This document shows positions 1 through 64,000 of a stretch of 64,000 bases of DNA, in pieces. The translations under genes and the position numbers were made by a program. Numbering within the stretch: the stretch's first letter is position 1; every line of letters begins with the position of its first letter. Source of the DNA: Sugiyamaella lignohabitans (lineage: Eukaryota > Ascomycota > Dipodascomycetes > Dipodascales > Trichomonascaceae); assembly GCF_001640025.1 (NCBI RefSeq), contig NC_031672.1, positions 2,914,001 to 2,978,000 on the forward strand, read 5' to 3'. Below the pieces are notes generated by a model. That model searched no databases and was not told where the DNA came from. It worked only from the letters and a program-made list of their open reading frames with translations.

Positions 1-1816
1 TGGGATTTGACAACATCGACGGCATCCACTTGAAACTGGTCGAGTCAGTCTCGCGATCACGATCGCGGTCACGGTTCATGGTACGACTGATTCGGGAATG
101 GTTCTTGAGCCCTACAGTAGACACAACAGTAGCTACAATACCCAACATGACTCGAAACACAACCGAAGCCCAGTTGAGAGCTTCTTCATGCTCGTCTTCC
201 ATCGTCATACCTGCAACATGGCTATGAACAGCTCGGCCATGAGAATGGCCATGTTGACCAGGTGCGTATAGAGATTGAACGAGTTCTTGAACAACATGCG
301 ACATAATATCACCACCCATGAATATCAGCGTTACAGACAGTGCAAAGCCAGCTAGCACCTCGATTCGTTCCAATCCAAACGGAAGATGGATACTGCTCTG
401 TTTCCACACATCGAAATTTCCCAGTACATCTACAGCAACACACAGAATGGCTCCCATAGCATCGTACAAAAGTAAATGCGACAATGCAGCCAGGGCGCTA
501 AACGGAGCATCGCAATTGTATACTAAAACTGCCGCGGAAATATGGCATACAGTCCAAGCCAGTCGGATCTGCTGTTCTCGCGACATACTCTGTCTCCATT
601 CAGTGAAATTAGGAATTGGTAATGAGGCCGGAATGGCTAATGGAGCACGAGCAGGTGGTTCTTGAAAAAAGTTGATTGAGACCGACGAATGTTTATATCG
701 ATGTCCACGACGTTGATTGGCCTTTGCTGGAGATGGTGACAACGTGGACGACACTGGAGATGGAGACAGGGTTGTCGACACGAAATTAAATGGCTGATTA
801 GTATTATTAGCCTGTTGTTTCTGATGATAGGACATGGGTCTCATGGGAGATATGCTTCTGGGGGGAGGAGACATTGGTAGTCTTGCTTCTAAAGTGGGAG
901 ATGGAGGTGAGATAATGGTAGAAGGAGTTGTCATGCTAGTATTAGCACCAGTTGGAGGTACCCCGTTGAGACCTGGATAGTCGTCGACAGTGGGCATTCC
1001 ATACCAACTGGATCTTTTGATTGAATTAGGGGAAGGACATCGCAACGACTGTGGTGTTGAGTGGTATGAATGTGATTGCGATCGAGAATGATAATATTGT
1101 TGACCAGGAATAGGAAGATCGATAGACGGACCCCCACCAGAAGCAGATGCTGCTTCACTCATGATTAAATCGGATAAACTAGGCTGAGGAGGTCTCAATG
1201 GAGGAGCATTTTTCAGCAAAGAAGAGGAACTCGGAATACCACCAGCAGTACCACCAGCACCAGTAGCAGAAGTAGAATTAGAAGTGTGTGCTGAGCCTGA
1301 GGTGCCATAAAAACCGCTACTGGCATACAGACTGACAGGTCTGGACGATGCAGGTGCCGTTACGGGAGTAGAAGGAGCAGTAGTTGCCTTTTCTGGAGAA
1401 GTGCTAATTTCAGGCAGCGAAGAAGCAGATGCAATAGACGACGAGGCGGAATGAGAAGAAGGTTTTTGGCCTCTAGAGGGTACCGTTTGTACTGGTAATG
1501 GCGATGAAGATGGCGATGAAGATTGCGAATGCAAATGTGATGACAATGAAGATGACGACGAAGAAGAGGAGGAGGATGTTGATGTTAATGACGAGGATAT
1601 TAGTGGAGGAGAAGGAGACTGGGACAGACCGTTATGTGCCTGACCCGACGAATTGCTCGGTCGTTTCTGATTTGTCTGCATTCGAGTCTGTTGACTTTGA
1701 GCTTGATTCGGCATTGAAACCGGTGCAGACGAGTCCACAGCCGTAGCTACAGGAGCCATCATCAGCGAGGTCGAAGAAAAAGCAGACTCAGAACCCGAGC
1801 CAGATCCACCAGACAT
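1..1816 (-). CDS. ZRG17: Zrg17-like cation diffusion facilitator (zinc transporter), partial
   Basis: The reading frame starts at the ATG at 1816-1814 and runs off the left edge without a stop, so about 605 residues are visible and the C-terminus is missing. The first ~370 residues are low-complexity and rich in Ser, Pro and Thr, as expected for a long cytosolic tail. From about residue 400 there are hydrophobic segments (HISAAVLVYNCDAPFSALAA, ILCVAVDVLG) and the CDF-like stretch FGLERIEVLAGFALS, followed by a His-containing loop (GQHGHSHGRAVHSHVAG). Cation diffusion facilitators export zinc from the cytosol. Zrg17 pairs with Msc2 to load zinc into the ER and early secretory pathway. Assignment to Zrg17 rather than another CDF rests on the long Ser-rich N-terminus and is an inference; CDF membership is more secure. 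The gene is divergent from TRP4. Confidence 0.72.
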   Translation of the reverse strand, partial: MSGGSGSGSESAFSSTSLMMAPVATAVDSSAPVSMPNQAQSQQTRMQTNQKRPSNSSGQAHNGLSQSPSPPLISSSLTSTSSSSSSSSSSLSSHLHSQSSSPSSSPLPVQTVPSRGQKPSSHSASSSIASASSLPEISTSPEKATTAPSTPVTAPASSRPVSLYASSGFYGTSGSAHTSNSTSATGAGGTAGGIPSSSSLLKNAPPLRPPQPSLSDLIMSEAASASGGGPSIDLPIPGQQYYHSRSQSHSYHSTPQSLRCPSPNSIKRSSWYGMPTVDDYPGLNGVPPTGANTSMTTPSTIISPPSPTLEARLPMSPPPRSISPMRPMSYHQKQQANNTNQPFNFVSTTLSPSPVSSTLSPSPAKANQRRGHRYKHSSVSINFFQEPPARAPLAIPASLPIPNFTEWRQSMSREQQIRLAWTVCHISAAVLVYNCDAPFSALAALSHLLLYDAMGAILCVAVDVLGNFDVWKQSSIHLPFGLERIEVLAGFALSVTLIFMGGDIMSHVVQELVQSLYAPGQHGHSHGRAVHSHVAGMTMEDEHEEALNWASVVFRVMLGIVATVVSTVGLKNHSRISRTMNRDRDRDRETDSTSFKWMPSMLSNP

Positions 1817-2801
1817 AAATCAGTGAAACCAAGAGAGAAACCCGGACAGAAACACAACAAACTCGACAAAAAAACAACAAATACCGTAAACAGAGATCTA
1901 GGTTTCAAACGCAGGTCCAAACAGAAAACTTCAGCAACGTGCAGAGCCGGAACAGGAAAGCACAAGGAGCTAGAGAATGAGCCTGAATCTGTTACCACAA
2001 ACGAGCAACCCGAACTCCCTGGCTGGCTGTTCTTCACTTGACAAAAGAATCAGGTCAAAAAAAACCACTCTAACGAGATACCAGAGTTGAAAATGGAATT
2101 GAAATTCCAATAACAAATTCAAGATCCGAGGTAGAATCAATTCAAGACAGCCAAGAAACCACTTGAGACACGCAGTTTAGCGACAGACAGCAACGCCAGC
2201 AAACCACCTGAATATGCACACACCAAAACCACGCGGCAACTGCGAGTACAGAATGTGATCTTGTAACTAACAACCACCGAATTCAACTGTTAACAACCTA
2301 ACAAACACACAGCCCCGATATCACAAGAAAAAAAGCACTTTCACAAACCGCTACGGTACTTTCCGCAAAACACAATCGCTCGATCGACCCTGATTCCAAC
2401 TGCACTTCGGACATCTCGCATATGCACCACCAAGGGTCCCGCCGCGCATCCGGCGGCTGAGTCTGCGCCCCATACAACGCGGCTCATCTCGCTCCGTTCG
2501 AGTCGTTCTAGAGAGGCCCCCCCTTTTTCACCCGGATCCCTAGCACTCTCGAGCGAAGCTCGAGCCACGGGGTCTGGGGCGGAGCCCCAGCCGCCGGAGG
2601 CAAGGTGGAAGACCGGGGACTGCGGCTCGGCAGGAGCAGGGCAGGGGTCGAGGGGGGTGTGTCAGAGTCATCGAGATCGCGACGATCTTTCGAGGGAGGG
2701 ATCAGAGATCAGCTCTGAACTTCGGACCTGGTTAGAAGATAGAATTGTCAGAGACATAGACTGGATAGAAAGATAGAGAAAGAATACAAACACGGAAAGA
2801 A
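1817..2801. other. Divergent intergenic region ZRG17-TRP4
   Basis: This is the shared upstream region of the leftward ZRG17-like gene and the rightward TRP4. It holds one degenerate GC-rich palindromic element (2446-2602). The rest is A-rich on the + strand near the ZRG17 start, and no RNA gene or convincing ORF was found. Confidence 0.6.
2446..2602. repeat. GC palindromic element, degenerate copy
   Basis: The right arm is intact (ends CCGCCGGAGGCA, stem CTGGGGCGGAGCCCCAG). The left arm is decayed: the stem has become GTCTGCGCCCC and only CCGGCGGCTG and the CTCGCTCCGTTCGAGTCG part are recognisable. It lies about 200 bp before the TRP4 start. Confidence 0.75.
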
Positions 2802-3887
2802 ATGACCGGGAAAGTGAATCTGACGCCACAGCTGAGAAAATTGCTGCAACGACCGCCGCAGTTGACGCCGGAGGATGTGGTAGCGGCTCTGGATGTGATG
2901 ATAGCGGGCGATGCTGATGATATCCAGGTGGCAGCGTTTTTGACGGCTTTGAGAATCACTGGGTTAGACCATTCGGCCGATTTTATTGCTTCGACAGCAA
3001 CGAGGATTTTCGAGGAGTCGCACAAACTGGATACTTCGACTTTGAACCCCGAGGGATATGTGGATATTGTAGGAACCGGTGGTGATGGTAAGAACACATT
3101 CAATGTTTCGACAACAGCAGCCATTGTAGCATCAGGAATCGGTCTGAATATCTGTAAACACGGCGGAAAAGCGTCGACATCAACGTCAGGTTCGGGTGAT
3201 TTATTGCGGTTCCTGGGTGTCAAAATGGAGAATGTGAACCATTTGACGGCACCAGGTATCCTCAATCAATCCAAATACTGTTTTCTATTCGCACCAGTAT
3301 TTCATCCAATGATGGCATCACTGGCTCCATTGCGAAAAACACTGGGAATTCCTACTATTTTCAACATCATGGGTCCATTGATCAACCCAGCTCCTCTGAA
3401 AGCCCGTATCATTGGCGTCTACTCCGAGCCTCTAGGTCGAGTATTTGCCGAAGCAGTTCTACAAATGAACATAGCAGCCGGCCGACCGAATTCTCCTGCT
3501 TTAATTGTCTGGGGAACCGAAGGGCTGGACGAGATTTCTATTGACGTTCGCACCAAGGTCTGGGAACTCAAGAACCAGAAAATCTCCGAATACTACGTCG
3601 AACCGGCCGATTTCGGCATCCAACGCCATACTCTCTGCGAAGTGGCTTCAGGAACCCCACAACAGAACTCCGAGGTCGTTCGCAAACTACTGGCCAACGA
3701 ACTGCCCGAAAACGACCCTGTCCTCGACTACGTTCTCATCAACACCGCGGCCCTCGCCGTCGTCGAAGGCACAGCCCGCGACTGGAAACATGGAGTCGAA
3801 CTCGCCCGGGAAAGTATCCGTTCAGGAGCCGCCAAAAACGCTCTCGCCAAGTTCGTAGCCCTCTCCGAGGCCGCTGCTACCCACTAA
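2802..3887 (+). CDS. TRP4: Anthranilate phosphoribosyltransferase
   Basis: This 361-residue protein has the usual length of the family. It transfers a phosphoribosyl group from PRPP to anthranilate, the second committed step of tryptophan synthesis, in the cytosol. The PRPP-binding glycine loop reads GTGGDGKNTFNVST at about residues 91-104. It is followed by KHGGKAS at about 123-129, and the conserved NIMGPLINP block is near residue 190. The first ATG after an upstream stop is used. An element of the GC palindrome family begins 34 bp after the stop codon. No introns are needed and the alignment to the family is continuous from end to end as judged by motif order. Confidence 0.95.
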   Translation: MTGKVNLTPQLRKLLQRPPQLTPEDVVAALDVMIAGDADDIQVAAFLTALRITGLDHSADFIASTATRIFEESHKLDTSTLNPEGYVDIVGTGGDGKNTFNVSTTAAIVASGIGLNICKHGGKASTSTSGSGDLLRFLGVKMENVNHLTAPGILNQSKYCFLFAPVFHPMMASLAPLRKTLGIPTIFNIMGPLINPAPLKARIIGVYSEPLGRVFAEAVLQMNIAAGRPNSPALIVWGTEGLDEISIDVRTKVWELKNQKISEYYVEPADFGIQRHTLCEVASGTPQQNSEVVRKLLANELPENDPVLDYVLINTAALAVVEGTARDWKHGVELARESIRSGAAKNALAKFVALSEAAATH

Positions 3888-3920
3888 TTTATGTATATTA
3901 TCACACTCTTGGGGGTGTTC

Positions 3921-4058
3921 TGCCTCCGGCGGCTGGGGCTCCGCCCCAGACCCCGTAGCTCCTGCTTCGCAGGAGATTGCTAGGGGCCCCCCACGCCCGA
4001 CTCGAGCGCAGCGAGAGGAGCAGCGAGGTCTGGGGCGGAGCCCCAGCTGCCGGAGGCA
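3921..4058. repeat. GC palindromic element, complete
   Basis: Starts TGCCTCCGGCGG and ends with a slightly altered CTGCCGGAGGCA. The left arm has the CTCCTGCTTCGCAGGAG hairpin and the right arm the CGACTCGAGCGCAGCGAG form. It starts 34 bp after the TRP4 stop. Confidence 0.9.
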
Positions 4059-4265
4059 GGGTCCACCCCCTGAAAATGCAGGGTCCAGGAGCACGTGACA
4101 CGCGTGCATGGTGAAGTGGATTGGGAAAATGTAAACAAAAAGGATGCGAGACGCGCGTTATTGGGAGCAGAAGACAGCTGATTTCGGGGTTTTTCGTGTT
4201 TGGAGTTTCTGTTTAGTGAGCTTGGATTTGCTACTAGCAGATTATAGGAACGGGCCGCGTTAGTG

Positions 4266-7190
4266 ATGTACTCCAAGAACTCTGCTGGAGCCGGTGGTGG
4301 GACTGCGAGCAGGAGCGGAGGTGGAGGTGCGACTGGCAGAAAGTTTTATTTCAAGGATATCGATGCTAGTTTGGACACGACTCCTTCGATTCCAAGGAGG
4401 ACAGTTTTGAGCGGACTGGGCCAGACTGGTCATCCGAAGCTGCTGTCGACTCCTGGGTCTTCAGAATCGTCGAAACGGCAGTCGGCTGCTGCTACTGGTG
4501 CGACGGGCACAGGAAGAGAGTTTACTCCGTTGCTACGAACAGTTGCAAAACCTGAAAATGCCAAGATTCCTCAGGGGTTTGAGAGTTATCGAAAACCGGA
4601 TCCGCTGCTGTTTGATGAGTACCAGGACACTGTGAGTTTAGAGAGTTTCGACAAGTCAGCCATGTACAGCTCGCGAAAGAAGAAACACGCAGGTGTAGAA
4701 TCTTTATTACAGACTAATCGAGGAAAGGAAAATAAACTGCTGGGAGAGTCGTCTATTCCTCTGAAAGAGCAGGAGAAAGTCATTTATGAACAGAAAAATC
4801 TTATATTTGATTTACAGCTTCGAATCAACCTGTTGGAGCAGTGCACACCAGAAAACGTTCACGAGGTGGCTATGCAAAATGCCGATTTGAAACAGGAAAT
4901 TATCAAGTACCGAACTGAACTGGAGTCGTTGAAACTGCGTTTGGAACAAATGGAGCGAGAAAAAGCTGCTGCTGCCGCTCAACCAGCAAATGCTTCAACG
5001 TCGGAATCACGAATCCTGCTGAAAAACCAGGAAATTTCCGAGTTGAACGATCGATTAGAAGAATTACAAGAAGAGATTAGTAAACTAAAGGATACTGTCG
5101 ATGAAAAGGACGAGAAAATCGATGAGTTGGAACAGGCGAGAAGCGAATTGGAGCAGGATCTTGATAATGCCAAGGGTGACGAGTCGACTATTGCATTGAC
5201 AAAAGAATTACAAGATAAAGTGGACGACCTAGAGAGTGAGGTTGATAATCTTCAGCATGAGAATCGACAATTGCTTCGCCAGAAAGAATCTCTAGAAGAC
5301 GATAATGAAAAGCTGCGGGAGGAGCTCGAAGCAGACAATACTCATGACAACAAGGAGATCGAAGAAATGAAAAAAGAGCTGTATAAACTGCGAAAGGAGA
5401 ATCGGGACATGCAAGTAGATTTCTCTGATTTACAACGAGCGAATCAACAGCTTGAAGCACAAGTCAATGACAAGAACGCCAAGTTAGACCAAGCCCTTGC
5501 TGAGGCACTCTCTTACAAAGAAGATGCGCTACGACAGACGACAAGAGTCCAAGAGCTACAAGATCTTCTGCAAGACCAAATGTCAGAGACCGGTCGTGCT
5601 GAAGAGCAAGCGTATGGCGATGTCCAACTTCTCAAGTCGGAATTACAGTCCAAATCGTCAATTGTAAAGACGCTCGAAATTGAGTGTGAGGCATTACAAA
5701 CAGAGTTGCTAAATGTGAAGAGTCAGTATTCTGCTGCTAGTGGTGAGCTTGAATCTGTTAAGATACTCATGAACCGGACAAGTGTCGATTCTGAAAACTA
5801 CAAGAAAGAAAGAGACTATTTCGAACAGAAGCTTCATGAGACACAGTCCAAGATGGATCGTTTAAGCCGACAAGCAAATGAATCGATTATGGACAAGACT
5901 CATAGTGAGGACATGCTCGAGCTGAAAAACGAGCTGCGACGAAAGGACCAGGAACTCGACCGGAAAGCCAACCTATGGCGACAGGACAAGATGTACCTCG
6001 AGGAAAAAGTACAAAATCTCGAGAGGATAAAGTCCACTTATGAAGAACAAGAAAGAAACCTTCTCAAGGACAAGTCCAGCAGTGTTCAAGAAGCCATCTC
6101 GCTAGAAAAGTCTAAGCACGAACAGAACAAGAAGTCACTTGAACTGGAGATCAGTCAACTCAAAACCACAATCTCGAACTTGAACGCAGACATCGATCAA
6201 CTTCGAGCTCAAGAAAAGCTCCACAAAACTCTACAAACTGAATTACAAGAAAAAGAAGACGATATAATGGCATCACAACATCAGTTGATTATGATGGAAG
6301 ATATGAAGAATGAGACGGAAGAGAAGCTGAGTCGACTACGGGTTGCTCATACAAGTCTAGAGAACACAGTTACTGCATTACGAGAGGCTAATGAGACCGA
6401 AAGACAGTCGCGTCTCAAGTATGAGACAGAGCTTCGAGAAGTGCAAGCTGAACTGGTTAAACTTACCCGGGAGAAGGAGTCTATGGAACTTGCTAAAGAG
6501 GGAGTTGAAAACAAGCTCGAACTGCTTGAGATTAAACACGAGAAACTCAAGGCACGTTTCGACGCAGTAACTGAAACATGTTCTAAATTGAAGACCAAGT
6601 TATCAGACAGTCGCTACGACATGTCACAAAGCATGATCCAACAGACGGCTTCAGCCAGTTCGAAGTATATCCAGAAATGCAAAGACTATGCTCGAGAGAT
6701 TCAACGCATACGAATCAACGAGCAGACACTTGAGGCTCAAGTCGAGAGATATAAAAACCATGCTATCAAGCTGAAAGAGCGACTGAACAATGTGAACTCA
6801 ACACGGCCAGCTAAATCGGAAACTCACCATCAGCAAGAACTCAAGGGTATGTTAGTACAAATGCAGTATCTCAAACAAGTGGCCACCAGGGAGTCACAGT
6901 ACCGGTCAGATCTCGAGTTCATGAAACAGTTTTTCATGCTCCAAATCGCCAGCTATCAGGCATGCAATCGAGCCGACCTGGCAATTTTACAAACCATGGG
7001 CATCTACCCTGATTACGACCGGACGGCCAAAAAGCGGCCGAAACTGCAATCAGTTGCATTCGTAATCATCGCAGCCATTCGACTCAAGAAACGCTACGAA
7101 GTCCGGGACTCGCAGCTCCAGAAGTCCAATCAGCTGTCAGTCATCCGTAGCGAATGGCGACGAAACCGACGACGAAGCACCCAGGCCTGA
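4266..7190 (+). CDS. PCP1: Spindle pole / MTOC coiled-coil protein with CM1 and PACT-like domains
   Basis: This 974-residue protein is almost entirely predicted coiled coil (heptad-rich E/K/L/Q sequence from about residue 165 to 860). Near residues 168-192 it has a CM1-type motif (EQEKVIYEQKNLIFDLQLR...LLEQ). CM1 motifs recruit gamma-tubulin complexes in Spc110, Pcp1, Mto1 and centrosomin. The last ~110 residues (YLKQVATRESQYRSDLEFMK, then FFMLQI...CNRADLAILQTMGIYPD and a basic IAAIRLKKRY segment) resemble the PACT domain that anchors such proteins to the spindle pole body via calmodulin. The combination fits Pcp1/Spc110; Mto1 is the alternative. The true start is the ATG at 4266, since the preceding in-frame codon is GTG. 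The symbol follows the fission yeast name. Confidence 0.8.
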   Translation: MYSKNSAGAGGGTASRSGGGGATGRKFYFKDIDASLDTTPSIPRRTVLSGLGQTGHPKLLSTPGSSESSKRQSAAATGATGTGREFTPLLRTVAKPENAKIPQGFESYRKPDPLLFDEYQDTVSLESFDKSAMYSSRKKKHAGVESLLQTNRGKENKLLGESSIPLKEQEKVIYEQKNLIFDLQLRINLLEQCTPENVHEVAMQNADLKQEIIKYRTELESLKLRLEQMEREKAAAAAQPANASTSESRILLKNQEISELNDRLEELQEEISKLKDTVDEKDEKIDELEQARSELEQDLDNAKGDESTIALTKELQDKVDDLESEVDNLQHENRQLLRQKESLEDDNEKLREELEADNTHDNKEIEEMKKELYKLRKENRDMQVDFSDLQRANQQLEAQVNDKNAKLDQALAEALSYKEDALRQTTRVQELQDLLQDQMSETGRAEEQAYGDVQLLKSELQSKSSIVKTLEIECEALQTELLNVKSQYSAASGELESVKILMNRTSVDSENYKKERDYFEQKLHETQSKMDRLSRQANESIMDKTHSEDMLELKNELRRKDQELDRKANLWRQDKMYLEEKVQNLERIKSTYEEQERNLLKDKSSSVQEAISLEKSKHEQNKKSLELEISQLKTTISNLNADIDQLRAQEKLHKTLQTELQEKEDDIMASQHQLIMMEDMKNETEEKLSRLRVAHTSLENTVTALREANETERQSRLKYETELREVQAELVKLTREKESMELAKEGVENKLELLEIKHEKLKARFDAVTETCSKLKTKLSDSRYDMSQSMIQQTASASSKYIQKCKDYAREIQRIRINEQTLEAQVERYKNHAIKLKERLNNVNSTRPAKSETHHQQELKGMLVQMQYLKQVATRESQYRSDLEFMKQFFMLQIASYQACNRADLAILQTMGIYPDYDRTAKKRPKLQSVAFVIIAAIRLKKRYEVRDSQLQKSNQLSVIRSEWRRNRRRSTQA

Positions 7191-7283
7191 GCCTTCAATA
7201 GTACCGCACGATGACCTTTTGTAGTAATTATTTTTGTATATGATTAATGATAATGAAGTAAAACAACACACAGCCCGACGAAA

Positions 7284-7335
7284 ACGAGCGTAGCGAGCCA
7301 GGGGGTCTGGGGCAGAGCCCCAGCCGCCGGAGGCA
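7284..7335. repeat. GC palindromic element, solo right arm
   Basis: A single arm: AACGAGCGTAGCGAG hairpin, then CTGGGGCAGAGCCCCAG and CCGCCGGAGGCA. It lies 94 bp after the PCP1-like stop codon. The outer hairpin is the short variant also seen at 52331 and 50727. Confidence 0.85.
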
Positions 7336-7531
7336 AAGAGAGATCATAAATGCAAGCACAGACCCCAGATGATGCCCCGTCCCATAACGAGCCATGTACC
7401 CTAGCGAGAAAGTAGTGCGCATGGTGTTGGTCAGCCCCGAACAGAAGGCGGGTCGCCAGTGCTTGACAGGTTTGCCCTCGACACACTCTGTGGGTCTGCT
7501 GATGTTGACATTGTAACCGAGCTGTGACGGT

Positions 7532-9478
7532 ATGGGGAACCATCAAATGGACGAGGGACTGTACATGATATCACGACTGGCAGTAGAGACCGTGGCAGGA
7601 GACCTTCGGCATTTGCGAAACCAGCTTCGACACTACCAGAGTAAACACAAGAATGGTAATGCCGGCGAGCTGGCAAGACTGTATCCCACACGGTATATTG
7701 TGGCCAAACATCTGGAGAGAATCTCATATTTTGCATATGCCCATGAGACGAACATAGAAATTCCCGTGTATAGACGGACAGACGCTTTGTACTGTGCTCC
7801 GTCGAACCGGAATATACGTCTGAACCAGGCGATAATGGTGATTGTGCGGGATTTGAAACTGAATAAAGACCGAGAGTTGGTATCGGATTTGCAGCATATT
7901 CACTGGTTCGTGACGACTGTTTGTAGATGGGACAATATTTGTAATGATAGAGAACAGGCATGGAGTCTTATCAAACAGTTGGTGGTCGAACATCATAACC
8001 CGTTGCTGACAATGAGTTTACTGAGGTGGAGAGGTAAAGAGTTGCCTAAAGTCGAGCAGTTGGAGTTGTTGAAACTCAAAAGATGGCAGAGGAAGCTGAG
8101 AGACCAGTGGTTAAAAATAGAAGATGACTGGGAAAAGAATCCCCACCGGAGTTTTGTTTTGGTTCAGTGTGTAGCGTCGCCAACTTCATTACAACGAGTA
8201 CCACCACCAACACCATCACCGTCGTCTCGTCGAGCTCCACCGTCGCTGGGACTGTTGTACCCGAATCCAGCAGCCATGTTATCTGCTCGACTGTCGAATA
8301 AGCTGTCTACAATGATACCACAGTCGTCAGCAGCACATCAAACTCCAGCAGTTGCTTCAGCAGCTCTTAGTAGGGCAGCTAGTGGAATGTTGAAACTGAC
8401 ACGAAGTCGTGCGTCAAGTACGTCGAATAGGAGATCAGTGCTCATGCCACCAGCCAGTGCTGGAACTGCTATTGATCCTGGAACTGCCGGGTTTAATACT
8501 GGAATTGGAACATCTGGGACAACTGGAATTGGTACTGGCGGGGTAAATGGACCGCACAGCTCGAGTGCTAATATCAGAGCACCCAATACAGCCCTCGCAT
8601 CCAAAATGTCATCCCCAGGAAAAGTCGCTAACCTGTCACCAGCTTCGGTACCAGTCCCAAAATCAGCCAGCAGCACAGCTACCGGCCATTTGGGCAGCCA
8701 GTCGGGTTCTCTTGGTAGCGACGCAATTGAAACATACTTCCAGCTGAAACAAGCATCTGACCGCAACAACAGCGAAATGCCAGCCAGTGCATTGATCTAT
8801 GATACAGTCCCTAGTGGACCAGCATCAGCAGTAGTTCAATCAGCCACAGCAATGAATTTGAGATCACTATCGGGACACAAATCTCAAGTAAAACCGGGTT
8901 CAGGCGGTGAAGCAGTTGCAAGAGGAGAACCAGCCAAATCGCCGTCGTGGTTCTCGGCACGATCATCGCCAGCTTCATCGTCAAAGAACACTTCGGCACC
9001 AGAGTCGCTCTCCAAACACATTTCCAAGCAGCAGCAGCAACCACAACCGAGTCCGGACTCCTATATCCAACACCATAACAACCAAAAAGTGCACCAGGGA
9101 CGGCTACCACCACCTCCTGTTCCACCTCATACTCCACCACCTGTTCCACCACATGCTTCACGATATGTTCCATCACATACCCCACCACATGCTCCACCGC
9201 ATGTTCCACACGGTCCACCACCTCCACCCATTCCCTGGTCGAATTCCACTCCTCAGGCAATCACAGCCGACAGCACTCTAGCACGAACACGGTCACGAGT
9301 CAGTGTAGCCAGTGCCTCAAAAACACGACTGTCAGGAATTCGTCATCATTACCGCGGAGAATCCAAAACCAGTAGTAACACCAGTCCCAGCAGCACCGTC
9401 AACAGTCCAGGCAAAACGAGAAAACAAGCCAAATCCAGAAGTTTAGGAGGGTCACCAGGATCACCGGGGACGCGCTAG
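7532..9478 (+). CDS. Uncharacterised protein with proline-rich tail
   Basis: I do not recognise this 648-residue protein. The first ~210 residues look folded: a mixed hydrophobic/charged region with many Leu, Trp and Arg (for example LYPTRYIVAKHLERISYF and LKLKRWQRKLRDQWLKIE). The remaining two thirds are low-complexity Ser/Thr/Ala/Gly sequence. Near residues 525-570 there is a proline-rich block with repeated PPH units (PPPPVPPHTPPPVPPH and PPHAPPHVPHGPPPPP), a typical SH3 or profilin ligand. That suggests, but does not show, a link to cortical actin or polarity. The ATG is the first after an in-frame TAA at 7514. Its last 18 bases overlap the 3' end of the convergent CNL1-like gene. No GC element follows its stop, unlike most neighbours. 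Confidence 0.75.
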   Translation: MGNHQMDEGLYMISRLAVETVAGDLRHLRNQLRHYQSKHKNGNAGELARLYPTRYIVAKHLERISYFAYAHETNIEIPVYRRTDALYCAPSNRNIRLNQAIMVIVRDLKLNKDRELVSDLQHIHWFVTTVCRWDNICNDREQAWSLIKQLVVEHHNPLLTMSLLRWRGKELPKVEQLELLKLKRWQRKLRDQWLKIEDDWEKNPHRSFVLVQCVASPTSLQRVPPPTPSPSSRRAPPSLGLLYPNPAAMLSARLSNKLSTMIPQSSAAHQTPAVASAALSRAASGMLKLTRSRASSTSNRRSVLMPPASAGTAIDPGTAGFNTGIGTSGTTGIGTGGVNGPHSSSANIRAPNTALASKMSSPGKVANLSPASVPVPKSASSTATGHLGSQSGSLGSDAIETYFQLKQASDRNNSEMPASALIYDTVPSGPASAVVQSATAMNLRSLSGHKSQVKPGSGGEAVARGEPAKSPSWFSARSSPASSSKNTSAPESLSKHISKQQQQPQPSPDSYIQHHNNQKVHQGRLPPPPVPPHTPPPVPPHASRYVPSHTPPHAPPHVPHGPPPPPIPWSNSTPQAITADSTLARTRSRVSVASASKTRLSGIRHHYRGESKTSSNTSPSSTVNSPGKTRKQAKSRSLGGSPGSPGTR

Positions 9479-10072
9479 CTGCTCTTCAATTGCCAGCATG
9501 CGGATTTTAAACGATTTGGCTATCTCGCCAATCTGTCTAATCTTCATGAGTTCGAGCTCCAGATCATCGCATTCAGTCAGCACACTCTTCAGCTGTGCCA
9601 TCTGGTCGTCGGCAATTGCAATCTCATTGCGAACCAAATGTTGGTGATTGGATGCCACACTCTTTCGAGCCGTTTCAGACATCTCATTAATACGATTACC
9701 CACTGCTGATACCAGTTCCGCGAAGTCACCGGCAAACTTAGAGATGCCAAATATATCCTCTTCGTGCTCCTCATGCTCTTCATGCTCGTCATCTCCTTCT
9801 TCTTCTGGCACATTCCCCTGATTCTGACCATTATAAGCATCAGACAATACTCCCAACGATCCCAACGACCCCCCACTTGGGCCAGCTTCGCCATCTCGAC
9901 CCCGACTACTACTGCTCTCACCATAATCGACAGGTCCGTCGCTACCACTGCGACGAAGCTGCTCTTCACCAGCTCGCTGTAACCGCACTGCCTCATCGAG
10001 ACTCACTATCTCCGGAGACGACGACCAGCCGCCGCCATCGCCAGCCCTCGCACTCTCACGAACACCAGCCAT
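9461..10072 (-). CDS. CNL1: BLOC-1 subunit Cnl1-like protein
   Basis: This 203-residue protein has a disordered, Ser/Gly- and Glu-rich first half and a helical C-terminal half of about 90 residues (FAELVSAVGNRINEMSETAR, then LTECDDLELELMKIRQIGEI). The helical pattern of an NRI-E motif followed by ECDDLELE and an I-KSFK segment resembles fungal Cnl1, the cappuccino-like subunit of BLOC-1, which acts in endosomal sorting. The yeast protein is shorter because it lacks the long N-terminus. Assignment is by remembered family pattern and is moderate. The gene converges on the preceding gene with an 18-base coding overlap (9461-9478). Confidence 0.6.
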   Translation of the reverse strand: MAGVRESARAGDGGGWSSSPEIVSLDEAVRLQRAGEEQLRRSGSDGPVDYGESSSSRGRDGEAGPSGGSLGSLGVLSDAYNGQNQGNVPEEEGDDEHEEHEEHEEDIFGISKFAGDFAELVSAVGNRINEMSETARKSVASNHQHLVRNEIAIADDQMAQLKSVLTECDDLELELMKIRQIGEIAKSFKIRMLAIEEQLARPR

Positions 10073-10226
10073 GTCCCGTCAAAACCAATCTCCACTTGTC
10101 AAACCTGTTCGGTCTGTTCAAACTCTCTCACTATATATTTACATCTACTATATACATTTAGCCACATCAGGCAACCAACCCTGACCACCACATCGAGACC
10201 CGGGCTCAGGGGGTGGGGTGGGGGTA

Positions 10227-10287
10227 TGCCTCCGGCGGCTGGGGCTCCGCCCCAGACCCCGCAGCTCCTCTCGCTGCGCTCGAGTCG
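10227..10287. repeat. GC palindromic element, solo left arm
   Basis: TGCCTCCGGCGG, CTGGGGCTCCGCCCCAG, ACCCCGCAGCTCC and CTCGCTGCGCTCGAGTCG in order. No partner arm within 300 bp. Confidence 0.9.
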
Positions 10288-10669
10288 GGCGTCGGGAGGG
10301 CCACTAGCGTGGAGGAGGGTGACAGGGGTCTGTGTTTTCGGTGCTCGGAGCCGTTGCAGGTCTCCAAGATCACGGACTGGTCTGCCAGCAGGGACGCCAG
10401 TTCCGCTTCATTTGGCCTGTAACGCAGCCAGAAAAACCTGGAACCGGATCGGTAGACCCAATTGAGTGTCCAGAGCACGGAATCACCAAAAAAAGATCAG
10501 AATTACCACACCCGGCAACACCACAACTCCCCCGTCACAACATACCGCCGCACACCCTGCGGCACACCACAAATCCCCCTTCCCCCCATCCAAAACCAGC
10601 CCAGGCAATCCACTAACCCCCCCAAAAGCCACACACACACCACTCCAGCACAGCCGGGAACCCCAAGCC

Positions 10670-10730
10670 CGACTCGAGCGCAGCGAGAGGAGCCGCGGGG
10701 TCTGGGGCGCAGCCCCAGCCGCCGGAGGCA
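10670..10730. repeat. GC palindromic element, solo right arm
   Basis: CGACTCGAGCGCAGCGAG, GGAGCCGCGGGGT, CTGGGGCGCAGCCCCAG and CCGCCGGAGGCA in order. It could be the far half of an element begun at 10227, but both arms are of the CTCGAG type. Confidence 0.88.
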
Positions 10731-10949
10731 GACCCCTGCCCCCGTCGGGGAGGAGGCGCGGCACGGGATGCATGAGGGTGGCAGCGATAGCGGCAGCGGA
10801 TGTTAGATAGGGAACAAGAGACAGTGGAGAACATCGCCAACGTTGGTACCAGGTTTTGACGCTCTCGGGCAATTGGGATTCGTACAAGCATAGAAAACAC
10901 ACCTCGCAGCAGTCACAAACAAACACATTTGAAAACGGCAGCAACAGAA

Positions 10950-13253
10950 ATGACGACCAACCGCTATTTCGACTCGGAACCGACTGCTCGCGGTGCCGGG
11001 TCGTCGTACACAGACCGGTTTCGCACCGACGATGCTCTTGAACCAGCTCTCGTTTTGGGCTCGTCAGGCACTTCGAGCCCGTCTTCGTCGTTCGCCCGTC
11101 CTACTCCGACAACCACGGCTCGGTTAATATCCATGATTGGTAGGTAATGTTCCGGGAAGGGGGGTTGTGCCTCCGGCGGCTGGGGCTCCGCCCCAGACCC
11201 CGTTGCTCCTGCTTCGCAGGAGTTTCAGGGGGGATGTGGTTGGTTTTGGAGGTCCAGATTTTGCTGGGGACGCTCGAGAAACCGACTCGAGCGAAGCGAG
11301 AGGAGCCACGGGCTCTGGGGCAGAGCCCCAGCCGCCGGAGGCAGTTCGACACCGGAGAAGTGAACCCTCTAACAGGACACAGACAGAGCATGCCGGCCGT
11401 CGCTTCATGAGCCTGACTTGGCATTGAATTTGGAGATTGCCGACCTGATTAATCAGAAGAAAGGAACCGCGCCAAGAGAAGCAGCGGTCGAAATTGTGAA
11501 GTTGGTTAACAGTCGCACGCCGCAGGTATCGATTCTAGCGATGGCGGTTTTGGACATTTGTGTCAAGAACTGTGGGTATCCGTTTCATTTACAGATTTCT
11601 CGTAAAGAGTTTTTGAACGAGTTGGTGAGACGGTTTCCTGAGAAACCGCCAGTGGCGTATTCCAAGACTCAATTGTTGATTCTCGAATCGATTGAAGAGT
11701 GGAGACAGACCATCTGCCGGACCAGCAGATATAAAGACGATTTGGGCTATATTCGTGATATGCATCGGTTACTCACATACAAAGGTTATATTTTCCCCGA
11801 GATCAATCGAGACGATGCGGCAGTTCTCAATCCTTCTGATAGTCTGCGGTCGGCTCAAGAACTCGAACAAGAGGAGAAAGAAGCGCAGTCTGCCAAGTTG
11901 CAAGAACTCATTCGACGAGGTACTCCTGCTGATTTACAGGAAGCTAACAGACTCATGTCGGTCATGGCCGGGTTCAGAGAGAATAAAACCGATTATAGAG
12001 CCAAGGCTGCGAAAGATCTTGATAAACTACGTCGAAAAGCTGAGATTCTAGAAGAAATGCTCGATCATCATCAGGCAGAAAATACTATTCCTGACGATGG
12101 CGACGATGTATTCTCGGATCTCATTAGTGCTTTAAAGACGGCTCGACCTAAGATCCAGAAAATGATTGATCAAGAAGGTGAAGAAGACGAAGAGGCCGTT
12201 ACTAAATTACTTGGTTTGAACGATTATATCCAGTCGTTGATTGAAAAGTACGATTTCTTGAAGAATGGCGATTTCACCAATGCTGGTCAAGTAGCGGTGA
12301 ATCCTATTCCTGGCACTGAAGAAGGCAGACGTAAACGTAATGTCAATAACAAGGCTGCTCTTATAGAGTCGTTAATTGATATTGATGGCGATGATAACGA
12401 TGCTGGAATCGGGTCTTCAAGCAGTACTGGTGCTACTGGTGGCACTTCACAACAACAAAATACTGGAAGTGCCAGTGAAGACTTGCTGGGTGCTTTTGAC
12501 AATCTGTCATTTGGCGGCAGTGGAGCTAATACTGCTACTGGATCTGGTGCTGGAAGTGGTGGATTTGGCAATGGGTTTGGCCAAGGTGGTAATATCTCAC
12601 TTGGCATTTCGACACCTTCTCCACCACCATCAACTATATCGGGATCGCAATTATCGATTCCCACGGCACCATCTCTTATTGGCGATTTTGGTACAAACAG
12701 CGTTTATAGTGGTATGTCGACACCAAGTTTGACGACCGGAACTGCCACTATTGCCTCGACTTTACTTACTGCATCGGCTGGAAATGCCACGCCCAAGACC
12801 CATTCACGAACCTCGTCCTTGTTGGACGATTCTGACTGGACGAATTTCGAGTCCGGTTCGTCGAGCCACGCTGCTGGCGCCTCGGCGTACCCCAAATCCG
12901 ATGTTGCCGTGCTCGATTCGACTGCTCTATCTATCCATTTCGACGTAGTCCGCCAATCTGGTACTGAAGTTTCTATTAAAGCTATATTCTCCAACAAATC
13001 AGCCACTCAGCCCATCTCGAACCTGAACTTCCAACTGGCAGCTCCCAAATCGCAACTCCTGCGAATGGAGCCCCAATCCGGCAGCAACCTGCCACCCTTG
13101 AGCCAAGCCGGAGTCGTCCAAAACGTTCGTCTCACCCTCTCACAACCCAGCGAGCCCGGCTCCGCCAAGCTCAAACTCAAGTGGAAAGTCTTTTTTGTCC
13201 TCGGCCCCGACAGCAAAGAGCTCTCCGGCACCATTGACAACATCAATGTCTAA
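10950..13253 (+). CDS. GGA2: GGA-type clathrin adaptor (VHS-GAT-GAE), two exons
   Basis: Exons 10950-11139 and 11383-13253 give 686 residues. The junction is inferred from donor G|GTAGGT and acceptor ACACAG|ACAG after a CTAAC branch site (11369-11373). It restores LISMIDRACRPSLHEPDLAL, matching the start of VHS domains; a donor at 11144 with an acceptor after 11386 is a near-equivalent alternative. The VHS domain follows (NLEIADLINQKKGTAPREAA, NCGYPFHLQISRKEFLNELV). A helical GAT region lies at about residues 215-320, a Gly/Ser/Thr-rich hinge next, and the GAE ear at about 575-686 (LSIHFDVVRQSGTEVSIKAI to the C-terminus). GGAs sort ubiquitinated and acidic-dileucine cargo at the trans-Golgi with clathrin and Arf. 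The 243-bp intron contains a complete GC palindromic element. An in-frame ATG at 10929 is an alternative start. Confidence 0.9.
11168..11343. repeat. GC palindromic element inside the GGA intron
   Basis: A complete copy with TGCCTCCGGCGG and CCGCCGGAGGCA ends, CTCCTGCTTCGCAGGAG in the left arm and CGACTCGAGCGAAGCGAG in the right. The spacer is longer than usual. It sits 28 bp after the donor and about 40 bp before the acceptor, leaving the splice signals untouched. Confidence 0.9.
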
Positions 13254-13304
13254 CCCTGGCTATATAACCTCGCTGCCGAAATATAACAGTGGAATACTGG
13301 CACC

Positions 13305-13556
13305 TGCCTCCGGCGGCTGGGGCTCCGCCCCAGACCCCGTAGCTCCTGCTTCGCAGGAGATCCGTGAAGCTTCTTCTGGGGGTTGTGCCCCAGACCCCGT
13401 GGCTCCTGCTTCGCAGGAGATGGCGGGGACCGTGAAGTGAGGGAGTGAACAGACGGTTCTTCACAGGGTACCGCGGACCGTTTCGTCGGCGAAACCGACT
13501 CGAGCGAAGCGAGAGGAGCCACGGGGTCTGGGGCAGAGCCCCAGCCGCCGGAGGCA
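13305..13556. repeat. GC palindromic element with duplicated inner left arm
   Basis: After a full left arm (ending CTCCTGCTTCGCAGGAG), a second partial left arm repeats CCCCAGACCCCGTGG and the same hairpin, followed by the usual spacer and a CTCGAG-type right arm. It lies between the convergent GGA (52 bp after its stop) and VID21 (128 bp after its stop). Confidence 0.9.
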
Positions 13557-13683
13557 GAACCGGTCCCCGGTACATGAACCGTGTTGCCGGAGGTAGATCT
13601 GGTCGTTAAATAGTGATGTATTAGTATTCTACATGGTTCGTTAGACATAAATAAGAAGAGTTTGGGGGTGGATGGATGAGGGG

Positions 13684-16600
13684 TTATTTTGGCGGGGCAG
13701 GGTTTGTTGGTGGTTGGTGACGGGCCGCTTGTTGCTGTTGTTGCATCTGCTGTCGCATGACTTGGGCCATGATTTGTTGTTGTTGAGCTGCTGTGACTTG
13801 TGGTGAAGTGTGACTGGTTGGCGAAGCTCGTTGTTGGGCTTGTGCGTGAGCATGAGCTTGAGCTTGGGCATGAGCGTGTGCCTGAGCAGCTCGAGCTCTG
13901 GCTTGTGCTTGTTGAGCCTGAACTTGAGCTTGGGCTTGGGCTTGTGCCTGTTGTTTGGCGTACAGAGCAGCTTGAACTTGCTGGGGTCCAGGAACCATTC
14001 GAGCATTGGCAGTCATGGTCGGTGAAGGTCCACCAGGAACAGAAGTGGCCGCGACGAGGGTTGGCGAAGGAACACTTCCAGGATGTGTCACCACAGTTGG
14101 AGAAGGAACTCCAGCAGGTCGGACATTGGCCATAGTTGGAGACGCTATGGTCGGTGATTGAATACCATTTGCACCAGCAACACCGGCCACTCGACCTTGA
14201 GCTTGAACTGGACCCTGACGAAGTCCTTGTTGAGCAGCAGCAGCTGCTGCTAATCGCTGGGTTTGTTGCTGTTGCTGCTGTTGCTGTTGTTGGACTAACC
14301 GCTGTTGTTGCTGTAATTGCTGCTGTTGTTGCTGTTGTTGCTGCTGCTGCTGTTGTTGGAGCTGTTTCTGTTGTAGCAGGTACCGTTGGATTTGAGCATG
14401 TGCCAGTTTAGTCACTTGCTCTGGAGTCATGTTAGGATGTTGAGCAGCTAATGAGTTGACGAGGTTTGTAATATGTTGTTGACTTAATAATGGAGTCACT
14501 TGTCCAGCAGGAGCTACACCAGCTACAGATGCTGCAGGCGAGGTACCAGCAGCAGGAGCTCCAGTTCCACCAGCTACTGATGTCTGTGGCATTACTGGAC
14601 TTCCAGCTGCTGGCGAAGTGCCTGCTACAACTGGTGTAGGGGGCGTAGCACTTCCAGCAGTCCTTGCAACACCAGCACCTGCTGTTCCATTAGCAGCAGC
14701 GGCAGCAGCCGCTGCTGCTTGTTGCTGTTGTCGCAACATTTGACGGTGTCTTTCCAATTGATACATGTGCTGGAGCTGTTCAGCAGACATTCTTGGCACT
14801 TGTTGACCATTGACTCCATTAGCTCCATTAGCAGCTGCTGGAATTCCTTTAACTGGCATTGGTGGTCGTGGTTGTTGGCCTCCTGCTGCTACAAGAGGCA
14901 CTGATGGAGCACCAACTCCTGTAGCTATAGGTTGTGGTACAGGGCCTCCAGTAACTGCAACTCGTGAAGCTGCTACTGAATTTGGTCCATTCTGACCAGC
15001 ATGTCTGGCGGTAGCACCACCTGCTGCCGCTGCTGCTGCTGCAACTGCTGAAGTAGCACCTCCAGACGCCAATTGAGAATTGCGTTGCTGTTGTTGGGCA
15101 TATGCTTCGGCAATAGCCTTGTCTCGTTCATGTTTCATTCGTGACAGTTCTAATGGTGAAGCTACATTCATTTTATTGCCATCATTCATTTGAAGTTTGC
15201 GTTGCACAGAGTTATTTGGTTTCGGTGCGTTCTCTCTTTTCCGCATATTCTTTCGAATAGCATCCAACATACTAGCCCATCGAAGTCTTTTATGTCCACG
15301 TTGAATCGATTCGTTAGCAACTCCTAAAGGCGAGATTCTTCGCTTGGTCAGGGTCTGAGCTTTGATGGATGCATCCATCCAGATCTGCGCCTGTTGAGCA
15401 TACTGTCCTTTCAGCTCGGTCAGTGGAAACGATGGGTTTAATTGGTGCCATCGCTCAAAACACTGCCATGGGGTACGTCTTTCAATATTAGAAATGTAGC
15501 CATAGGTTGTGACTGGTTGCATATGCATCGACACAATGTTCCAATTATACATGAAATCTTTGACCAACTTCAACAGCTTGTTATCGTCCTGCGGTAACCA
15601 AAGTGTTGGAGTTCGGTATTCCAGATATTTGAGGTTTGGTGGTTGAGGTGCCTTGATAACGTATCGTCGGTGACTGTCATGACTGAATATAGGTCTTCTT
15701 TTAGTCTCCTCTGGTTCAGATGGCTCTTTGATCTTGGGTGATTCATCGCTAATAGTATCCAACACCACCCGTTGCCAACCACGACCGAGATCGGGGGCAG
15801 AAAGAAACCGTGTGACTGAAGTCAGCGACAAACTATCAAACTCGTTGATATATGGAGCAGTGATATTGAATGTTGGCAGTTGTGGCAGCATATTAAATAT
15901 TTCTTTGGATGCAGAGTTGAGTGAATCAAATGACATGTACACTTTAAATGGGCTTTGGTGAAGTTGTGGTTTTTCTTCGTCGACACTCTCTTCGTTCTTG
16001 TTTTTAATGGGCACGAGCGAATCCAGCCATTTCCCAGACTCAGCAGAATCTGAACTTAGAAGTTCTGGGTTGATAGAATCTTGTTTCTCCACCTTGACCA
16101 GCGCTTTACTTTCTTCTTTACTATCAGCATCGCCGTCCTTGGCATTAGCTTCAGCTTCAGCATCAGCACCAACAATGACATCACCATCATTGTTCGACTG
16201 CTCGGCCACCGCAACTTCATTTTCTTCAACTGCATCAGGAATATCCAGTTTCATCGACTCATCCCCATCAGCATCAACTTCCTGATCCTGATCCTTCTCT
16301 TCCGGCTCTGTCTTCAAATGCACTATTGGTTTGAACTTGACGCACGTAGCATCCTTTCCAAACTTCCAATAGTCCCTAACAGCACAAGCAATTTCATAGC
16401 ACACGGCAATTTTCAGTTTGCGCTCTTCTTTATATGCGATTTGCATCCATCTCATCTCGTCGAGCAGATTATCCCAGTGAGTCTTCGGCCGATACGGCCC
16501 TTTAAACTTCATATGCTGGCGTAAACTCCATTTTTCAGCCCGTTTCAACTCTTCGATTCGTGCATGTACAACTGCCAACTTCCCTTCTAAAAGTGCCAAT

Positions 16601-17613
16601 TGATACCCATCTGTAGTCAGGGTCTTGTTGGCTGATGGTAGTAGTTTCGAGAGAGGAAGTGTCTGGGTTGTATAATACAACTCTGCCAATGGACGTCGAC
16701 TCTGAGGTGGCTCAGGCAATCGATCTGGCACCACGAAAACCATGACTTCTGGTGGAGGAGTTGGTCCAGTTACAGGCGGAGTCGAGCTGTCACCAGCCTC
16801 TGAACTCGGTGGGCTGTATGTAACATATGTGATATTCTTTTGATTGGCACCATTTGGCGGTGGAGTGGATCTCTGACTCCTTCGAATTGCAGTCATACTC
16901 TGTCTTGGCAGAGGAGGTTGTTTAGAAGGTGCGGATAGCGTACCGGTTGCCATCGAAGCACCTGCACCAGCAATTCCCTTGGAATCGGCCTCACCACTGT
17001 TAGAACCTGTTGAGGCTCCATTTCCACTTAAAACACTCGCGGTTTCAGCAGCTGTTGTGGCATCAGAAGCAGAAATCGAACCTCCTGGACCACTACCAGC
17101 CACACTTCTAACCGTCGTAGTACTAGCAGTAGCAGTAGTAGTCTGAGGATTGATTGAAGGAGGAGCTGATTTCACACCACCTGAAGCCAATGCCGGTAAA
17201 GAAGCCGACACAGAGCTCATACTTCGCGAACCAACCGCAGCTGGACCCGAACTTGGTCCATTTAAAGCCCGCAACTGCTGCTGTTGCTGTTGGAGATTGA
17301 GCTGCTGCTGATACTGCTGCTGAGTGATGGACAGCGGCGGTTCTGTACGCGCTCGTTTAGGTCCATTTCCCAAATAATCGTCTGCCGGACTCGGAAGCGT
17401 GACATCGTTAAACACAACACCGTTTTCCATATCGTTCTGGGCCAAAAACCCTATGACATTCTCATGTTCACTCCTGATCTCATCCCGCGAGATAGGACGC
17501 ACCGGATATCGCGACAAATAATAAAACTCCGTGAGCTTACGCTTCCGATCCCGAACAACATCGCTGCACTGCTGCCGTCGTTTCTCGATGGCCTGAGCGC
17601 GTAGCGTCTCCAT
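13684..17613 (-). CDS. VID21: NuA4 histone acetyltransferase scaffold Vid21/Eaf1 (HSA + SANT)
   Basis: This 1309-residue protein has an HSA domain at about residues 355-425 (THWDNLLDEMRWMQIAYKEE, IACAVRDYWKFG). A SANT/Myb domain follows at about 670-730 (WLPQDDNKLLKLVKDFMYNW, WQCFERWHQLNPSFPL). The last 450 residues are disordered and rich in Ala, Gln and Pro, with long polyglutamine tracts at about 1080-1135 and an AQA/HAH-rich repeat near 1210-1270. HSA binds actin and Arp4, and Eaf1 is the scaffold unique to NuA4. The start is the ATG at 17613-17611; an upstream in-frame GTG is not used. The sequence just upstream (GTAGGTGAGAAG in the gene's direction) resembles a donor site but would fall in the 5' UTR. 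Confidence 0.9.
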   Translation of the reverse strand: METLRAQAIEKRRQQCSDVVRDRKRKLTEFYYLSRYPVRPISRDEIRSEHENVIGFLAQNDMENGVVFNDVTLPSPADDYLGNGPKRARTEPPLSITQQQYQQQLNLQQQQQQLRALNGPSSGPAAVGSRSMSSVSASLPALASGGVKSAPPSINPQTTTATASTTTVRSVAGSGPGGSISASDATTAAETASVLSGNGASTGSNSGEADSKGIAGAGASMATGTLSAPSKQPPLPRQSMTAIRRSQRSTPPPNGANQKNITYVTYSPPSSEAGDSSTPPVTGPTPPPEVMVFVVPDRLPEPPQSRRPLAELYYTTQTLPLSKLLPSANKTLTTDGYQLALLEGKLAVVHARIEELKRAEKWSLRQHMKFKGPYRPKTHWDNLLDEMRWMQIAYKEERKLKIAVCYEIACAVRDYWKFGKDATCVKFKPIVHLKTEPEEKDQDQEVDADGDESMKLDIPDAVEENEVAVAEQSNNDGDVIVGADAEAEANAKDGDADSKEESKALVKVEKQDSINPELLSSDSAESGKWLDSLVPIKNKNEESVDEEKPQLHQSPFKVYMSFDSLNSASKEIFNMLPQLPTFNITAPYINEFDSLSLTSVTRFLSAPDLGRGWQRVVLDTISDESPKIKEPSEPEETKRRPIFSHDSHRRYVIKAPQPPNLKYLEYRTPTLWLPQDDNKLLKLVKDFMYNWNIVSMHMQPVTTYGYISNIERRTPWQCFERWHQLNPSFPLTELKGQYAQQAQIWMDASIKAQTLTKRRISPLGVANESIQRGHKRLRWASMLDAIRKNMRKRENAPKPNNSVQRKLQMNDGNKMNVASPLELSRMKHERDKAIAEAYAQQQQRNSQLASGGATSAVAAAAAAAGGATARHAGQNGPNSVAASRVAVTGGPVPQPIATGVGAPSVPLVAAGGQQPRPPMPVKGIPAAANGANGVNGQQVPRMSAEQLQHMYQLERHRQMLRQQQQAAAAAAAAANGTAGAGVARTAGSATPPTPVVAGTSPAAGSPVMPQTSVAGGTGAPAAGTSPAASVAGVAPAGQVTPLLSQQHITNLVNSLAAQHPNMTPEQVTKLAHAQIQRYLLQQKQLQQQQQQQQQQQQQQLQQQQRLVQQQQQQQQQQTQRLAAAAAAQQGLRQGPVQAQGRVAGVAGANGIQSPTIASPTMANVRPAGVPSPTVVTHPGSVPSPTLVAATSVPGGPSPTMTANARMVPGPQQVQAALYAKQQAQAQAQAQVQAQQAQARARAAQAHAHAQAQAHAHAQAQQRASPTSHTSPQVTAAQQQQIMAQVMRQQMQQQQQAARHQPPTNPAPPK

Positions 17614-17662
17614 TCTTCTCACCTACGGGCCTGTGTTCCTGTTAGATTTGGGGGTCCTGTGC

Positions 17663-17798
17663 TGCCTCCGGCGGCTGGGGCTGCGCCCCAGACCCCGTGG
17701 CTCCTCTCGCTACGCTCGAGTCGAACGTCCACGGTCCCAGCAACTCCTGCGAAGCAGGAGCAACGGGGTCTGGGGCGGAGCCCCAGCCGCCGGAGGCA
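17663..17798. repeat. GC palindromic element, complete, reverse orientation
   Basis: Left arm of the CTCGCTACGCTCGAGTCG type and right arm of the CTCCTGCGAAGCAGGAG type, so it reads as the reverse complement of the copy at 3921. It starts 50 bp before the VID21 ATG, one of few copies near a 5' end. Confidence 0.9.
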
Positions 17799-18859
17799 AA
17801 ACCTCCGTCTTCACGTACCTTTCCGCTGAAACAACACAGATGTCAACACAGCACACCAGGGAGAGGGGTCTGTCGTGGGGTTGGTTCTTGTGCCACCAGG
17901 CAGCTGTGTCACTTGTACAGGGCGACTCGTCCAGTCCCGTTTTGTTTCTGTTGAAAGAGGTCGCGTGGGTCCACCGGGGGCTGTTGGGTCGGTCGTGCTC
18001 GTTGATTAGGCAGGGTCCATTATCAAATTCACAAAATCGCTGAAAATTACGTCCCGGGCAAGGGTCCCGTCCGATAAGCGAATGCGTGGAGATGGCGGTC
18101 TGAGGCAGGGTCTGGCTGGGAAGTTCAATTCGGGGAGCTAGGGCTCGGAAATTTGGGTATAAAGGGGACTTGTGGAGGCGACTGGAAGACAGAATTTGCT
18201 ATAGAGTTGTTAGTGTTTTTGCTGGTGCTGTCGCTGGTCGAAAAAAGTCAGGTGAGAGCTCAGGTAGGGCCACTTGCACTAGTCACTTTATTCTTCTGAA
18301 AACTGGAGCAATTGAGCCAGAGAAGAGTCTGGAAATTCATACCACGAAGAGGAGCTTGTATCCGCTTGAAAAAGATGGAGAAGAGGGAAATTGGATGAGA
18401 GACAGTCCTGGATATTTCGGTCACGACCGGCTCCCCATAGGTCCGTTAGGTGAATATGTTGTCGCATTATGCAGGTTTAAGGTTGGTTAATCATTATACA
18501 GATAATTCAAAAAGAGGAAGTATTAAAACCCCCTGATCCCGACTATTACTAAAGCTTGAGTTTATGCCGGGGTATATATATCAGACAGACCGCTGTGTGG
18601 ACAACTAAAATTTAAGTGTGCTTCTGTCAGGAATTATTTTGATTACCTAAAAGTTTTTTTATTTATTTCATTTTATTTCTTTTGGTCATATTTCAACTGT
18701 GTTCTCGGCTGTTTTTTTGTCGTTTATGTCGGCTCACCAGAATAATATTCAATTTTGCAAACGTGCCAGCGGGTCCGAAATATCAGAAGTTTTCCAGTGA
18801 CAAACTATAGAATAGAGCACGCCCTGAAAAATTAAAATTGGAAAAGGTGAATCGCTAAC
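17799..18859. other. Divergent intergenic region VID21 to CUE-CCCH-SMR gene
   Basis: About 1.06 kb. A GGTATAAAGG box lies at 18156-18165 and a TATATATA stretch near 18572-18580. Long T-rich runs occur at 18650-18720. Open frames here start with non-ATG codons and resemble no protein, so none is annotated. The TATA-like boxes could drive the downstream gene or an unseen non-coding transcript. Confidence 0.5.
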
Positions 18860-20881
18860 ATGGACGATGAGGAGCTGCAGCAGAGATGCGATGTGACTTT
18901 AGATGATGACAGTCTGCTGGAAGAAGACAAGATTGAACAGATTGAACAGATAGTCGACGAGTTTTATGGCACTAAGAACTGGTCTACAAGTGACAAAGAG
19001 CGGTTGGTACTCGATATTTTATGGACTCATCGAAACAAACGTACTCAGAATATCAAAGCCAAGTCGGCCTCGACGGCTAGTGTCGCGAATAGTCGACGAG
19101 TAACTGCCAAAGTTGTTCAAACCACTATCTCCAAGCCACTAATAAACCCACCACCTTCGGATCCCTCGAAATTAGAGCCTCGAAAACCTATCGACCTGGG
19201 AAATGGGTTTCATAATGCTGGTACCAGATCCTCACCATCTCCCCAGACTACCGCCGTGAGTCATGGAGAGGGAGGTGCCAATGGTGCTAATGGCGGTGCT
19301 AATGGAAATAGTAACGCTAATGCTAGTGTTAATGGTGAGAAGTCGGATATTTCTCAGCAGGGAGCCATGTCTCCCTTTGATATTCTACGAAGTATTCTTG
19401 GAGAAGAAAACACTGACGAGCAAATCCATCACGCTTTGCAAAAGTCAGAGTTTGATATTCAGGCCACTTTGAGTTTACTGATGTCGAAATCTGGTGATGA
19501 GTCCACAGACGATTCTGACATTACTTCCTCTACACCAGCTTCTTCTGCTGGTGGTCAAAGTACTGGCACCGATGTTGATTCTGCCGTGGTAAAGATGGTC
19601 CCAGAAAGAACTACAAGTTCTTCTCCTCAAACCTCTGGTGTTTCAGTTTATCCTAGAACAGATTCTACTTTCACACCTGCCAAGCCAGTAGTCCACTCCA
19701 ATAACCCATTTATCTCGTCTATTCCACATGTTGTAGAGATAACTACTCCTGGTCAGGAGAAGGTCATGTGCAAGTACTTTCTGCAGTTTGGAGAGTGTCT
19801 TCGGGCTGACTGTAAATACAGCCACGATCTGTCGTCGAGAATCTGTAGATTTTGGCTAAGAGGAGAGTGTCTTGCCGGTGACAATTGTGTGTTCCTTCAC
19901 GAGGTTCCTCAAGAACTCCTCGACAAATGGTCATTATCCGACGGCCCCAATAGCCAAACAGGTCTATCAGCAGCAGCTGTTGCTCCACAGAAAGTGACCT
20001 TAACTGAAGATGAATTTCCAGCATTAGGGGCACTTGGAGGAACATCGAAAAAGAAACAAACATCAGCGCCAGCACCAACACCCGCTATTACAGCTCCCAA
20101 ACCAAGTCCATGGGGTGGCGGACAGTTTCAATTCAAACCACCTACAGCATTCACACCCAGCCGTCAGCTAGAAAACAACGAGTTTGTGCCAAGAATCGGG
20201 TCTGAACCTGTGAGTTCGTCACCCTCACCAGGTCCCAATATCCCAGTCAGCACACCACCCAAGCCTTCGACAGGTTCTCTACCCAAAGTAATCAAACCCC
20301 TTAACAAACTTAATCGGTCTGTTGTGGCTATTAACATGCCACGGTCAATTCCCTGGGTCGTTCCCGAAACGAACCCTGGTTATGAAGAGTACTTATCGTA
20401 CCGACTGGCCGCCTTGAGACAGGGCGAAATGAGGAACAAGTACCTACAATTAGCAGCCGACAGATGGAATAAAAACGATGCTGCTGGTGCCAGTGCACTA
20501 AGTAAAAAGGGCCAGAAACACAACTCCGAGATGATAGATTCGTACATGATGGCATCAGACCTTTTATACGAACTCCGCCACGAGTCTCCCAACAGCGAGA
20601 TCTTTATCGACCTCCACGGAATGGATCTTGACGAGTCCGTTGACAGACTGCACGAAGTGCTCTGCGAGATCGAAGAGTCGGAAAAAGACCAGCCACGGCC
20701 CGTCTACGCCATCTGCGGAGCAGGTCACCACCTGTCACACTCTAAAAAGGCTGTCGACGACAAACTGTCCAAACACGTCAAAGAGTTCCTCGACACCAAG
20801 GGCTACGAGTGGAAAGACTTCAAAACGACCGAAAAACGGTTCGGCAAAATCATCGGCATCGACCCGTGGTCGCACATATAA
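18860..20881 (+). CDS. CUE-like, CCCH zinc finger and SMR domain protein
   Basis: This 673-residue intronless protein combines a CUE-like helical segment at about residues 172-213 (MSPFDILRSILGEENTDEQI), two CCCH zinc fingers at about 303-350 and a C-terminal SMR domain from about residue 581. The fingers are CKYFLQFGECLRADCKYSH and CRFWLRGECLAGDNCVFLH. The SMR domain has the hallmark IDLHGMD and CGAGHHLSHSK motifs. SMR domains bind or cleave RNA; S. cerevisiae Cue2 (CUE plus SMR) cleaves mRNA on stalled ribosomes in no-go decay. This protein has zinc fingers in addition and is closer to CCCH-SMR proteins known from filamentous fungi. A role in ribosome-associated mRNA quality control is inference. 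The stop is 34 bp before an element shared with the convergent GNAT gene. Confidence 0.85.
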   Translation: MDDEELQQRCDVTLDDDSLLEEDKIEQIEQIVDEFYGTKNWSTSDKERLVLDILWTHRNKRTQNIKAKSASTASVANSRRVTAKVVQTTISKPLINPPPSDPSKLEPRKPIDLGNGFHNAGTRSSPSPQTTAVSHGEGGANGANGGANGNSNANASVNGEKSDISQQGAMSPFDILRSILGEENTDEQIHHALQKSEFDIQATLSLLMSKSGDESTDDSDITSSTPASSAGGQSTGTDVDSAVVKMVPERTTSSSPQTSGVSVYPRTDSTFTPAKPVVHSNNPFISSIPHVVEITTPGQEKVMCKYFLQFGECLRADCKYSHDLSSRICRFWLRGECLAGDNCVFLHEVPQELLDKWSLSDGPNSQTGLSAAAVAPQKVTLTEDEFPALGALGGTSKKKQTSAPAPTPAITAPKPSPWGGGQFQFKPPTAFTPSRQLENNEFVPRIGSEPVSSSPSPGPNIPVSTPPKPSTGSLPKVIKPLNKLNRSVVAINMPRSIPWVVPETNPGYEEYLSYRLAALRQGEMRNKYLQLAADRWNKNDAAGASALSKKGQKHNSEMIDSYMMASDLLYELRHESPNSEIFIDLHGMDLDESVDRLHEVLCEIEESEKDQPRPVYAICGAGHHLSHSKKAVDDKLSKHVKEFLDTKGYEWKDFKTTEKRFGKIIGIDPWSHI

Positions 20882-20914
20882 CCCGAAAAGAATAATTAAA
20901 CACGGTGGCCACAC

Positions 20915-21052
20915 TGCCTCCGGCGGCTGGGGCTCCGCCCCAGACCCCGCTGCTCCTCTCGCTGCGCTCGAGTCGTTCCGTCCACGGTCCCAGCCATCTC
21001 CTGCGAAGCAGGAGCCACGGGGTCTGGGGCGGAGCCCCAGCCGCCGGAGGCA
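20915..21052. repeat. GC palindromic element, complete, reverse orientation
   Basis: CTCGAG-type left arm, CTCCTGCGAAGCAGGAG right arm. It fills the gap between two convergent genes: 34 bp after one stop and 24 bp after the other. Confidence 0.92.
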
Positions 21053-21075
21053 CAACTCCTAGTTCGCGAATCTGT

Positions 21076-22041
21076 TTATTCTCTGGTATATTCCATATAA
21101 GTGTCGTGCATGCTGTGGGGGCCTTCTTCGAGGTGCGAGTGGTAGAGCGGGAGGAATCCCACTTTTTTGTACATGTGGAGACCCATCTCGGTGGCTGATA
21201 GGGAGAATTTCTGTGGCCCATAGGTGGTGTATTTTTTGTCTTTTGAGATGAAGGGAGTGGGTTCCGAGGGGACGGTGGCCATACATTCTCGCATGAGAGC
21301 CTGGCCAATGCCTCGGCCCCAGTAGTCAGGGTGGATGGCAAAGTTCATGATGTGTACTGTTTTGTCTCTGGGATACAGCTCGTGGGTCAACTGTTTGTAA
21401 TCGTAAGTAGCGAGCTTGTCGTCTCGGTCAGGGTCTGCTGGAAACACTTTCTCAGCGGCCTCGGCTTGTTTGGCGTCCAGCAGTCGATACCGCTTATTCT
21501 GAAGTGGATGTATTCCGTATCGTAGAATCAAGTACCAGCTGTAACAATTGAATCTAATTTTATGCCAGAACTTTGTTAAAGTCCACTTCAGCCAGCCTAG
21601 TCCATGAAGAGAGTCGGGCCGTAGCTCACGGACAAGACCCTGGGCCATGTGTTTGGGATATACGCAGTCCCAGAAACCAATGAGCTTTTGAGCGTTTCCG
21701 TTGCTATCCTTCGAATACAAACCGAATCCCGTGTAACCATCCATCCCTGTGTGGTTCAATGAGATGCGGTACATGAAATAGTGGATAACGGTGTTGTAAG
21801 CATGCTGTCTCTGTATCCTCAATTTCAGTCTTTTCAACGCATCATGGGGCTCTGCCTTGAATATCGAGGCCTCGTCTGTTTTGTATTGGAAACTGTCTCC
21901 CAGAATATACTCGAACTGAGGAGTGTCAGCAAAAGCTGCTAGATCCAGTTCATAGATCTCAGCGGCGTCTCTTAAACTGAAAGTGTTCGGGTCAAACCGT
22001 TTGAGCACAAACTCGCTTTCTGGTCCAAAAAAGTCAGTCAT
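21076..22041 (-). CDS. GNAT-family N-acetyltransferase
   Basis: This 321-residue protein starts at the ATG at 22041-22039 (an upstream in-frame TTG is discounted). The C-terminal part carries GNAT motif A, HIMNFAIHPDYWGRGIGQAL, where the Gly-Arg-Gly-Ile-Gly loop binds the pyrophosphate of acetyl-CoA. A motif-B-like segment follows (LSATEMGLHMYKKVGFLPLY). Families of this build are common in fungi and mostly uncharacterised; the acceptor substrate cannot be read from the sequence. No signal peptide or membrane segment is evident. It converges with the CCCH-SMR gene across one GC element. Confidence 0.8.
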   Translation of the reverse strand: MTDFFGPESEFVLKRFDPNTFSLRDAAEIYELDLAAFADTPQFEYILGDSFQYKTDEASIFKAEPHDALKRLKLRIQRQHAYNTVIHYFMYRISLNHTGMDGYTGFGLYSKDSNGNAQKLIGFWDCVYPKHMAQGLVRELRPDSLHGLGWLKWTLTKFWHKIRFNCYSWYLILRYGIHPLQNKRYRLLDAKQAEAAEKVFPADPDRDDKLATYDYKQLTHELYPRDKTVHIMNFAIHPDYWGRGIGQALMRECMATVPSEPTPFISKDKKYTTYGPQKFSLSATEMGLHMYKKVGFLPLYHSHLEEGPHSMHDTYMEYTRE

Positions 22042-22454
22042 TTTCTCAACAATGAACCTCTCTAACAAGCGGAATAAAAATTTAACTTCGCAGACGAGAT
22101 TATTGTGGCGTTTATATACCTCGAAATGTAAACAATGTATGAGTGACTAACCGTGATGCCGTACCTAAACATGAGTTCCGATGCGTCGATCTCTTCTTAG
22201 CCACCGAGCCTAGCTTATCCAGCCAGTAGCCATTCCATCTCCGATTTCAAATTATAAAATATGAACTCAAAAAAAATAACCACAACAACCACACTCCCAA
22301 AAAGCCTGACTTCCAGAGCTCATTTCCGAAAAATTCTCGTTCTGAATTCAGCTAGTCGGTTCCCCCTGACAGCACCCCCTGAAATTTCCCAGTGCATACA
22401 GCGCCGATCGCCCAAATGTCACAATCTTAACTCCGACACCTGCTTCACGACGCA

Positions 22455-22792
22455 TGTCTCCGGCGGCCGGGCTCCGCCCGGACCTGGATGTTTTCTGCAA
22501 TATCCCGGCCTATCGCACCATCCGACAACTCTGTTACGATTTCCTCCTCAAAAGGTTTTCAAAATACCACGACCAGCACCGCCAACAGTCGAGCCTTCTG
22601 CCCAGGGTCTCTGCTCTCAAAAAGACTACCGATAAACCTATCAGACGGGACTATTTTCCCCCAGCGAGAACTAAAACCGACCCCGGAACGACCCCGGAAC
22701 GACCCCGGAACGACCCCGGAACGACCCCTCATCCCCCAGAGCTCGCGAAGCGAGCACAACCAGGTCCGGGCGGAGCCCGGCCGCCGGAGGCA
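22455..22792. repeat. Variant GC palindromic element (CCGGGC stem) with long spacer
   Basis: Left arm 22455-22488 has CTCCGGCGGCCGGGCTCCGC. Right arm 22740-22792 has GCTCGCGAAGCGAGC and GTCCGGGCGGAGCCCGG, then CCGCCGGAGGCA. The inner stem is CCGGGC/GCCCGG instead of CTGGGGC/GCCCCAG in both arms, so the two arms changed together. It ends 63 bp beyond the SEC28 stop. Confidence 0.8.
22680..22730. repeat. 12-bp tandem repeat, about 4 copies
   Basis: The unit CCCCGGAACGAC is repeated about four times in a row between the arms of the variant element at 22455-22792. Confidence 0.9.
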
Positions 22793-22854
22793 CGACCCCC
22801 AGTACGCGGACCCCGGCCGGGTCCGCAGACGAGTCAGTTAACGTAGATAAATAA

Positions 22855-23862
22855 CTAGGCTACTTGGTACTTGGCAGCGACCTTGTCGAAGAGGTCGGAC
22901 TTTTCCTTGAGCGCCACGAGCGACGGGTGGTCGCGCTGGACCTGTTCCAGCTTGCTTTCGTAGTCGGTGTAGTCTTTTCCGTTGAGAATGGCCGAGGCAA
23001 TGGCATTAGCAAGCACCTCGGGGTTCTCAGGCTCTAACTGAAGAGCCTCGGAAATCAGCTCCTCGCCTTCTGGGTACCGGCCAAGCTCGATTTGTGCCAC
23101 ACCCTGTCCTAACAAAGACCGGGCCGACGCCACTCCACCGGTAGCAAGCTCTTCATAGATATAAAAAGCCGACTGGGCCTTTTCAGGACCTAATCGGAGA
23201 TTCGTCCATGCCTCGCTGACATTAAACACGACATTATCTTGAGCCCATTTGCGGGCCTCGTTGACCAATTTAGCGGCCGAATCAGGCCTGTTCTGGATCA
23301 AATGGATCTGAATGATCAAAGAAACACACTCCAAACTGCCCTGATGCTGTCCTAGCAATTGTAAAGCTTCAGGATACTTCTTTTCGGCCACCAGCACTAG
23401 TCCACCGATATATTGGACAGTGGCATTCTCGGAATTCGACTGGATCAGTTTCTCTACAGCAGCCAATCCCGTCTTAATACCGGCCTGGTACTCGGCATAT
23501 GCCTTGACCACTGCCAGATCTGGCTCAGTCGACCCATTTAATTGGCTGATGACATCTCTGCCCTTGCCTAACTGGATATTGGCCCGTGCAACCAACACTT
23601 GGGCCCGCAGCTTGGCAGGGTCCTTAAACCCGGAAATATCCAGCGAGATCACCTGCTGGTAATCGCCCGTATAAAACGCCCGCTCAATGGTAAACAATTC
23701 TACTCCGTTAGTTCTTTTTTTCTCTCTCTCTCTGTCTTCACTGGGTCTATTGACTGGGGTGGTGGGGGGATTGCCTCCGGCGGCTGGGGCTCCGCCCCAG
23801 ACCCCGCTGCTCCTCTCGCTTCGCTCGAGTCGGGCGTGGGGGTCCAGTGTTTGCGGTTTCAT
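22855..23862 (-). CDS. SEC28: Coatomer epsilon subunit, 5' end uncertain
   Basis: Epsilon-COP stabilises alpha-COP in the COPI coat for retrograde Golgi-to-ER traffic. Family similarity starts at ELFTIERAFYTGDYQQVISL (codons from about 23700) and runs to the stop as TPR-like helical repeats of about 280 residues, close to the usual length. The only in-frame ATG upstream is at 23862, which gives a 335-residue frame whose first ~55 residues are a translated GC-element arm (LERSERSSGVWGGAPAAGG). That is unlikely to be native. A branch-like ACTAAC and an acceptor GGAGTAG lie directly before the conserved start. The more likely structure is a short first exon further upstream and an intron holding the element, but I could not find a convincing in-frame donor. 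Confidence 0.8.
   Translation of the reverse strand: MKPQTLDPHARLERSERSSGVWGGAPAAGGNPPTTPVNRPSEDREREKKRTNGVELFTIERAFYTGDYQQVISLDISGFKDPAKLRAQVLVARANIQLGKGRDVISQLNGSTEPDLAVVKAYAEYQAGIKTGLAAVEKLIQSNSENATVQYIGGLVLVAEKKYPEALQLLGQHQGSLECVSLIIQIHLIQNRPDSAAKLVNEARKWAQDNVVFNVSEAWTNLRLGPEKAQSAFYIYEELATGGVASARSLLGQGVAQIELGRYPEGEELISEALQLEPENPEVLANAIASAILNGKDYTDYESKLEQVQRDHPSLVALKEKSDLFDKVAAKYQVA
23772..23832. repeat. GC palindromic element, solo left arm, near SEC28 5' end
   Basis: TGCCTCCGGCGG, CTGGGGCTCCGCCCCAG and CTCGCTTCGCTCGAGTCG. It lies within the likely 5' intron or 5' extension of SEC28. Confidence 0.92.
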
Positions 23863-24853
23863 TTCAGGGTTCACAAGATATAAAGAGACATCTGAACCAA
23901 TATCCTGATTCGCGAACAACAACCAATCTCACGTCGTGAATAGACTACGACAGTGTCCCTTCTCTAATAGCATGTCGACTCGTCTCAGCTGCTTCCCAAG
24001 GTCACTTCGTAACTTCAGAACCAACAAACAAAAGTCTAGCAAAATGAACTGTCCAATACAAAAACCAAAAAACTGCCTCAAAACAGTTGTTCTTTGACCC
24101 AACTCAACCAATAGTCACGAAGTCGCTGCCTGATCACTACCACTCAATTCATCCCAATATTTCTTCGAATCCGCCAGGTACCAGCAAAAGTCCAGCAAAA
24201 AAAATCCCCATACAATAAAAACCAAAAAAATAAAAAGCTAGAAAAAACTGCTGTCCTTGAGCCAACCCTCTCACCAGCCACGAAGTCACTGCCTGATCTC
24301 TTGACCACCCAATTCATCCCACTACCCCGTCGTAGTCCGCCAGAAATCAATAAAAGTCCAGAAAACAAACCCCCCAATACAAAAACCAGAAAAAACTGCT
24401 TCAAAACCGCTGTTCTTAACTCAACTCTCCCGCCAGTCGCGAAATCACGGTCTGATCTCAACCACCCAATTCACCCCAGTCTCTCTTCGCAATCTTCAAA
24501 ACAAACCCGAGTCAAAACTCAGAAAACCATCTGCTACATACCTCCAGAGTCCGAGAATGGATCCATTTTATATTTTCTATGAACTTAAATGTGAGCACTG
24601 GTGTATTTACGAATCCTCTCGTGCCAGTGTCGGTCAGTCGGTCTGCCAGTTGACGCCAACTCACTCGTTCACCGCGCGCTTCACACATACACTCCGTTTA
24701 CCGCATATTTCACCCATATCCTTCTAACTCGCCAACCCCCGTCACCGGTCGGGGTATGCCTCCGGCGGCTACCGGAGCGCGGGTGAATCTGCGATCTGAA
24801 ATTGTGAAAATAATCAACTCCACCCAGTTCACCGTTGCAACAACAAACACAGG
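23863..24853. other. Divergent intergenic region SEC28-ARC1
   Basis: Contains a degenerate ~160-bp tandem repeat (23990-24490), and a 14-bp scrap of a GC element end (TGCCTCCGGCGGCT, 24757-24770) 84 bp before the ARC1 ATG. A missing first exon of SEC28 may also lie here. Confidence 0.6.
23990..24490. repeat. Degenerate tandem repeat, ~160-bp unit, about 3 copies
   Basis: Three diverged copies align at about 24086, 24250 and 24410. Each has the order: an A-rich run ending AAAACTG, CTGTTCTT or CTGTCCTT, a CACGAAGTC.CTGCCTGATC block and CCACCCAATTCATCCCA (with substitutions), then a GTCCAG.AAA stretch. The spacing is 160-164 bp. A weaker partial copy seems to begin before 24086. Copies differ by many substitutions and small indels, so the array is old. 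Confidence 0.75.
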
Positions 24854-26276
24854 ATGTCATCCGTCGAATCTCTGACCAAAGCCTTTGAACAGTCGCTGTC
24901 GCTGAAAGACAAGCCCGAGGTATGACTGCACCCACTTCCACGCTCATGGGGTGGCCTCACTGCCTCCGGCGGCTGGGGCTCCGCCCCAGACCCTGGTTGC
25001 TCCTCTCGCTACGCTCGAGTCGGGCGTCGACTGTGACGAGAAAAAGGAAAACTCCTGCGAAGCAGGAGCAACCAGGGTCTGGGGCGGAGCCCCAGCCGCC
25101 GGAGGCACATCCACCCCCACCTCCAGAACTAACCGTGACCAGGCCAATGCCGCTCTTGTGAAGCTGGCACCCGCTGATTTGACCGAGATTCAGTCTGCTG
25201 AGCTTAATCAGTGGTTGACTGTTTCGGGCAGATTTCCTGAGGGAATTGAACAGTTGAACGAGACTTTGAAGACTAGAACTTATATTTTGGAGACTCATGA
25301 GGCCACAGTGGCAGATGCGGTTGTTTTGTCGCGAATCGCCGGCACCGTTAAGTCGTGGTCGAATGATGAGGTCAAGCTGAATAGACACATTGTCCGTTGG
25401 TTGGATCTGGTTCAGAATGTCATTGGTATCAAGGATGAAGATAAGGTCACTGTCAACAAGGATCTTGAAGCTCCTCGTGAAATCAAGGTCAAACCCAAGA
25501 AGGACGACAAGGCCGGTGACAAGGCTGGTGACAAGGCTTCTAAGAAGGATAAGAAGGCCAAGAAGGGCGCTGAAGGTGCTGTTCCTGCTGCTGAAGGTGC
25601 TGCTGCTGCTGCCTCTGCCGCTGGTGCTACCACTGCTGGTGCCGTTGCTAGTGCTGAAGGTGAAGCCAAGGGCGATGCTGCTGGCGCTGGCGACGATAAG
25701 AAGAAGCAGGGTGTGAAGAAGGAGAAGAAGAAGAAGCCCCAGCCCGTCAAGGAAGAGCTTGTGATTTCTCCTGGACTCATTGACCTTCGTGTCGGATACA
25801 TTGAGAAGGCTATTAAGCACCCCGACGCTGATTCTCTCTACGTTTCGACCATTCAAATGGGCGATGCCGACGGTCCTCGTACCGTGTGCAGTGGTCTTGT
25901 CAAGTATTTCCCCTTGGAAGCCATGCAAGGAAGATATGTGGTAGTTGTGGCCAATCTCAAGCCTGTTAACATGAGAGGAATCAAGTCGTCGGCCATGGTT
26001 TTGTGTGCATCCAACGACGATACCGTCGAGTTTGTCAACCCACCCGAGGGATCCAAACCCGGCGACAAAATCTTCTTCGAGACCTATGACTTGACTCCCG
26101 AACCCGTTCTTAACCCTAAAAAGAAGATCTGGGAGACCGTTCAGCCGGGTTTCTCCACCAATGCCGCACTGGAAGTGACCTACCGCAAGGACGAGTCCGA
26201 GCCCGAACGCAAGCTCGTCAACAAAGCCGGCCTCCTTTGCAAAGTCAACAGCCTCGTGTCTGCTGTTGTTAGATAA
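24854..26276 (+). CDS. ARC1: tRNA-binding aminoacylation cofactor Arc1-like, two exons
   Basis: Exons 24854-24919 (22 codons, MSSVESLTKAFEQSLSLKDK...) and 25143-26276 give 399 residues. The splice is GAG|GTATGA to ACTAACCGTGACCAG|GCC in phase 0. The N-terminal ~120 residues resemble the GST-like domain that binds MetRS and GluRS. A Lys/Ala-rich tRNA-tethering linker follows. From about residue 228 lies an EMAPII-like OB-fold tRNA-binding domain (IDLRVGYIEKAIKHPDADSL, NLKPVNMRGIKSSAMVLCAS). Arc1 delivers tRNA to the two synthetases and keeps them cytosolic. The intron holds a whole GC element; reading through the intron gives a false N-terminus made of translated repeat. Human p43-type proteins share the OB domain. 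Confidence 0.9.
24961..25107. repeat. GC palindromic element inside the ARC1 intron
   Basis: A complete copy in reverse orientation (CTCGAG-type left arm, CTCCTGCGAAGCAGGAG right arm). Its two stems match as CCCTGGTTGCTCC and GGAGCAACCAGGG. The intron is 24920-25142, so the element starts 41 bp after the donor and ends 35 bp before the acceptor. Confidence 0.93.
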
Positions 26277-26318
26277 ATTCCCTGTACATACACGTGCGAA
26301 TTCCACCGACAGGGTCAC

Positions 26319-26614
26319 TGCCTCCGGCGGCTGGGGCTCCGCCCCAGACCCCGTAGCTCCTGCTTCGCAGGAGATCTCTGTCACCGTCGACGGAACCGAC
26401 TCGAGTGGAGCGAGAGGAGCCGCTGGGTCTGGGCGCAGCCCATGGCGCCGGAGGCACAATCCGACCCGGGACCACTGCCTCCGGCGGCTGGGGCTCCGCC
26501 CCAGACCCCGTAGCTCCTGCTTCGCAGGAGATCTTTGTCACCGTCGACGGAACCGACTCGAGCGGAGCGAGAGGAGCCGCGGGGTCTGGGGCGCAGCCCC
26601 AGCTGCCGGAGGCA
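26319..26614. repeat. Two GC palindromic elements in direct tandem
   Basis: Copies 26319-26456 and 26476-26614 share left arm, spacer (GAGATCT.TGTCACCGTCGAC) and CTCGAG-type right arm and are nearly identical. The first has a damaged right stem (CTGGGCGCAGCCCATGGCG). This is a recent tandem duplication of about 157 bp including flanking DNA. The array starts 43 bp after the ARC1 stop. Confidence 0.93.
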
Positions 26615-27042
26615 CATTCCCAATCTCGGACCCCGGTTGATGTATAGACCCGGGTTCAGGGGCCGGTGGTTAATATGCCCCGCATCCAGCAGATGGAGTG
26701 CAGCAGATCATCGCATCGTGCGCCCCGCAGGACCAGGCCCGGACATACTTCTCCACTCACTCGACTGCGGACCCCGTGATTACTAACACGAGCAATTGAT
26801 TGCCCTTGCATGTGAACCAGGGCCCTTGTTGCTGTCCGACGGATGGTCGATACTACCCTAACGGTGGCTGGCTGTTTATTTTTTTATTCTTTTATTTTTT
26901 TTGCTTGTTACCGGTATATCTCCGCCCCTCTTCCCCCTCCCCCACCGCCCCTCCTGACCCCATAATCCGAGATCAGCCGTCTCTCACGCTAACCTTAACT
27001 TTATATCTGCGCTAGCTCCACTCCGGCTATATCCAGGACCGG

Positions 27043-27191
27043 GGGGCCTGAGGCGCAGCCCCAGCCGCCGGAGGCCCCCCGGCTCCTCTCGCTCCGCTCG
27101 AGTCGTCTCCATCTCCAGACTCCGGTCGTAGCAATCTCCTGCGAAGCAGGAGCAACCCGGGTCTGGGGCGGAGCCCCAGCCGCCGGAGGCA
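27043..27191. repeat. Rearranged GC palindromic element
   Basis: The outer end of the left arm is inverted: it reads GGCGCAGCCCCAGCCGCCGG before GGCTCCTCTCGCTCCGCTCG, while the right arm is normal (CTCCTGCGAAGCAGGAG to CCGCCGGAGGCA). This suggests breakage and re-joining within the palindrome. Confidence 0.8.
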
Positions 27192-27359
27192 GGCCCCCCT
27201 GCCCCCGCGCGGGCCCCCACAAACGCATTTGTCCCGCTGCGCATGGACCTGCGTGACACCTGCATGGACTGTCGCTCTTAGATGGTTTAGTGCTGCGACC
27301 AAGACACAGCTGCAAGGCACGAGGTGCGGGTAAAATCCCGTGTCTGGGGGAACGGGGCA

Positions 27360-27510
27360 TGCCTTCGGCGGGTGGGGCGGAGCCCCAGACCCGGGGTTGC
27401 TCCTCTCGCTGCGCTCGAGTCGGCTGTCTTGGTCCCAGGCCCTGCGTCCCGAGTCTCCTGCGAAGCAGGAGCAACCAGGGTCTGGGGCGGAGCCCCAGCC
27501 GCCGGAGGCA
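27360..27510. repeat. GC palindromic element with flipped left stem-loop
   Basis: Reverse-orientation copy. The left stem reads GTGGGGCGGAGCCCCAG, that is, its loop is GGA-side up instead of CTGGGGCTCCGCCCCAG. Such a change can come from inversion of the short hairpin. The right arm is standard. Confidence 0.85.
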
Positions 27511-27656
27511 CACACTCCCAACCCCCAAAAACCGGACCGATGGTAGTGGTGAGACCCCCATGTGTGGGTGGGTGACGGTCGTGATCTTCACCATGATCAC
27601 GGAAATTATGTCACGATATGCAACTGATCGATGCTGGGACTGACGGGATTGCCACG

Positions 27657-27726
27657 GGCTAAATGTCGAGCCGTTTGGCTCGGTGATCTAAAGTCAAATC
27701 TCTGGTGATCAAGGTTTCCGGCTAAA
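27657..27726 (+). promoter_or_regulatory. Two GGCTAAA (XlnR-type) motifs upstream of beta-xylosidase
   Basis: Exact GGCTAAAT occurs at 27657-27664 and again at 27720-27727, 258 and 195 bp before the beta-xylosidase ATG. GGCTAAA is the binding site of the xylanolytic activator XlnR in Aspergillus. The sequence match is direct; regulation by an XlnR homologue in this yeast is inference. TATA-like ATAAATATAT follows near 27810. Confidence 0.5.
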
Positions 27727-27914
27727 TAGACCCAGATATATCCGTGTCGGTCGGAGATTCGTGTATCTCAGATGTTATTATTGTTCATGATCTTCTCATT
27801 CTTATAAGTATATAAATATATCCCCGGATTCTGGTAAGTCAGATTCTGGTTTGTCTTGTCTATAATTGTCTGCAATTGTCTTGTTAATTCTTCAGTATCT
27901 TGAAATTACGCAGG

Positions 27915-30320
27915 ATGAAGTCACTTACCCAGCTGTCAGCCGCCATTGGCTTGGTGGGCTCGGCTCTGGCTCAGAACCAGGGCAATAATTATGTCAACTT
28001 CTCGAGCGAGGCTAACCCACAATTGACCTCGTATACGCTAGAGCATCTCAACTACTCTTTCCCAGACTGTACTAGGGAACCTCTTAAGAGTAACTTGGTT
28101 TGTGACACTTCGGCTCACTATCTTGATAGAGCTAGAGCCTTGGTTAATGAGTTTACTCTTCAGGAACTGATCAACAATACCGATAACACTGCTCCTGGTG
28201 TCCCAAGATTAGGCATTCCTAATTATCAATGGTGGTCTGAGGCTTTACATGGTATCGCTTCTAGTCCTGGTATGCAATATGCTGAGAGTGGTGAATATAG
28301 CCATTCCACTTCATTCCCTCAACCTATTTTAATGGGTGCTGCTTTCGACGACGATCTTATTAAACGGGTCGCTACTGTCGTTTCTACCGAGGGAAGAGCT
28401 TTCAATAACAAGGGATTATATGGTTTAGACGTGTGGTCTCCTAATATCAATCCTTTCAAAGATCCTCGTTGGGGTCGTGGTCAAGAGACTCCTGGTGAAG
28501 ACCCATTCCACATTTCCGGTTATGTGTACAACCTTATCCAGGGTCTTCAAGGAGGTCTTAATCCTGATCAATTGAAACTGGTCGCTACTTGTAAACACTT
28601 TGCTGGTTATGATTTGGAGAGTTGGGAAGAACACTCGAGATTGGGTTTTGACGCGATTATTTCTGAACGTGATCTTGTTGAGTATTATTTACCTGCTTTC
28701 CAATCTTGTGTTCGAGATGCTAAAGCTGCTAGTGTCATGTGTTCGTACAATGCTGTCAATGGAGTTCCTTCTTGTGCTAATGATTTCTTCCTGTCCAGTA
28801 TTTTGCGTAAGGAGTGGGGTTTTGACGAGTATAATGGTTATGTCACCTCGGACTGTGATGCTGTATACAATGTGTGGAACCCTCATAACTACTCTGACAC
28901 TGAATTTGGCGCTGCTGCCGCCTCGATTAATGCTGGTTGTGACTTGAACTGTGGTCAGACTTATTCTGATACTTTACCTCAAGCATTTGCTCAAAACTTG
29001 GTTACCAGAGATACCATTGAAGATTCGGTTGTAAGACTCTATGCCAACCTTGTTCGTCTTGGATTCTTTGATCCTGCCAATACTCAACCTTACAGACAAC
29101 TCGGATGGACCGATGTCAGCACCAACTCTTCTAATCAATTGGCATATCAAGCTGCTGTTGAGGGTATTGCTCTTCTTAAGAACGACGGTACTCTTCCCTT
29201 GAACTCGCAAATCAAGAAGTTGGCTCTTATCGGACCTTGGGCTAACGCTACTACTCAAATGCAAGGAAACTACGAGGGTGTAGCTCCATTCCTGATTTCG
29301 CCTCTTCAAGCTGCTCAAAACGCTGGATTCCAAGTTCAATACAACATTGGTACTCTGATCAACTCCACTTCCACTGCCAACTTCTCTCAAGCACTTCAAA
29401 TTGCCAAGGATGCTGATGCTGTTATCTATGTCGGCGGTATTGACAACACTATTGAAGCCGAGGCTCAAGACAGAGTCAACATTACCTGGCCCGGTAACCA
29501 ATTGGATCTTATTTCCCAGCTGTCTGGTTTGAGCAAGCCCTTGATTGTCCTTCAAATGGGCGGTGGTCAAATCGACTCTTCGTCTCTTAAGAACAACTCA
29601 AATGTCAATGGTCTTCTTTGGGGTGGATACCCTGGCCAAAGCGGTGGTCAGGCCATTCTTGATATCCTTACTGGAGTTGTTGCACCTGCTGGTCGTCTTC
29701 CCACCACTCAATACCCTGCTGACTACATCAACCAAGTTCCCATGACCAACATGTCTCTTCGTGCCGGTGACAACAATGTCGGCAGAACATACATGTGGTA
29801 CACTGGCGAGCCTGTCTACGAGTTCGGTACTGGTTTGCATTACACTACCTTCGACGCTTCTTGGGTCAACAACAACACTGCCACCTTCAACATCCAAGAC
29901 CTGATCCAGAACGCCCACCCCGGTGTTGACTATGTCGACCAAATCAACTTCGCTACTTTCACTGCCGGTATCACCAACACCGGCAAAGTCGCATCTGACT
30001 ACGTCGCTCTGTTGTTCGCCAGTGGTGACGCCGGTCCTGCTCCTCAGCCCAAGAAGAGACTTGTGTCGTACTCGCGAGCCCACGACATCGCACCTGGCCA
30101 GACCGCCCAAGTGAAACTCCCCCTCACTCTTGGCGCCATCAGCCGGGTCGACGAAAACGGTAACAGAGTCCTGTACCCCGGCACATACAACCTCGCATTG
30201 GACACCACCGGGCTCATCACCACCACTGTCACCCTGACCGGCAACGCCCAAATCATCACCGCCTGGCCCACTCTCGGGGACAGCGACTTTGTCAAGGGCC
30301 AACTTCTCACCCAATTGTAG
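27915..30320 (+). CDS. Secreted GH3 beta-xylosidase
   Basis: This 801-residue protein starts at ATG 27915 with a short signal peptide (MKSLTQLSAAIGLVGSALAQ). It has the fungal GH3 xylosidase architecture: an N-terminal barrel (IPNYQWWSEALHGIASS, SPNINPFKDPRWGRGQETPG, KHFAGYDLESW), then the alpha/beta sandwich and a C-terminal fibronectin-III-like domain. The nucleophile is the first Asp of SDCDAV, residue 313 (codon 28851). These motifs are typical of beta-1,4-xylosidases of the XlnD/Bxl group rather than beta-glucosidases. The enzyme releases xylose from xylo-oligosaccharides outside the cell. Many N-glycosylation sequons support secretion. It converges with the GH115 gene, which acts on the same polymer. 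Confidence 0.93.
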   Translation: MKSLTQLSAAIGLVGSALAQNQGNNYVNFSSEANPQLTSYTLEHLNYSFPDCTREPLKSNLVCDTSAHYLDRARALVNEFTLQELINNTDNTAPGVPRLGIPNYQWWSEALHGIASSPGMQYAESGEYSHSTSFPQPILMGAAFDDDLIKRVATVVSTEGRAFNNKGLYGLDVWSPNINPFKDPRWGRGQETPGEDPFHISGYVYNLIQGLQGGLNPDQLKLVATCKHFAGYDLESWEEHSRLGFDAIISERDLVEYYLPAFQSCVRDAKAASVMCSYNAVNGVPSCANDFFLSSILRKEWGFDEYNGYVTSDCDAVYNVWNPHNYSDTEFGAAAASINAGCDLNCGQTYSDTLPQAFAQNLVTRDTIEDSVVRLYANLVRLGFFDPANTQPYRQLGWTDVSTNSSNQLAYQAAVEGIALLKNDGTLPLNSQIKKLALIGPWANATTQMQGNYEGVAPFLISPLQAAQNAGFQVQYNIGTLINSTSTANFSQALQIAKDADAVIYVGGIDNTIEAEAQDRVNITWPGNQLDLISQLSGLSKPLIVLQMGGGQIDSSSLKNNSNVNGLLWGGYPGQSGGQAILDILTGVVAPAGRLPTTQYPADYINQVPMTNMSLRAGDNNVGRTYMWYTGEPVYEFGTGLHYTTFDASWVNNNTATFNIQDLIQNAHPGVDYVDQINFATFTAGITNTGKVASDYVALLFASGDAGPAPQPKKRLVSYSRAHDIAPGQTAQVKLPLTLGAISRVDENGNRVLYPGTYNLALDTTGLITTTVTLTGNAQIITAWPTLGDSDFVKGQLLTQL

Positions 30321-30362
30321 TCAGTTTCCTGTAATAATAAATGACTTTTACGTGACCCGCTC

Positions 30363-30659
30363 TGCCTCCGGCGGCTGGGGCTCCGCCCCAGACCCTGGTT
30401 GCTCCTCTCGCTTCGCTCGAGTCGTTTCCGCGGCTGTCCCAGCAAACCCCCAATGGTTATATGCCATCAGTCGACTCCAGTAGCACTGGGACGTCGCAAA
30501 AACGACTCGAGCGAAGCGAGAGGCGCCACGGGGTCTGGGGCAGAGCCCCAGCCGCCGGAGGCAGTCCGAGTAGAGAAGTTACTGGGATCGTCGCGGAACC
30601 GACTTGAGCGCAGCGAGAGGAGCCACGGGGTCTGGGGCAGAGCCCAGCCGCCGGAAGCA
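30363..30659. repeat. GC palindromic element with extra right arm
   Basis: Left arm 30363-30423 (CTCGAG type), right arm 30504-30563 (CTCGAG type) and a second, slightly damaged right arm 30600-30659. It lies between the convergent GH3 (43 bp after its stop) and GH115 (41 bp after its stop). Confidence 0.9.
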
Positions 30660-30699
30660 GGCCGGGTAGAGAAGTGTAATTATAAATTGATCTATGATT

Positions 30700-33600
30700 T
30701 TATACCAGGGTTGCACCCTTGAAGATTTTCTGGTCAAGACGCAGACTGCCTCTTAGAGTTTGGAAGATTCCGTGGCTTTTGGGAGTGCCTTTTTTCTCCC
30801 CGAGGTTGGGGGTGGTGGTGGAGTCGGAGGTTGTTTCGTCTTGGTTGTTGCCGTGTCTGGCTCCGTCTCTCTCGGGGATACCTTGGCCCTCTCGGTTAGG
30901 AATTCGGAGTCTTACTGGTACAAGAATATCTTGTTCTTCTTCTTCCTTCTTTTGACCGGCTCGGCGACTCTCGGGGGGTCCAAAGTAACTGTCTCTGACA
31001 CCGCCAAGGTCGACTACCAGCTTTTGGAACACCACACCAGGCTCAACAGCCCACACCTTGATCTTATGAGCACCAGGTGAGATCAGGTGCGATGAAGAGG
31101 GTGTCCAGTAGTTGTTAGAGACAGCCTCTTCCCAGCCTTCAGGGAGTTGTCCGTACTCCGAACTGGGAACAACTTGAACGATCTTGGGTGTCTCGTCGTC
31201 AACGGCAATGGCATATTTGAGTGGTCTACCTTCACCGTTGAAGTTCAATGAAGGTGCTGTGTAAACAGTGATATTGGCCAAAGTGGTTGGGGAGAAAGTG
31301 TAGATATCGTACTCGAGGTATGGAGACGAAGGGGCGTGCTGAAGACCGGCCAGAACAGGGTATAAAGTGACACCGGATAAGGTGTGACCGAAGTTAGGAA
31401 TAGTGACGTAATGAGCTTCATCAGACGATGTGTTCTTCGAGTAGTGTTCAGCTTCAATACTGACATGTCTATCAGACTCGATAAAGCCGTCCTTGTAATC
31501 GGTGGGGATCTTAGTGTTGTTAAGAGGAACGTACAGACCCATGTGACCCTCGTGAGTACCGCCAAAACTACGAGGAGTCTTGTCGGAAGGAACAAAGCTG
31601 AAAGCAACCTTGACTTGCGATGAACCAGCAGGAGCACGGGTCCAGTCAACGTGAATATGAGCTCTGGAATCGGCCGAATCAGTACCACAAACAGTTCCTG
31701 ACGAAGGAGTGATGGTGACATAGTCGACTTCAGACTTGAGCTCCCATTTAGAACACTTTCTCTCTCTGGAGAAGATATCGACATATCGAGTTGAAGGTCC
31801 ATATGGGTCCATAGGGAGAGTAGTCAAAGCCTTTCCACCGAGTTCGTGGTATCTATCATCTCCTGGAACAGTGGCATAGCTTCCTTCAATACCAATACCA
31901 ACGGTACCGGCCAAAGCGTCCATTTGATCTTGAACAAGACGAACTGGAGGAAGAGCATCACGCATGGGTTGTTGCCAATAGTTGTAACCCAAGTGAGTTT
32001 GATCCATCATGTGGTTCCACTTGCCATCTAACAAATCATGGTAGTCATCAGTGAGTTGCTTGTCAGCCTTCAGGAGATCAAACACAGAGAATGCCATTCT
32101 ATTCGAGCTAGAACGCTTCTGCTCAACATAGAGGTAATTCTTGGCAGCATTGATATAAATCTGGTAGACAACGTGACCGGCCTTGATGGGGTGGAGAATC
32201 ATTTGGAAGAAAGCAGCTCTCTTGGATTCAGGAAGACGAGCATTGACCTTTTCAGCTCTCTCCTCGAGTTTAGCCCATTTAGCCAATGCAATTTCAGCTT
32301 CGTTATAATTGAGAATACTGAAAGTATCAACATCAACCAACTCGAACTTTCTCCAAGCAGCGTATTTACTGAAAGTATCTGCAAGATAAGCAATCTCTTC
32401 GGACTCGGTCTTACCGAATTCTCGTTCAGCCCACAAAAGAGTCCACTCATCAATGTTGTCATAACTCCATCTGTTGATATCATAAGCCAAATCAAAGTAG
32501 TAATTGATGGGAAGCTCAAGAGGTTTCAAGTCACCGACGTTCAAAATCCATACTTTATCAGCTTGACGTTGGTAAGCCAAGTGCAATTGTTCGTAAGTTC
32601 TTTGAAGAGAAACAGTGTTGAGCCATTTATAATCACGAGGATCACCAACATAATCAAAGTGGTAGTACAAACCAGCACCACCTTCTCTCTCAAGTTCATG
32701 AGGAAGAGGCAGTCTACGAATGTTACCCCAGTTGTCGTCACTCCAAAGAAGAGTCACATCGTCTGGAACAGGCATACCACCTTCGTAGTATCCCATGACC
32801 TCCTTGTAAATACACCACATTTGAGGAATCTCATTCAGCGACTTTTCAGGATTAGCATCCTTAAGAATCTCTCTTTGAGCCTTGACTGCGCTCTGAACAA
32901 CCTTAATAGCGTCTTCTCTATCGAGATCCATTTCAAAGTCATCAAAACCACGCATTCTACACATGTTAGTTTCCAAATCACCTGGATATTCGGAATATAA
33001 CTGGACTTACCCCAAATTATAGATTCCCTCGTAGGGCTTAGCACGCTCAACTCCGTACTTGAAGAAGGGTCGAATGCCCTCTTCATTGATATTCCATTGC
33101 CAGATACCCTCGCCAAATCTGGGCCACTCGTCCTTGGCTCGGAGAAGAGGCTCAGTATGACTGGTACCCATGACAATACCGAAAGCATCGGCCAAAGGCT
33201 GATTCTCATAATCATCAACATTGAACATACTTCCCCACATGGTAGGCCACATGTAATTACCACGAGAACGGAGAATCAGTTCAAAAACAAGCGAATAGAA
33301 ATGTCTGTTGAAACCAGCGCCATACTTTCCATGTTCAAAGTTCTCCTCGACCCAATTGGTCAAACAAGGAGCCTCGTCATTAAGGAACAAACCACGGTAT
33401 TTGATAGAAGGGGAACCCTGGTTCTTAACTGTGTTCAATGCAAAGATGTCGCTATGGCTCTGTGGAGGAACGTCTCCCCAGTAATAGAATGGAGATACTC
33501 CAATTTGTTCAGAAATATCGTACAAACCAAACGTAGTACCACGTTTATCACTTCCAGCAATGACCAAAGCTTTAGGAACATTGGGAAGAGGAGAATCCAC

Positions 33601-34086
33601 CAAAACTGAAACATAAGCCTCCCATTTGCCTTGGACTTGAGAGACATCGATCTTACCAGACGAGATCAATTGATCTATGATCTTGGACTTGCCAATTGTA
33701 CCAGCAATAATGACAGTATTAGCAGAAGCACCGGAAGTTTCGAACCCATGAGCCTCAATTACAGCAGGTTCTTCAGAAACTTTATATTCCTGATCACTGA
33801 CAGGAACTGCGTATTCATATTTACCAGTCTTTTCGTTAGCATTTTGAATCTGGACCGTTAAATTAGTACCAGTAACTTTCCCGAAATCACCCGCCAAATC
33901 AACAGCAGTTCTTAATACACCCCAGAACTCGCTTCCATCCAAAAGAATCTCTCCCTTGAACCCAGCACCTGCTAATCGCAGAGAACCAGTCTGAGATTCA
34001 AACCCGACGGTCTGATTTCCACCCAAAGCCGAAACACCAGCAATAGGCAGAGCCGCCAATAAAAGGCGTTTCAAGCTGAACTTCAT
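30700..34086 (-). CDS. Secreted GH115 xylan alpha-1,2-glucuronidase, two exons
   Basis: Exons 34086-33011 and 32956-30700 give 1110 residues. The 54-bp intron (33010-32957) has GTAAGT, ACTAAC and TAG, and splicing joins YEGIYNLG to MRGFDD, as in the family. A signal peptide is present (MKFSLKRLLLAALPIAGVSA). Family blocks include LNDEAPCLTNWVEENF, NYMWPTMWGSMF, and GGMPVPDDVTLLWSDDNWGN. GH115 enzymes remove 4-O-methyl-glucuronic acid from internal and terminal xylose residues of glucuronoxylan, as known from Scheffersomyces stipitis. The last ~100 residues are a charged, low-complexity tail (KKEEEEQD and following) not expected in the family. Without the intron the gene appears as two separate frames. 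Confidence 0.92.
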
Positions 34087-34567
34087 GTCTGATCTCCAGT
34101 GCCTGACTGATTGACTGACTGGGTGAAGTTCAACAATTGAAGAAAGAAATTAAACTGCCTGACAAACTAGCATTCTCAGAAATAATAGCTGACAATATTG
34201 TATATAAATACGATATTAGGACTGTTAGCCCATCTGCCTGCTCGGAGACGTGCCCCACCATGCTCCACAATACCCCTCCTCCCCCTGGCAAGACTGGATG
34301 TAGTCAAAAGTGGGAGCCTCGCATATGCCATGTGGGGGTCCTATCTCGCTGTCGATCATTTTACCCGATGCACGCACGTCGAGAATTACCAGAATATATT
34401 TCGCCATAAAAATTTATATCACCACGAAAACGACCGTGTGGGGGAGTGTGGGATGACAAGCACGCCTGTCACTATTAACCGAAACATGCCTGACATTTCT
34501 TTTTTTTTTTTTCCTCTGGGTAGTTCAAGGGACTTCAGATAAGATAGAGATGGGGGTAGTGCCCTGG
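34087..34567. other. Promoter region of GH115 gene
   Basis: About 480 bp upstream of the GH115 ATG. On its strand there is a TATTTATATAC box near 34199-34210 and GGCTAAC (34230-34224), one base off the XlnR-type GGCTAAA. A 14-T run lies at 34499-34512. No gene is seen. Confidence 0.5.
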
Positions 34568-34700
34568 TGCCTCCGGCGGCTGGGGCTCCGCCCCAGGTAG
34601 CTCCTGCTTCGCAGGAGATTTCCCGGCATTGTCGAAGCCCGACTCGAGCGCAGCGAGAGGAGCCGGGGGGTCTGGGGCGCAGCCCCAGCCGCCGGAGGCA
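34568..34700. repeat. GC palindromic element, left arm shortened
   Basis: The left arm lacks the ACCCCG segment (CTGGGGCTCCGCCCCAGGTAGCTCC), the right arm is complete and CTCGAG type. It ends 47 bp after the stop of the SGNH esterase gene. Confidence 0.9.
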
Positions 34701-34746
34701 GGAGGAGACCCGTGGTTGTGGTGCGAGAGGGGGTTTATTGTACAGT

Positions 34747-35560
34747 CTAGTTAGGGATGCCGTGGTCAATGAAGCCGGGGATGTCCTTTTTGACGGTTTC
34801 CCAAAGGGGGAAATGCGAGGGGATGTTGTCGAAGTGCAATTTGGGGTAGTGGGTCTCAATGGTCTTGAGGAGTTCGTTGTAGAGGATTTTGTATCCTTGG
34901 GAGCTGAAATGAATGCCGTCGACGAAAAGCTCATCGCAATTGGCACCGCCTTTCTCGCCAGGGTGAATATCTCCTTCTTTATACCCGAGGGTGCTGGCGA
35001 ATGCATGCCAGAGATCTACAAATGGCACCTCGAGCTCCTGACTCACTTTCTTGGCGGCCTCGGAGTACTGTAAATTTCTCGTCGAACTTCTACTTGGATC
35101 CGTTCCGCCGTGAAGTGTTGGTCCAATGATAATTGGTTTGGTTCCAATTGATTTGATTTGTCCAGTAATATATCTTAGATTCTCTTGATAGTCGTCAATT
35201 GACACTAACGCATCAGCATTAGTACAGGCATCATTGGTGCCGAAGAATACCGTCATGAGCTCGATTTTGCTGTTAACAGCTTCATTTTTCAGGATATGCG
35301 AGATGAAATGTTTAGTAACACGGGTGTTGTAACCGCCAAAACCACGAACTATCACGTCCAGTTTACAGCTGTAATCTGAATCAATACCGTTAGAAATATA
35401 CATGATTATGCGGGACGGACAATCAGCTCGTCGAACCCAAACACTTACCATCAGCTAAAGCAGGAGCAAGATTAAACCCAATTTCCTGGTTAAAACTGCG
35501 TCTTGTAATTGAGTCTCCAAAGAGAACAAACTTGTTTAATTGGAAATCAATTGTCGCCAT
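34747..35560 (-). CDS. IAH1: SGNH/GDSL esterase, Iah1-like, two exons
   Basis: Exons 35560-35449 and 35375-34747 give 246 residues. The 73-bp intron has GTAAGT and a TCTAAC branch site, and splicing joins NLAPALAD to DYSCKLDVIVRGFGGYNT. All SGNH blocks are visible: Ser in FGDSIT, Gly in RGFGGYNT, Asn in FFGTNDA, and the Asp/His pair in DGIHFSSQGY. S. cerevisiae Iah1 hydrolyses isoamyl acetate and other small acetate esters. There is no signal peptide, so extracellular xylan deacetylation is unlikely, though its place between xylan genes allows an intracellular acetyl-oligosaccharide role (inference). It shares a promoter region with the divergent aldo-keto reductase. Confidence 0.88.
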
Positions 35561-36018
35561 TTCGTTATCTAACGGCCCAGTGAGGATGTTGTTGACAAGA
35601 TTGCAGATAATCGTGATTCACAGATCCTGGATCATGATATATATGCGTTTGGCGGATATGCATGCAAGTTCGGGAATCTGTGGGGGTCCTGCGGTCCTGC
35701 GGTTCTGGGGGTTCTGGGGGTGCAGATGGCGCCGCAGAGAGTTGGTAAGCATATGCAGGATAGGAGTGAGTGACCCCCAAACCTTTTAGACCACTGTATA
35801 CTCCAGTTGAATTGTCTCACTAACTGACTTGCAATCTGCCTATGTGCCCATAAAACTGGAATATATATAAACGGACATAAACCATTGGTTTGTTTTTTGG
35901 ATAGATCTGGATTCAGCATTTGGTAGACTGACTAACAATCAATTAATCAAACTAACTAATAAGTTGAGGAATTAAGGAACCAGCTCAGAACCCAGAACTC
36001 AGAATACAGAACGATACA
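35561..36018. other. Divergent promoter region IAH1-like / aldo-keto reductase
   Basis: A 458-bp intergenic region with a TATATATAAACG box at 35863-35874, placed for the rightward reductase. A G/T-rich stretch (GGTTCTGGGGG, 35700-35720) is present. No other feature is seen. Confidence 0.5.
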
Positions 36019-36909
36019 ATGACTGTCAATGAAACCGTGAAATTGAGCTCTGGATATGAAATGCCAGTTATTGGCTTTGGCACCGGAGGTCTTAAAGGAC
36101 CCGAGGGTCAAGAACAAATTCTCAAGGCAATTGAGACAGGATATCGCAGTTTCGACACTGCTGAAGCCTATAGAAACGAGGAAGATGTTGGCATTGCCAT
36201 TAAGAAGAGCAATGTCCCCAGAAAAGATATATTTATTATTTCCAAGATGTGGCCCACTTCAATGAAACCCGAATCAGTGCGAAAAGTCGTCAACAGCAGT
36301 CTTGAGAAACTCGGGGTTGACTACATTGATCTGTACCTAATTCACTGGCCCATCAGTTTCACAGACGGACCCGAACAAGGCAAAGTGATTCTCGACGACC
36401 CCCAAGTGCCAACTATCGATACCTGGCGAGAACTCGAGAAGTTTGTCGAACAGGGCAAACTACGATCTATCGGTGTATCCAACTTCACCATTCCCAAACT
36501 GACCAAACTGCTTAAAGAGGCTAAAATCAAGCCCGCCGTCAACCAAGTCGAAGGCCATCCCAACTTCCAGCAACCCGAGCTGTTGAAATACTGTCAAACC
36601 CAAGACATTTCCCTCATGTGCTATACCCCCCTCGGCAGAAACAATCACGGCGCACCCCGTCTCACCGAGCACCCTGTGATCCAAGAACTGTCCAAGAGTC
36701 TCAACATCGAGCCCGCTACACTCCTCATCAACTGGGCCGTTCAAAGAGGAACTGTCGTCATCCCCAAAACGTCCAACCCAGCCCGACTCCAAGCCAACCT
36801 CCAACGAGTCACTCTCCCCGACTCAGCCATGGAAGAAATCAACCGCCTCGAGACCGGCAAACGGAACATCAACCCACTCTACTGGGGAGTCGACGTGTTC
36901 CAAGACTAA
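36019..36909 (+). CDS. Aldo-keto reductase
   Basis: This 296-residue protein is a complete AKR barrel. The catalytic tetrad is visible as Asp46 and Tyr51 (FDTAEAY), Lys76 (SKMW) and His109 (LIHWP). NAD(P)H-binding segments WAVQRGTVVIPKTSNPARL lie near the C-terminus. AKRs reduce aldehydes, ketones and sugars with NADPH. The protein is shorter than classical xylose reductases (about 320 residues) and has IPKT rather than IPKS-N, so it is closer to Gcy1/Ypr1-type or 2,5-diketogluconate reductases. Its neighbours suggest pentose or hemicellulose breakdown, but the substrate is not shown by the sequence. Confidence 0.88.
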   Translation: MTVNETVKLSSGYEMPVIGFGTGGLKGPEGQEQILKAIETGYRSFDTAEAYRNEEDVGIAIKKSNVPRKDIFIISKMWPTSMKPESVRKVVNSSLEKLGVDYIDLYLIHWPISFTDGPEQGKVILDDPQVPTIDTWRELEKFVEQGKLRSIGVSNFTIPKLTKLLKEAKIKPAVNQVEGHPNFQQPELLKYCQTQDISLMCYTPLGRNNHGAPRLTEHPVIQELSKSLNIEPATLLINWAVQRGTVVIPKTSNPARLQANLQRVTLPDSAMEEINRLETGKRNINPLYWGVDVFQD

Positions 36910-36942
36910 ATAACAAATAGATCCTGTGCGGTGGCCAGAGGG

Positions 36943-37081
36943 TGCCTCCGGCGGCTGGGGCTCCGCCCCAGACCCTGGTTGCTCCTGCTTCGCAGGAGAT
37001 GGCCGAGACCGTCGCGAAACCGACTCGAGCGAAGCGAGAGGAGCCACGGGGTCTGGGGCAGAGCCCCAGCCGCCGGAGGCA
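36943..37081. repeat. GC palindromic element, complete, canonical
   Basis: One of the cleanest copies: TGCCTCCGGCGG, CTGGGGCTCCGCCCCAG, CTCCTGCTTCGCAGGAG, spacer AGATGGCCGAGACCGTCGCG, CGACTCGAGCGAAGCGAG, CTGGGGCAGAGCCCCAG, CCGCCGGAGGCA. It starts 34 bp after the reductase stop. Confidence 0.95.
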
Positions 37082-37914
37082 GACGGCCCCCCAACCGGAG
37101 ATAGCTGGTTCCCCAATGCGGATGGAGGGGCCGTGATGCAGGGGACCCCACGGCACGGACGAAAAAGAAATGCGCGGGGGGTCGATTTGTGGGCGATCGG
37201 CGGGCTCGAGGGCGGGGTGCGATACGAAACCGAGTAGTTTGGGATGACGGACGGACTTGAGACAGAATGCGTGGGGATTCACACGTATTGGGTCTAGCTC
37301 GTTTGGTTTAATGCTCATGGATGACGGTGGAGTGCGCTGCGGTGTCTGCGTGATATCGCAATCAGGCATGCCACCAGTCTTAGCTGTTACTGTTCTCGGA
37401 ATGGTCGCAGTTGCTAGCGGCTGGATTAAGTAGCAAAAGACCAGACCAGACCAGGGCGGAGTTAGCAGTCTGTAGCTAAGGCCAGAGCCAGAGCCAGAGC
37501 GATTTGTCTATTATTAGTGGAGAATCGGTTTCCTAATGGGCAAAATCAAATCATATCAAATCATCAGATGGTTGAAGATCACCCGAGATCTTCACGTCCC
37601 GTTGAGCTAACCCCTCTTTTCAAATGCTTAACTTGCCTGAATTGCGGGGAATTTAACCGGACTCCTGCTTACTTTGCCCTTAAACTTTCAAAAACAATCG
37701 CCTGCGAAGTTGCTCATCAGCAGCAGCTGCTGCTGTACCATCATGCCACCGTCTGCATGATAAGCTTTGCTGCGATCCCCCGCTCGCAGACAGATCCATC
37801 CAACCGGAACACATCCTACCCCTCCTCTCGCTCGATCTTCTGTTAGAAACGGAGCCCACCACCAGCCGAAACGTAAACTGGGACAAAAAAAAAGGACACA
37901 AGCAGCAAAAAATA
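37082..37914. other. Intergenic region between reductase and tRNA-Glu
   Basis: About 830 bp with a GC-rich first part and ordinary composition later. Short direct repeats (ccagaccagacc, gccagagccagagccagag) occur at 37440-37500. No supported gene. Confidence 0.5.
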
Positions 37915-37986
37915 CTCCGATACTGGGAATCGAACCCAGAACTGCTCGGTGAAAGCGAACCGTGCTAGCCGTTACACTATATCGGA
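37915..37986 (-). tRNA. tRNA-Glu (UUC)
   Basis: The 72-nt gene has a TCCGATA/TATCGGA acceptor stem with G discriminator, the box A-like TAGTGTAACGGCTAGCA and box B GGTTCGATTCC. The anticodon stem GTTCG/CGAGC closes the loop CTTTCAC, giving anticodon TTC. No intron. It lies on the minus strand, beside a diverged GC element at 38049. Confidence 0.96.
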
Positions 37987-38048
37987 ATTTCTGGAAAAAC
38001 AGCTCCCCAACCCCACTAGACAAGCAACTTCACTGAGGGAGCGAGGCC

Positions 38049-38184
38049 TGCCTATGGCGGCTGGGGCTCTGTCCCAGACCCCTTTGCTTCTCTCGCTGGG
38101 CTCGAGTGCGTGTCGACGGTCCCAACAACTTCCTGCAAAGCAGGAGCACCGGGGTCTAGGGCGCAGCCCCAACCGCCGGAGGCA
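38049..38184. repeat. GC palindromic element, diverged copy
   Basis: Same layout as the reverse-orientation copies, but with scattered substitutions: TGCCTATGGCGG, CTGGGGCTCTGTCCCAG, CTCGCTGGGCTCGAG, TTCCTGCAAAGCAGGAG. The stems no longer pair fully, so this is probably an older insertion. It lies 69 bp after the sugar transporter stop. Confidence 0.9.
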
Positions 38185-38252
38185 TCAGACCCCCCCAGAG
38201 CAGTTTTAGGATACAAAATATCATATATTGCTACAAACTAATATAAAAAACA

Positions 38253-39833
38253 CTAAGCGCGTCCGTTGTGGGCTTGCTCGACCTCCTCGATGATGTGGGC
38301 GTCAGTGAGGACGTCTTCGCCGAAGACACGGTTGACCTCCTCCAAGGACAGTCTCTTGGTCTCGGGGAAGAACAAGTAGATGACAATGAAGTTGACCAGG
38401 TTCAAACAACAGTACAAGATGTAGTACTTCCAGGAAATGGCTCCCATGGCAATGGGGGACACGAATCCGTTGAAGAGAAGGACTCCGGTCAAGAAAAAGG
38501 TGTGGATTACGTAACCCTTAGCACGCAAGTGGAAGGGAACGACTTCGGTCATGTAGGTGGTGGGGATGGCCAAGTATGCCATGACGAAGAAGAGGTAGAA
38601 GATGAAAATCATGGCAATGACACCCTTGGAAAGACTCTGGTTCTTGAAGTCCTCTTGAGCGTTACGGGCAGACAGAATGGTGAAGATGGTGTAGTTGATC
38701 ATGTTGAAGAAAGATCCGATCAAGAACATACGTCTTCTGCCCACCTTCTCAATAGTGGTAAGAGAAACAAGACCGATGACGAAGTTAAAGACAGACAAAC
38801 ATCCGTTGAAAATAAGTTGTTGGTGAGAAGAAGTGATTCCGGCGTTGTCCAAGACAATGTGCAAGAAGTATGAAAGAACGGCGTTACCAGAAAGTTGGGT
38901 AAGAACTGGCAAGTACACAATAATGAACAATCTGTGGAGATTGGCCTTGGTCCGGAAGAAATCAAACCATTGAATGCCCTCTCTTTGCTTATCCATCTCA
39001 ATGGCATAGGTGATTTCAGCAAGCTCGTACTCTACAAGTTGACCACCCTTGGCCTCATCACCACCAGCGTGGTACTTAAGAAGGAACTCACGAGCCTTGG
39101 CAATGTTACCACGAGAAACGTGCCATCTGGGAGACTCGGGGATCCAGTAAAGAGCAGAAAGTTGAAGAAGAGGGAACAACATTTGAATGATCAAAGGAGT
39201 TCTCCACATCCAACTGGATCCGTTACTCCAGTTAGAGGTACCGTAAGTAGTCCAAGAGGCAATGATACCACCAAGACCGTAAAGAGCTTGAGAACAAGCA
39301 GTAACGTAGGGACGGTGAGTAGGATAAGTGACCTCAGCAATCAACAAAGGAGAAGCAGTGGTGGAAAGCAACACACCGAATCCGAGAATGAATCTACCCA
39401 CAGTGTACATGGCAAAGTTTTGAGAAGCAGTTTGAATGATGACACCAATGATGACAACAGAAGCACCAATAAGCAAGGTTCTAACTCTGCCCAATCTGTC
39501 ACAGAAGAAAGAAGTGAAAGGAAGAGCAAGCAAATTACCGTAAAGCATACCGTTGGAGGTAGCACCCAACTTGGCACCAGCAGGACTGCCAAAGTAGGTT
39601 TCCCACTCAGGCATGGATTGAAGACCGTTCAAAAGAGAGTTATCATAACCGTTGTAAATACCAGACAAGAATGTGAAAAACAAAATTAAATTGAGATGCA
39701 ACAAATGGGGGGTCTTGTACCAAGGACGGCCCCAGTCGGGGAGAATGTCATAGACGGACTCGTGTTGAGCCTTGAGGTCAACACCTTCCTCTTCGTGGTG
39801 GTCAACAGTAATCTTCTCTTCAGCGCTAGTCAT
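38253..39833 (-). CDS. MFS sugar transporter
   Basis: This 526-residue protein has about twelve hydrophobic segments and the sugar-porter signatures DRLGRVRTLLIG (loop 2-3), YWIPESPRWHVSRG (end of TM6), EKVGRRRMFLIG (loop 8-9) and FFPETKRLSLEEVNRVF (end of TM12). The N-terminal HESVYDILPDWGRPWY and the overall pattern fit the fungal lactose/oligosaccharide permease branch (Lac12-like) better than hexose transporters. Its position next to xylan enzymes suggests uptake of xylose, xylo-oligosaccharides or uronic-acid sugars; the substrate is inference. A TATATATAA box lies about 140 bp upstream. Confidence 0.88.
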   Translation of the reverse strand: MTSAEEKITVDHHEEEGVDLKAQHESVYDILPDWGRPWYKTPHLLHLNLILFFTFLSGIYNGYDNSLLNGLQSMPEWETYFGSPAGAKLGATSNGMLYGNLLALPFTSFFCDRLGRVRTLLIGASVVIIGVIIQTASQNFAMYTVGRFILGFGVLLSTTASPLLIAEVTYPTHRPYVTACSQALYGLGGIIASWTTYGTSNWSNGSSWMWRTPLIIQMLFPLLQLSALYWIPESPRWHVSRGNIAKAREFLLKYHAGGDEAKGGQLVEYELAEITYAIEMDKQREGIQWFDFFRTKANLHRLFIIVYLPVLTQLSGNAVLSYFLHIVLDNAGITSSHQQLIFNGCLSVFNFVIGLVSLTTIEKVGRRRMFLIGSFFNMINYTIFTILSARNAQEDFKNQSLSKGVIAMIFIFYLFFVMAYLAIPTTYMTEVVPFHLRAKGYVIHTFFLTGVLLFNGFVSPIAMGAISWKYYILYCCLNLVNFIVIYLFFPETKRLSLEEVNRVFGEDVLTDAHIIEEVEQAHNGRA

Positions 39834-40330
39834 TGTGATCCTATTTTGATCCTATTATGATCCTATTGTGGTCCAACTGGATATAGGTTGTTGTCGAAAA
39901 AAGTCGAAACAGTTGAAGATGAGAATAAAGAAAAGAGAATAAAAAAAAATCCGGGGATGGATTATCAGACATACTTATATATAAATCAAAACTGGAGGTA
40001 GGTTGATCTGGTCAAGCTTAAACGTTTGATGCGCGTCAAGGAGGGGTTAACGCATAACGCTAGTACCGGATAAAATGGATTTAGGTCAATCAAGGTTGTC
40101 AAGGTCAAGCAAAATGCGGGGGAGTTTGCATGGCATCACGATAATGTAGTCAGGAATCGATTGTATAGTGGGGTAGTCATTTAACCGGGGTCATATATTT
40201 ACATTTCTAATTATGCATCGTATGATGGTCTAGATATTGTACGAAGTGGGATGTAAAAGGGGGTTCATGTCAGTCATGAGGGGGGACTAGTGAAGGTGGG
40301 GCAGGGGGGAGGGGAAAATCACTCCTAAAA
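39834..40330. promoter_or_regulatory. Upstream region of the MFS transporter
   Basis: Reading toward the transporter there is GGTTAAA (40186-40180) and on the other strand GGATAAA (40068-40074), both GGNTAAA forms of the XlnR-type site. A TTATATATAA box lies near 39975-39984. The motif matches are short and could be chance in AT-rich DNA. Confidence 0.35.
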
Positions 40331-42569
40331 AAGTAATGTGTGGTTTAAAAAAAGAAATGTCTGCATGCAGGTATAATTTATTTTCGACGGCAAATGTATG
40401 ATGTGAAGCTCAAAAAACATACTAGGCACCAATTTTGGCTTAGCAGATGCCCCCCACCAATTTTTATGAGGTACCAGGGAAAAATCCACCCCACAGTTTT
40501 TGAAAAGTACCATGCGAGGCTATTATTGAGTAAAGATATTGTTGAAGAGCTTCGTTTAGATCAGTTGGAAAAGGGGGGTATAAGAGGGTTTCAAAGGCAT
40601 GAAACGGTCAGGGAGGTATGGTATCAGGCGGTCTGTCTTGGTTTAATTCGATTGGAAAAGATCAGAGGCCACAAACTATAGCAGAGGTGCGGATGCAGAG
40701 CACGTCTGAGACAGTCGAAGTTAGCGGTCGCGATGTCTGTGGGGGCCATCTGCAGTAATATCCGCATGGTAGTTAGATCCGACAGGAACGGAGTAGAGCC
40801 AGGGGACGACAGCCAGAGATGAAAGTAAGTAAGTAAAGGAGTGTAGGGAGTATGGAAAAGGAGCTAAGAGGTCTAAAGTGAGCAAAAAGAGTGCAAAGAA
40901 GGTGTAAAGTGAGTAAGCAAGAGCTGTTTAGAGAGTATGTAAAGAGTACGTAAGAAGTATGTACAGTGGGTGGAGTAAGACGAGGATGAAAAAATTGGTT
41001 GTGCAAAGTGGGTGAGTAAAGTGATCCAAATGGTCAAGTACCTCGCAGCCATGTCTCAGCGGCATTAAAACAATGACGCTAGAACTGAGATCGATAACAG
41101 CCAGATTCACAGGTGCCTTCGCTCACACACAGATCACATGCTTGAATCTCACTGTCGACTCGACTCTCGACTCGAATATCACTCATCTCACGTATCTCAC
41201 TCAATCTCACACGAATCTCGCTCTGCACCTCACTTTATAACTCCTGCTCAGATCACAGTGCATGTATTGTAAATCGTACCAATTGTTTTTTTTTTGTGTG
41301 TTCATTCATTACAAGAACCGACGGTTGGTCTATCGTGGACTATCCATCTCACGAGGATCACGAAGATTGACTCTAGAAAGAGATCATTTCGGAGATCCAT
41401 GCATCCAGATTACTGCTGTTAGGTCACTCCCCCCACCTTTGATAAGCAAGCCACGGATTCAACTGCTAGCACACTAACTAACGCACTAACCAGCCACTTG
41501 GCTATGATGAACTAGAACAAAAAACTTTCTGGTACCAATCCTGCGATGTATGGAGTCCGGATATTGGTGCCGACTGTTGACTGACCTAATCCTAGCTAGT
41601 CCCCCACTCAATCTTGATTAGGATGAGATGCCAGTTGAGATCATGCATACATTCACACTCTGATTGTCATTGTAATGCATGCCACTCGTTTATGAACCAG
41701 ATCAAATCAACTTGAAAATAACCGGATCTATAGCATGCCCATGATATATCAGCATTTTAGCGTGGATAAACCCTTGATATGGGGAAAGTTAGTGGAGATA
41801 ACAGCTGGCAGATGCCCTTCGTCCGAGCTCCGGTAGAATAGCCAACCTCGATGGAGAAATAGGCAAGATAAGTAGGAGGGGCATAAACGGCTGGAATGCA
41901 GGACAGTAGCGGGGTATTCAGTCGTCTGGGATCCATCTGGTACCCAATCCAACAGTCCAAAAAATGCCACAAAAGTGCCACAAAACAGTAATCTAGCAAT
42001 TGTCCGGAGATAATCCAGCAAAAAAAAAAAGCCAGTCAATTCCTTGTGTGTTCACTGCTTTTTTAATATAATTATGTAATCCAAAGACCACAGTCAATCG
42101 ACCGGCGATGGGGCCAAGAACCGCTAGAACCTAGGCCCCGTATCAGTCGTCCAGAACATGTCTTCTCTCACAGAACCGGGAGAACTGGCAAATCTTGGCA
42201 TTGGAATTAGCAATGCAGATACCCTGTAGAGACACAGATCCTCAACGTTCCAGCGAGCGACCGACTGTCATTCTCTGGATAATACCACCGTTCTCTCATT
42301 GAATTGAATGGATTAACCATATAACCAGGGGGAGGGGGGCTGGTGCGGGTCCATTACCCCTCGTCAGACGATAACGCGACAGCGACCCCGCCTGGGTTCG
42401 CAACAACCCAGCATACGATCCAACACCCCATCTCGGCGGCACCTCCATTGGGGGCCTGGCGCAGGCACGCCCCTCAGTCCCCCACCTGGGGGTGCCTCGC
42501 GGGATGAGGTGAGGCATCAGGTGGGATGAGACAGAGTGGGACGAGACAAAGGCGGGTAGGGGGCTTGGC

Positions 42570-42707
42570 TGCCTCCGGCAGCTGGGGCTACGCCCCAGAC
42601 CCCATGGCTCCTGCTTCGCAGGAGATGGCGGGGACCGTATACGAACCGACTCGAGCGCAGCGAGAGGAGCAGCGGGGTCTGGGGCGGAGCCCCAGCCGCC
42701 GGAGGCA
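42570..42707. repeat. GC palindromic element, complete
   Basis: Left arm TGCCTCCGGCAG with stem CTGGGGCTACGCCCCAG and the CTCCTGCTTCGCAGGAG hairpin; spacer AGATGGCGGGGACCGT; CTCGAG-type right arm to CCGCCGGAGGCA. It is far from any gene. Confidence 0.93.
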
Positions 42708-43081
42708 GAGCGCCCCTCGTATCATCAGCCGAGGCGCGGTGTCTGCAGGGGTCCAGACGCTTGACACATGCGATTCGGTAGGGGGAGGAAGCGGCGTCCG
42801 CGAGGCCTGGTGTGGTGGTGCAGTGCTTGAGCCAGTGTGATCCAGAATAGGGCACGTATTTCTCCTTGTAGAATAAGGTGGGGTGCATGCGTACAGGTAC
42901 GCGACGCACCACAAGAAGCTGCTGGGTGGTTTCAAAAAGCAATGTGACGATTTTTAGAGATCATGTACACCGTGCATGGAGATGAATCTAGTCTCTGGAA
43001 AAAGACCAGTGCTAGTGAAGAGGGGCAATTCTAAAAATTATAGCTAACGCTGATGGCTATATTACGGGAGATTTGACTAGC

Positions 43082-43225
43082 ACCCCACGTTTTTTTCTAT
43101 TGTTAATGAGCCATCGGGTTTAAACAAAAAACGTGGGAGGTCCGTGGGGATTTTCCGATTTCCCTTTAGGTTGTTGATGAGCCCGGAATATTTATCCTTT
43201 AAAGTTGACACCCCACGAATTTTAT
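43082..43225. repeat. Short interspersed inverted and direct repeats (ACCCCACG / TGTTRATGAGCC)
   Basis: CCCACGTTTTTT (about 43084) is mirrored by AAAAAACGTGGG (about 43126-43137), and CACCCCACGAATTTT recurs near 43208. TTGTTAATGAGCC (about 43100) recurs as TTGTTGATGAGCC (about 43172). The arrangement is compact and not part of the GC family. Confidence 0.6.
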
Positions 43226-43939
43226 CTGTGAGGAGGCTATAGCTCTACCACCGAGTTTAATGGGTGTTGTGAAGTCGGAATAGTTTATGGATAAATTAAA
43301 ATGTACAGGCGTAGAAGCGTAGAAGAGCACGATCTACTATCGTCCCGAGATGTATGATGTGTTTGAGTTTGATAAAATTAAAATAGCCGAGTACAGGGAG
43401 AACGAGCTAGCCGTAGTTTAGAGATAAGGTAATAGATAATTTAACGAGAATCCTGAGTGATGCGTGCCCCATGGCGAAGACGGAGGGATATGTATGCCCA
43501 TCACGTCTATAGTGAAAATAATATCTGTTTATTATTTTATCTGCCGAGAGCTTGGATAATGTTGCGAGGGAGTTAGGGCACTTTGATTTAATTTGGATTT
43601 AAATTGTTTCGAGTTTATAATACCCTCGGAGGTCGATTTAACGAACCACCGCTTTCAATATTCGATCTATTACTTGGAAATATCCCTTGGAAACTAGTTC
43701 ACCAGTAACTGATACCTCAAAAAGCCACGATGGAAAATAGATTTTAAAAGGTATCTGACAATAATATTCAAAGTAACGAGATGGAATTGTTAATATCCTG
43801 GGTTTTGTTGATATCCTAGAATAAAAAGAGGCTTTCAGGGAGAATAGATAGTAATGTCAATATTACTACAATAAAGAATTCTCAGCCTACGTGTTTATTA
43901 AATTGACATGAATAGAAGAAGTTGTAAAGGCATACAAAA

Positions 43940-44005
43940 ATTTATTATACCAACAAAGTGTATTTTCGAGCTATATAATTATTATACCGACAGAGTATAT
44001 TATAA
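43940..44005. repeat. Imperfect direct repeat in AT-rich DNA
   Basis: TTATTATACCAACAAAGTGT, extended by ATTTT, is followed about 37 bp later by TTATTATACCGACAGAGTAT, extended by ATTAT. The pair lies in the middle of the gene-poor tract. Confidence 0.65.
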
Positions 44006-44239
44006 GTTTATTAGCGAGACAAGCATAACGTTCAAACATTTTTATTCCCACATAATATGAAAATTCAATATCATGCTGAGGGCAAAATTCTGAGCAGTTG
44101 ACTTCGTAAAATTAATTGGCGATATTTTATTCAATTCATAAAACAATTTCTAAATTTGAGATGGTGTGCAGTTCGACAAGATAATGCTGAATACCCTGCT
44201 GACTGTGAAAGCTGCTGGTCGCTTACCTCTACCTTTGAA

Positions 44240-44301
44240 CGACTCGAGCGAAGCGAGAGGAGCTACCAGGGTCTGGGGCGGAGCCCCAGCCGCCGGAGGC
44301 A
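44240..44301. repeat. GC palindromic element, solo right arm
   Basis: CGACTCGAGCGAAGCGAG, GGAGCTACCAGGGT, CTGGGGCGGAGCCCCAG and CCGCCGGAGGCA, in otherwise AT-rich DNA. The abrupt GC shift marks it as an insertion. Confidence 0.92.
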
Positions 44302-45935
44302 GAGCCCCCTGCCGTGACCTGAACCGCTGCCTTTGAATGTTGAATGAAAATGAATGACTTGGTTTTGAGTCTCCTATTAATTCATCCTCTTTATGTCCGA
44401 TGCAATTGTACGTCCGGTTGTACCTCTGGTGGTGATGAGAATACAACTGGGCCCCTGATTTGAGTTGAAATTTTTTTTAAATTTCGTCAATGTGTCCTTC
44501 GGACCTTTTTTTTTTTGCATTAGAGAAGAGACCAGCTTGCTGAAAAAAATCTTTTTTTGTCTCCGGTACTATATCCATATTCAATGAAAGTCTGAAGCAT
44601 TGGTAATGGGAGACGAGAACAGTCTCATGTCTTGCCCTACTAAGACACCCTCTAGTGGTGAGAAGATGAATTGCAAGAGTTCAAGCGCGAAGGTACTTAT
44701 GTTCTGAGCGAAGATATTTTCCATATGGAGGAGAAAGAACAGTGGTATTAGTTGATCAGTCTGGTTTATTTCCATGTTAAATTTCAATTGGGCTGGCTTG
44801 CTTTGATTTAATCAAAAAAAAAAAATACGTGAGTAGTGGATTGGAGTAGCACTTGTATTTATTCTCAGCTAATACAATAAAATAACTCGTCAGTAATCAA
44901 CTGAAGAGACATTATGCTAAGTTTGAGACCATTTTTCTATAACCTTGATGGAATGCTATTATTAATAGCCAATGTGGCATATCAAAGGTGTGTGATTATT
45001 CAATTTGCGTTGGTCAGGTCATCGGTAGTCACTGCTGTCACTGCTGACCCCAAACAAAATATATGGCGGATATTTCAATATCTCTATAATTAGCCTCTGT
45101 ACTATAACAGACGTCAAAGAATGAAAGTATTATAGACAAGACGATTGAGAGCGTCTGCTCTGGCTAGTCGTAGGTTACAACTATTAAGAACTCCATATTT
45201 ACGTTGATATGTCAATTCCACATATATTGGTTTTTCACATCCTTCGGCATAAAGTCAGTTCTCACTTTTCCGATCAAGCGCATTAATATACTAACCGACA
45301 TCAACCAAATTTCAATTATTGAGATCAATAAACAACAGGCTACATCGTTGATCCTCCAAAACTCCTGTCAAGAAAAACAGTCTCGTCTCAAACTCTGTTC
45401 CCCACGTTCAACATCCTCTACAACGGATCAAAAAATAAAGATAACAGCCTAGGCTGTTTCTCAAACAAAATAAATTATATCCGTATAATCAATAAACTTT
45501 CTACAAGGAAAGAATCACCTGAGCCTGAATTCTCATAATGTTCATAATTTAGGACCATATATGGATGGCATGTCATCGGCATATCGTCCCAAGCAGCAGC
45601 TGCAGTCAGAGCTTAAATTAATTTTAATTAACCTGACATAGCCAAAACCCAAACAAAAAACAAAAAGATAGGCAAACCACAGCCATCAACAACACGCTCG
45701 GACTCCTACGGCGCTGGCTAAATAAGTGCCAAGAACACCAAGGTGAGACACTGCTGTCAGTCGGATCTAGACCGTTTAGCTCGGGTCATGTAGCCGCTGC
45801 CTTGCATGAGATGCATCTTGACAGGACCCCCTTTTTGAAACATATCCGACACTCATGACCCGACAGGCAAGTATAAGCAGATTTACCCGTGACCCATGCA
45901 TTTTACAACGGTTATAGCAGCGGAACTCCCCGTTG

Positions 45936-46137
45936 TGCCTCCGGCGGCTGGGGCTCCTCTCGCTTCGCTCGAGTCGAGCGTGGGGGAGTCCAGTTGGTGG
46001 TCGTGGGGGGTCGGATTTACACGGGTCCCTGAAAAAAAGTATTGCCAAGACAACCCCAGCATGCCCCCTGTACCTGGGACCCCCACGCCCGACTCGAGCG
46101 AAGCGAGAGGAGCCACGGGGTCTGGGGCGGAGCCCCT
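45936..46137. repeat. GC palindromic element with deletions in both arms
   Basis: The left arm jumps from TGCCTCCGGCGGCTGGGGCT directly to CCTCTCGCTTCGCTCGAG, so it lacks the second stem strand and ACCCCGTGG. The right arm stops at CTGGGGCGGAGCCCC and lacks AGCCGCCGGAGGCA. Both arms are CTCGAG type. Confidence 0.85.
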
Positions 46138-46553
46138 CTTTCACATCCCCCCGAGGAGCTCCCGGCCCAGTAAGCCCAGAGCCAGCCGTGCGAAGGGGTC
46201 GGAGCCGAGCCAAGGTGCGCTCGGATGTGAGGGCCAATGGATTGTCCGGCATATTTTCGTGGTAGGGCCATAAACCGGTAATTACCGAACCGACGGGCAG
46301 CAGGGTCCCCGCATTTTGGGGGTAAGTGAGATCCATCGAGCATGGGCAGGGTGAACTTGGAAATATACTAACTACTGACAGGAGGAATATCGGCTTGGAA
46401 TTAGCAGGAAGATTAATTGGCGGTTCATGGATCAGTGGCAGTTCGAACGCGAAAAAAGTTTCGTTTGAAATTTTTTATTCCCAGAGACCAGTCTGGACGA
46501 AAGTTATATTTATTATAACTGCTACAAAACCCCACACTTATTTTTCTTTTGAC

Positions 46554-48850
46554 ATGTCAACCGTAGAGAACAAATTTGTCACGTCGGGGCGGTCAACCAA
46601 TCCCGCCATCACCACTATAAAAACAGAAGCAGGGTCTGATGAGGCTCCGGTGATTATAAGTGTAAGTTTCAGCAAATATTCTGGATTTCCAGATAGTGGT
46701 GTTAATTATCGGATAGCTGACAACAGACGGGAACTGAAGAAGCGTGACATATGGCATGTTATAAGCGTGTGATTCACAACCGCCGGTTATGCACATCGCC
46801 AGTCACCGCTTGCAACATGCACTCGGGTCATATAAAAGGTCATTGGTTAATGGTGTGAACTATTTTTTACTAACTGACATATTTCTAGCCACGAACTGGT
46901 AAACCAAAAAGACGCAAAGCCACACGAGCTTGTGTACATTGTCAGCGAACTCATTTGACATGCGATAATAACCGACCATGCGAGAGGTGCGTCGCCAGAG
47001 GTCTGGCAGATACTTGCCAGGATGGAACTCGCAAAAAGGCCAAATATTTACAGGATGTACCAGAAGCAGTGGCTACTTCTTCAGAATCCAAGAAGTTTGA
47101 TCCTAGATATAAAAAGAAAAATGCCGATAGTCTACGGGGAGATTCGGTCAGCAGCAGTGATAGTATGATGACGACGTCGTCGACTATTTCCGAGTTTAAT
47201 GTGGGTAGTACTGATAGTAGAGGGTTTGGTAGTAGTGGAGGTGCTGGAGGTGCAAGAAGTAGTAGTGTTGGAAGTGCTGATGGAAGAGGTGTTGGAGGTG
47301 GTGGTTTGTTTGGACATGGAAGACTGTCAACTGGTAGTACTAGTATGGGTAAATCGATGAGTAATAGCAGTATGGATGTTAGTGGATTACAGACTCCACG
47401 ACATGCGAATTCAGTGTCTGGTGCGACGGGATCAGGTCATCAGGAACTGATGAGACCGCCTCCTCCGTCGTCGCGACCGTTGAACCTGTTTGCAACATCC
47501 ACTTCACCGACTTCCAGTACAAATGCCAGTACACATACCAACCATAACAATACTACTCCGGGATTACAATTCACATCCCAACATTCTCAAAGAGGATTGT
47601 TTCCCGATTCTACGGTGTCTTCGTCACTGGCTCCACAGAGTCATAGTCAACAGCGACGAAGAACGTTTGAATCAACAGCAACCACTCAAGAATATAGTGT
47701 TCTGAGCAGTATTCTTCATGGAAATTCCAGCCACACCGCTACTAATATCGCGTTGTCAGATGTCCCGTCGACGTCGAGCCCGGCGTTCAGCGACGATTCG
47801 CAGCGAACAGACAACTCGACCTACTTTCATCCAAACTATCTGAACCAGTTCTCACTAGGAAACAGTCCGAGACATAACTTTTCTGAGATTCTCGCTTCGG
47901 TAGATATGACACAACAACAAGCTAATGATTGGCTGAATGATACTCCAAAACCACCACCCATATCGTTTACAATTGCCGATAGTATTGATAACATGATGGA
48001 TCCAGAACTGAGACTGTTTGAAGAGCAGTTTTCTACTGTTGCACCAGGAGCAAATGGTGAGACACCAACTGCAACTGGTACCGGTGACACAACTACCGGC
48101 ACACCCGCACCTCCAACCCCCGTAATTTCCGCTACGGACACCACCAGCTTATCACTGGCAGGTACTGGGTCTGAGAACCAACCACGATATACCACCAGCA
48201 GTCGAATGAACAATCGACTGGGCGGGTTCTCCAACACTGGCAGTTGGCAACCATTAAAAAAGCCCGCTGATATTTATCGTAACGTGCGACAGCCGTTTCC
48301 ATACACCCCCGGATTTCATTCTCTGATCAAGTATTTGAAGTCACGGTTCGACAAACCGCAACTGATTCAAATGGCCAAATGCATGGCCAGATACCGACCG
48401 TCGTTTATTGCCTGTACGAACTCATTAGACGAAGACGATCTAGTGTTTATGGAGCAATGTTTTCAACGAACGCTGTTAGAATACGAAAAGTACATCTCTT
48501 TCTCAGGGACTCCTACCGCCGTCTGGCGACGAACTGGACAAATAGCAGCTGTCGGCAAAGAATTTTGTATTCTGACCGGATGGTCACGTCAACAACTGCT
48601 GGACCGCGACGGGTCTGGTACCGGCGGTATGTTCATCGTCGAGGTGATGCAAGACGAGTCGGTGCTCGAGTACTTCCAAATGTTCAGCGACATCGCGTTC
48701 GGCGACTCCCGCGGAGCCATGATGTCAGAATGCTCACTCCTCACACCCAACGGCAAAACCATCCGCACCACGTCCATGTGGACACTCAAAAGAGATGTGT
48801 TTGGCATTCCCATGATGATTATTGGGAACTTCCTGCCCATCTTATCATGA
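46554..48850 (+). CDS. ERT1: Zn(II)2Cys6 regulator of the Ert1/Rds2 family, two exons
   Basis: Exons 46554-46661 and 46889-48850 give 689 residues. The splice is AGT|GTAAGT to CTAACTGACATATTTCTAG|CCA, phase 0. The zinc cluster is C51-X2-C-X6-C-X5-C-X2-C-X8-C79 (RACVHCQRTHLTCDNNRPCE), preceded by the basic KPKRRKATR and followed by RKKAKYLQD, the pattern of Ert1, Rds2 and AcuK. A long Ser/Thr/Asn-rich region follows. The C-terminus (about 570-689) holds a PAS-like domain (FSGTPTAVWRRTGQIAAVGK, GIPMMIIGNFLPIL). These factors activate gluconeogenic and ethanol or non-fermentable carbon genes. Which of the paralogous names applies cannot be settled here. Without the first exon the zinc cluster would be truncated. 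Confidence 0.85.
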
Positions 48851-48891
48851 CTGTATATTATAATAGACTGATGACCTTGGCACGGAGTCAC

Positions 48892-49092
48892 TGCCTCCGG
48901 CGGCTGGGGCTCCGCCCCAGACCCCGCTGCTCCTCTCGCTTCGCTCGAGTCGGTGCGTCGGGCGGTGGACTGAGTTTCCCGCCAGGGGGATATGAACCAC
49001 GAATCCAGATCTGTTGACCGCCCGGCGCAACGACTCGAGCGAAAGCGAGAGGAGCAGCGGGGTCTGGGGCGGAGCCCCAGCCGCCGGAGGCA
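48892..49092. repeat. GC palindromic element, both arms CTCGAG type, long spacer
   Basis: Left stem CCCCGCTGCTCC and right stem GGAGCAGCGGGG match exactly. The spacer is about 75 bp. It lies between the convergent ERT1-like gene (42 bp after its stop) and MLC1 (74 bp after its stop). Confidence 0.9.
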
Positions 49093-49165
49093 GTGACTCC
49101 CCCCAAAAACTCCAAAAGAACCCAATTGAATTAAGAATTATAACAAAAAACAGAAAAAAGACCGG

Positions 49166-49881
49166 TTACTGAGCGAGAATGGTCTTGACAAAGTCTGTGT
49201 AGTTGACGTTGCCGTCTCGGGTGACGGAGACGCCTTTGAGCAGTTCGTCGACTTCCGAGTCGCTGAGCTTCTCGCCGAGCGAGGTGAGGATGTAACGGAG
49301 CTCGCCGACTCCGATAAATCCGGTCTGGTCCTTGTCAAACACTTGGAAACCGCGGATGTAATCCTCGGGCTCTCCGAGCGACTTGAATCCGTCGGGTCTG
49401 TTGACGATCTTGACAAATGTGTCGAAGTCGACTGCGTTTTTTGTTAGTATTCAAATCAGTTTCATACAACAGAACTGTTTTCCGGTGATAAAATACTTAC
49501 AGTCACCAGACACGGTTCTCTCGAGACTGTCAATCTCGCTCAGAGTGGGGTTCTGACCGACCGCTCGGAGTAGGTCCCCAAGAGCCTCGGCCGGGATCCG
49601 GCCGTTGCCTTTCTTGTCAAAAAGTGCAAAAGCGTCCTTGTATGTTTTGGTATTCTGAGAAGCCTACAACAAAAACGTTAGTATTCGTCCATTCATTCCA
49701 TTTTACGTTTCACACTCAGGTCTCACACCACCCTCTCTCACCAGCTCTTCTTTTCCCACTGAACCGCCATGAACTGGGTCCAACAGCCTTAAAAACGCCA
49801 GAATCCGCTTTCCACGACCCCAGCCCGACTTTCACCCAGCCCCGGCACACTTCCGACCTAAACTGTCGCACTTACAGCCAT
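49166..49881 (-). CDS. MLC1: Myosin essential light chain (Mlc1/Cdc4), three exons
   Basis: Exons 49881-49876 (ATG GCT only), 49663-49501 and 49431-49166 give 144 residues. Introns of 212 and 69 bp carry GTAAGT donors and TACTAAC or CTAAC branch sites. The protein begins MAASQNTKTYKDAFALFDKK and has a calmodulin-like fold. One EF loop is near-canonical (DKDQTGFIGVGE); the first (DKKGNGRIPAEA) lacks the final Glu, as expected for a light chain that binds IQ motifs rather than calcium. RYILTSLGEKLSDSEVDELL closely follows yeast Mlc1. It works with type II and V myosins and IQGAP in cytokinesis and secretory transport. The six-base first exon means contiguous ORF searches miss the gene. Confidence 0.92.
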
Positions 49882-50036
49882 TTTTGTCTGTTTGTTTACA
49901 AATGTGATCTGAATGTAACCGAACAAAACACGACGCTGAAATTAAAGCCACTCGTCTGTGTTTTCAATTTCCCTTTCCAGCATAGATTCGCGAGCCTCAT
50001 ATACCGGGGTCACGTGATACCCTTAGGGGGGGGGTC

Positions 50037-50175
50037 TGCCTCCGGCGGCTGGGGCTCCGCCCCAGACCCTGGTTGCTCCTGCTTCGCAGGAGACGGCTGG
50101 GACCAAGGGGGAAACGACTCGAGCGGAGCGAGAGGAGCAGTGGGGTCTGGGGCGGAGTCCCAGCCGCCGGAGGCA
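50037..50175. repeat. GC palindromic element, complete
   Basis: Left arm with CTCCTGCTTCGCAGGAG, spacer AGACGGCTGGGACCAAGG, CTCGAG-type right arm. It lies in the divergent MLC1-ARP1 promoter region, 156 bp upstream of the MLC1 ATG. Confidence 0.93.
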
Positions 50176-50443
50176 GACCCTGCATCGCAGCAGCCGGTTC
50201 AGGACCGGGTGGACAAGCTTCTGTGAGGTAGGAGAGTTGGTTAAGAGTGAGTTTTCACGTTTCTGGGGTGTTTTAGAGGTTTTTGAGAGGGGTGAAATGG
50301 GGGTCGGATAGAGCGTTGGAGATGCGCGGCTGGGTGGACTGCGTCGGTGGTGGACCTCGACACGAGAATATTTCAGCAGAGGGTCAGAGTAAATAGATAG
50401 ACAGTGGAATTGAACGCGGTGTGACGAGACTGAGCGAGTGACC

Positions 50444-51879
50444 ATGGAGTTCGACGAAGTTTTGTTGAACCAGCCCGTGGTTTTTGACAATGTAGGTACC
50501 AGATCCAGGAGACGAGGTGGTTTTAGAGGAGAGAATTTCCAGTTCAAGTGCCGAGATCGGTTTCTAACACATATCAGGGCTCAGGGACGATAAAAGCAGG
50601 CATTGCTGGCGAGGAGCAGCCAAAGACGTTTTTCCCTTCTTTGTAAGTAAATCTACCGATTCGGAGTCTATGCCCGTGAATTATAGATCCTTGGCCAGTT
50701 CCCCAAACAGTCCTGTCCCGATAATGGCTCGCGAAGCGAGCACAACGGGGTCTGGGGCAGCGCCCCAGCCGCCGGAGGCAGACCCTCCCACCCCAGAAAC
50801 TAACAGCCAGTGTTGGACGACCCAAGCATACGAGAATCATGGCCGGAGCTCTTGAAGGAGATGAGTTTATTGGCAGTTCATGCCAGAATTATCGTGGGTT
50901 GTTGAAGATTCATTATCCGCTGGAACACGGAGTCGTCACCGACTGGGACGATATGGAGAGGATATGGCAGTATGTGTACACAGACGAGCTGAAGATTTTA
51001 AGTGAAGAGCATCCGATTCTGCTGACCGAGGCGCCATTGAACCCGCGGTCTAATCGAGATCAAGCTGCACAGGTTTTTTTCGAGACTTTTAATGTTCCAG
51101 CACTGTATTTATCGATCCAGGCAGTACTGGCTCTGTATGCGTCTGGCAAAACTACCGGGTTAGTTCTTGATTCGGGCGATGGAGTAACTCATTCCGTGCC
51201 TGTATATGGTGGATTCTCGATTCCAACTGCCATTCAACGAATCGATATTGCCGGAAGAGATGTCACTGAGTACCTACAACTGCTACTACGCAAGTCCGGG
51301 TCGGTATTATACACCTCGGCAGAAAAGGAGATTGTGCGAAATATCAAGGAGAATCACTGCTATATTGCATTAGATCCTCGTCGAGAAGAGAAAGAATGGT
51401 CTGCTCTGGATAGTCATGTTTTAAGTGCAGGATCTGGATTAGGAGCTACAGGATCTGTTCCTGGCGAAATATATCGATTGCCCGATGGCAAAGAAATTAA
51501 ACTCGGAGCCGAACGTTTTCGAGCTGCTGAGCTGTTATTCTCACCACATATTATTGGGTCGGAGTATAACGGTGTGCACCAGATCATCACCGACTCTATC
51601 AACCGAACCGACCTAGATCTGCGAAGCGGGCTGTACGAAAGCATTGTCCTCAGCGGCGGCTCGACCCTGACAAAAGGGTTTGGCAACCGTCTGCTTGCCG
51701 AGCTCAAACACATGGCATCCAAAAACACCAAAATCAAAATCTATGCCCCGCCCGAACGCAAATACAGCACCTGGATCGGCGGGTCCATCCTGGCCAGTCT
51801 CAGCACCTTCAAGAAAATGTGGGTCACGGCCGACGAGTGGCAGGAAAACCCCGACATCATCCACACAAAGTGTATGTAG
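50444..51879 (+). CDS. ARP1: Actin-related protein 1 (centractin), three exons
   Basis: Exons 50444-50491, 50578-50642 and 50811-51879 give 393 residues. Splicing joins [28 protein letters not shown] and [20 protein letters not shown] into an uninterrupted actin N-terminus. Nucleotide-binding motifs include [22 protein letters not shown] and [16 protein letters not shown]. Arp1 signatures such as [10 protein letters not shown] and [19 protein letters not shown] place it with centractin rather than conventional actin. Arp1 forms the short filament of dynactin, which links dynein to cargo and cortex for spindle and nuclear positioning. The second intron (168 bp) holds a solo GC arm, the first (86 bp) does not. 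Confidence 0.93.
50727..50780. repeat. GC palindromic element, solo arm in ARP1 intron 2
   Basis: GCTCGCGAAGCGAGC, then ACGGGGTCTGGGGCAGCGCC and CCGCCGGAGGCA. It lies 84 bp after the donor and 30 bp before the acceptor, whose ACTAAC branch site follows it. Confidence 0.9.
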
Positions 51880-51934
51880 ATATACTAGCATTATTTATTT
51901 TTTGACTACCACTGTCACTTGCCGGTACGGGTTC

Positions 51935-51995
51935 TGCCTCCGGCGGCTGGGGCTCTGCCCCAGACCCCGTGGCTCCTCTCGCTTCGCTCGAGTCG
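51935..51995. repeat. GC palindromic element, solo left arm
   Basis: TGCCTCCGGCGG, CTGGGGCTCTGCCCCAG, ACCCCGTGGCTCC and CTCGCTTCGCTCGAGTCG. It starts 56 bp after the ARP1 stop. Confidence 0.92.
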
Positions 51996-52987
51996 TTGCG
52001 TCGGGGGTCCCGTAGTTAGACTGAACTGAACTGAACTGAATTGAATTGAACTTGTTCGGCTGTTGCTGGTCAATACCAGGTACAAGCATTAACAATTGAT
52101 CCAAGGGACCAATTGCAGTTCCCTGAGACTCATTCAATGTCTCCGGTTGTGTTTCCGTAATTTTGGCTCGATAAATAACAATAACATTCGGCGGAAATGT
52201 CGAAATCATGGGTAGTTGATTTCCCCTTTGACCAGCGTTAGGTCCAGCTTTTTCAGGGTCAATGCTCCCAACTGCAGCCCGCAGTCAGCAATTTTCAAGC
52301 CCAACCACCCCCTGGGGGCACCCCCCGCGTAACGAGCGTAGCGAGCTACGGGGTCTGGGGCAGAGCCCCAGCCGCCGGAGGCAGAGAGGCCCATCCCCGG
52401 TCCTCCCAACGGGCATGCATCCCCCGGTGCAGTCCCCAGTGCAGCCCGCCCGTTATCTTGCATATAGGGGGGCTGTTCGGCTGTGATGCGATGAGATTAC
52501 CCCTGGCATTTCCATACCGAGTAAAGTACGACTCCGATCGAACTTTATCTGTTCGAAGCTAGATACAAATGGGGTATTTGGCTCGAAATCGTTAGAATTC
52601 GATCGATATTAGACTCCGGCAAATGCTTAAATGCTCATACAGAGCATTGGCTAGTGGCCATAGGGTGTTTGAGATGTGCTTGGGTGCTCCAGCGGGTACT
52701 GTAGCGGGTGCTTGCAGGGGGCTGCAGGCTGCAAGCTTGTCGGGCCCGTGATCCAAGATTATGTGGTCAAAGCAGACAGCAGACATCAACATAATCTTTA
52801 GAGCCCCGTGTATATATATGAAGGTAAATCCGCAGCAATGGTCTTTTTTCTTCTCTTCTTCTTTTTTCTCGTCAGAATAAACCTACAGCTGTCTTTACAC
52901 TCAAGTTTTGTTCTGTGATTTTTTAACCAGCGCTTTCAACACTATTTTCTACTACTCTCTTACTACTCACCTGTTTTAATTGATAAA
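51996..52987. other. Upstream region of the PIP kinase-like gene
   Basis: About 990 bp. It has a short tandem GAACT/GAATT run (52021-52050), a solo GC arm (52331-52383), a TGTATATATATGAAGG box at 52809-52824 and a T-rich leader. No gene is supported. Confidence 0.55.
52331..52383. repeat. GC palindromic element, solo right arm, short hairpin variant
   Basis: AACGAGCGTAGCGAG, CTACGGGGTCTGGGGCAGAG and CCGCCGGAGGCA. It uses the same short outer hairpin as the arm at 7284. Confidence 0.88.
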
Positions 52988-54832
52988 ATGGGTGCATTTT
53001 TCTTTTCCAACGGTGATTATCTTCCTTCAAATGGAACCCACAAGGTCCCTCGTCGTCCTGTTTTGAGTGACGTCCATTGCGGTGTCTCTGTGCCCAAGTA
53101 TGGTGCTTGTGCACAACTAGAGAACCGTCGTCCTGCTAGACGTTCTGCTTTTGCTTATCACAAGGTTTTGATCCTTGAATGTTCCCCCGATGACTCTGGT
53201 GTCTCGGTTGGATCTGATGAGACCCTCAATGAACCCACCATTTGGAAACCCATTGATATTGTTTCTGAACAAGCTTATTGTGAAGAGTCGAGCAACACCT
53301 GCTCCGCTCCCATTGATAATGATGATGACAACTCCTCTGAGTGGTCTTTTGAGGCTGGAGACGAGGCTGCCTTTACCACCCGCCAAATTCAAACTACTTG
53401 GTCCGAAGAGAACACTGAAGCTACCTGGTCGGCCCCTACTACCTCTTGGGCTCTATCTGATTGCCCTATTGAAATTGATGAGAATGACTCTACTCCTGAC
53501 TCCCATGGCGATGTTACATTGGTTGAGTCATCTTTGGAAACCCCCACTAGCGATTTGGTTGAATCTGAGGAAATCACTCCTGCCAAGGTGGATGATGAAA
53601 CCCCTTGCACTATTGCCGATGCCCCTGTCCCTGTCATCGAGGGCAGTTGTTCCATTGACAGCCTTGTTGCTGAGATTATTGCCGTTGCAGACTTATTCAA
53701 GGGTTTGTCACAATTGATTCTTTCTGGTGGCCTTCTAGCTGAACTAGACTCCGAGCTTCCCGAGACAGCTCCATTGGCTCCATCTAAGCCCATTGCTCAA
53801 ACTCCCTCTGACGATTTGGTCATTCAGGTTGAGGAAGTCGACAACTCCAAGACACCATTGCTGTTGACTAGAGCCAAGGCAAAGCTGACTACTCTTACAG
53901 GTCACGCTGCCCCTATTACGAAATCCACTCTCATGTTTAATGGAGTTCAATCTGCCGTCTATGCTACTCCCCTTAGTAGCCAAGAACCCCTCACTATGGA
54001 GAACAAGAAATACAGACTTGATGGAGGTGCCATTATTAAGGCCTATTCGCCTATTGTTTATCAGAACATCCGCGCCCTTTGTGGAATTGGCTATCATGAG
54101 TTTCTGAACTCGTTTGTTTTGCAGTCTGACTTGACCAAGACTAAATCTCCTGGCAAATCTGGATCCGATTTCTTGTTTACACCTGATGGCAAGTACATTA
54201 TTAAGACCATCAAACGCAAAGAGCACAACGTCATTGCTAATGCGGACTTTTTGGCCGACTACTACAATCATGTCAAGGCCTACCCTAGTACTCAGCTCCC
54301 TTTCTATCTTGGAAACTACACCCTTGTTGCTGATGGAAAGAAGACTCACTTTGTCATTATGAAGAATTTGCTTCAGAAGGAGACTGATCTGATTTACGAT
54401 CTTAAGGGATCGAGCCATGACCGACGTGCTGGACCTAGAAAAGACAATCGTGGTCGTGTAGTGTTCAAGGACCTTGACTGGACTGACAAGCACGAGGCTA
54501 TCTCCATGAGTCAAGAGGACCGAGATAAATTAATGGTTCAAGTCTCAAAGGATGTCGATTTCTTGAAGCGACACAATATCATGGATTATTCATTGTTGGT
54601 AGGACTTCAGAGTGACACTCGTACTTGTGAACAACAACCTGTTATTGGTATGATTGATACCCTTTGCCCCTTTAGTTGGCGCAAGAGAGCGGAGACCACT
54701 GTCAAAGGACTGATGTTTGGCAGATCCGCTGTGGATGTTGTTCACCCTGCGAAGTATGGAGCGAGATTCCTTAATTTCGTTCAATCTGCCGTGGTCCCTG
54801 GATCTGGCGGGTCAGTGTCTACTCGTCGTTAG
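52988..54832 (+). CDS. Divergent phosphatidylinositol-phosphate kinase
   Basis: This 614-residue protein has a compact PIPK catalytic domain from about residue 340. It shows GSDFLFTPDGKYIIKTI (ATP-anchoring Lys), YDLKGSSHDR near residue 470, KRHNIMDYSLLVGL near 531 and the metal-binding Asp in IGMIDTLCPFSW near 554. These match PIP kinases such as Mss4 and the Fab1 kinase domain, so it should phosphorylate a phosphoinositide. The first 335 residues are unrelated to Mss4: acidic, Thr/Ser/Pro-rich with several Trp-containing repeats (TTWSEENTEATWSAPTTSW). The specificity loop between IGMIDTL and the C-terminus is short, so substrate preference is unclear. It is probably a lineage-specific paralogue rather than the essential Mss4. 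No GC element follows its stop. Confidence 0.78.
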   Translation: MGAFFFSNGDYLPSNGTHKVPRRPVLSDVHCGVSVPKYGACAQLENRRPARRSAFAYHKVLILECSPDDSGVSVGSDETLNEPTIWKPIDIVSEQAYCEESSNTCSAPIDNDDDNSSEWSFEAGDEAAFTTRQIQTTWSEENTEATWSAPTTSWALSDCPIEIDENDSTPDSHGDVTLVESSLETPTSDLVESEEITPAKVDDETPCTIADAPVPVIEGSCSIDSLVAEIIAVADLFKGLSQLILSGGLLAELDSELPETAPLAPSKPIAQTPSDDLVIQVEEVDNSKTPLLLTRAKAKLTTLTGHAAPITKSTLMFNGVQSAVYATPLSSQEPLTMENKKYRLDGGAIIKAYSPIVYQNIRALCGIGYHEFLNSFVLQSDLTKTKSPGKSGSDFLFTPDGKYIIKTIKRKEHNVIANADFLADYYNHVKAYPSTQLPFYLGNYTLVADGKKTHFVIMKNLLQKETDLIYDLKGSSHDRRAGPRKDNRGRVVFKDLDWTDKHEAISMSQEDRDKLMVQVSKDVDFLKRHNIMDYSLLVGLQSDTRTCEQQPVIGMIDTLCPFSWRKRAETTVKGLMFGRSAVDVVHPAKYGARFLNFVQSAVVPGSGGSVSTRR

Positions 54833-55716
54833 GTTCTTCTTTCATGATGTGCGGTTATCTGGTCGGTCTAGCATGATTCGAGGCTTTCTATTGCCCTGTC
54901 TGTTGCTCCCTTCCTCTCGAGGGACCAATACTAGCTAAGACTGTTAGTTCATAGTCAGACTATCTTGTTGTTTGATAGTTGACGAACAGAATTACAAAGC
55001 GATCTTCAGAGGCTCCTTTGTCATGGTTTCAATTTGGTACTCACTTCTGATTAGCGATCTTCAGTCGGCGACATCCCGAGTCCCGGCTGATTTCTGCTAT
55101 CATTCATTGGCTCACAGGTCCCAAGTCTGACAATTTGCTCATCGTCCCTTGTTGTTCACTTCATCGGTCGCCTCGCACACTGCGAGCAGACGACGATTTA
55201 GACGGTTCGACTACGGTAGAGCTGGCTCCTCGCCAGCCTACTCCTGGACATTCTTGAATCCTTCCAATGAGGCGCTTCCTTAGCGACATTTTGGACTTGG
55301 ATCTCAAGGCTCACAATCTCTATGGACGGACGATGAGCTCTCAGACTTTACCTTAGGTGGACACTCCCTACTTATCCACCTGGCCACTGGACTTTTAATA
55401 GTACCTCCCCTTACCATGGCATGGACTCTGGGATCCAGATCTACGATTCAGAGCTCGACAAATCAATTCAATGGGCTAACTGATTCTGTTCTAACGGGAT
55501 TCCCGGTATTGACGGAAATATCCCTCACCTCTCACGGAGCTGGCAGTCACTTATTCAAGAACAGAAGCTAGACTGGCTAGTGGTTACCGCACACTTGATT
55601 GATTGAGCTGACAACCTTCTACTTTACTGGATGGACTGAAAAGGGATTAATGGTTATTATTGTTTCTTGTAATTAATACTAATATTATTATTATCAAAAT
55701 TTTGTCCTGCGGACAC
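54833..55716. other. Intergenic region after the PIP kinase-like gene
   Basis: About 880 bp. A small hairpin GCTGGCTCCTCGCCAGC is present near 55221-55237. Composition is mixed and no frame longer than about 75 codons looks coding. Confidence 0.5.
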
Positions 55717-55852
55717 TGCCTCCGGCGGCTGGGGCTCCGCCCCAGACCCTGGTTGTGCTCCGCTTCGCGGAGCATTCAGGGGACCTAGAGCCGACTCGAG
55801 CGAAGTGAGAGGAGCAGCGGGGTCTGGGGCGGAGCCCCAGCTACCGGAGGCA
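55717..55852. repeat. GC palindromic element with variant inner hairpin
   Basis: The left inner hairpin is TGCTCCGCTTCGCGGAGCA in place of CTCCTGCTTCGCAGGAG: stem bases changed on both sides so that pairing is kept. The right arm is CTCGAG type with CTACCGGAGGCA at the end. It lies 34 bp after the stop of the leftward gene. Confidence 0.9.
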
Positions 55853-55885
55853 CAGCTACACGTATAAGATAGCACTAGATTTAAA

Positions 55886-57799
55886 TTAGTCAGTAGCAGT
55901 GATATCGGTCTCTGCCTCATGGAAGAGGTCGCGGTAGCGCTTTTTTTGGTTGGCCGGCAGGGGAAGGGCATCGATCATGCTGTCGGTGAAGATGTCTCGG
56001 AGCGAGTATCGCTGGGGTTGGCTGGGTGACAGCTCGTCGCTGGTGCTACGAATGACTGATTGAAAGCTGTCAATGAACGAGTTTTTGCCGGCTGCTCTAG
56101 TCGAGCTCATTTCGGATTCGGCGTCACTGTTGGCAGTTTCGTAGATAGCGCTGTCGGTGTCGGACTGGGTTGGTGGGTCATTAGGTTGGTCGTCAAGGTC
56201 ATAAAGGTCGTTAAAAGGGGAGTGGTCCGAGTCGCTGAACTCGTGGTCTGAAGCAGACAGAATAATAGTCCGCCGTGGGCGAATGCGGGTCAATGATGCG
56301 GTATTGAGACTCTCAGGTGATTCATGCTGGGATATGTGAACCTGAGGACTGGGAACAGCACTGCTAGCGGACTGTTTCGTCCAGCTAGAGTATTCATTCT
56401 CGTACCATTGAGAGCTTGGTATTGACTCTTCTGCAAGGGGTAGCTTTGGTTGTGTGGTGGCAGGAGACGTCGAAGACCGTATTTCGAGCTGTACTGGCGG
56501 TTCTGGCTGCTGACTGATTTCAATAACGTCTTCATCTTCACCAGTATCTTCTACATCGGCATCAGCCACATCTTCAGTATCATCGACTGTTCCATGGTCA
56601 GGAACTACTATTAGTACTGACTCTTGTTTAGCAGCATCAACTGGAACGTTCTTTTGACTGAGGTCAAGCTTTGTATGAGAGTTTCCAGGAACTTCTTCCT
56701 CAATACGAGTATCTGAGTTCGTATTATCATTTTCTTTAGTTTCAGCATAATGCTCATCGTCAGATACTGGTGAAAAAGTATCTTGATTACCGTCTTCATC
56801 AACGTCCACAGAAGAACTGAGTGAACTGCTGCGACTGATTGAAACCGCCTCAGGTCGCGATTTGTGGTCCAGGGAGAACCGAACAACTCTTTGTTTAACA
56901 GGAAGAGCCTCCAGAGAAGCAGATGTGTCAAGTTGATTTTGAGAAATGGCGGAAATTTCAGACTTTCGCCGGGTTGGCGAAGTCATGTTGTATAAGCGAG
57001 ATCGTCGCGAAGTAGGTGACGACTCCATATTCCCTGTCTCATCAAAAAATAGCTCTCGCACGAAATCACCTAATTTTAAAGGACTGATTCTAGGACTTGA
57101 ACTGGGAATCTCCACAACCCAAGGAGGGATTTTAGATTTTTCTGGTGTCACTGGTTGCTCCGACTTGTTACGTGATTTGTCCAAAGGCGCCATCACAGGA
57201 GGTGGGTCACGTTTCTGTTTTTTCCGTGACTTGTTTCTCCTCCCCGTATTCATAGGAGATATTAATTGTCCTCCAATTCGACCTCCACTACCGTTCATTA
57301 AACCATTTTTCTGTTCTGTAATACTGGTACCAGTAGTACTATCAACCAATCCACTATTACTACTATAACGTTTGCTACCCACTTCTCCAACCAAATCCAC
57401 ATCTTCATTATTCTCTCCGACACAGTTCTCATGAATTATTTCCTCACCATCTCCTTCTTCTTCTTCTTCTTCTTCCTCCTCGTCGTAATCCAAACGGTCC
57501 AAAAAGACATGTCTCTGAGTCAGTGGTGACGCTTTACCTCGTAACCGGTTGCGTTGATCCCGTACCACAGACGCCGAAGAAGTTATTAACGAGACATCTG
57601 GCGATTCAGCTTTCCTCAACGAAGTACTTGGAGGTGATAAAAGTGACCAAGAATCTTTTCCAGACACTTCAGCCTCCTCAATTTGCTTTCCCATAGCTGG
57701 TTCAGGGGACTCTTCCACAACTGACAAACCAACAGCCGGTCTTCGGTCGCGTCTCCTGCCTCTCCTCTTCCCATAAACTTTGGCAGGCGTCTTTAACAT
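55886..57799 (-). CDS. Uncharacterised acidic, Ser-rich protein
   Basis: I do not recognise this 637-residue protein. The N-terminus is very basic (KVYGKRRGRRRDRR), which could be a nuclear localisation signal or DNA contact. An acidic run (DYDEEEEEEEEEGDGEE) follows near residue 110. The middle has many Ser-Pro sites suited to CDK or MAPK phosphorylation. The last 60 residues look like a short helical module (SLRDIFTDSMIDALPL, then QKKRYRDLFHEAE). There are no membrane segments. A chromatin or cell-cycle role would fit the composition but is speculation. The start ATG is at 57799 and the frame is open with no intron needed. Confidence 0.75.
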   Translation of the reverse strand: MLKTPAKVYGKRRGRRRDRRPAVGLSVVEESPEPAMGKQIEEAEVSGKDSWSLLSPPSTSLRKAESPDVSLITSSASVVRDQRNRLRGKASPLTQRHVFLDRLDYDEEEEEEEEEGDGEEIIHENCVGENNEDVDLVGEVGSKRYSSNSGLVDSTTGTSITEQKNGLMNGSGGRIGGQLISPMNTGRRNKSRKKQKRDPPPVMAPLDKSRNKSEQPVTPEKSKIPPWVVEIPSSSPRISPLKLGDFVRELFFDETGNMESSPTSRRSRLYNMTSPTRRKSEISAISQNQLDTSASLEALPVKQRVVRFSLDHKSRPEAVSISRSSSLSSSVDVDEDGNQDTFSPVSDDEHYAETKENDNTNSDTRIEEEVPGNSHTKLDLSQKNVPVDAAKQESVLIVVPDHGTVDDTEDVADADVEDTGEDEDVIEISQQPEPPVQLEIRSSTSPATTQPKLPLAEESIPSSQWYENEYSSWTKQSASSAVPSPQVHISQHESPESLNTASLTRIRPRRTIILSASDHEFSDSDHSPFNDLYDLDDQPNDPPTQSDTDSAIYETANSDAESEMSSTRAAGKNSFIDSFQSVIRSTSDELSPSQPQRYSLRDIFTDSMIDALPLPANQKKRYRDLFHEAETDITATD

Positions 57800-57944
57800 T
57801 CTTTTTCCTCACATCCACAGGCTTTCAAAGCACACTCAATCCACCATCCAAGCCTGTTCACGGTCAACCGCGTCTCACGCGTACGTTTCGCATATCACCA
57901 TCGCCGCGCCGCAGGACCCTTAATGACGCCCTGCATGGGGGTTG

Positions 57945-58121
57945 TGCCTCCAGCAGCGGGGGCGCTGCCCCAGACTCCGTTGTACTCGATTCGCGACCTA
58001 CCGGGGGGGTCCCATTCCCTACCAACCTCACCACCAAACATCACGGGCCACCCCGACGCCCGACTCGAGCGTAGCGAGAGGAGCCGCGGGGTCTGGGGCG
58101 CAGCCCCAGCCGCCGGAGGCA
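57945..58121. repeat. GC palindromic element, left arm diverged
   Basis: The left arm reads TGCCTCCAGCAG with GGGGGCGCTGCCCCAG and lacks the CTCCTG hairpin; the right arm (CGACTCGAGCGTAGCGAG to CCGCCGGAGGCA) is intact. It ends 54 bp before tRNA-Pro. Confidence 0.88.
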
Positions 58122-58175
58122 CGCCCCCACACCCAGGTCACAGGCGAGCCGAGCCACTCGCAGCACCAAGAAGTA

Positions 58176-58285
58176 GGCCCGATGGTTTAGGGGTATAATA
58201 CTCGCTTAGGGCAGTGTGGGCTCCGGCTCATCGACAACTCTAAGTCGCTTGCGAGTGGTCCCGGGTTCGATTCCCGGTTGGGCCC
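58176..58285 (+). tRNA. tRNA-Pro (AGG) with 38-nt intron
   Basis: Acceptor stem GGCCCGA/TTGGGCC with C discriminator; box A region TGGTTTAGGGGTATAAT; box B GGTTCGATTCC. The anticodon arm is CTCGC-TTAGGG, then an intron at 58212-58249, then T-GCGAG, giving anticodon AGG. The intron position, one base after the anticodon, is canonical. GC elements lie 54 bp upstream and 31 bp downstream. Confidence 0.95.
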
Positions 58286-58316
58286 GCCTTCTTTTTGTTT
58301 TTGCCGAGTCCTTGAA

Positions 58317-58456
58317 GCCTCCGGCGGCTGGGGCTCTGCCCCAGACCCCGTGGCTCCTCTCGCTTCGCTCGAGTCGTTCCAGGGGGGGTCCCCTCGCCAA
58401 CTCCTGCGAAGCAGGAGCAACCAGGGTTTGGGGCGGAGCTCCCGCCCCCGGAGGCA
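58317..58456. repeat. GC palindromic element, reverse orientation
   Basis: Left arm CTCGAG type, right arm CTCCTGCGAAGCAGGAG then GTTTGGGGCGGAGCTCCCGC and CCCCCGGAGGCA with some substitutions. It begins 31 bp after tRNA-Pro and lacks the outermost T of the usual end. Confidence 0.9.
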
Positions 58457-58725
58457 CACCCCACCAGGACCGTTTTTCGGCCACGTCATGTCCAACTTTA
58501 TCTTAGCGTTTATCAGGATCTGGTGTTCTTTTGCGTCAATTTACTTCTTTACATTTACTTACATCGACCGTTTACCGGCGTGTCAACCGCCGATCAGTCA
58601 GGAGGTGATTGACCGCAGCAGCCGATAGAAGACACGCCCCGCAGAACACATCCTGACAGGGTCTAATGGTCTTGGCAGGAGTACAGCTGCACCGGCGGGG
58701 CTGGGGGATCGTGGGGCTGGAGGTG

Positions 58726-58878
58726 TGCCTCCGGCGGCTGGGGCTCCGCCCCAGACTCTAGTTGCTCCTCTCGCTACGCTCGAGTCGTTGCGTGGGGCAG
58801 TACTGGAAATGGCTGGAGAGTTCTCCTGGGAAGCAGGAGCAACCAGGATCTGGGGCGGAACTCCTGCCGCCAGAGGCA
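58726..58878. repeat. GC palindromic element, reverse orientation, decayed right arm
   Basis: Left arm intact with GACTCTAGTTGCTCC. Right arm CTCCTGGGAAGCAGGAG, GGAGCAACCAGGATCTGGGG, CGGAACTCCTGCCGCCAGAG: the stem is broken. Confidence 0.88.
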
Positions 58879-59103
58879 GCACGCACCCCGCGGTTGTCGA
58901 AGTCCGATAACACCGTCGATCTTCGCTGTATCAGCAGTCCTACCTAACGGTCACGAGGGGGCATATGCGCCGAAGTTTATTAGCGATCCGCAGCTCTGAC
59001 GCGGATGCGACCGGTGCTAACCGTCACTGGTTATCGATTCTGAGGGGTTTTTGAACGGGTACTAACTCGTGCTCTGCACTCTCGAGTGGTGGGGGAGTGC
59101 TCG

Positions 59104-59244
59104 TGCCTCCGGCGGCTGGGGCGTTGCCCCAGACCCCGTGGCTCCTCTCGCTTCGCTCGAGTCGGTTTTCCGACGAAAGTCGTAGCAATCTCCTGCGAAG
59201 CAGGAGCTACGGGGTCTGGGGCAGAGCCCCAGCCGCCGGAGGCA
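59104..59244. repeat. GC palindromic element, complete, reverse orientation
   Basis: CTCGAG-type left arm with CTGGGGCGTTGCCCCAG, right arm CTCCTGCGAAGCAGGAG to CCGCCGGAGGCA. It lies in open intergenic DNA. Confidence 0.92.
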
Positions 59245-60242
59245 CAACCAAGAACCCGAGGCATTTTCCGAGGGTGCGTCGAGGACCGGCAGATGACTCG
59301 ACTGACTCACTCGGGGTTCGGGAAATGTCGACTGTCAGCTGGTGACGACAGCCAATGAGGGGTCGCGGATTGGTCTAATGACGTCGGTGGGGAAATGAAG
59401 GGAAGAAGGTCCCGAGACTGTTCTGGAAAATAATAATTTGTTGCAATAGGGAGTGGTGTTTGGATGATGCCGTTCTAAGTGGACTCCCACCTCGGTCATA
59501 ATTTTTTCACCTAATTGGGTTCGATGTCACCATGTCCAGAAAGAAAGTTTGTGCGTTATCTTTACCTTGCTATGTCGAAACCCCCCAGGCTTTTCTACAC
59601 GAGCGAGCTGCGCCGTTATCAGGAAAAATCAGGTGTGTATCTGATAGCGATAACGCTCGCGCATTTCGTACAAGTGCGGCGGTGACGCGATCGACCCATT
59701 GCACATGGCCAAAGGCTCAGCCTGACGCATGCAGTAGATTGCAGTAGGAGAATGTGCTGATAGTATGCAGCAACTGGTGCATGTAAAGGATGCAGGATTC
59801 TGCAGGAAAAATAATGCAGCTGGCTGGAAAGGTGACTGGTGATGAACCCCCCAGTTACACCTGTCGCGATAAATATAAAAAGGGGCTATTGCCTACCGAT
59901 CCTACTCTTATATTTTTCACATCTGGACTATTAATCACCGATAAAGATTGCTGCAATTGTTTTCATATTTTGGTGTTTTTTGGTATTGGTTAATTAATTC
60001 GGTTATCTGAACTGAAACTTGAACTGGTCTGAATCTGAAGTCATCACTGCTGCTTGGCGTTTGTTTCGTACTCACGTAACCTCACGTCATCTCGCTTCCC
60101 CATATCATTCTCGTCATTTTTTCGTTATTTTGACGTGCTAAATTCTACTGAAGTACCCTATCACACTACATTCTAGTACTCTCACTAGATTATACTACAC
60201 TACGCACACTACGGTCAATTATAGTCGTACAGTAAACTCACC

Positions 60243-61304
60243 ATGGAAGAAGAATACGGTTTTACCAATGAAAGCGCCCCTGGCCAATCGTCGCAACCAA
60301 TTGCGTCTACCTCGTCTGTTGAAGAATTCCACAAGAAACCTGTGATCAACCCTGATGCAGCTATTACTGTGGAACCTATTCGGAAACAGGATTTGCAGCC
60401 CTCTTATGCTACTGAGATGGCGGTACCGTCCAATGGCTGGTACGGTTCTCTCATGAATGGATTGGGTAATGTTGTTGGTACATTAGGAGCTATTCCATGT
60501 TGTATTTGTTGTCCCAACCCATTCAAGTCGGTCTCACAAGGAGAAGTTGGTCTGGTTACCAGATTTGGCCAGTTCTACAAGTCGGTAGACCCTGGTTTGG
60601 TGCGTATCAATCCTCTTTCTGAGAAGATTCACTATGTTGAGGTCCGTATCCAGGTCCTGGACATTCCCCATCAGGTTTGTATGACTCGTGATAACGTGAA
60701 TATCCGCTTGTCTTCTGTGTTGTACTACCACATTATCTCGCCTCACAAGGCCAAATTTGGTGTTACCAGTGTTATACAAGCTCTTATGGAGCGTACCCAA
60801 ACGACCTTACGACATGTTGTAGGAGCCCGATCTTTGCAAGAGATCATTGAACGTCGTGAGGAAGTTGCCGCTTCAATTCAAGAGATCATTGACGACACGG
60901 CCTCCTCCTGGGGTGTCAAGGTTGAGAGCATTCTCATCAAGGACATTCTCCTCAGCGAAGAGTTGCAAGACTCGCTTTCCCAGGCCGCCAAGAGCAAGAG
61001 AGCCGGTGAATCGAAGATCATTACTGCCCGTGCCGAGGTCGAGAGCGCCAAACTCATGCGTAGAGCCGCCGATATCCTGGCTTCTAAGGCTGCCATGCAA
61101 ATCCGGTACCTCGAAGCCATGCAGCAAATGGCCCGCACCTCGAACTCCAAGGTCATTTTCATGCCATCCCAAGACACCATCGAGCGTATCAGCGACAACG
61201 TAAACTCAGAGGGTTTCCAGTCCGCACGGGAAGCTGCCGTTGACAACACCCCCGGGCCCAGTCGCATCGCCGAGAACCTAGCCTACAACGAGATCGAGAA
61301 CTAA
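60243..61304 (+). CDS. Stomatin-like SPFH domain protein
   Basis: This 353-residue protein has a cysteine cluster CCICCPNPF at about residues 86-94 within a short hydrophobic stretch, a likely palmitoylated membrane hairpin. The SPFH domain follows (VSQGEVGLVTRFGQFYKSVD, PGLVRINPLSEKIHYVEVRI, VLYYHIISPHKAKFGV) and then a helical oligomerisation region (KSKRAGESKIITARAEVESA, ADILASKAAMQIRYLEAMQQ). Stomatins scaffold membrane microdomains and regulate channels or transporters. Fungal members of this type (StoA/StoB) act at the plasma membrane or in polarity; exact role unknown. It differs from prohibitins and mitochondrial Slp2-like proteins by the Cys cluster and the lack of a clear mitochondrial presequence. 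Confidence 0.88.
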   Translation: MEEEYGFTNESAPGQSSQPIASTSSVEEFHKKPVINPDAAITVEPIRKQDLQPSYATEMAVPSNGWYGSLMNGLGNVVGTLGAIPCCICCPNPFKSVSQGEVGLVTRFGQFYKSVDPGLVRINPLSEKIHYVEVRIQVLDIPHQVCMTRDNVNIRLSSVLYYHIISPHKAKFGVTSVIQALMERTQTTLRHVVGARSLQEIIERREEVAASIQEIIDDTASSWGVKVESILIKDILLSEELQDSLSQAAKSKRAGESKIITARAEVESAKLMRRAADILASKAAMQIRYLEAMQQMARTSNSKVIFMPSQDTIERISDNVNSEGFQSAREAAVDNTPGPSRIAENLAYNEIEN

Positions 61305-62004
61305 TCTCCACTCGAGCCGCCTCTTTCTTTCTTCTAATATGTCACGATTCTGTTTCTGCTTCCACTGTAACTCCCTCTTAATATCTTAATACTGATGTTT
61401 ATTTACTGACTACACACTCCCACGCACCGACTCGAGCGAAGCGAGAGGAGCAATGGGGTCTGGGGCGCAGCCCCAGCCGCCGGAGGCACACCCCTGGGGC
61501 CTCGCTGCCTCCGGCGGCTGGGGCTGCGCCCCAGACCCCATTGCTCCTCTCGCTTCGCTCGAGTCGGAGCGTCGAGGACCGGGGTGATGCAAGATTAGGT
61601 TGCATGCACGGGCGTTGGTATGCAAGATAGAGGGGGAGCAGAAAGCATTCAGCCAGCAACTGTTTAGTGTCGGCAGCGGCTGCTGGCTCGTGGACCATAA
61701 ATGAATGAGTGGTGTTGAGTGTGCAATTTTATTGATGGGGTCTCGAATGAAGAATTTCGAGAGGTCATTCTTTAGTGGCAGTTTGAAGCAGCGTATCTCG
61801 AGTGTGAGTTTGTAGTATAGTAATGGCAGGGTCTATGGGCTGTTTGAAACTGTGGGCGTCTTTATACTGCAGTCGTCAAAATATGAGACACCATAGTTGG
61901 TGTTGGCGTTATGGATATGCAGTTATGGTCGGCAGTGGGAATGCTTGTACTTGGGGAGTTGTTCCTCTGTTCGTCTCGCGCTGGAATTTTGCATTTTTTT
62001 TAAA
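61305..62004. other. Intergenic region stomatin-like to cyclin-like gene
   Basis: About 700 bp containing the outward-facing GC palindrome (61428-61566). The rest is ordinary sequence; an open frame just upstream of the cyclin ATG starts with a TTG codon and is not used. Confidence 0.5.
61428..61566. repeat. GC palindrome in inside-out arrangement, perfect arms
   Basis: Here the CTCGAG ends are outside and the CCGCCGGAGGCA / TGCCTCCGGCGG ends face each other across a ~17-bp loop. The two arms of about 60 bp appear perfectly complementary, including the GGAGCAATGGGGT and ACCCCATTGCTCC stems. It lies 124 bp after the stomatin-like stop. Confidence 0.93.
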
Positions 62005-62601
62005 ATGACTGAGGTGGAAGAGAATCCAGTTTGGTCTCAAGATACCCTGTCTTTTTCCTGCTCCAGGACTAAATCGAATCCGTACTGTCAGCCAATTCAC
62101 GGGCCTGCGAAGTATATAGCGCGCCTGTTTCCGTCCTGTGTTCACCCGGCGTCTCCTGTGATTGTCGAGCATCTTCTTTGCGAATCTCAATTATCTCCAT
62201 TTAGTGCAATTTCATTAGCTGCTTGTGTTCTTGACACACTTTCCAACTCTTTTTACAGGTCCTGGATTGCCAGTATACCGAACTCGCTCGATCTTGTTTA
62301 CCCCGAGATAATTCTCGTAGCTTGTCTATCTATTTCTACAAAATTTCTCGATGGTCAGAATAATTCATCTATGCCTGTTGATATTGTTACTACGAAACTT
62401 TTGTCTACTTTCAATCACTATTTATCCAACTCTGCTACAAATTCGCATTGTTTAGCTACCAAAGACACTGTCAAGGATCTCGAATCGAGGATTCTCCGTG
62501 ATATTAATTACAACTTCTGGCCTCTGCTGTCAAACAACGGACTGAAGTTTATGGTTCAGCAATTCAATCGCTACGGCGACATTATAGATTATTCCATCTG
62601 A
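62005..62601 (+). CDS. Cyclin-like protein
   Basis: This 198-residue protein starts at ATG 62005. It shows one cyclin-box-like fold of helices: YIARLFPSCVHPASPVIVEH, SAISLAACVLDTLSNSFYRS, LVYPEIILVACLSISTKFLD and LESRILRDINYNFWPLL. The ACLSISTKFLDG segment corresponds to the cyclin helix 3 pattern (A-L-IA-KF-DD) and LE-RILRDINYNFWP to helix 5. A single short box resembles Pcl/Pho80 or G1-type cyclins, which bind Pho85-like or Cdc28 kinases. The protein is small and diverged, so the partner kinase and process are unknown. It is convergent with NDUFAF5 and has no GC element beyond its stop. Confidence 0.6.
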   Translation: MTEVEENPVWSQDTLSFSCSRTKSNPYCQPIHGPAKYIARLFPSCVHPASPVIVEHLLCESQLSPFSAISLAACVLDTLSNSFYRSWIASIPNSLDLVYPEIILVACLSISTKFLDGQNNSSMPVDIVTTKLLSTFNHYLSNSATNSHCLATKDTVKDLESRILRDINYNFWPLLSNNGLKFMVQQFNRYGDIIDYSI

Positions 62602-62780
62602 TTCAATGCATTAAATTACTTTTATATATACATAGAGGCCCATAAAGTCCAAGATCATTAGTCTCTAATTGTTTCGATGGCTGCAGCACTGTCTCAGACC
62701 CCTGTGGCCGCTCTCACTATAGTTGGCTAGCTATTTTGAATACCAGTACTACTGTACTGGTAGTATTGATTGTCGTCCAA

Positions 62781-63818
62781 CTACAGTTGCGGCAAAATAT
62801 CCTTGAGGTTGACCTGGCCCGAACCTCTCTCTAGTGGTTTCTGTTGATTAGGGCTGGACTTCCATCCTATCATATAAATAACTCTAAATGTAGCAGGAAT
62901 TGTGCCATCCTCGTCCCCATGCATTGACTTGTAAATAGCATTCGCGGCCATCAACATATCTCTAGGGATAGTGGCTGGTCGGATTTTTACTGCGTTAGAT
63001 TCTCCCATCGCCTGGAGGTCTTCCAATAATGCAAACATGTCGGGATAATTCACAATAATATCGTCCACATCGACTGTGAGAAGATTAAATTTCGCCTGCT
63101 GTAATAAGGCACCCATGTCTCTAACGTCTGCTAAAGGTGACAGTCGTGGAGACACTCGTCCGTAAAGCTCCATCTCTGCTAGCTGTAATGAAGTCCGTAA
63201 TTCATATAATGTGTCTCCTCCTATCATATTTCCCATAAACATGCCATCTGGTTTGAGAATTCGTTCGATCCCTTTAAGAACTCCTGGTAAGTCATTGATC
63301 CAATGCATGCTCATTGATGACAGAACTGCATCAAATGTGTTTGGTTGAAAAACTGGATGTTCAAATGTTTCTTCATCTGCCACCACCCGTTTCACTGATA
63401 GTTTACTATTAAATGGATATTGTGTTGGATCGGAGTCTCGAAACAGCATGTTCTCCGAACTGTCGAGCATTGTAACTTCACCCAGTCTACTCTGGATCAG
63501 ATCAGAGTCTGGGGTGTTTGGATCACAGATAATTTTTTCTAAATTTCCAGCCCCACTTCCAAGATCAAGAACATTTTCAAAATTCCGTGAGATAAATGCC
63601 AATCTCTCTGCTGTTCGAAGTGCTATTTCGTCCTTGATATATTCGACATTTCTTGATCCCTCAATGTTCCTTGCAGCTCGATTTCTCTGTACAGTCTTGA
63701 TATTTCTGTCAAAAACTTCATATGCCGATGAGCTGTAAGCTCGGCTTTTCCGTGGCAATCGCATTGATTTCGCCGGCCCTGAAAACAGAGTCTGACTAAA
63801 TCTGAGACCTTTCATCAT
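62781..63818 (-). CDS. NDUFAF5: NDUFAF5-like methyltransferase fold protein, complex I assembly
   Basis: This 345-residue protein has a basic, Ser/Arg-rich mitochondrial presequence (MMKGLRFSQTLFSGPAKSMR) and a class I SAM-binding fold with motif I VLDLGSGAG at about residues 83-91. Family blocks YEVFDRNIKTVQRNRAARN, SSMSMHWINDLPGVLKGIER and MGNMIGGDTLYELRTSLQLA are typical of NDUFAF5. The human protein hydroxylates an arginine of NDUFS7 during early complex I assembly. Its presence implies that this yeast has a proton-pumping NADH dehydrogenase, as Yarrowia does and S. cerevisiae does not. Two ATGs lie at the start; the first is taken. Confidence 0.92.
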   Translation of the reverse strand: MMKGLRFSQTLFSGPAKSMRLPRKSRAYSSSAYEVFDRNIKTVQRNRAARNIEGSRNVEYIKDEIALRTAERLAFISRNFENVLDLGSGAGNLEKIICDPNTPDSDLIQSRLGEVTMLDSSENMLFRDSDPTQYPFNSKLSVKRVVADEETFEHPVFQPNTFDAVLSSMSMHWINDLPGVLKGIERILKPDGMFMGNMIGGDTLYELRTSLQLAEMELYGRVSPRLSPLADVRDMGALLQQAKFNLLTVDVDDIIVNYPDMFALLEDLQAMGESNAVKIRPATIPRDMLMAANAIYKSMHGDEDGTIPATFRVIYMIGWKSSPNQQKPLERGSGQVNLKDILPQL

Positions 63819-64000
63819 TGCGATCTATATTTTTTCAAGGGGAGTATTGAATATTACTTTTTGGGTCTTCAAACTTCGGCCTGCAGGACATATTATCTGG
63901 TAGCCGCGGAGCGGGATGGACTGCAAATGCATTTCAACTGTATAAGTAGACTAAAGATGCAAAGATGGAGGTGGAGTTGCCAACCATTGAAATAGAGTCA
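63819..64000. other. Right edge, upstream of NDUFAF5
   Basis: 182 bp of promoter-like sequence. No gene is seen before the window ends. Confidence 0.5.

Follow-up and report, generated by a model that had tools for sequence, protein, structure and literature searches.

Hairpin repeats in the window

The window is a 64 kb stretch of contig C1 (5.93 Mb) in the 15.93-Mb, four-contig genome of the yeast, and it carries a family of short palindromic arms for which the 33-mer TGCCTCCGGCGGCTGGGGCTCCGCCCCAGACCC served as the reference sequence. Each arm is a 'double hairpin' formed by TGCCTCCGGCGG, the hairpin CTGGGGCNNNGCCCCAG, ACCC with a connector, and then a second hairpin, by which two arm types, A and B, are distinguished. 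The arms lie mostly as inward-facing pairs, the commonest of which is an asymmetric A/B dimer of approximately 138 bp that occurs on each of the four contigs and in either orientation. When up to 8 mismatches to the reference are allowed, 56 arms (27 on the + strand and 29 on the − strand) were found in the window and none in 10 first-order Markov simulations, which rules out chance palindromes, as the preliminary description had maintained. Its count of about 34 loci and more than 50 arms compares well with the 57 arms, forming 33 groups, that are obtained at up to 9 mismatches, and the coordinates that it gave for the family were correct. The loci are as follows.

2445..2602, no strand: dimer with a decayed, B-like left arm; variant hairpin CTCGAGCTTCGCTCGAG in the right arm
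3921..4058, +: A/B dimer, 33 bp past the stop of ORF 2802-3887
7303..7335, −: arm without partner
10227..10730, no strand: B..B pair flanking about 400 bp of single-copy DNA
11168..11343, +: A/B dimer, long spacer
13305..13556, +: A..B pair with an additional A arm within
17663..17798, −: A/B dimer
20915..21052, −: A/B dimer between convergent ORFs, whose stops lie 33 and 23 bp away
23772..23804, +: B arm without partner
24961..25107, −: A/B dimer, long spacer; query for genome-wide relatives
26319..26456, +: A/B dimer, near-duplicate of 26476..26614
26476..26614, +: A/B dimer, near-duplicate of 26319..26456
27044..27191, −: degenerate dimer, rearranged left arm
27360..27510, −: A/B dimer
30363..30563, no strand: B..B pair, spacer remnants at both inner ends (by inspection)
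near 30628, −: additional arm close to the B..B pair 30363..30563
34568..34700, +: A/B dimer
36943..37081, +: A/B dimer, 33 bp past a stop
38049..38184, −: A/B dimer, partly decayed
42570..42707, +: A/B dimer
44269..44301, −: B arm without partner
45936..46136, no strand: truncated B..B pair, short right arm
48892..49092, no strand: B..B pair
50037..50175, +: A/B dimer
50748..50780, −: arm without partner, variant hairpin GCTCGCTTCGCGAGC
51935..52383, no strand: B arm (+) and variant arm (−) flanking DNA unrepeated in the sample
55717..55852, +: dimer, variant A hairpin GCTCCGCTTCGCGGAGC
57945..58121, +: dimer, decayed left arm of uncertain type
58316..58456, −: A/B dimer
58726..58878, −: A/B dimer
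59104..59244, −: A/B dimer
61456..61538, no strand: two B arms facing outward (<- ->), with 17 bp between them

The search of the window for known RNA families returned only a tRNA at gathering score.

Genomic spread and structure of the unit

Exact copies of the 33-bp arm number 2969 in the genome (1460 on the + and 1509 on the − strand), exact 13-bp cores 5807 (2918 and 2889) and A hairpins 936 on the + and 903 on the − strand, with no match in the reversed control of the arm or in the controls of the other two. The total is estimated at roughly 7000 arms, since the exact 13-mer is present in 141 of the 170 arms of a sample of loci, six of which (L001-L006) were chosen because each holds an exact arm; the same sample includes four 10-kb stretches free of arms (L012, L013, L015 and L016). 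Full-length relatives of the 147-bp copy at 24961..25107 were found on all four contigs; of the 2426 candidates, 40 were scored, and identity was 88-92% in the same reading versus 76-83% in reverse. These relatives support the proposal of a dispersed, asymmetric, non-coding family of approximately 138 bp with inverted ends.

Both the 12-bp outer ends and the 33-bp arms are inverted. Among the 48 short pairs of the sample (<185 bp) the test for the B motif is passed by exactly one arm in every case, as expected from the initial identification of inverted ends enclosing two unlike inner hairpins. These pairs are divided equally between the two orientations (24 each, the copy at 2445 being probably assigned the wrong way round), and stricter typing yields 40 with a plain A and a plain B arm, three with a variant A stem and five with a decayed or untyped arm.

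Neighbouring arms in the sample are oriented + − in 64 cases (133-789 bp), − + in 57 (up to 7.6 kb), + + in 12 and − − in 16. The unit length of about 140 bp indicated in the preliminary description applies to the 48 short pairs, but not to the other 16 of the 64, which span 186-789 bp and are mostly B..B or A..A. The interiors of these long pairs consist of DNA that looks unique. When the 12 longest of the 16 were compared within the sample, only arm sequence was found to recur, and the one interior compared genome-wide (10300-10670, in the B..B pair 10227-10730) is single copy, so that the interior was dismissed as a repeat in its own right. The like-armed long pairs probably derive from two facing units or, alternatively, from independent arms at convergent transcript ends. 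Some arms, such as those at 7303, 23772, 44269 and 50748, have no partner.

Divergence along the unit and transposon tests

The copies diverge unevenly along the unit. In 35 of the 48 dimers (the other 13, with an unclear A hairpin or longer than 149 bp, being left out), arm sites outside the loop show 1.4% and 2.6% differences and the arm loops 10% and 19%, versus approximately 25% per site in the 14 of 32 spacers whose length is the modal 22 nt, bearing in mind that the search with the arms' own 33-bp sequence was biased toward intact arms and that the spacer was subject to no such filter. The spacer, initially described as shared, is therefore only weakly common. Spacer similarity and arm similarity are weakly correlated (rho 0.18). 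By inspection, a longer spacer is common to some copies.

Like miniature inverted-repeat transposable elements (MITEs), the family is non-coding, has inverted ends and reaches a high copy number. If it were an ordinary MITE family, a DDE cut-and-paste transposase encoded elsewhere would recognize the inverted ends, the dimer would be a deletion derivative and the target-site duplications would be too short or too decayed to be seen. The thousands of copies of a unit of about 138 bp in both orientations, the adjoining near-duplicates at 26319 and 26476, the longer spacer of some copies and the correlation between spacer and arm similarity are consistent with such an origin, and so is the presence in the genome of two reading frames matching DDE_1 (PF03184), one of which is followed by a dimer 55 bp after the stop. 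However, any link of either frame to the arms would be putative: that dimer is placed as dimers are behind other genes, and little DNA before the start of the frame is in view. DDE_1 was the only one of the four transposase families searched for genome-wide that gave matches: DDE_3 gave none, the hAT dimer profile none in this genome and likewise none in the control genomes, and the Y1 (RAYT-type) transposase profile (PF01797), which matches 5 of 14 control genomes, none genome-wide. The target-site duplications that the preliminary description had suggested looking for did not appear in 64 pairs, the mean longest direct match between flanks being 4.42 nt versus 4.40 ± 0.12 nt after shuffling. 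Moreover, a simple recent MITE burst does not fit the difference of 1-3% per site in the arms and approximately 25% in the 22-nt spacer, a contrast that uniform decay after insertion cannot yield within the same copies, and like-armed long pairs are not expected of MITEs. An ordinary MITE family is thus unlikely; of the non-autonomous mobile family first proposed, the dispersed unit with inverted ends is supported, but a standard non-autonomous transposon is not.

The stems themselves provide further information. A perfect second hairpin with a loop of 3 is found in 70 of approximately 165 arms, 52 of which have the plain A stem; among the others are stems changed on both sides together, namely, GCTCGC/GCGAGC (4), GCTCCGC/GCGGAGC (3), CTCGAGC/GCTCGAG (2), CTCCAGC/GCTGGAG (1) and GGTCCGC/GCGGACC (1). 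Such paired changes could be mutational rather than selected if replicative template switching turned quasi-palindromes into perfect ones and gene conversion spread them, no transposition machinery being involved. Left and right connectors are identical in 8 of the 41 dimers in which both were read (4.3 expected, P 0.028), as this scheme would allow. This signal is however weak: the pattern match is rough, and a split by length revealed no association. By taking into account also that conversion between dispersed 33-bp tracts would be needed across thousands of sites, we regard template switching as very unlikely.

Placement behind genes and predicted folding

Genes were called as ORFs by length alone, since a first ORF set included spurious ORFs across the elements and codon-bias filters were too strict, so that both were rejected. 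With limits of 150, 200 and 250 aa, 21, 7 and 4 of the 170 arms, respectively, fall inside ORFs. In a permutation analysis that took in 78 of 122 units, 22 unit edges lie no more than 70 bp from a stop codon versus 10.4 ± 1.8 expected, a value reached in none of 1000 permutations and holding for ORFs of at least 200 aa; near start codons, 6 edges were counted versus 5.1 expected. A role at 3' ends cannot account for every unit, since many are located far from called stops, in divergent or tandem regions. Arms outside dimers turn their TGCC end toward the gene in 12 of 12 cases within 100 bp, 18 of 21 within 200 bp and 29 of 42 at any distance, which is in part a trivial consequence of pairing.

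The computed folds of five dimer strands (from four elements, one taken on both strands) range from −102.9 to −129.3 kcal/mol with z values of −10.9 to −15.4. One isolated B arm (74 nt) is little better than chance (z −1.88, with 8 of 200 shuffles equally good). The dimers are probably transcribed as a very stable rod in the 3' UTR, transcription being suggested by the closeness of the units to stop codons. Matches to a miRNA stem and to Clostridiales-2 on L004, L042 and L052 were discarded as weak, far below the curated cut-offs.

The enrichment behind stops and its absence at starts, the orientation of the TGCC end within 100 bp (partly trivial, as noted) and the stems changed on both sides also agree with a host 3'-end module, in which each arm would be a terminator or mRNA-stability element under selection, facing pairs would serve convergent transcripts and the A/B dimer would be their compact two-way version. 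In S. cerevisiae, short inverted repeats are reported to be concentrated around poly(A) sites (PMC6420913), in line with this scheme. Against it, units are present in only 39 of 62 regions, the four 10-kb stretches have no arm, and the occurrence of dimer and spacer together in both orientations requires the copying of a unit; a host module is accordingly quite unlikely.

Comparison with bacterial and mitochondrial repeats

Bacteria are known to have REP-like hairpin repeats, and mitochondria GC clusters; Desulfovibrio and Clostridia carry motifs like that of the post-stop repeat discussed below. The yeast arms resemble the REP/BIME repeats (GTAG and CGTC families) in being short, palindromic, extragenic, abundant, opposite-facing and located behind genes. 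REPs are described as extragenic palindromes whose units face in opposite directions and are found for the most part behind coding regions (PMC3733652). For the yeast, the corresponding features (palindromes of 20-40 bp, extragenic and in high copy number) are seen in the genome-wide copy counts and in the small share of arms (7 of 170) that fall in ORFs of at least 200 aa, opposite-facing pairing in the 64 + − neighbours, and downstream placement in the excess near stops, with many units elsewhere. However, the arms start with TGCCTCCGG (profile, inspection) and do not carry the classical REP tag (GTAG/CGTC), the host genome has no Y1 transposase match, and the repeat differs in its eukaryotic nuclear location, the two hairpins per arm and the unlike arms of the dimer.

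The mitochondrial GC clusters and double-hairpin elements of yeast, Allomyces and sponges also form hairpins, in part double ones; according to PMC2800124, stems are conserved and loops variable in a sponge, and the Allomyces elements have no flanking duplications. The yeast repeat differs from them in lying on chromosomal contigs, in its thousands of copies and in its inverted dimers.

A further match is a post-stop repeat of Desulfovibrionaceae, with a match in 30 of 59 genomes, which shares with the yeast arm the arrangement GCCTCCGGCGGC-hairpin-ACCC behind stop codons, with a core of 12 nt (13 nt with the leading T in some copies), and also occurs in facing pairs. In 36 distinct copies (30 loci), a hairpin directly follows the core in 35, a (G)ACCC or ATCC motif follows the hairpin in 34, and 28 lie in sense within 60 nt behind a stop versus 8 in the antisense control. 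The hairpin sequence varies widely in the bacterial repeat and is nearly fixed in yeast; neither the A and B hairpins nor the dimer spacer were seen among the bacterial copies listed. A repeat of this type occurs on some phage-like contigs as well. There, the 29-mer arm with a free loop gave no match, but 32 stretches contain the core followed by NNNGGG, approximately nine of which were read by eye as hairpin plus ACCC (three near-identical) and in five of which a script detected a perfect hairpin immediately following the core; the remaining ones look like coding or chance matches. In plasmids, the yeast dimer gave a single weak 37-nt match and a bacterial copy none. That the yeast arm and the bacterial repeat are one selfish RNA/DNA hairpin module, which passed from bacteria to the yeast nucleus, rose to approximately 7000 copies and kept its post-stop habit, is a tentative and rather unlikely idea. 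The literature search returned no paper on either repeat, and the genome paper (Bellasio et al. 2016) may describe that of yeast.

Proposed origin and significance

With little more than even confidence, we favour a mobile or once-mobile nuclear hairpin repeat functioning in the manner of a bacterial REP/BIME dimer and probably transcribed as a 3'-UTR rod. Against it stand the lack of target-site duplications and of a Y1 transposase match, the missing GTAG/CGTC tag and the near-chance fold of the isolated B arm. Copies, now distributed through intergenic DNA, would have spread there and been retained above all directly behind stop codons, where the excess is seen. In either orientation, the retained ones would then form part of the transcribed 3' UTR and adopt the very stable rod that was computed, by which transcripts may be protected or terminated. 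Repeated copying from intact units, structural selection or both would preserve the stems and the TGCC end, while loops and spacer drift, as the observed pattern of differences indicates.

A yeast nucleus with an estimated 7000 near-invariant arms, paired and crowded behind stops, would make it practicable to study in a eukaryote how a repeat can spread and leave no target duplications, and how an mRNA is affected by a very stable 3'-UTR rod. If the likeness to the bacterial repeat reflects descent, it would represent the transfer of a tiny non-coding element across domains; if it reflects convergence, it would point to a common constraint at 3' ends.

Structure and abundance of the arm

The abundant family reported in the preliminary description is built of a double-hairpin arm in which a 33-bp sequence (TGCCTCCGGCGGCTGGGGCTCCGCCCCAGACCC) is followed by a short connector and by a second hairpin of type A or B. 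Its abundance was borne out by the finding of 56 arms in the window at up to 8 mismatches (0 in simulations), and by an exact search of the whole yeast genome (15,932,016 bases on 4 contigs, 5,930,846 of them on C1, the contig that holds the window at 2914001–2978000), which returned 1460 forward and 1509 reverse copies of the 33-mer (reversed control, 0) and 2918 and 2889, respectively, of its first 13 bases, the core (control, 0). Taken together with the presence of the exact core in 141 of the 170 sampled arms, the latter counts suggest that the genome would contain approximately 7000 arms. Outside the window the sample comprised 20 stretches of 10 kb from the 0–2 Mb region of C1, together with small loci obtained by searching, among which six were picked for having an exact arm. 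Arm density is uneven: forward cores cluster at about 192–262 kb of C1, and the 10-kb stretches at 50, 150, 350 and 450 kb, mostly of lower GC, are devoid of arms.

The A hairpin, CTCCTGC-TTC-GCAGGAG, has 1839 exact copies genome-wide; the B hairpin, CTCTCGCTNCGCTCGAGTCG, is imperfect. A perfect second hairpin with a loop of 3 was present in 70 of about 165 arms, of which 52 were plain A and 18 were not, with paired stem changes among the latter (GCTCGC/GCGAGC, 4; GCTCCGC/GCGGAGC, 3; CTCGAGC/GCTCGAG, 2; CTCCAGC/GCTGGAG, 1; GGTCCGC/GCGGACC, 1).

Short dimers and long pairs

A weight-matrix scan of the sample yielded 173 arms, with neighbours oriented + − (64), − + (57), − − (16) and + + (12). 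In each of the 48 short pairs (133–180 bp) exactly one arm passed the B test, which confirms the two unlike inner hairpins described earlier; the two orientations are represented by 24 pairs each (the copy at 2445 being probably assigned to the wrong one). With stricter typing, 40 of the 48 consist of a plain A and a plain B arm, three contain a variant A stem and five a decayed or untyped arm. Most of the 16 longer pairs (186–789 bp) have like arms: nine are B..B and three A..A, whereas two combine A with B and two include a variant or decayed arm. When the interiors of 12 of them were compared within the sample, the arm sequence alone recurred, and the interior at 10300–10670 of the window is single copy across the whole yeast genome. 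By inspection, parts of the dimer spacer survive next to the B hairpin, on its far side, in several long pairs. A back-to-back arrangement of arms, 16–20 bp apart, is seen at 61456–61538 of the window and at 1807–1892 of L019, a sampled yeast stretch; two more such cases (26424/26476 of the window; 6824/6873 of the sampled stretch L021) are adjoining dimers.

Conservation and mode of spread

In the 35 of 48 dimers with a clear A hairpin and a length of up to 149 bp, arm sites outside the loop depart from consensus in 1.4% (left) and 2.6% (right) of cases, loop sites in 10% and 19%, and spacer sites in 25% (14 of 32 spacers, those of modal length). Averaged over all 48 dimers, identity (with gaps counted) falls to 0.40 in the spacer, compared with 0.90 elsewhere. 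Detection of arms through their own sequence favours intact ones, but 81 of 170 arms are exact and only a few carry more than 5 mismatches, so that the filter is not the source of the contrast. Since decay after insertion would strike all parts equally, new copies must derive from intact ones only, or else selection or correction acts on the structure. With one dimer as query, full-length copies were found on all four contigs at 88–92% identity among the best 40 of 2426 candidates scored, none of these 40 exceeding 92%, which argues against a fresh burst for this dimer.

The plain non-autonomous transposon initially proposed is thus supported only in part: such dispersed full-length copies are in keeping with it, and the uneven divergence, the like-armed long pairs and the flanks speak against it. 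Approximately 11 G-rich positions lie outside the TGCC end (166 arms), and the search for target-site duplications in 64 pairs found none (mean longest direct match 4.42, versus 4.40 ± 0.12 when shuffled); inverted matches were not clearly higher either (4.92 versus 4.81 ± 0.15). The yeast genome gave no match to Y1_Tnp or DDE_3, none to the hAT dimer domain, for which the positive control likewise gave none anywhere, and two to DDE_1, one of whose frames is followed after 55 bp by a dimer, as other genes are.

Genomic place and predicted fold

The window is fungal, as indicated by its long ORFs, a tRNA-Glu and a GH3 beta-xylosidase-like protein whose best named matches are fungal, Scheffersomyces among them. 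Features of the window other than arms:

27915–30320: GH3 beta-xylosidase-like protein
37914–37987, minus strand: tRNA-Glu(TTC), with some 62 bp between its 5' end and the dimer at 38049
13684–17613, minus strand: 1309-aa ORF; the long TTG/CTG tracts of the plus strand are glutamine codons in the coding direction
24014–24460: three ~60-nt and three ~48-nt repeats (families D18 and D20), spaced by about 160 bp and unlike the hairpin arms

Arms inside ORFs number 21, 7 and 4 of 170 at ORF limits of 150, 200 and 250 aa. For the 78 of 122 units that lie between two ORFs of at least 200 aa, 22 unit edges are found at 70 bp or less from a stop codon versus 10.4 ± 1.8 expected from 1000 within-region permutations, none of which reached the observed 22, with 6 edges versus 5.1 expected at start codons; four edges lie exactly 33 bp from a stop. 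This enrichment makes it likely that the units are transcribed in 3' UTRs. As RNA, a dimer strand is computed to fold into one long rod; the five strands folded, drawn from four elements, have energies of −103 to −129 kcal/mol and z-scores between −10.9 and −15.4, and a single B arm is unremarkable (z −1.88).

Likeness to bacterial repeats and known systems

When the 33-mer with a free loop was scanned over a collection of genomes from 84,980 species, a single stretch matched, in Solidesulfovibrio aerotolerans (locus L009, 330–362, minus strand), 2 nt past a stop codon. The genome of this bacterium contains 198 copies of GCCTCCGGCGGCNGGGG (control, 0). Among the 36 distinct copies examinable on 30 loci, a perfect hairpin directly follows the core in 35, and (G)ACCC or ATCC follows the hairpin in 34; a sense stop is found no more than 60 nt away for 28 of the copies, compared with 8 in the antisense control. 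TGCCTCCGGCGGCNNNGGG was matched in 30 of 59 genomes of the family, at least five times in 15 (reversed control, 0 in all), and in 10 of 297 genomes of the phylum, six of these with one match, possibly by chance, and two other genomes giving one control match each. The same design is found on some phage-like contigs.

Over loci L009 and L033–L062 of S. aerotolerans, about 200 repeats of GCCTCCGGCGGC, hairpin and GACCC, mostly past stop codons, often have a purine-rich leader (..GAGAAGGCAGAAGA) and form facing pairs. No curated RNA family reached its cut-off on the two loci scanned, L042 and L052; on a phage-like contig (L080, 5438–5505, minus strand), the match to the Rfam family Bacillus-plasmid RNA exceeds the curated cut-off.

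Given how many repeat families such a large set of genomes contains, a common 12- or 13-mer by itself could be a chance match, but, by our reckoning, the coupling of the core to hairpin, ACCC and post-stop place makes a chance origin of the likeness unlikely. Convergence on a 3'-end function is possible, and we know of no intermediate between the yeast and the bacterial repeat.

With neither the tag nor the transposase of REPs in the element or its genome, and with its location on nuclear chromosomes, the yeast element is a member of neither the REP/BIME nor the mitochondrial double-hairpin group; in its action it would come closest to a REP/BIME dimer of bacteria (PMC3733652) or to a double-hairpin element of mitochondria (PMC2800124).
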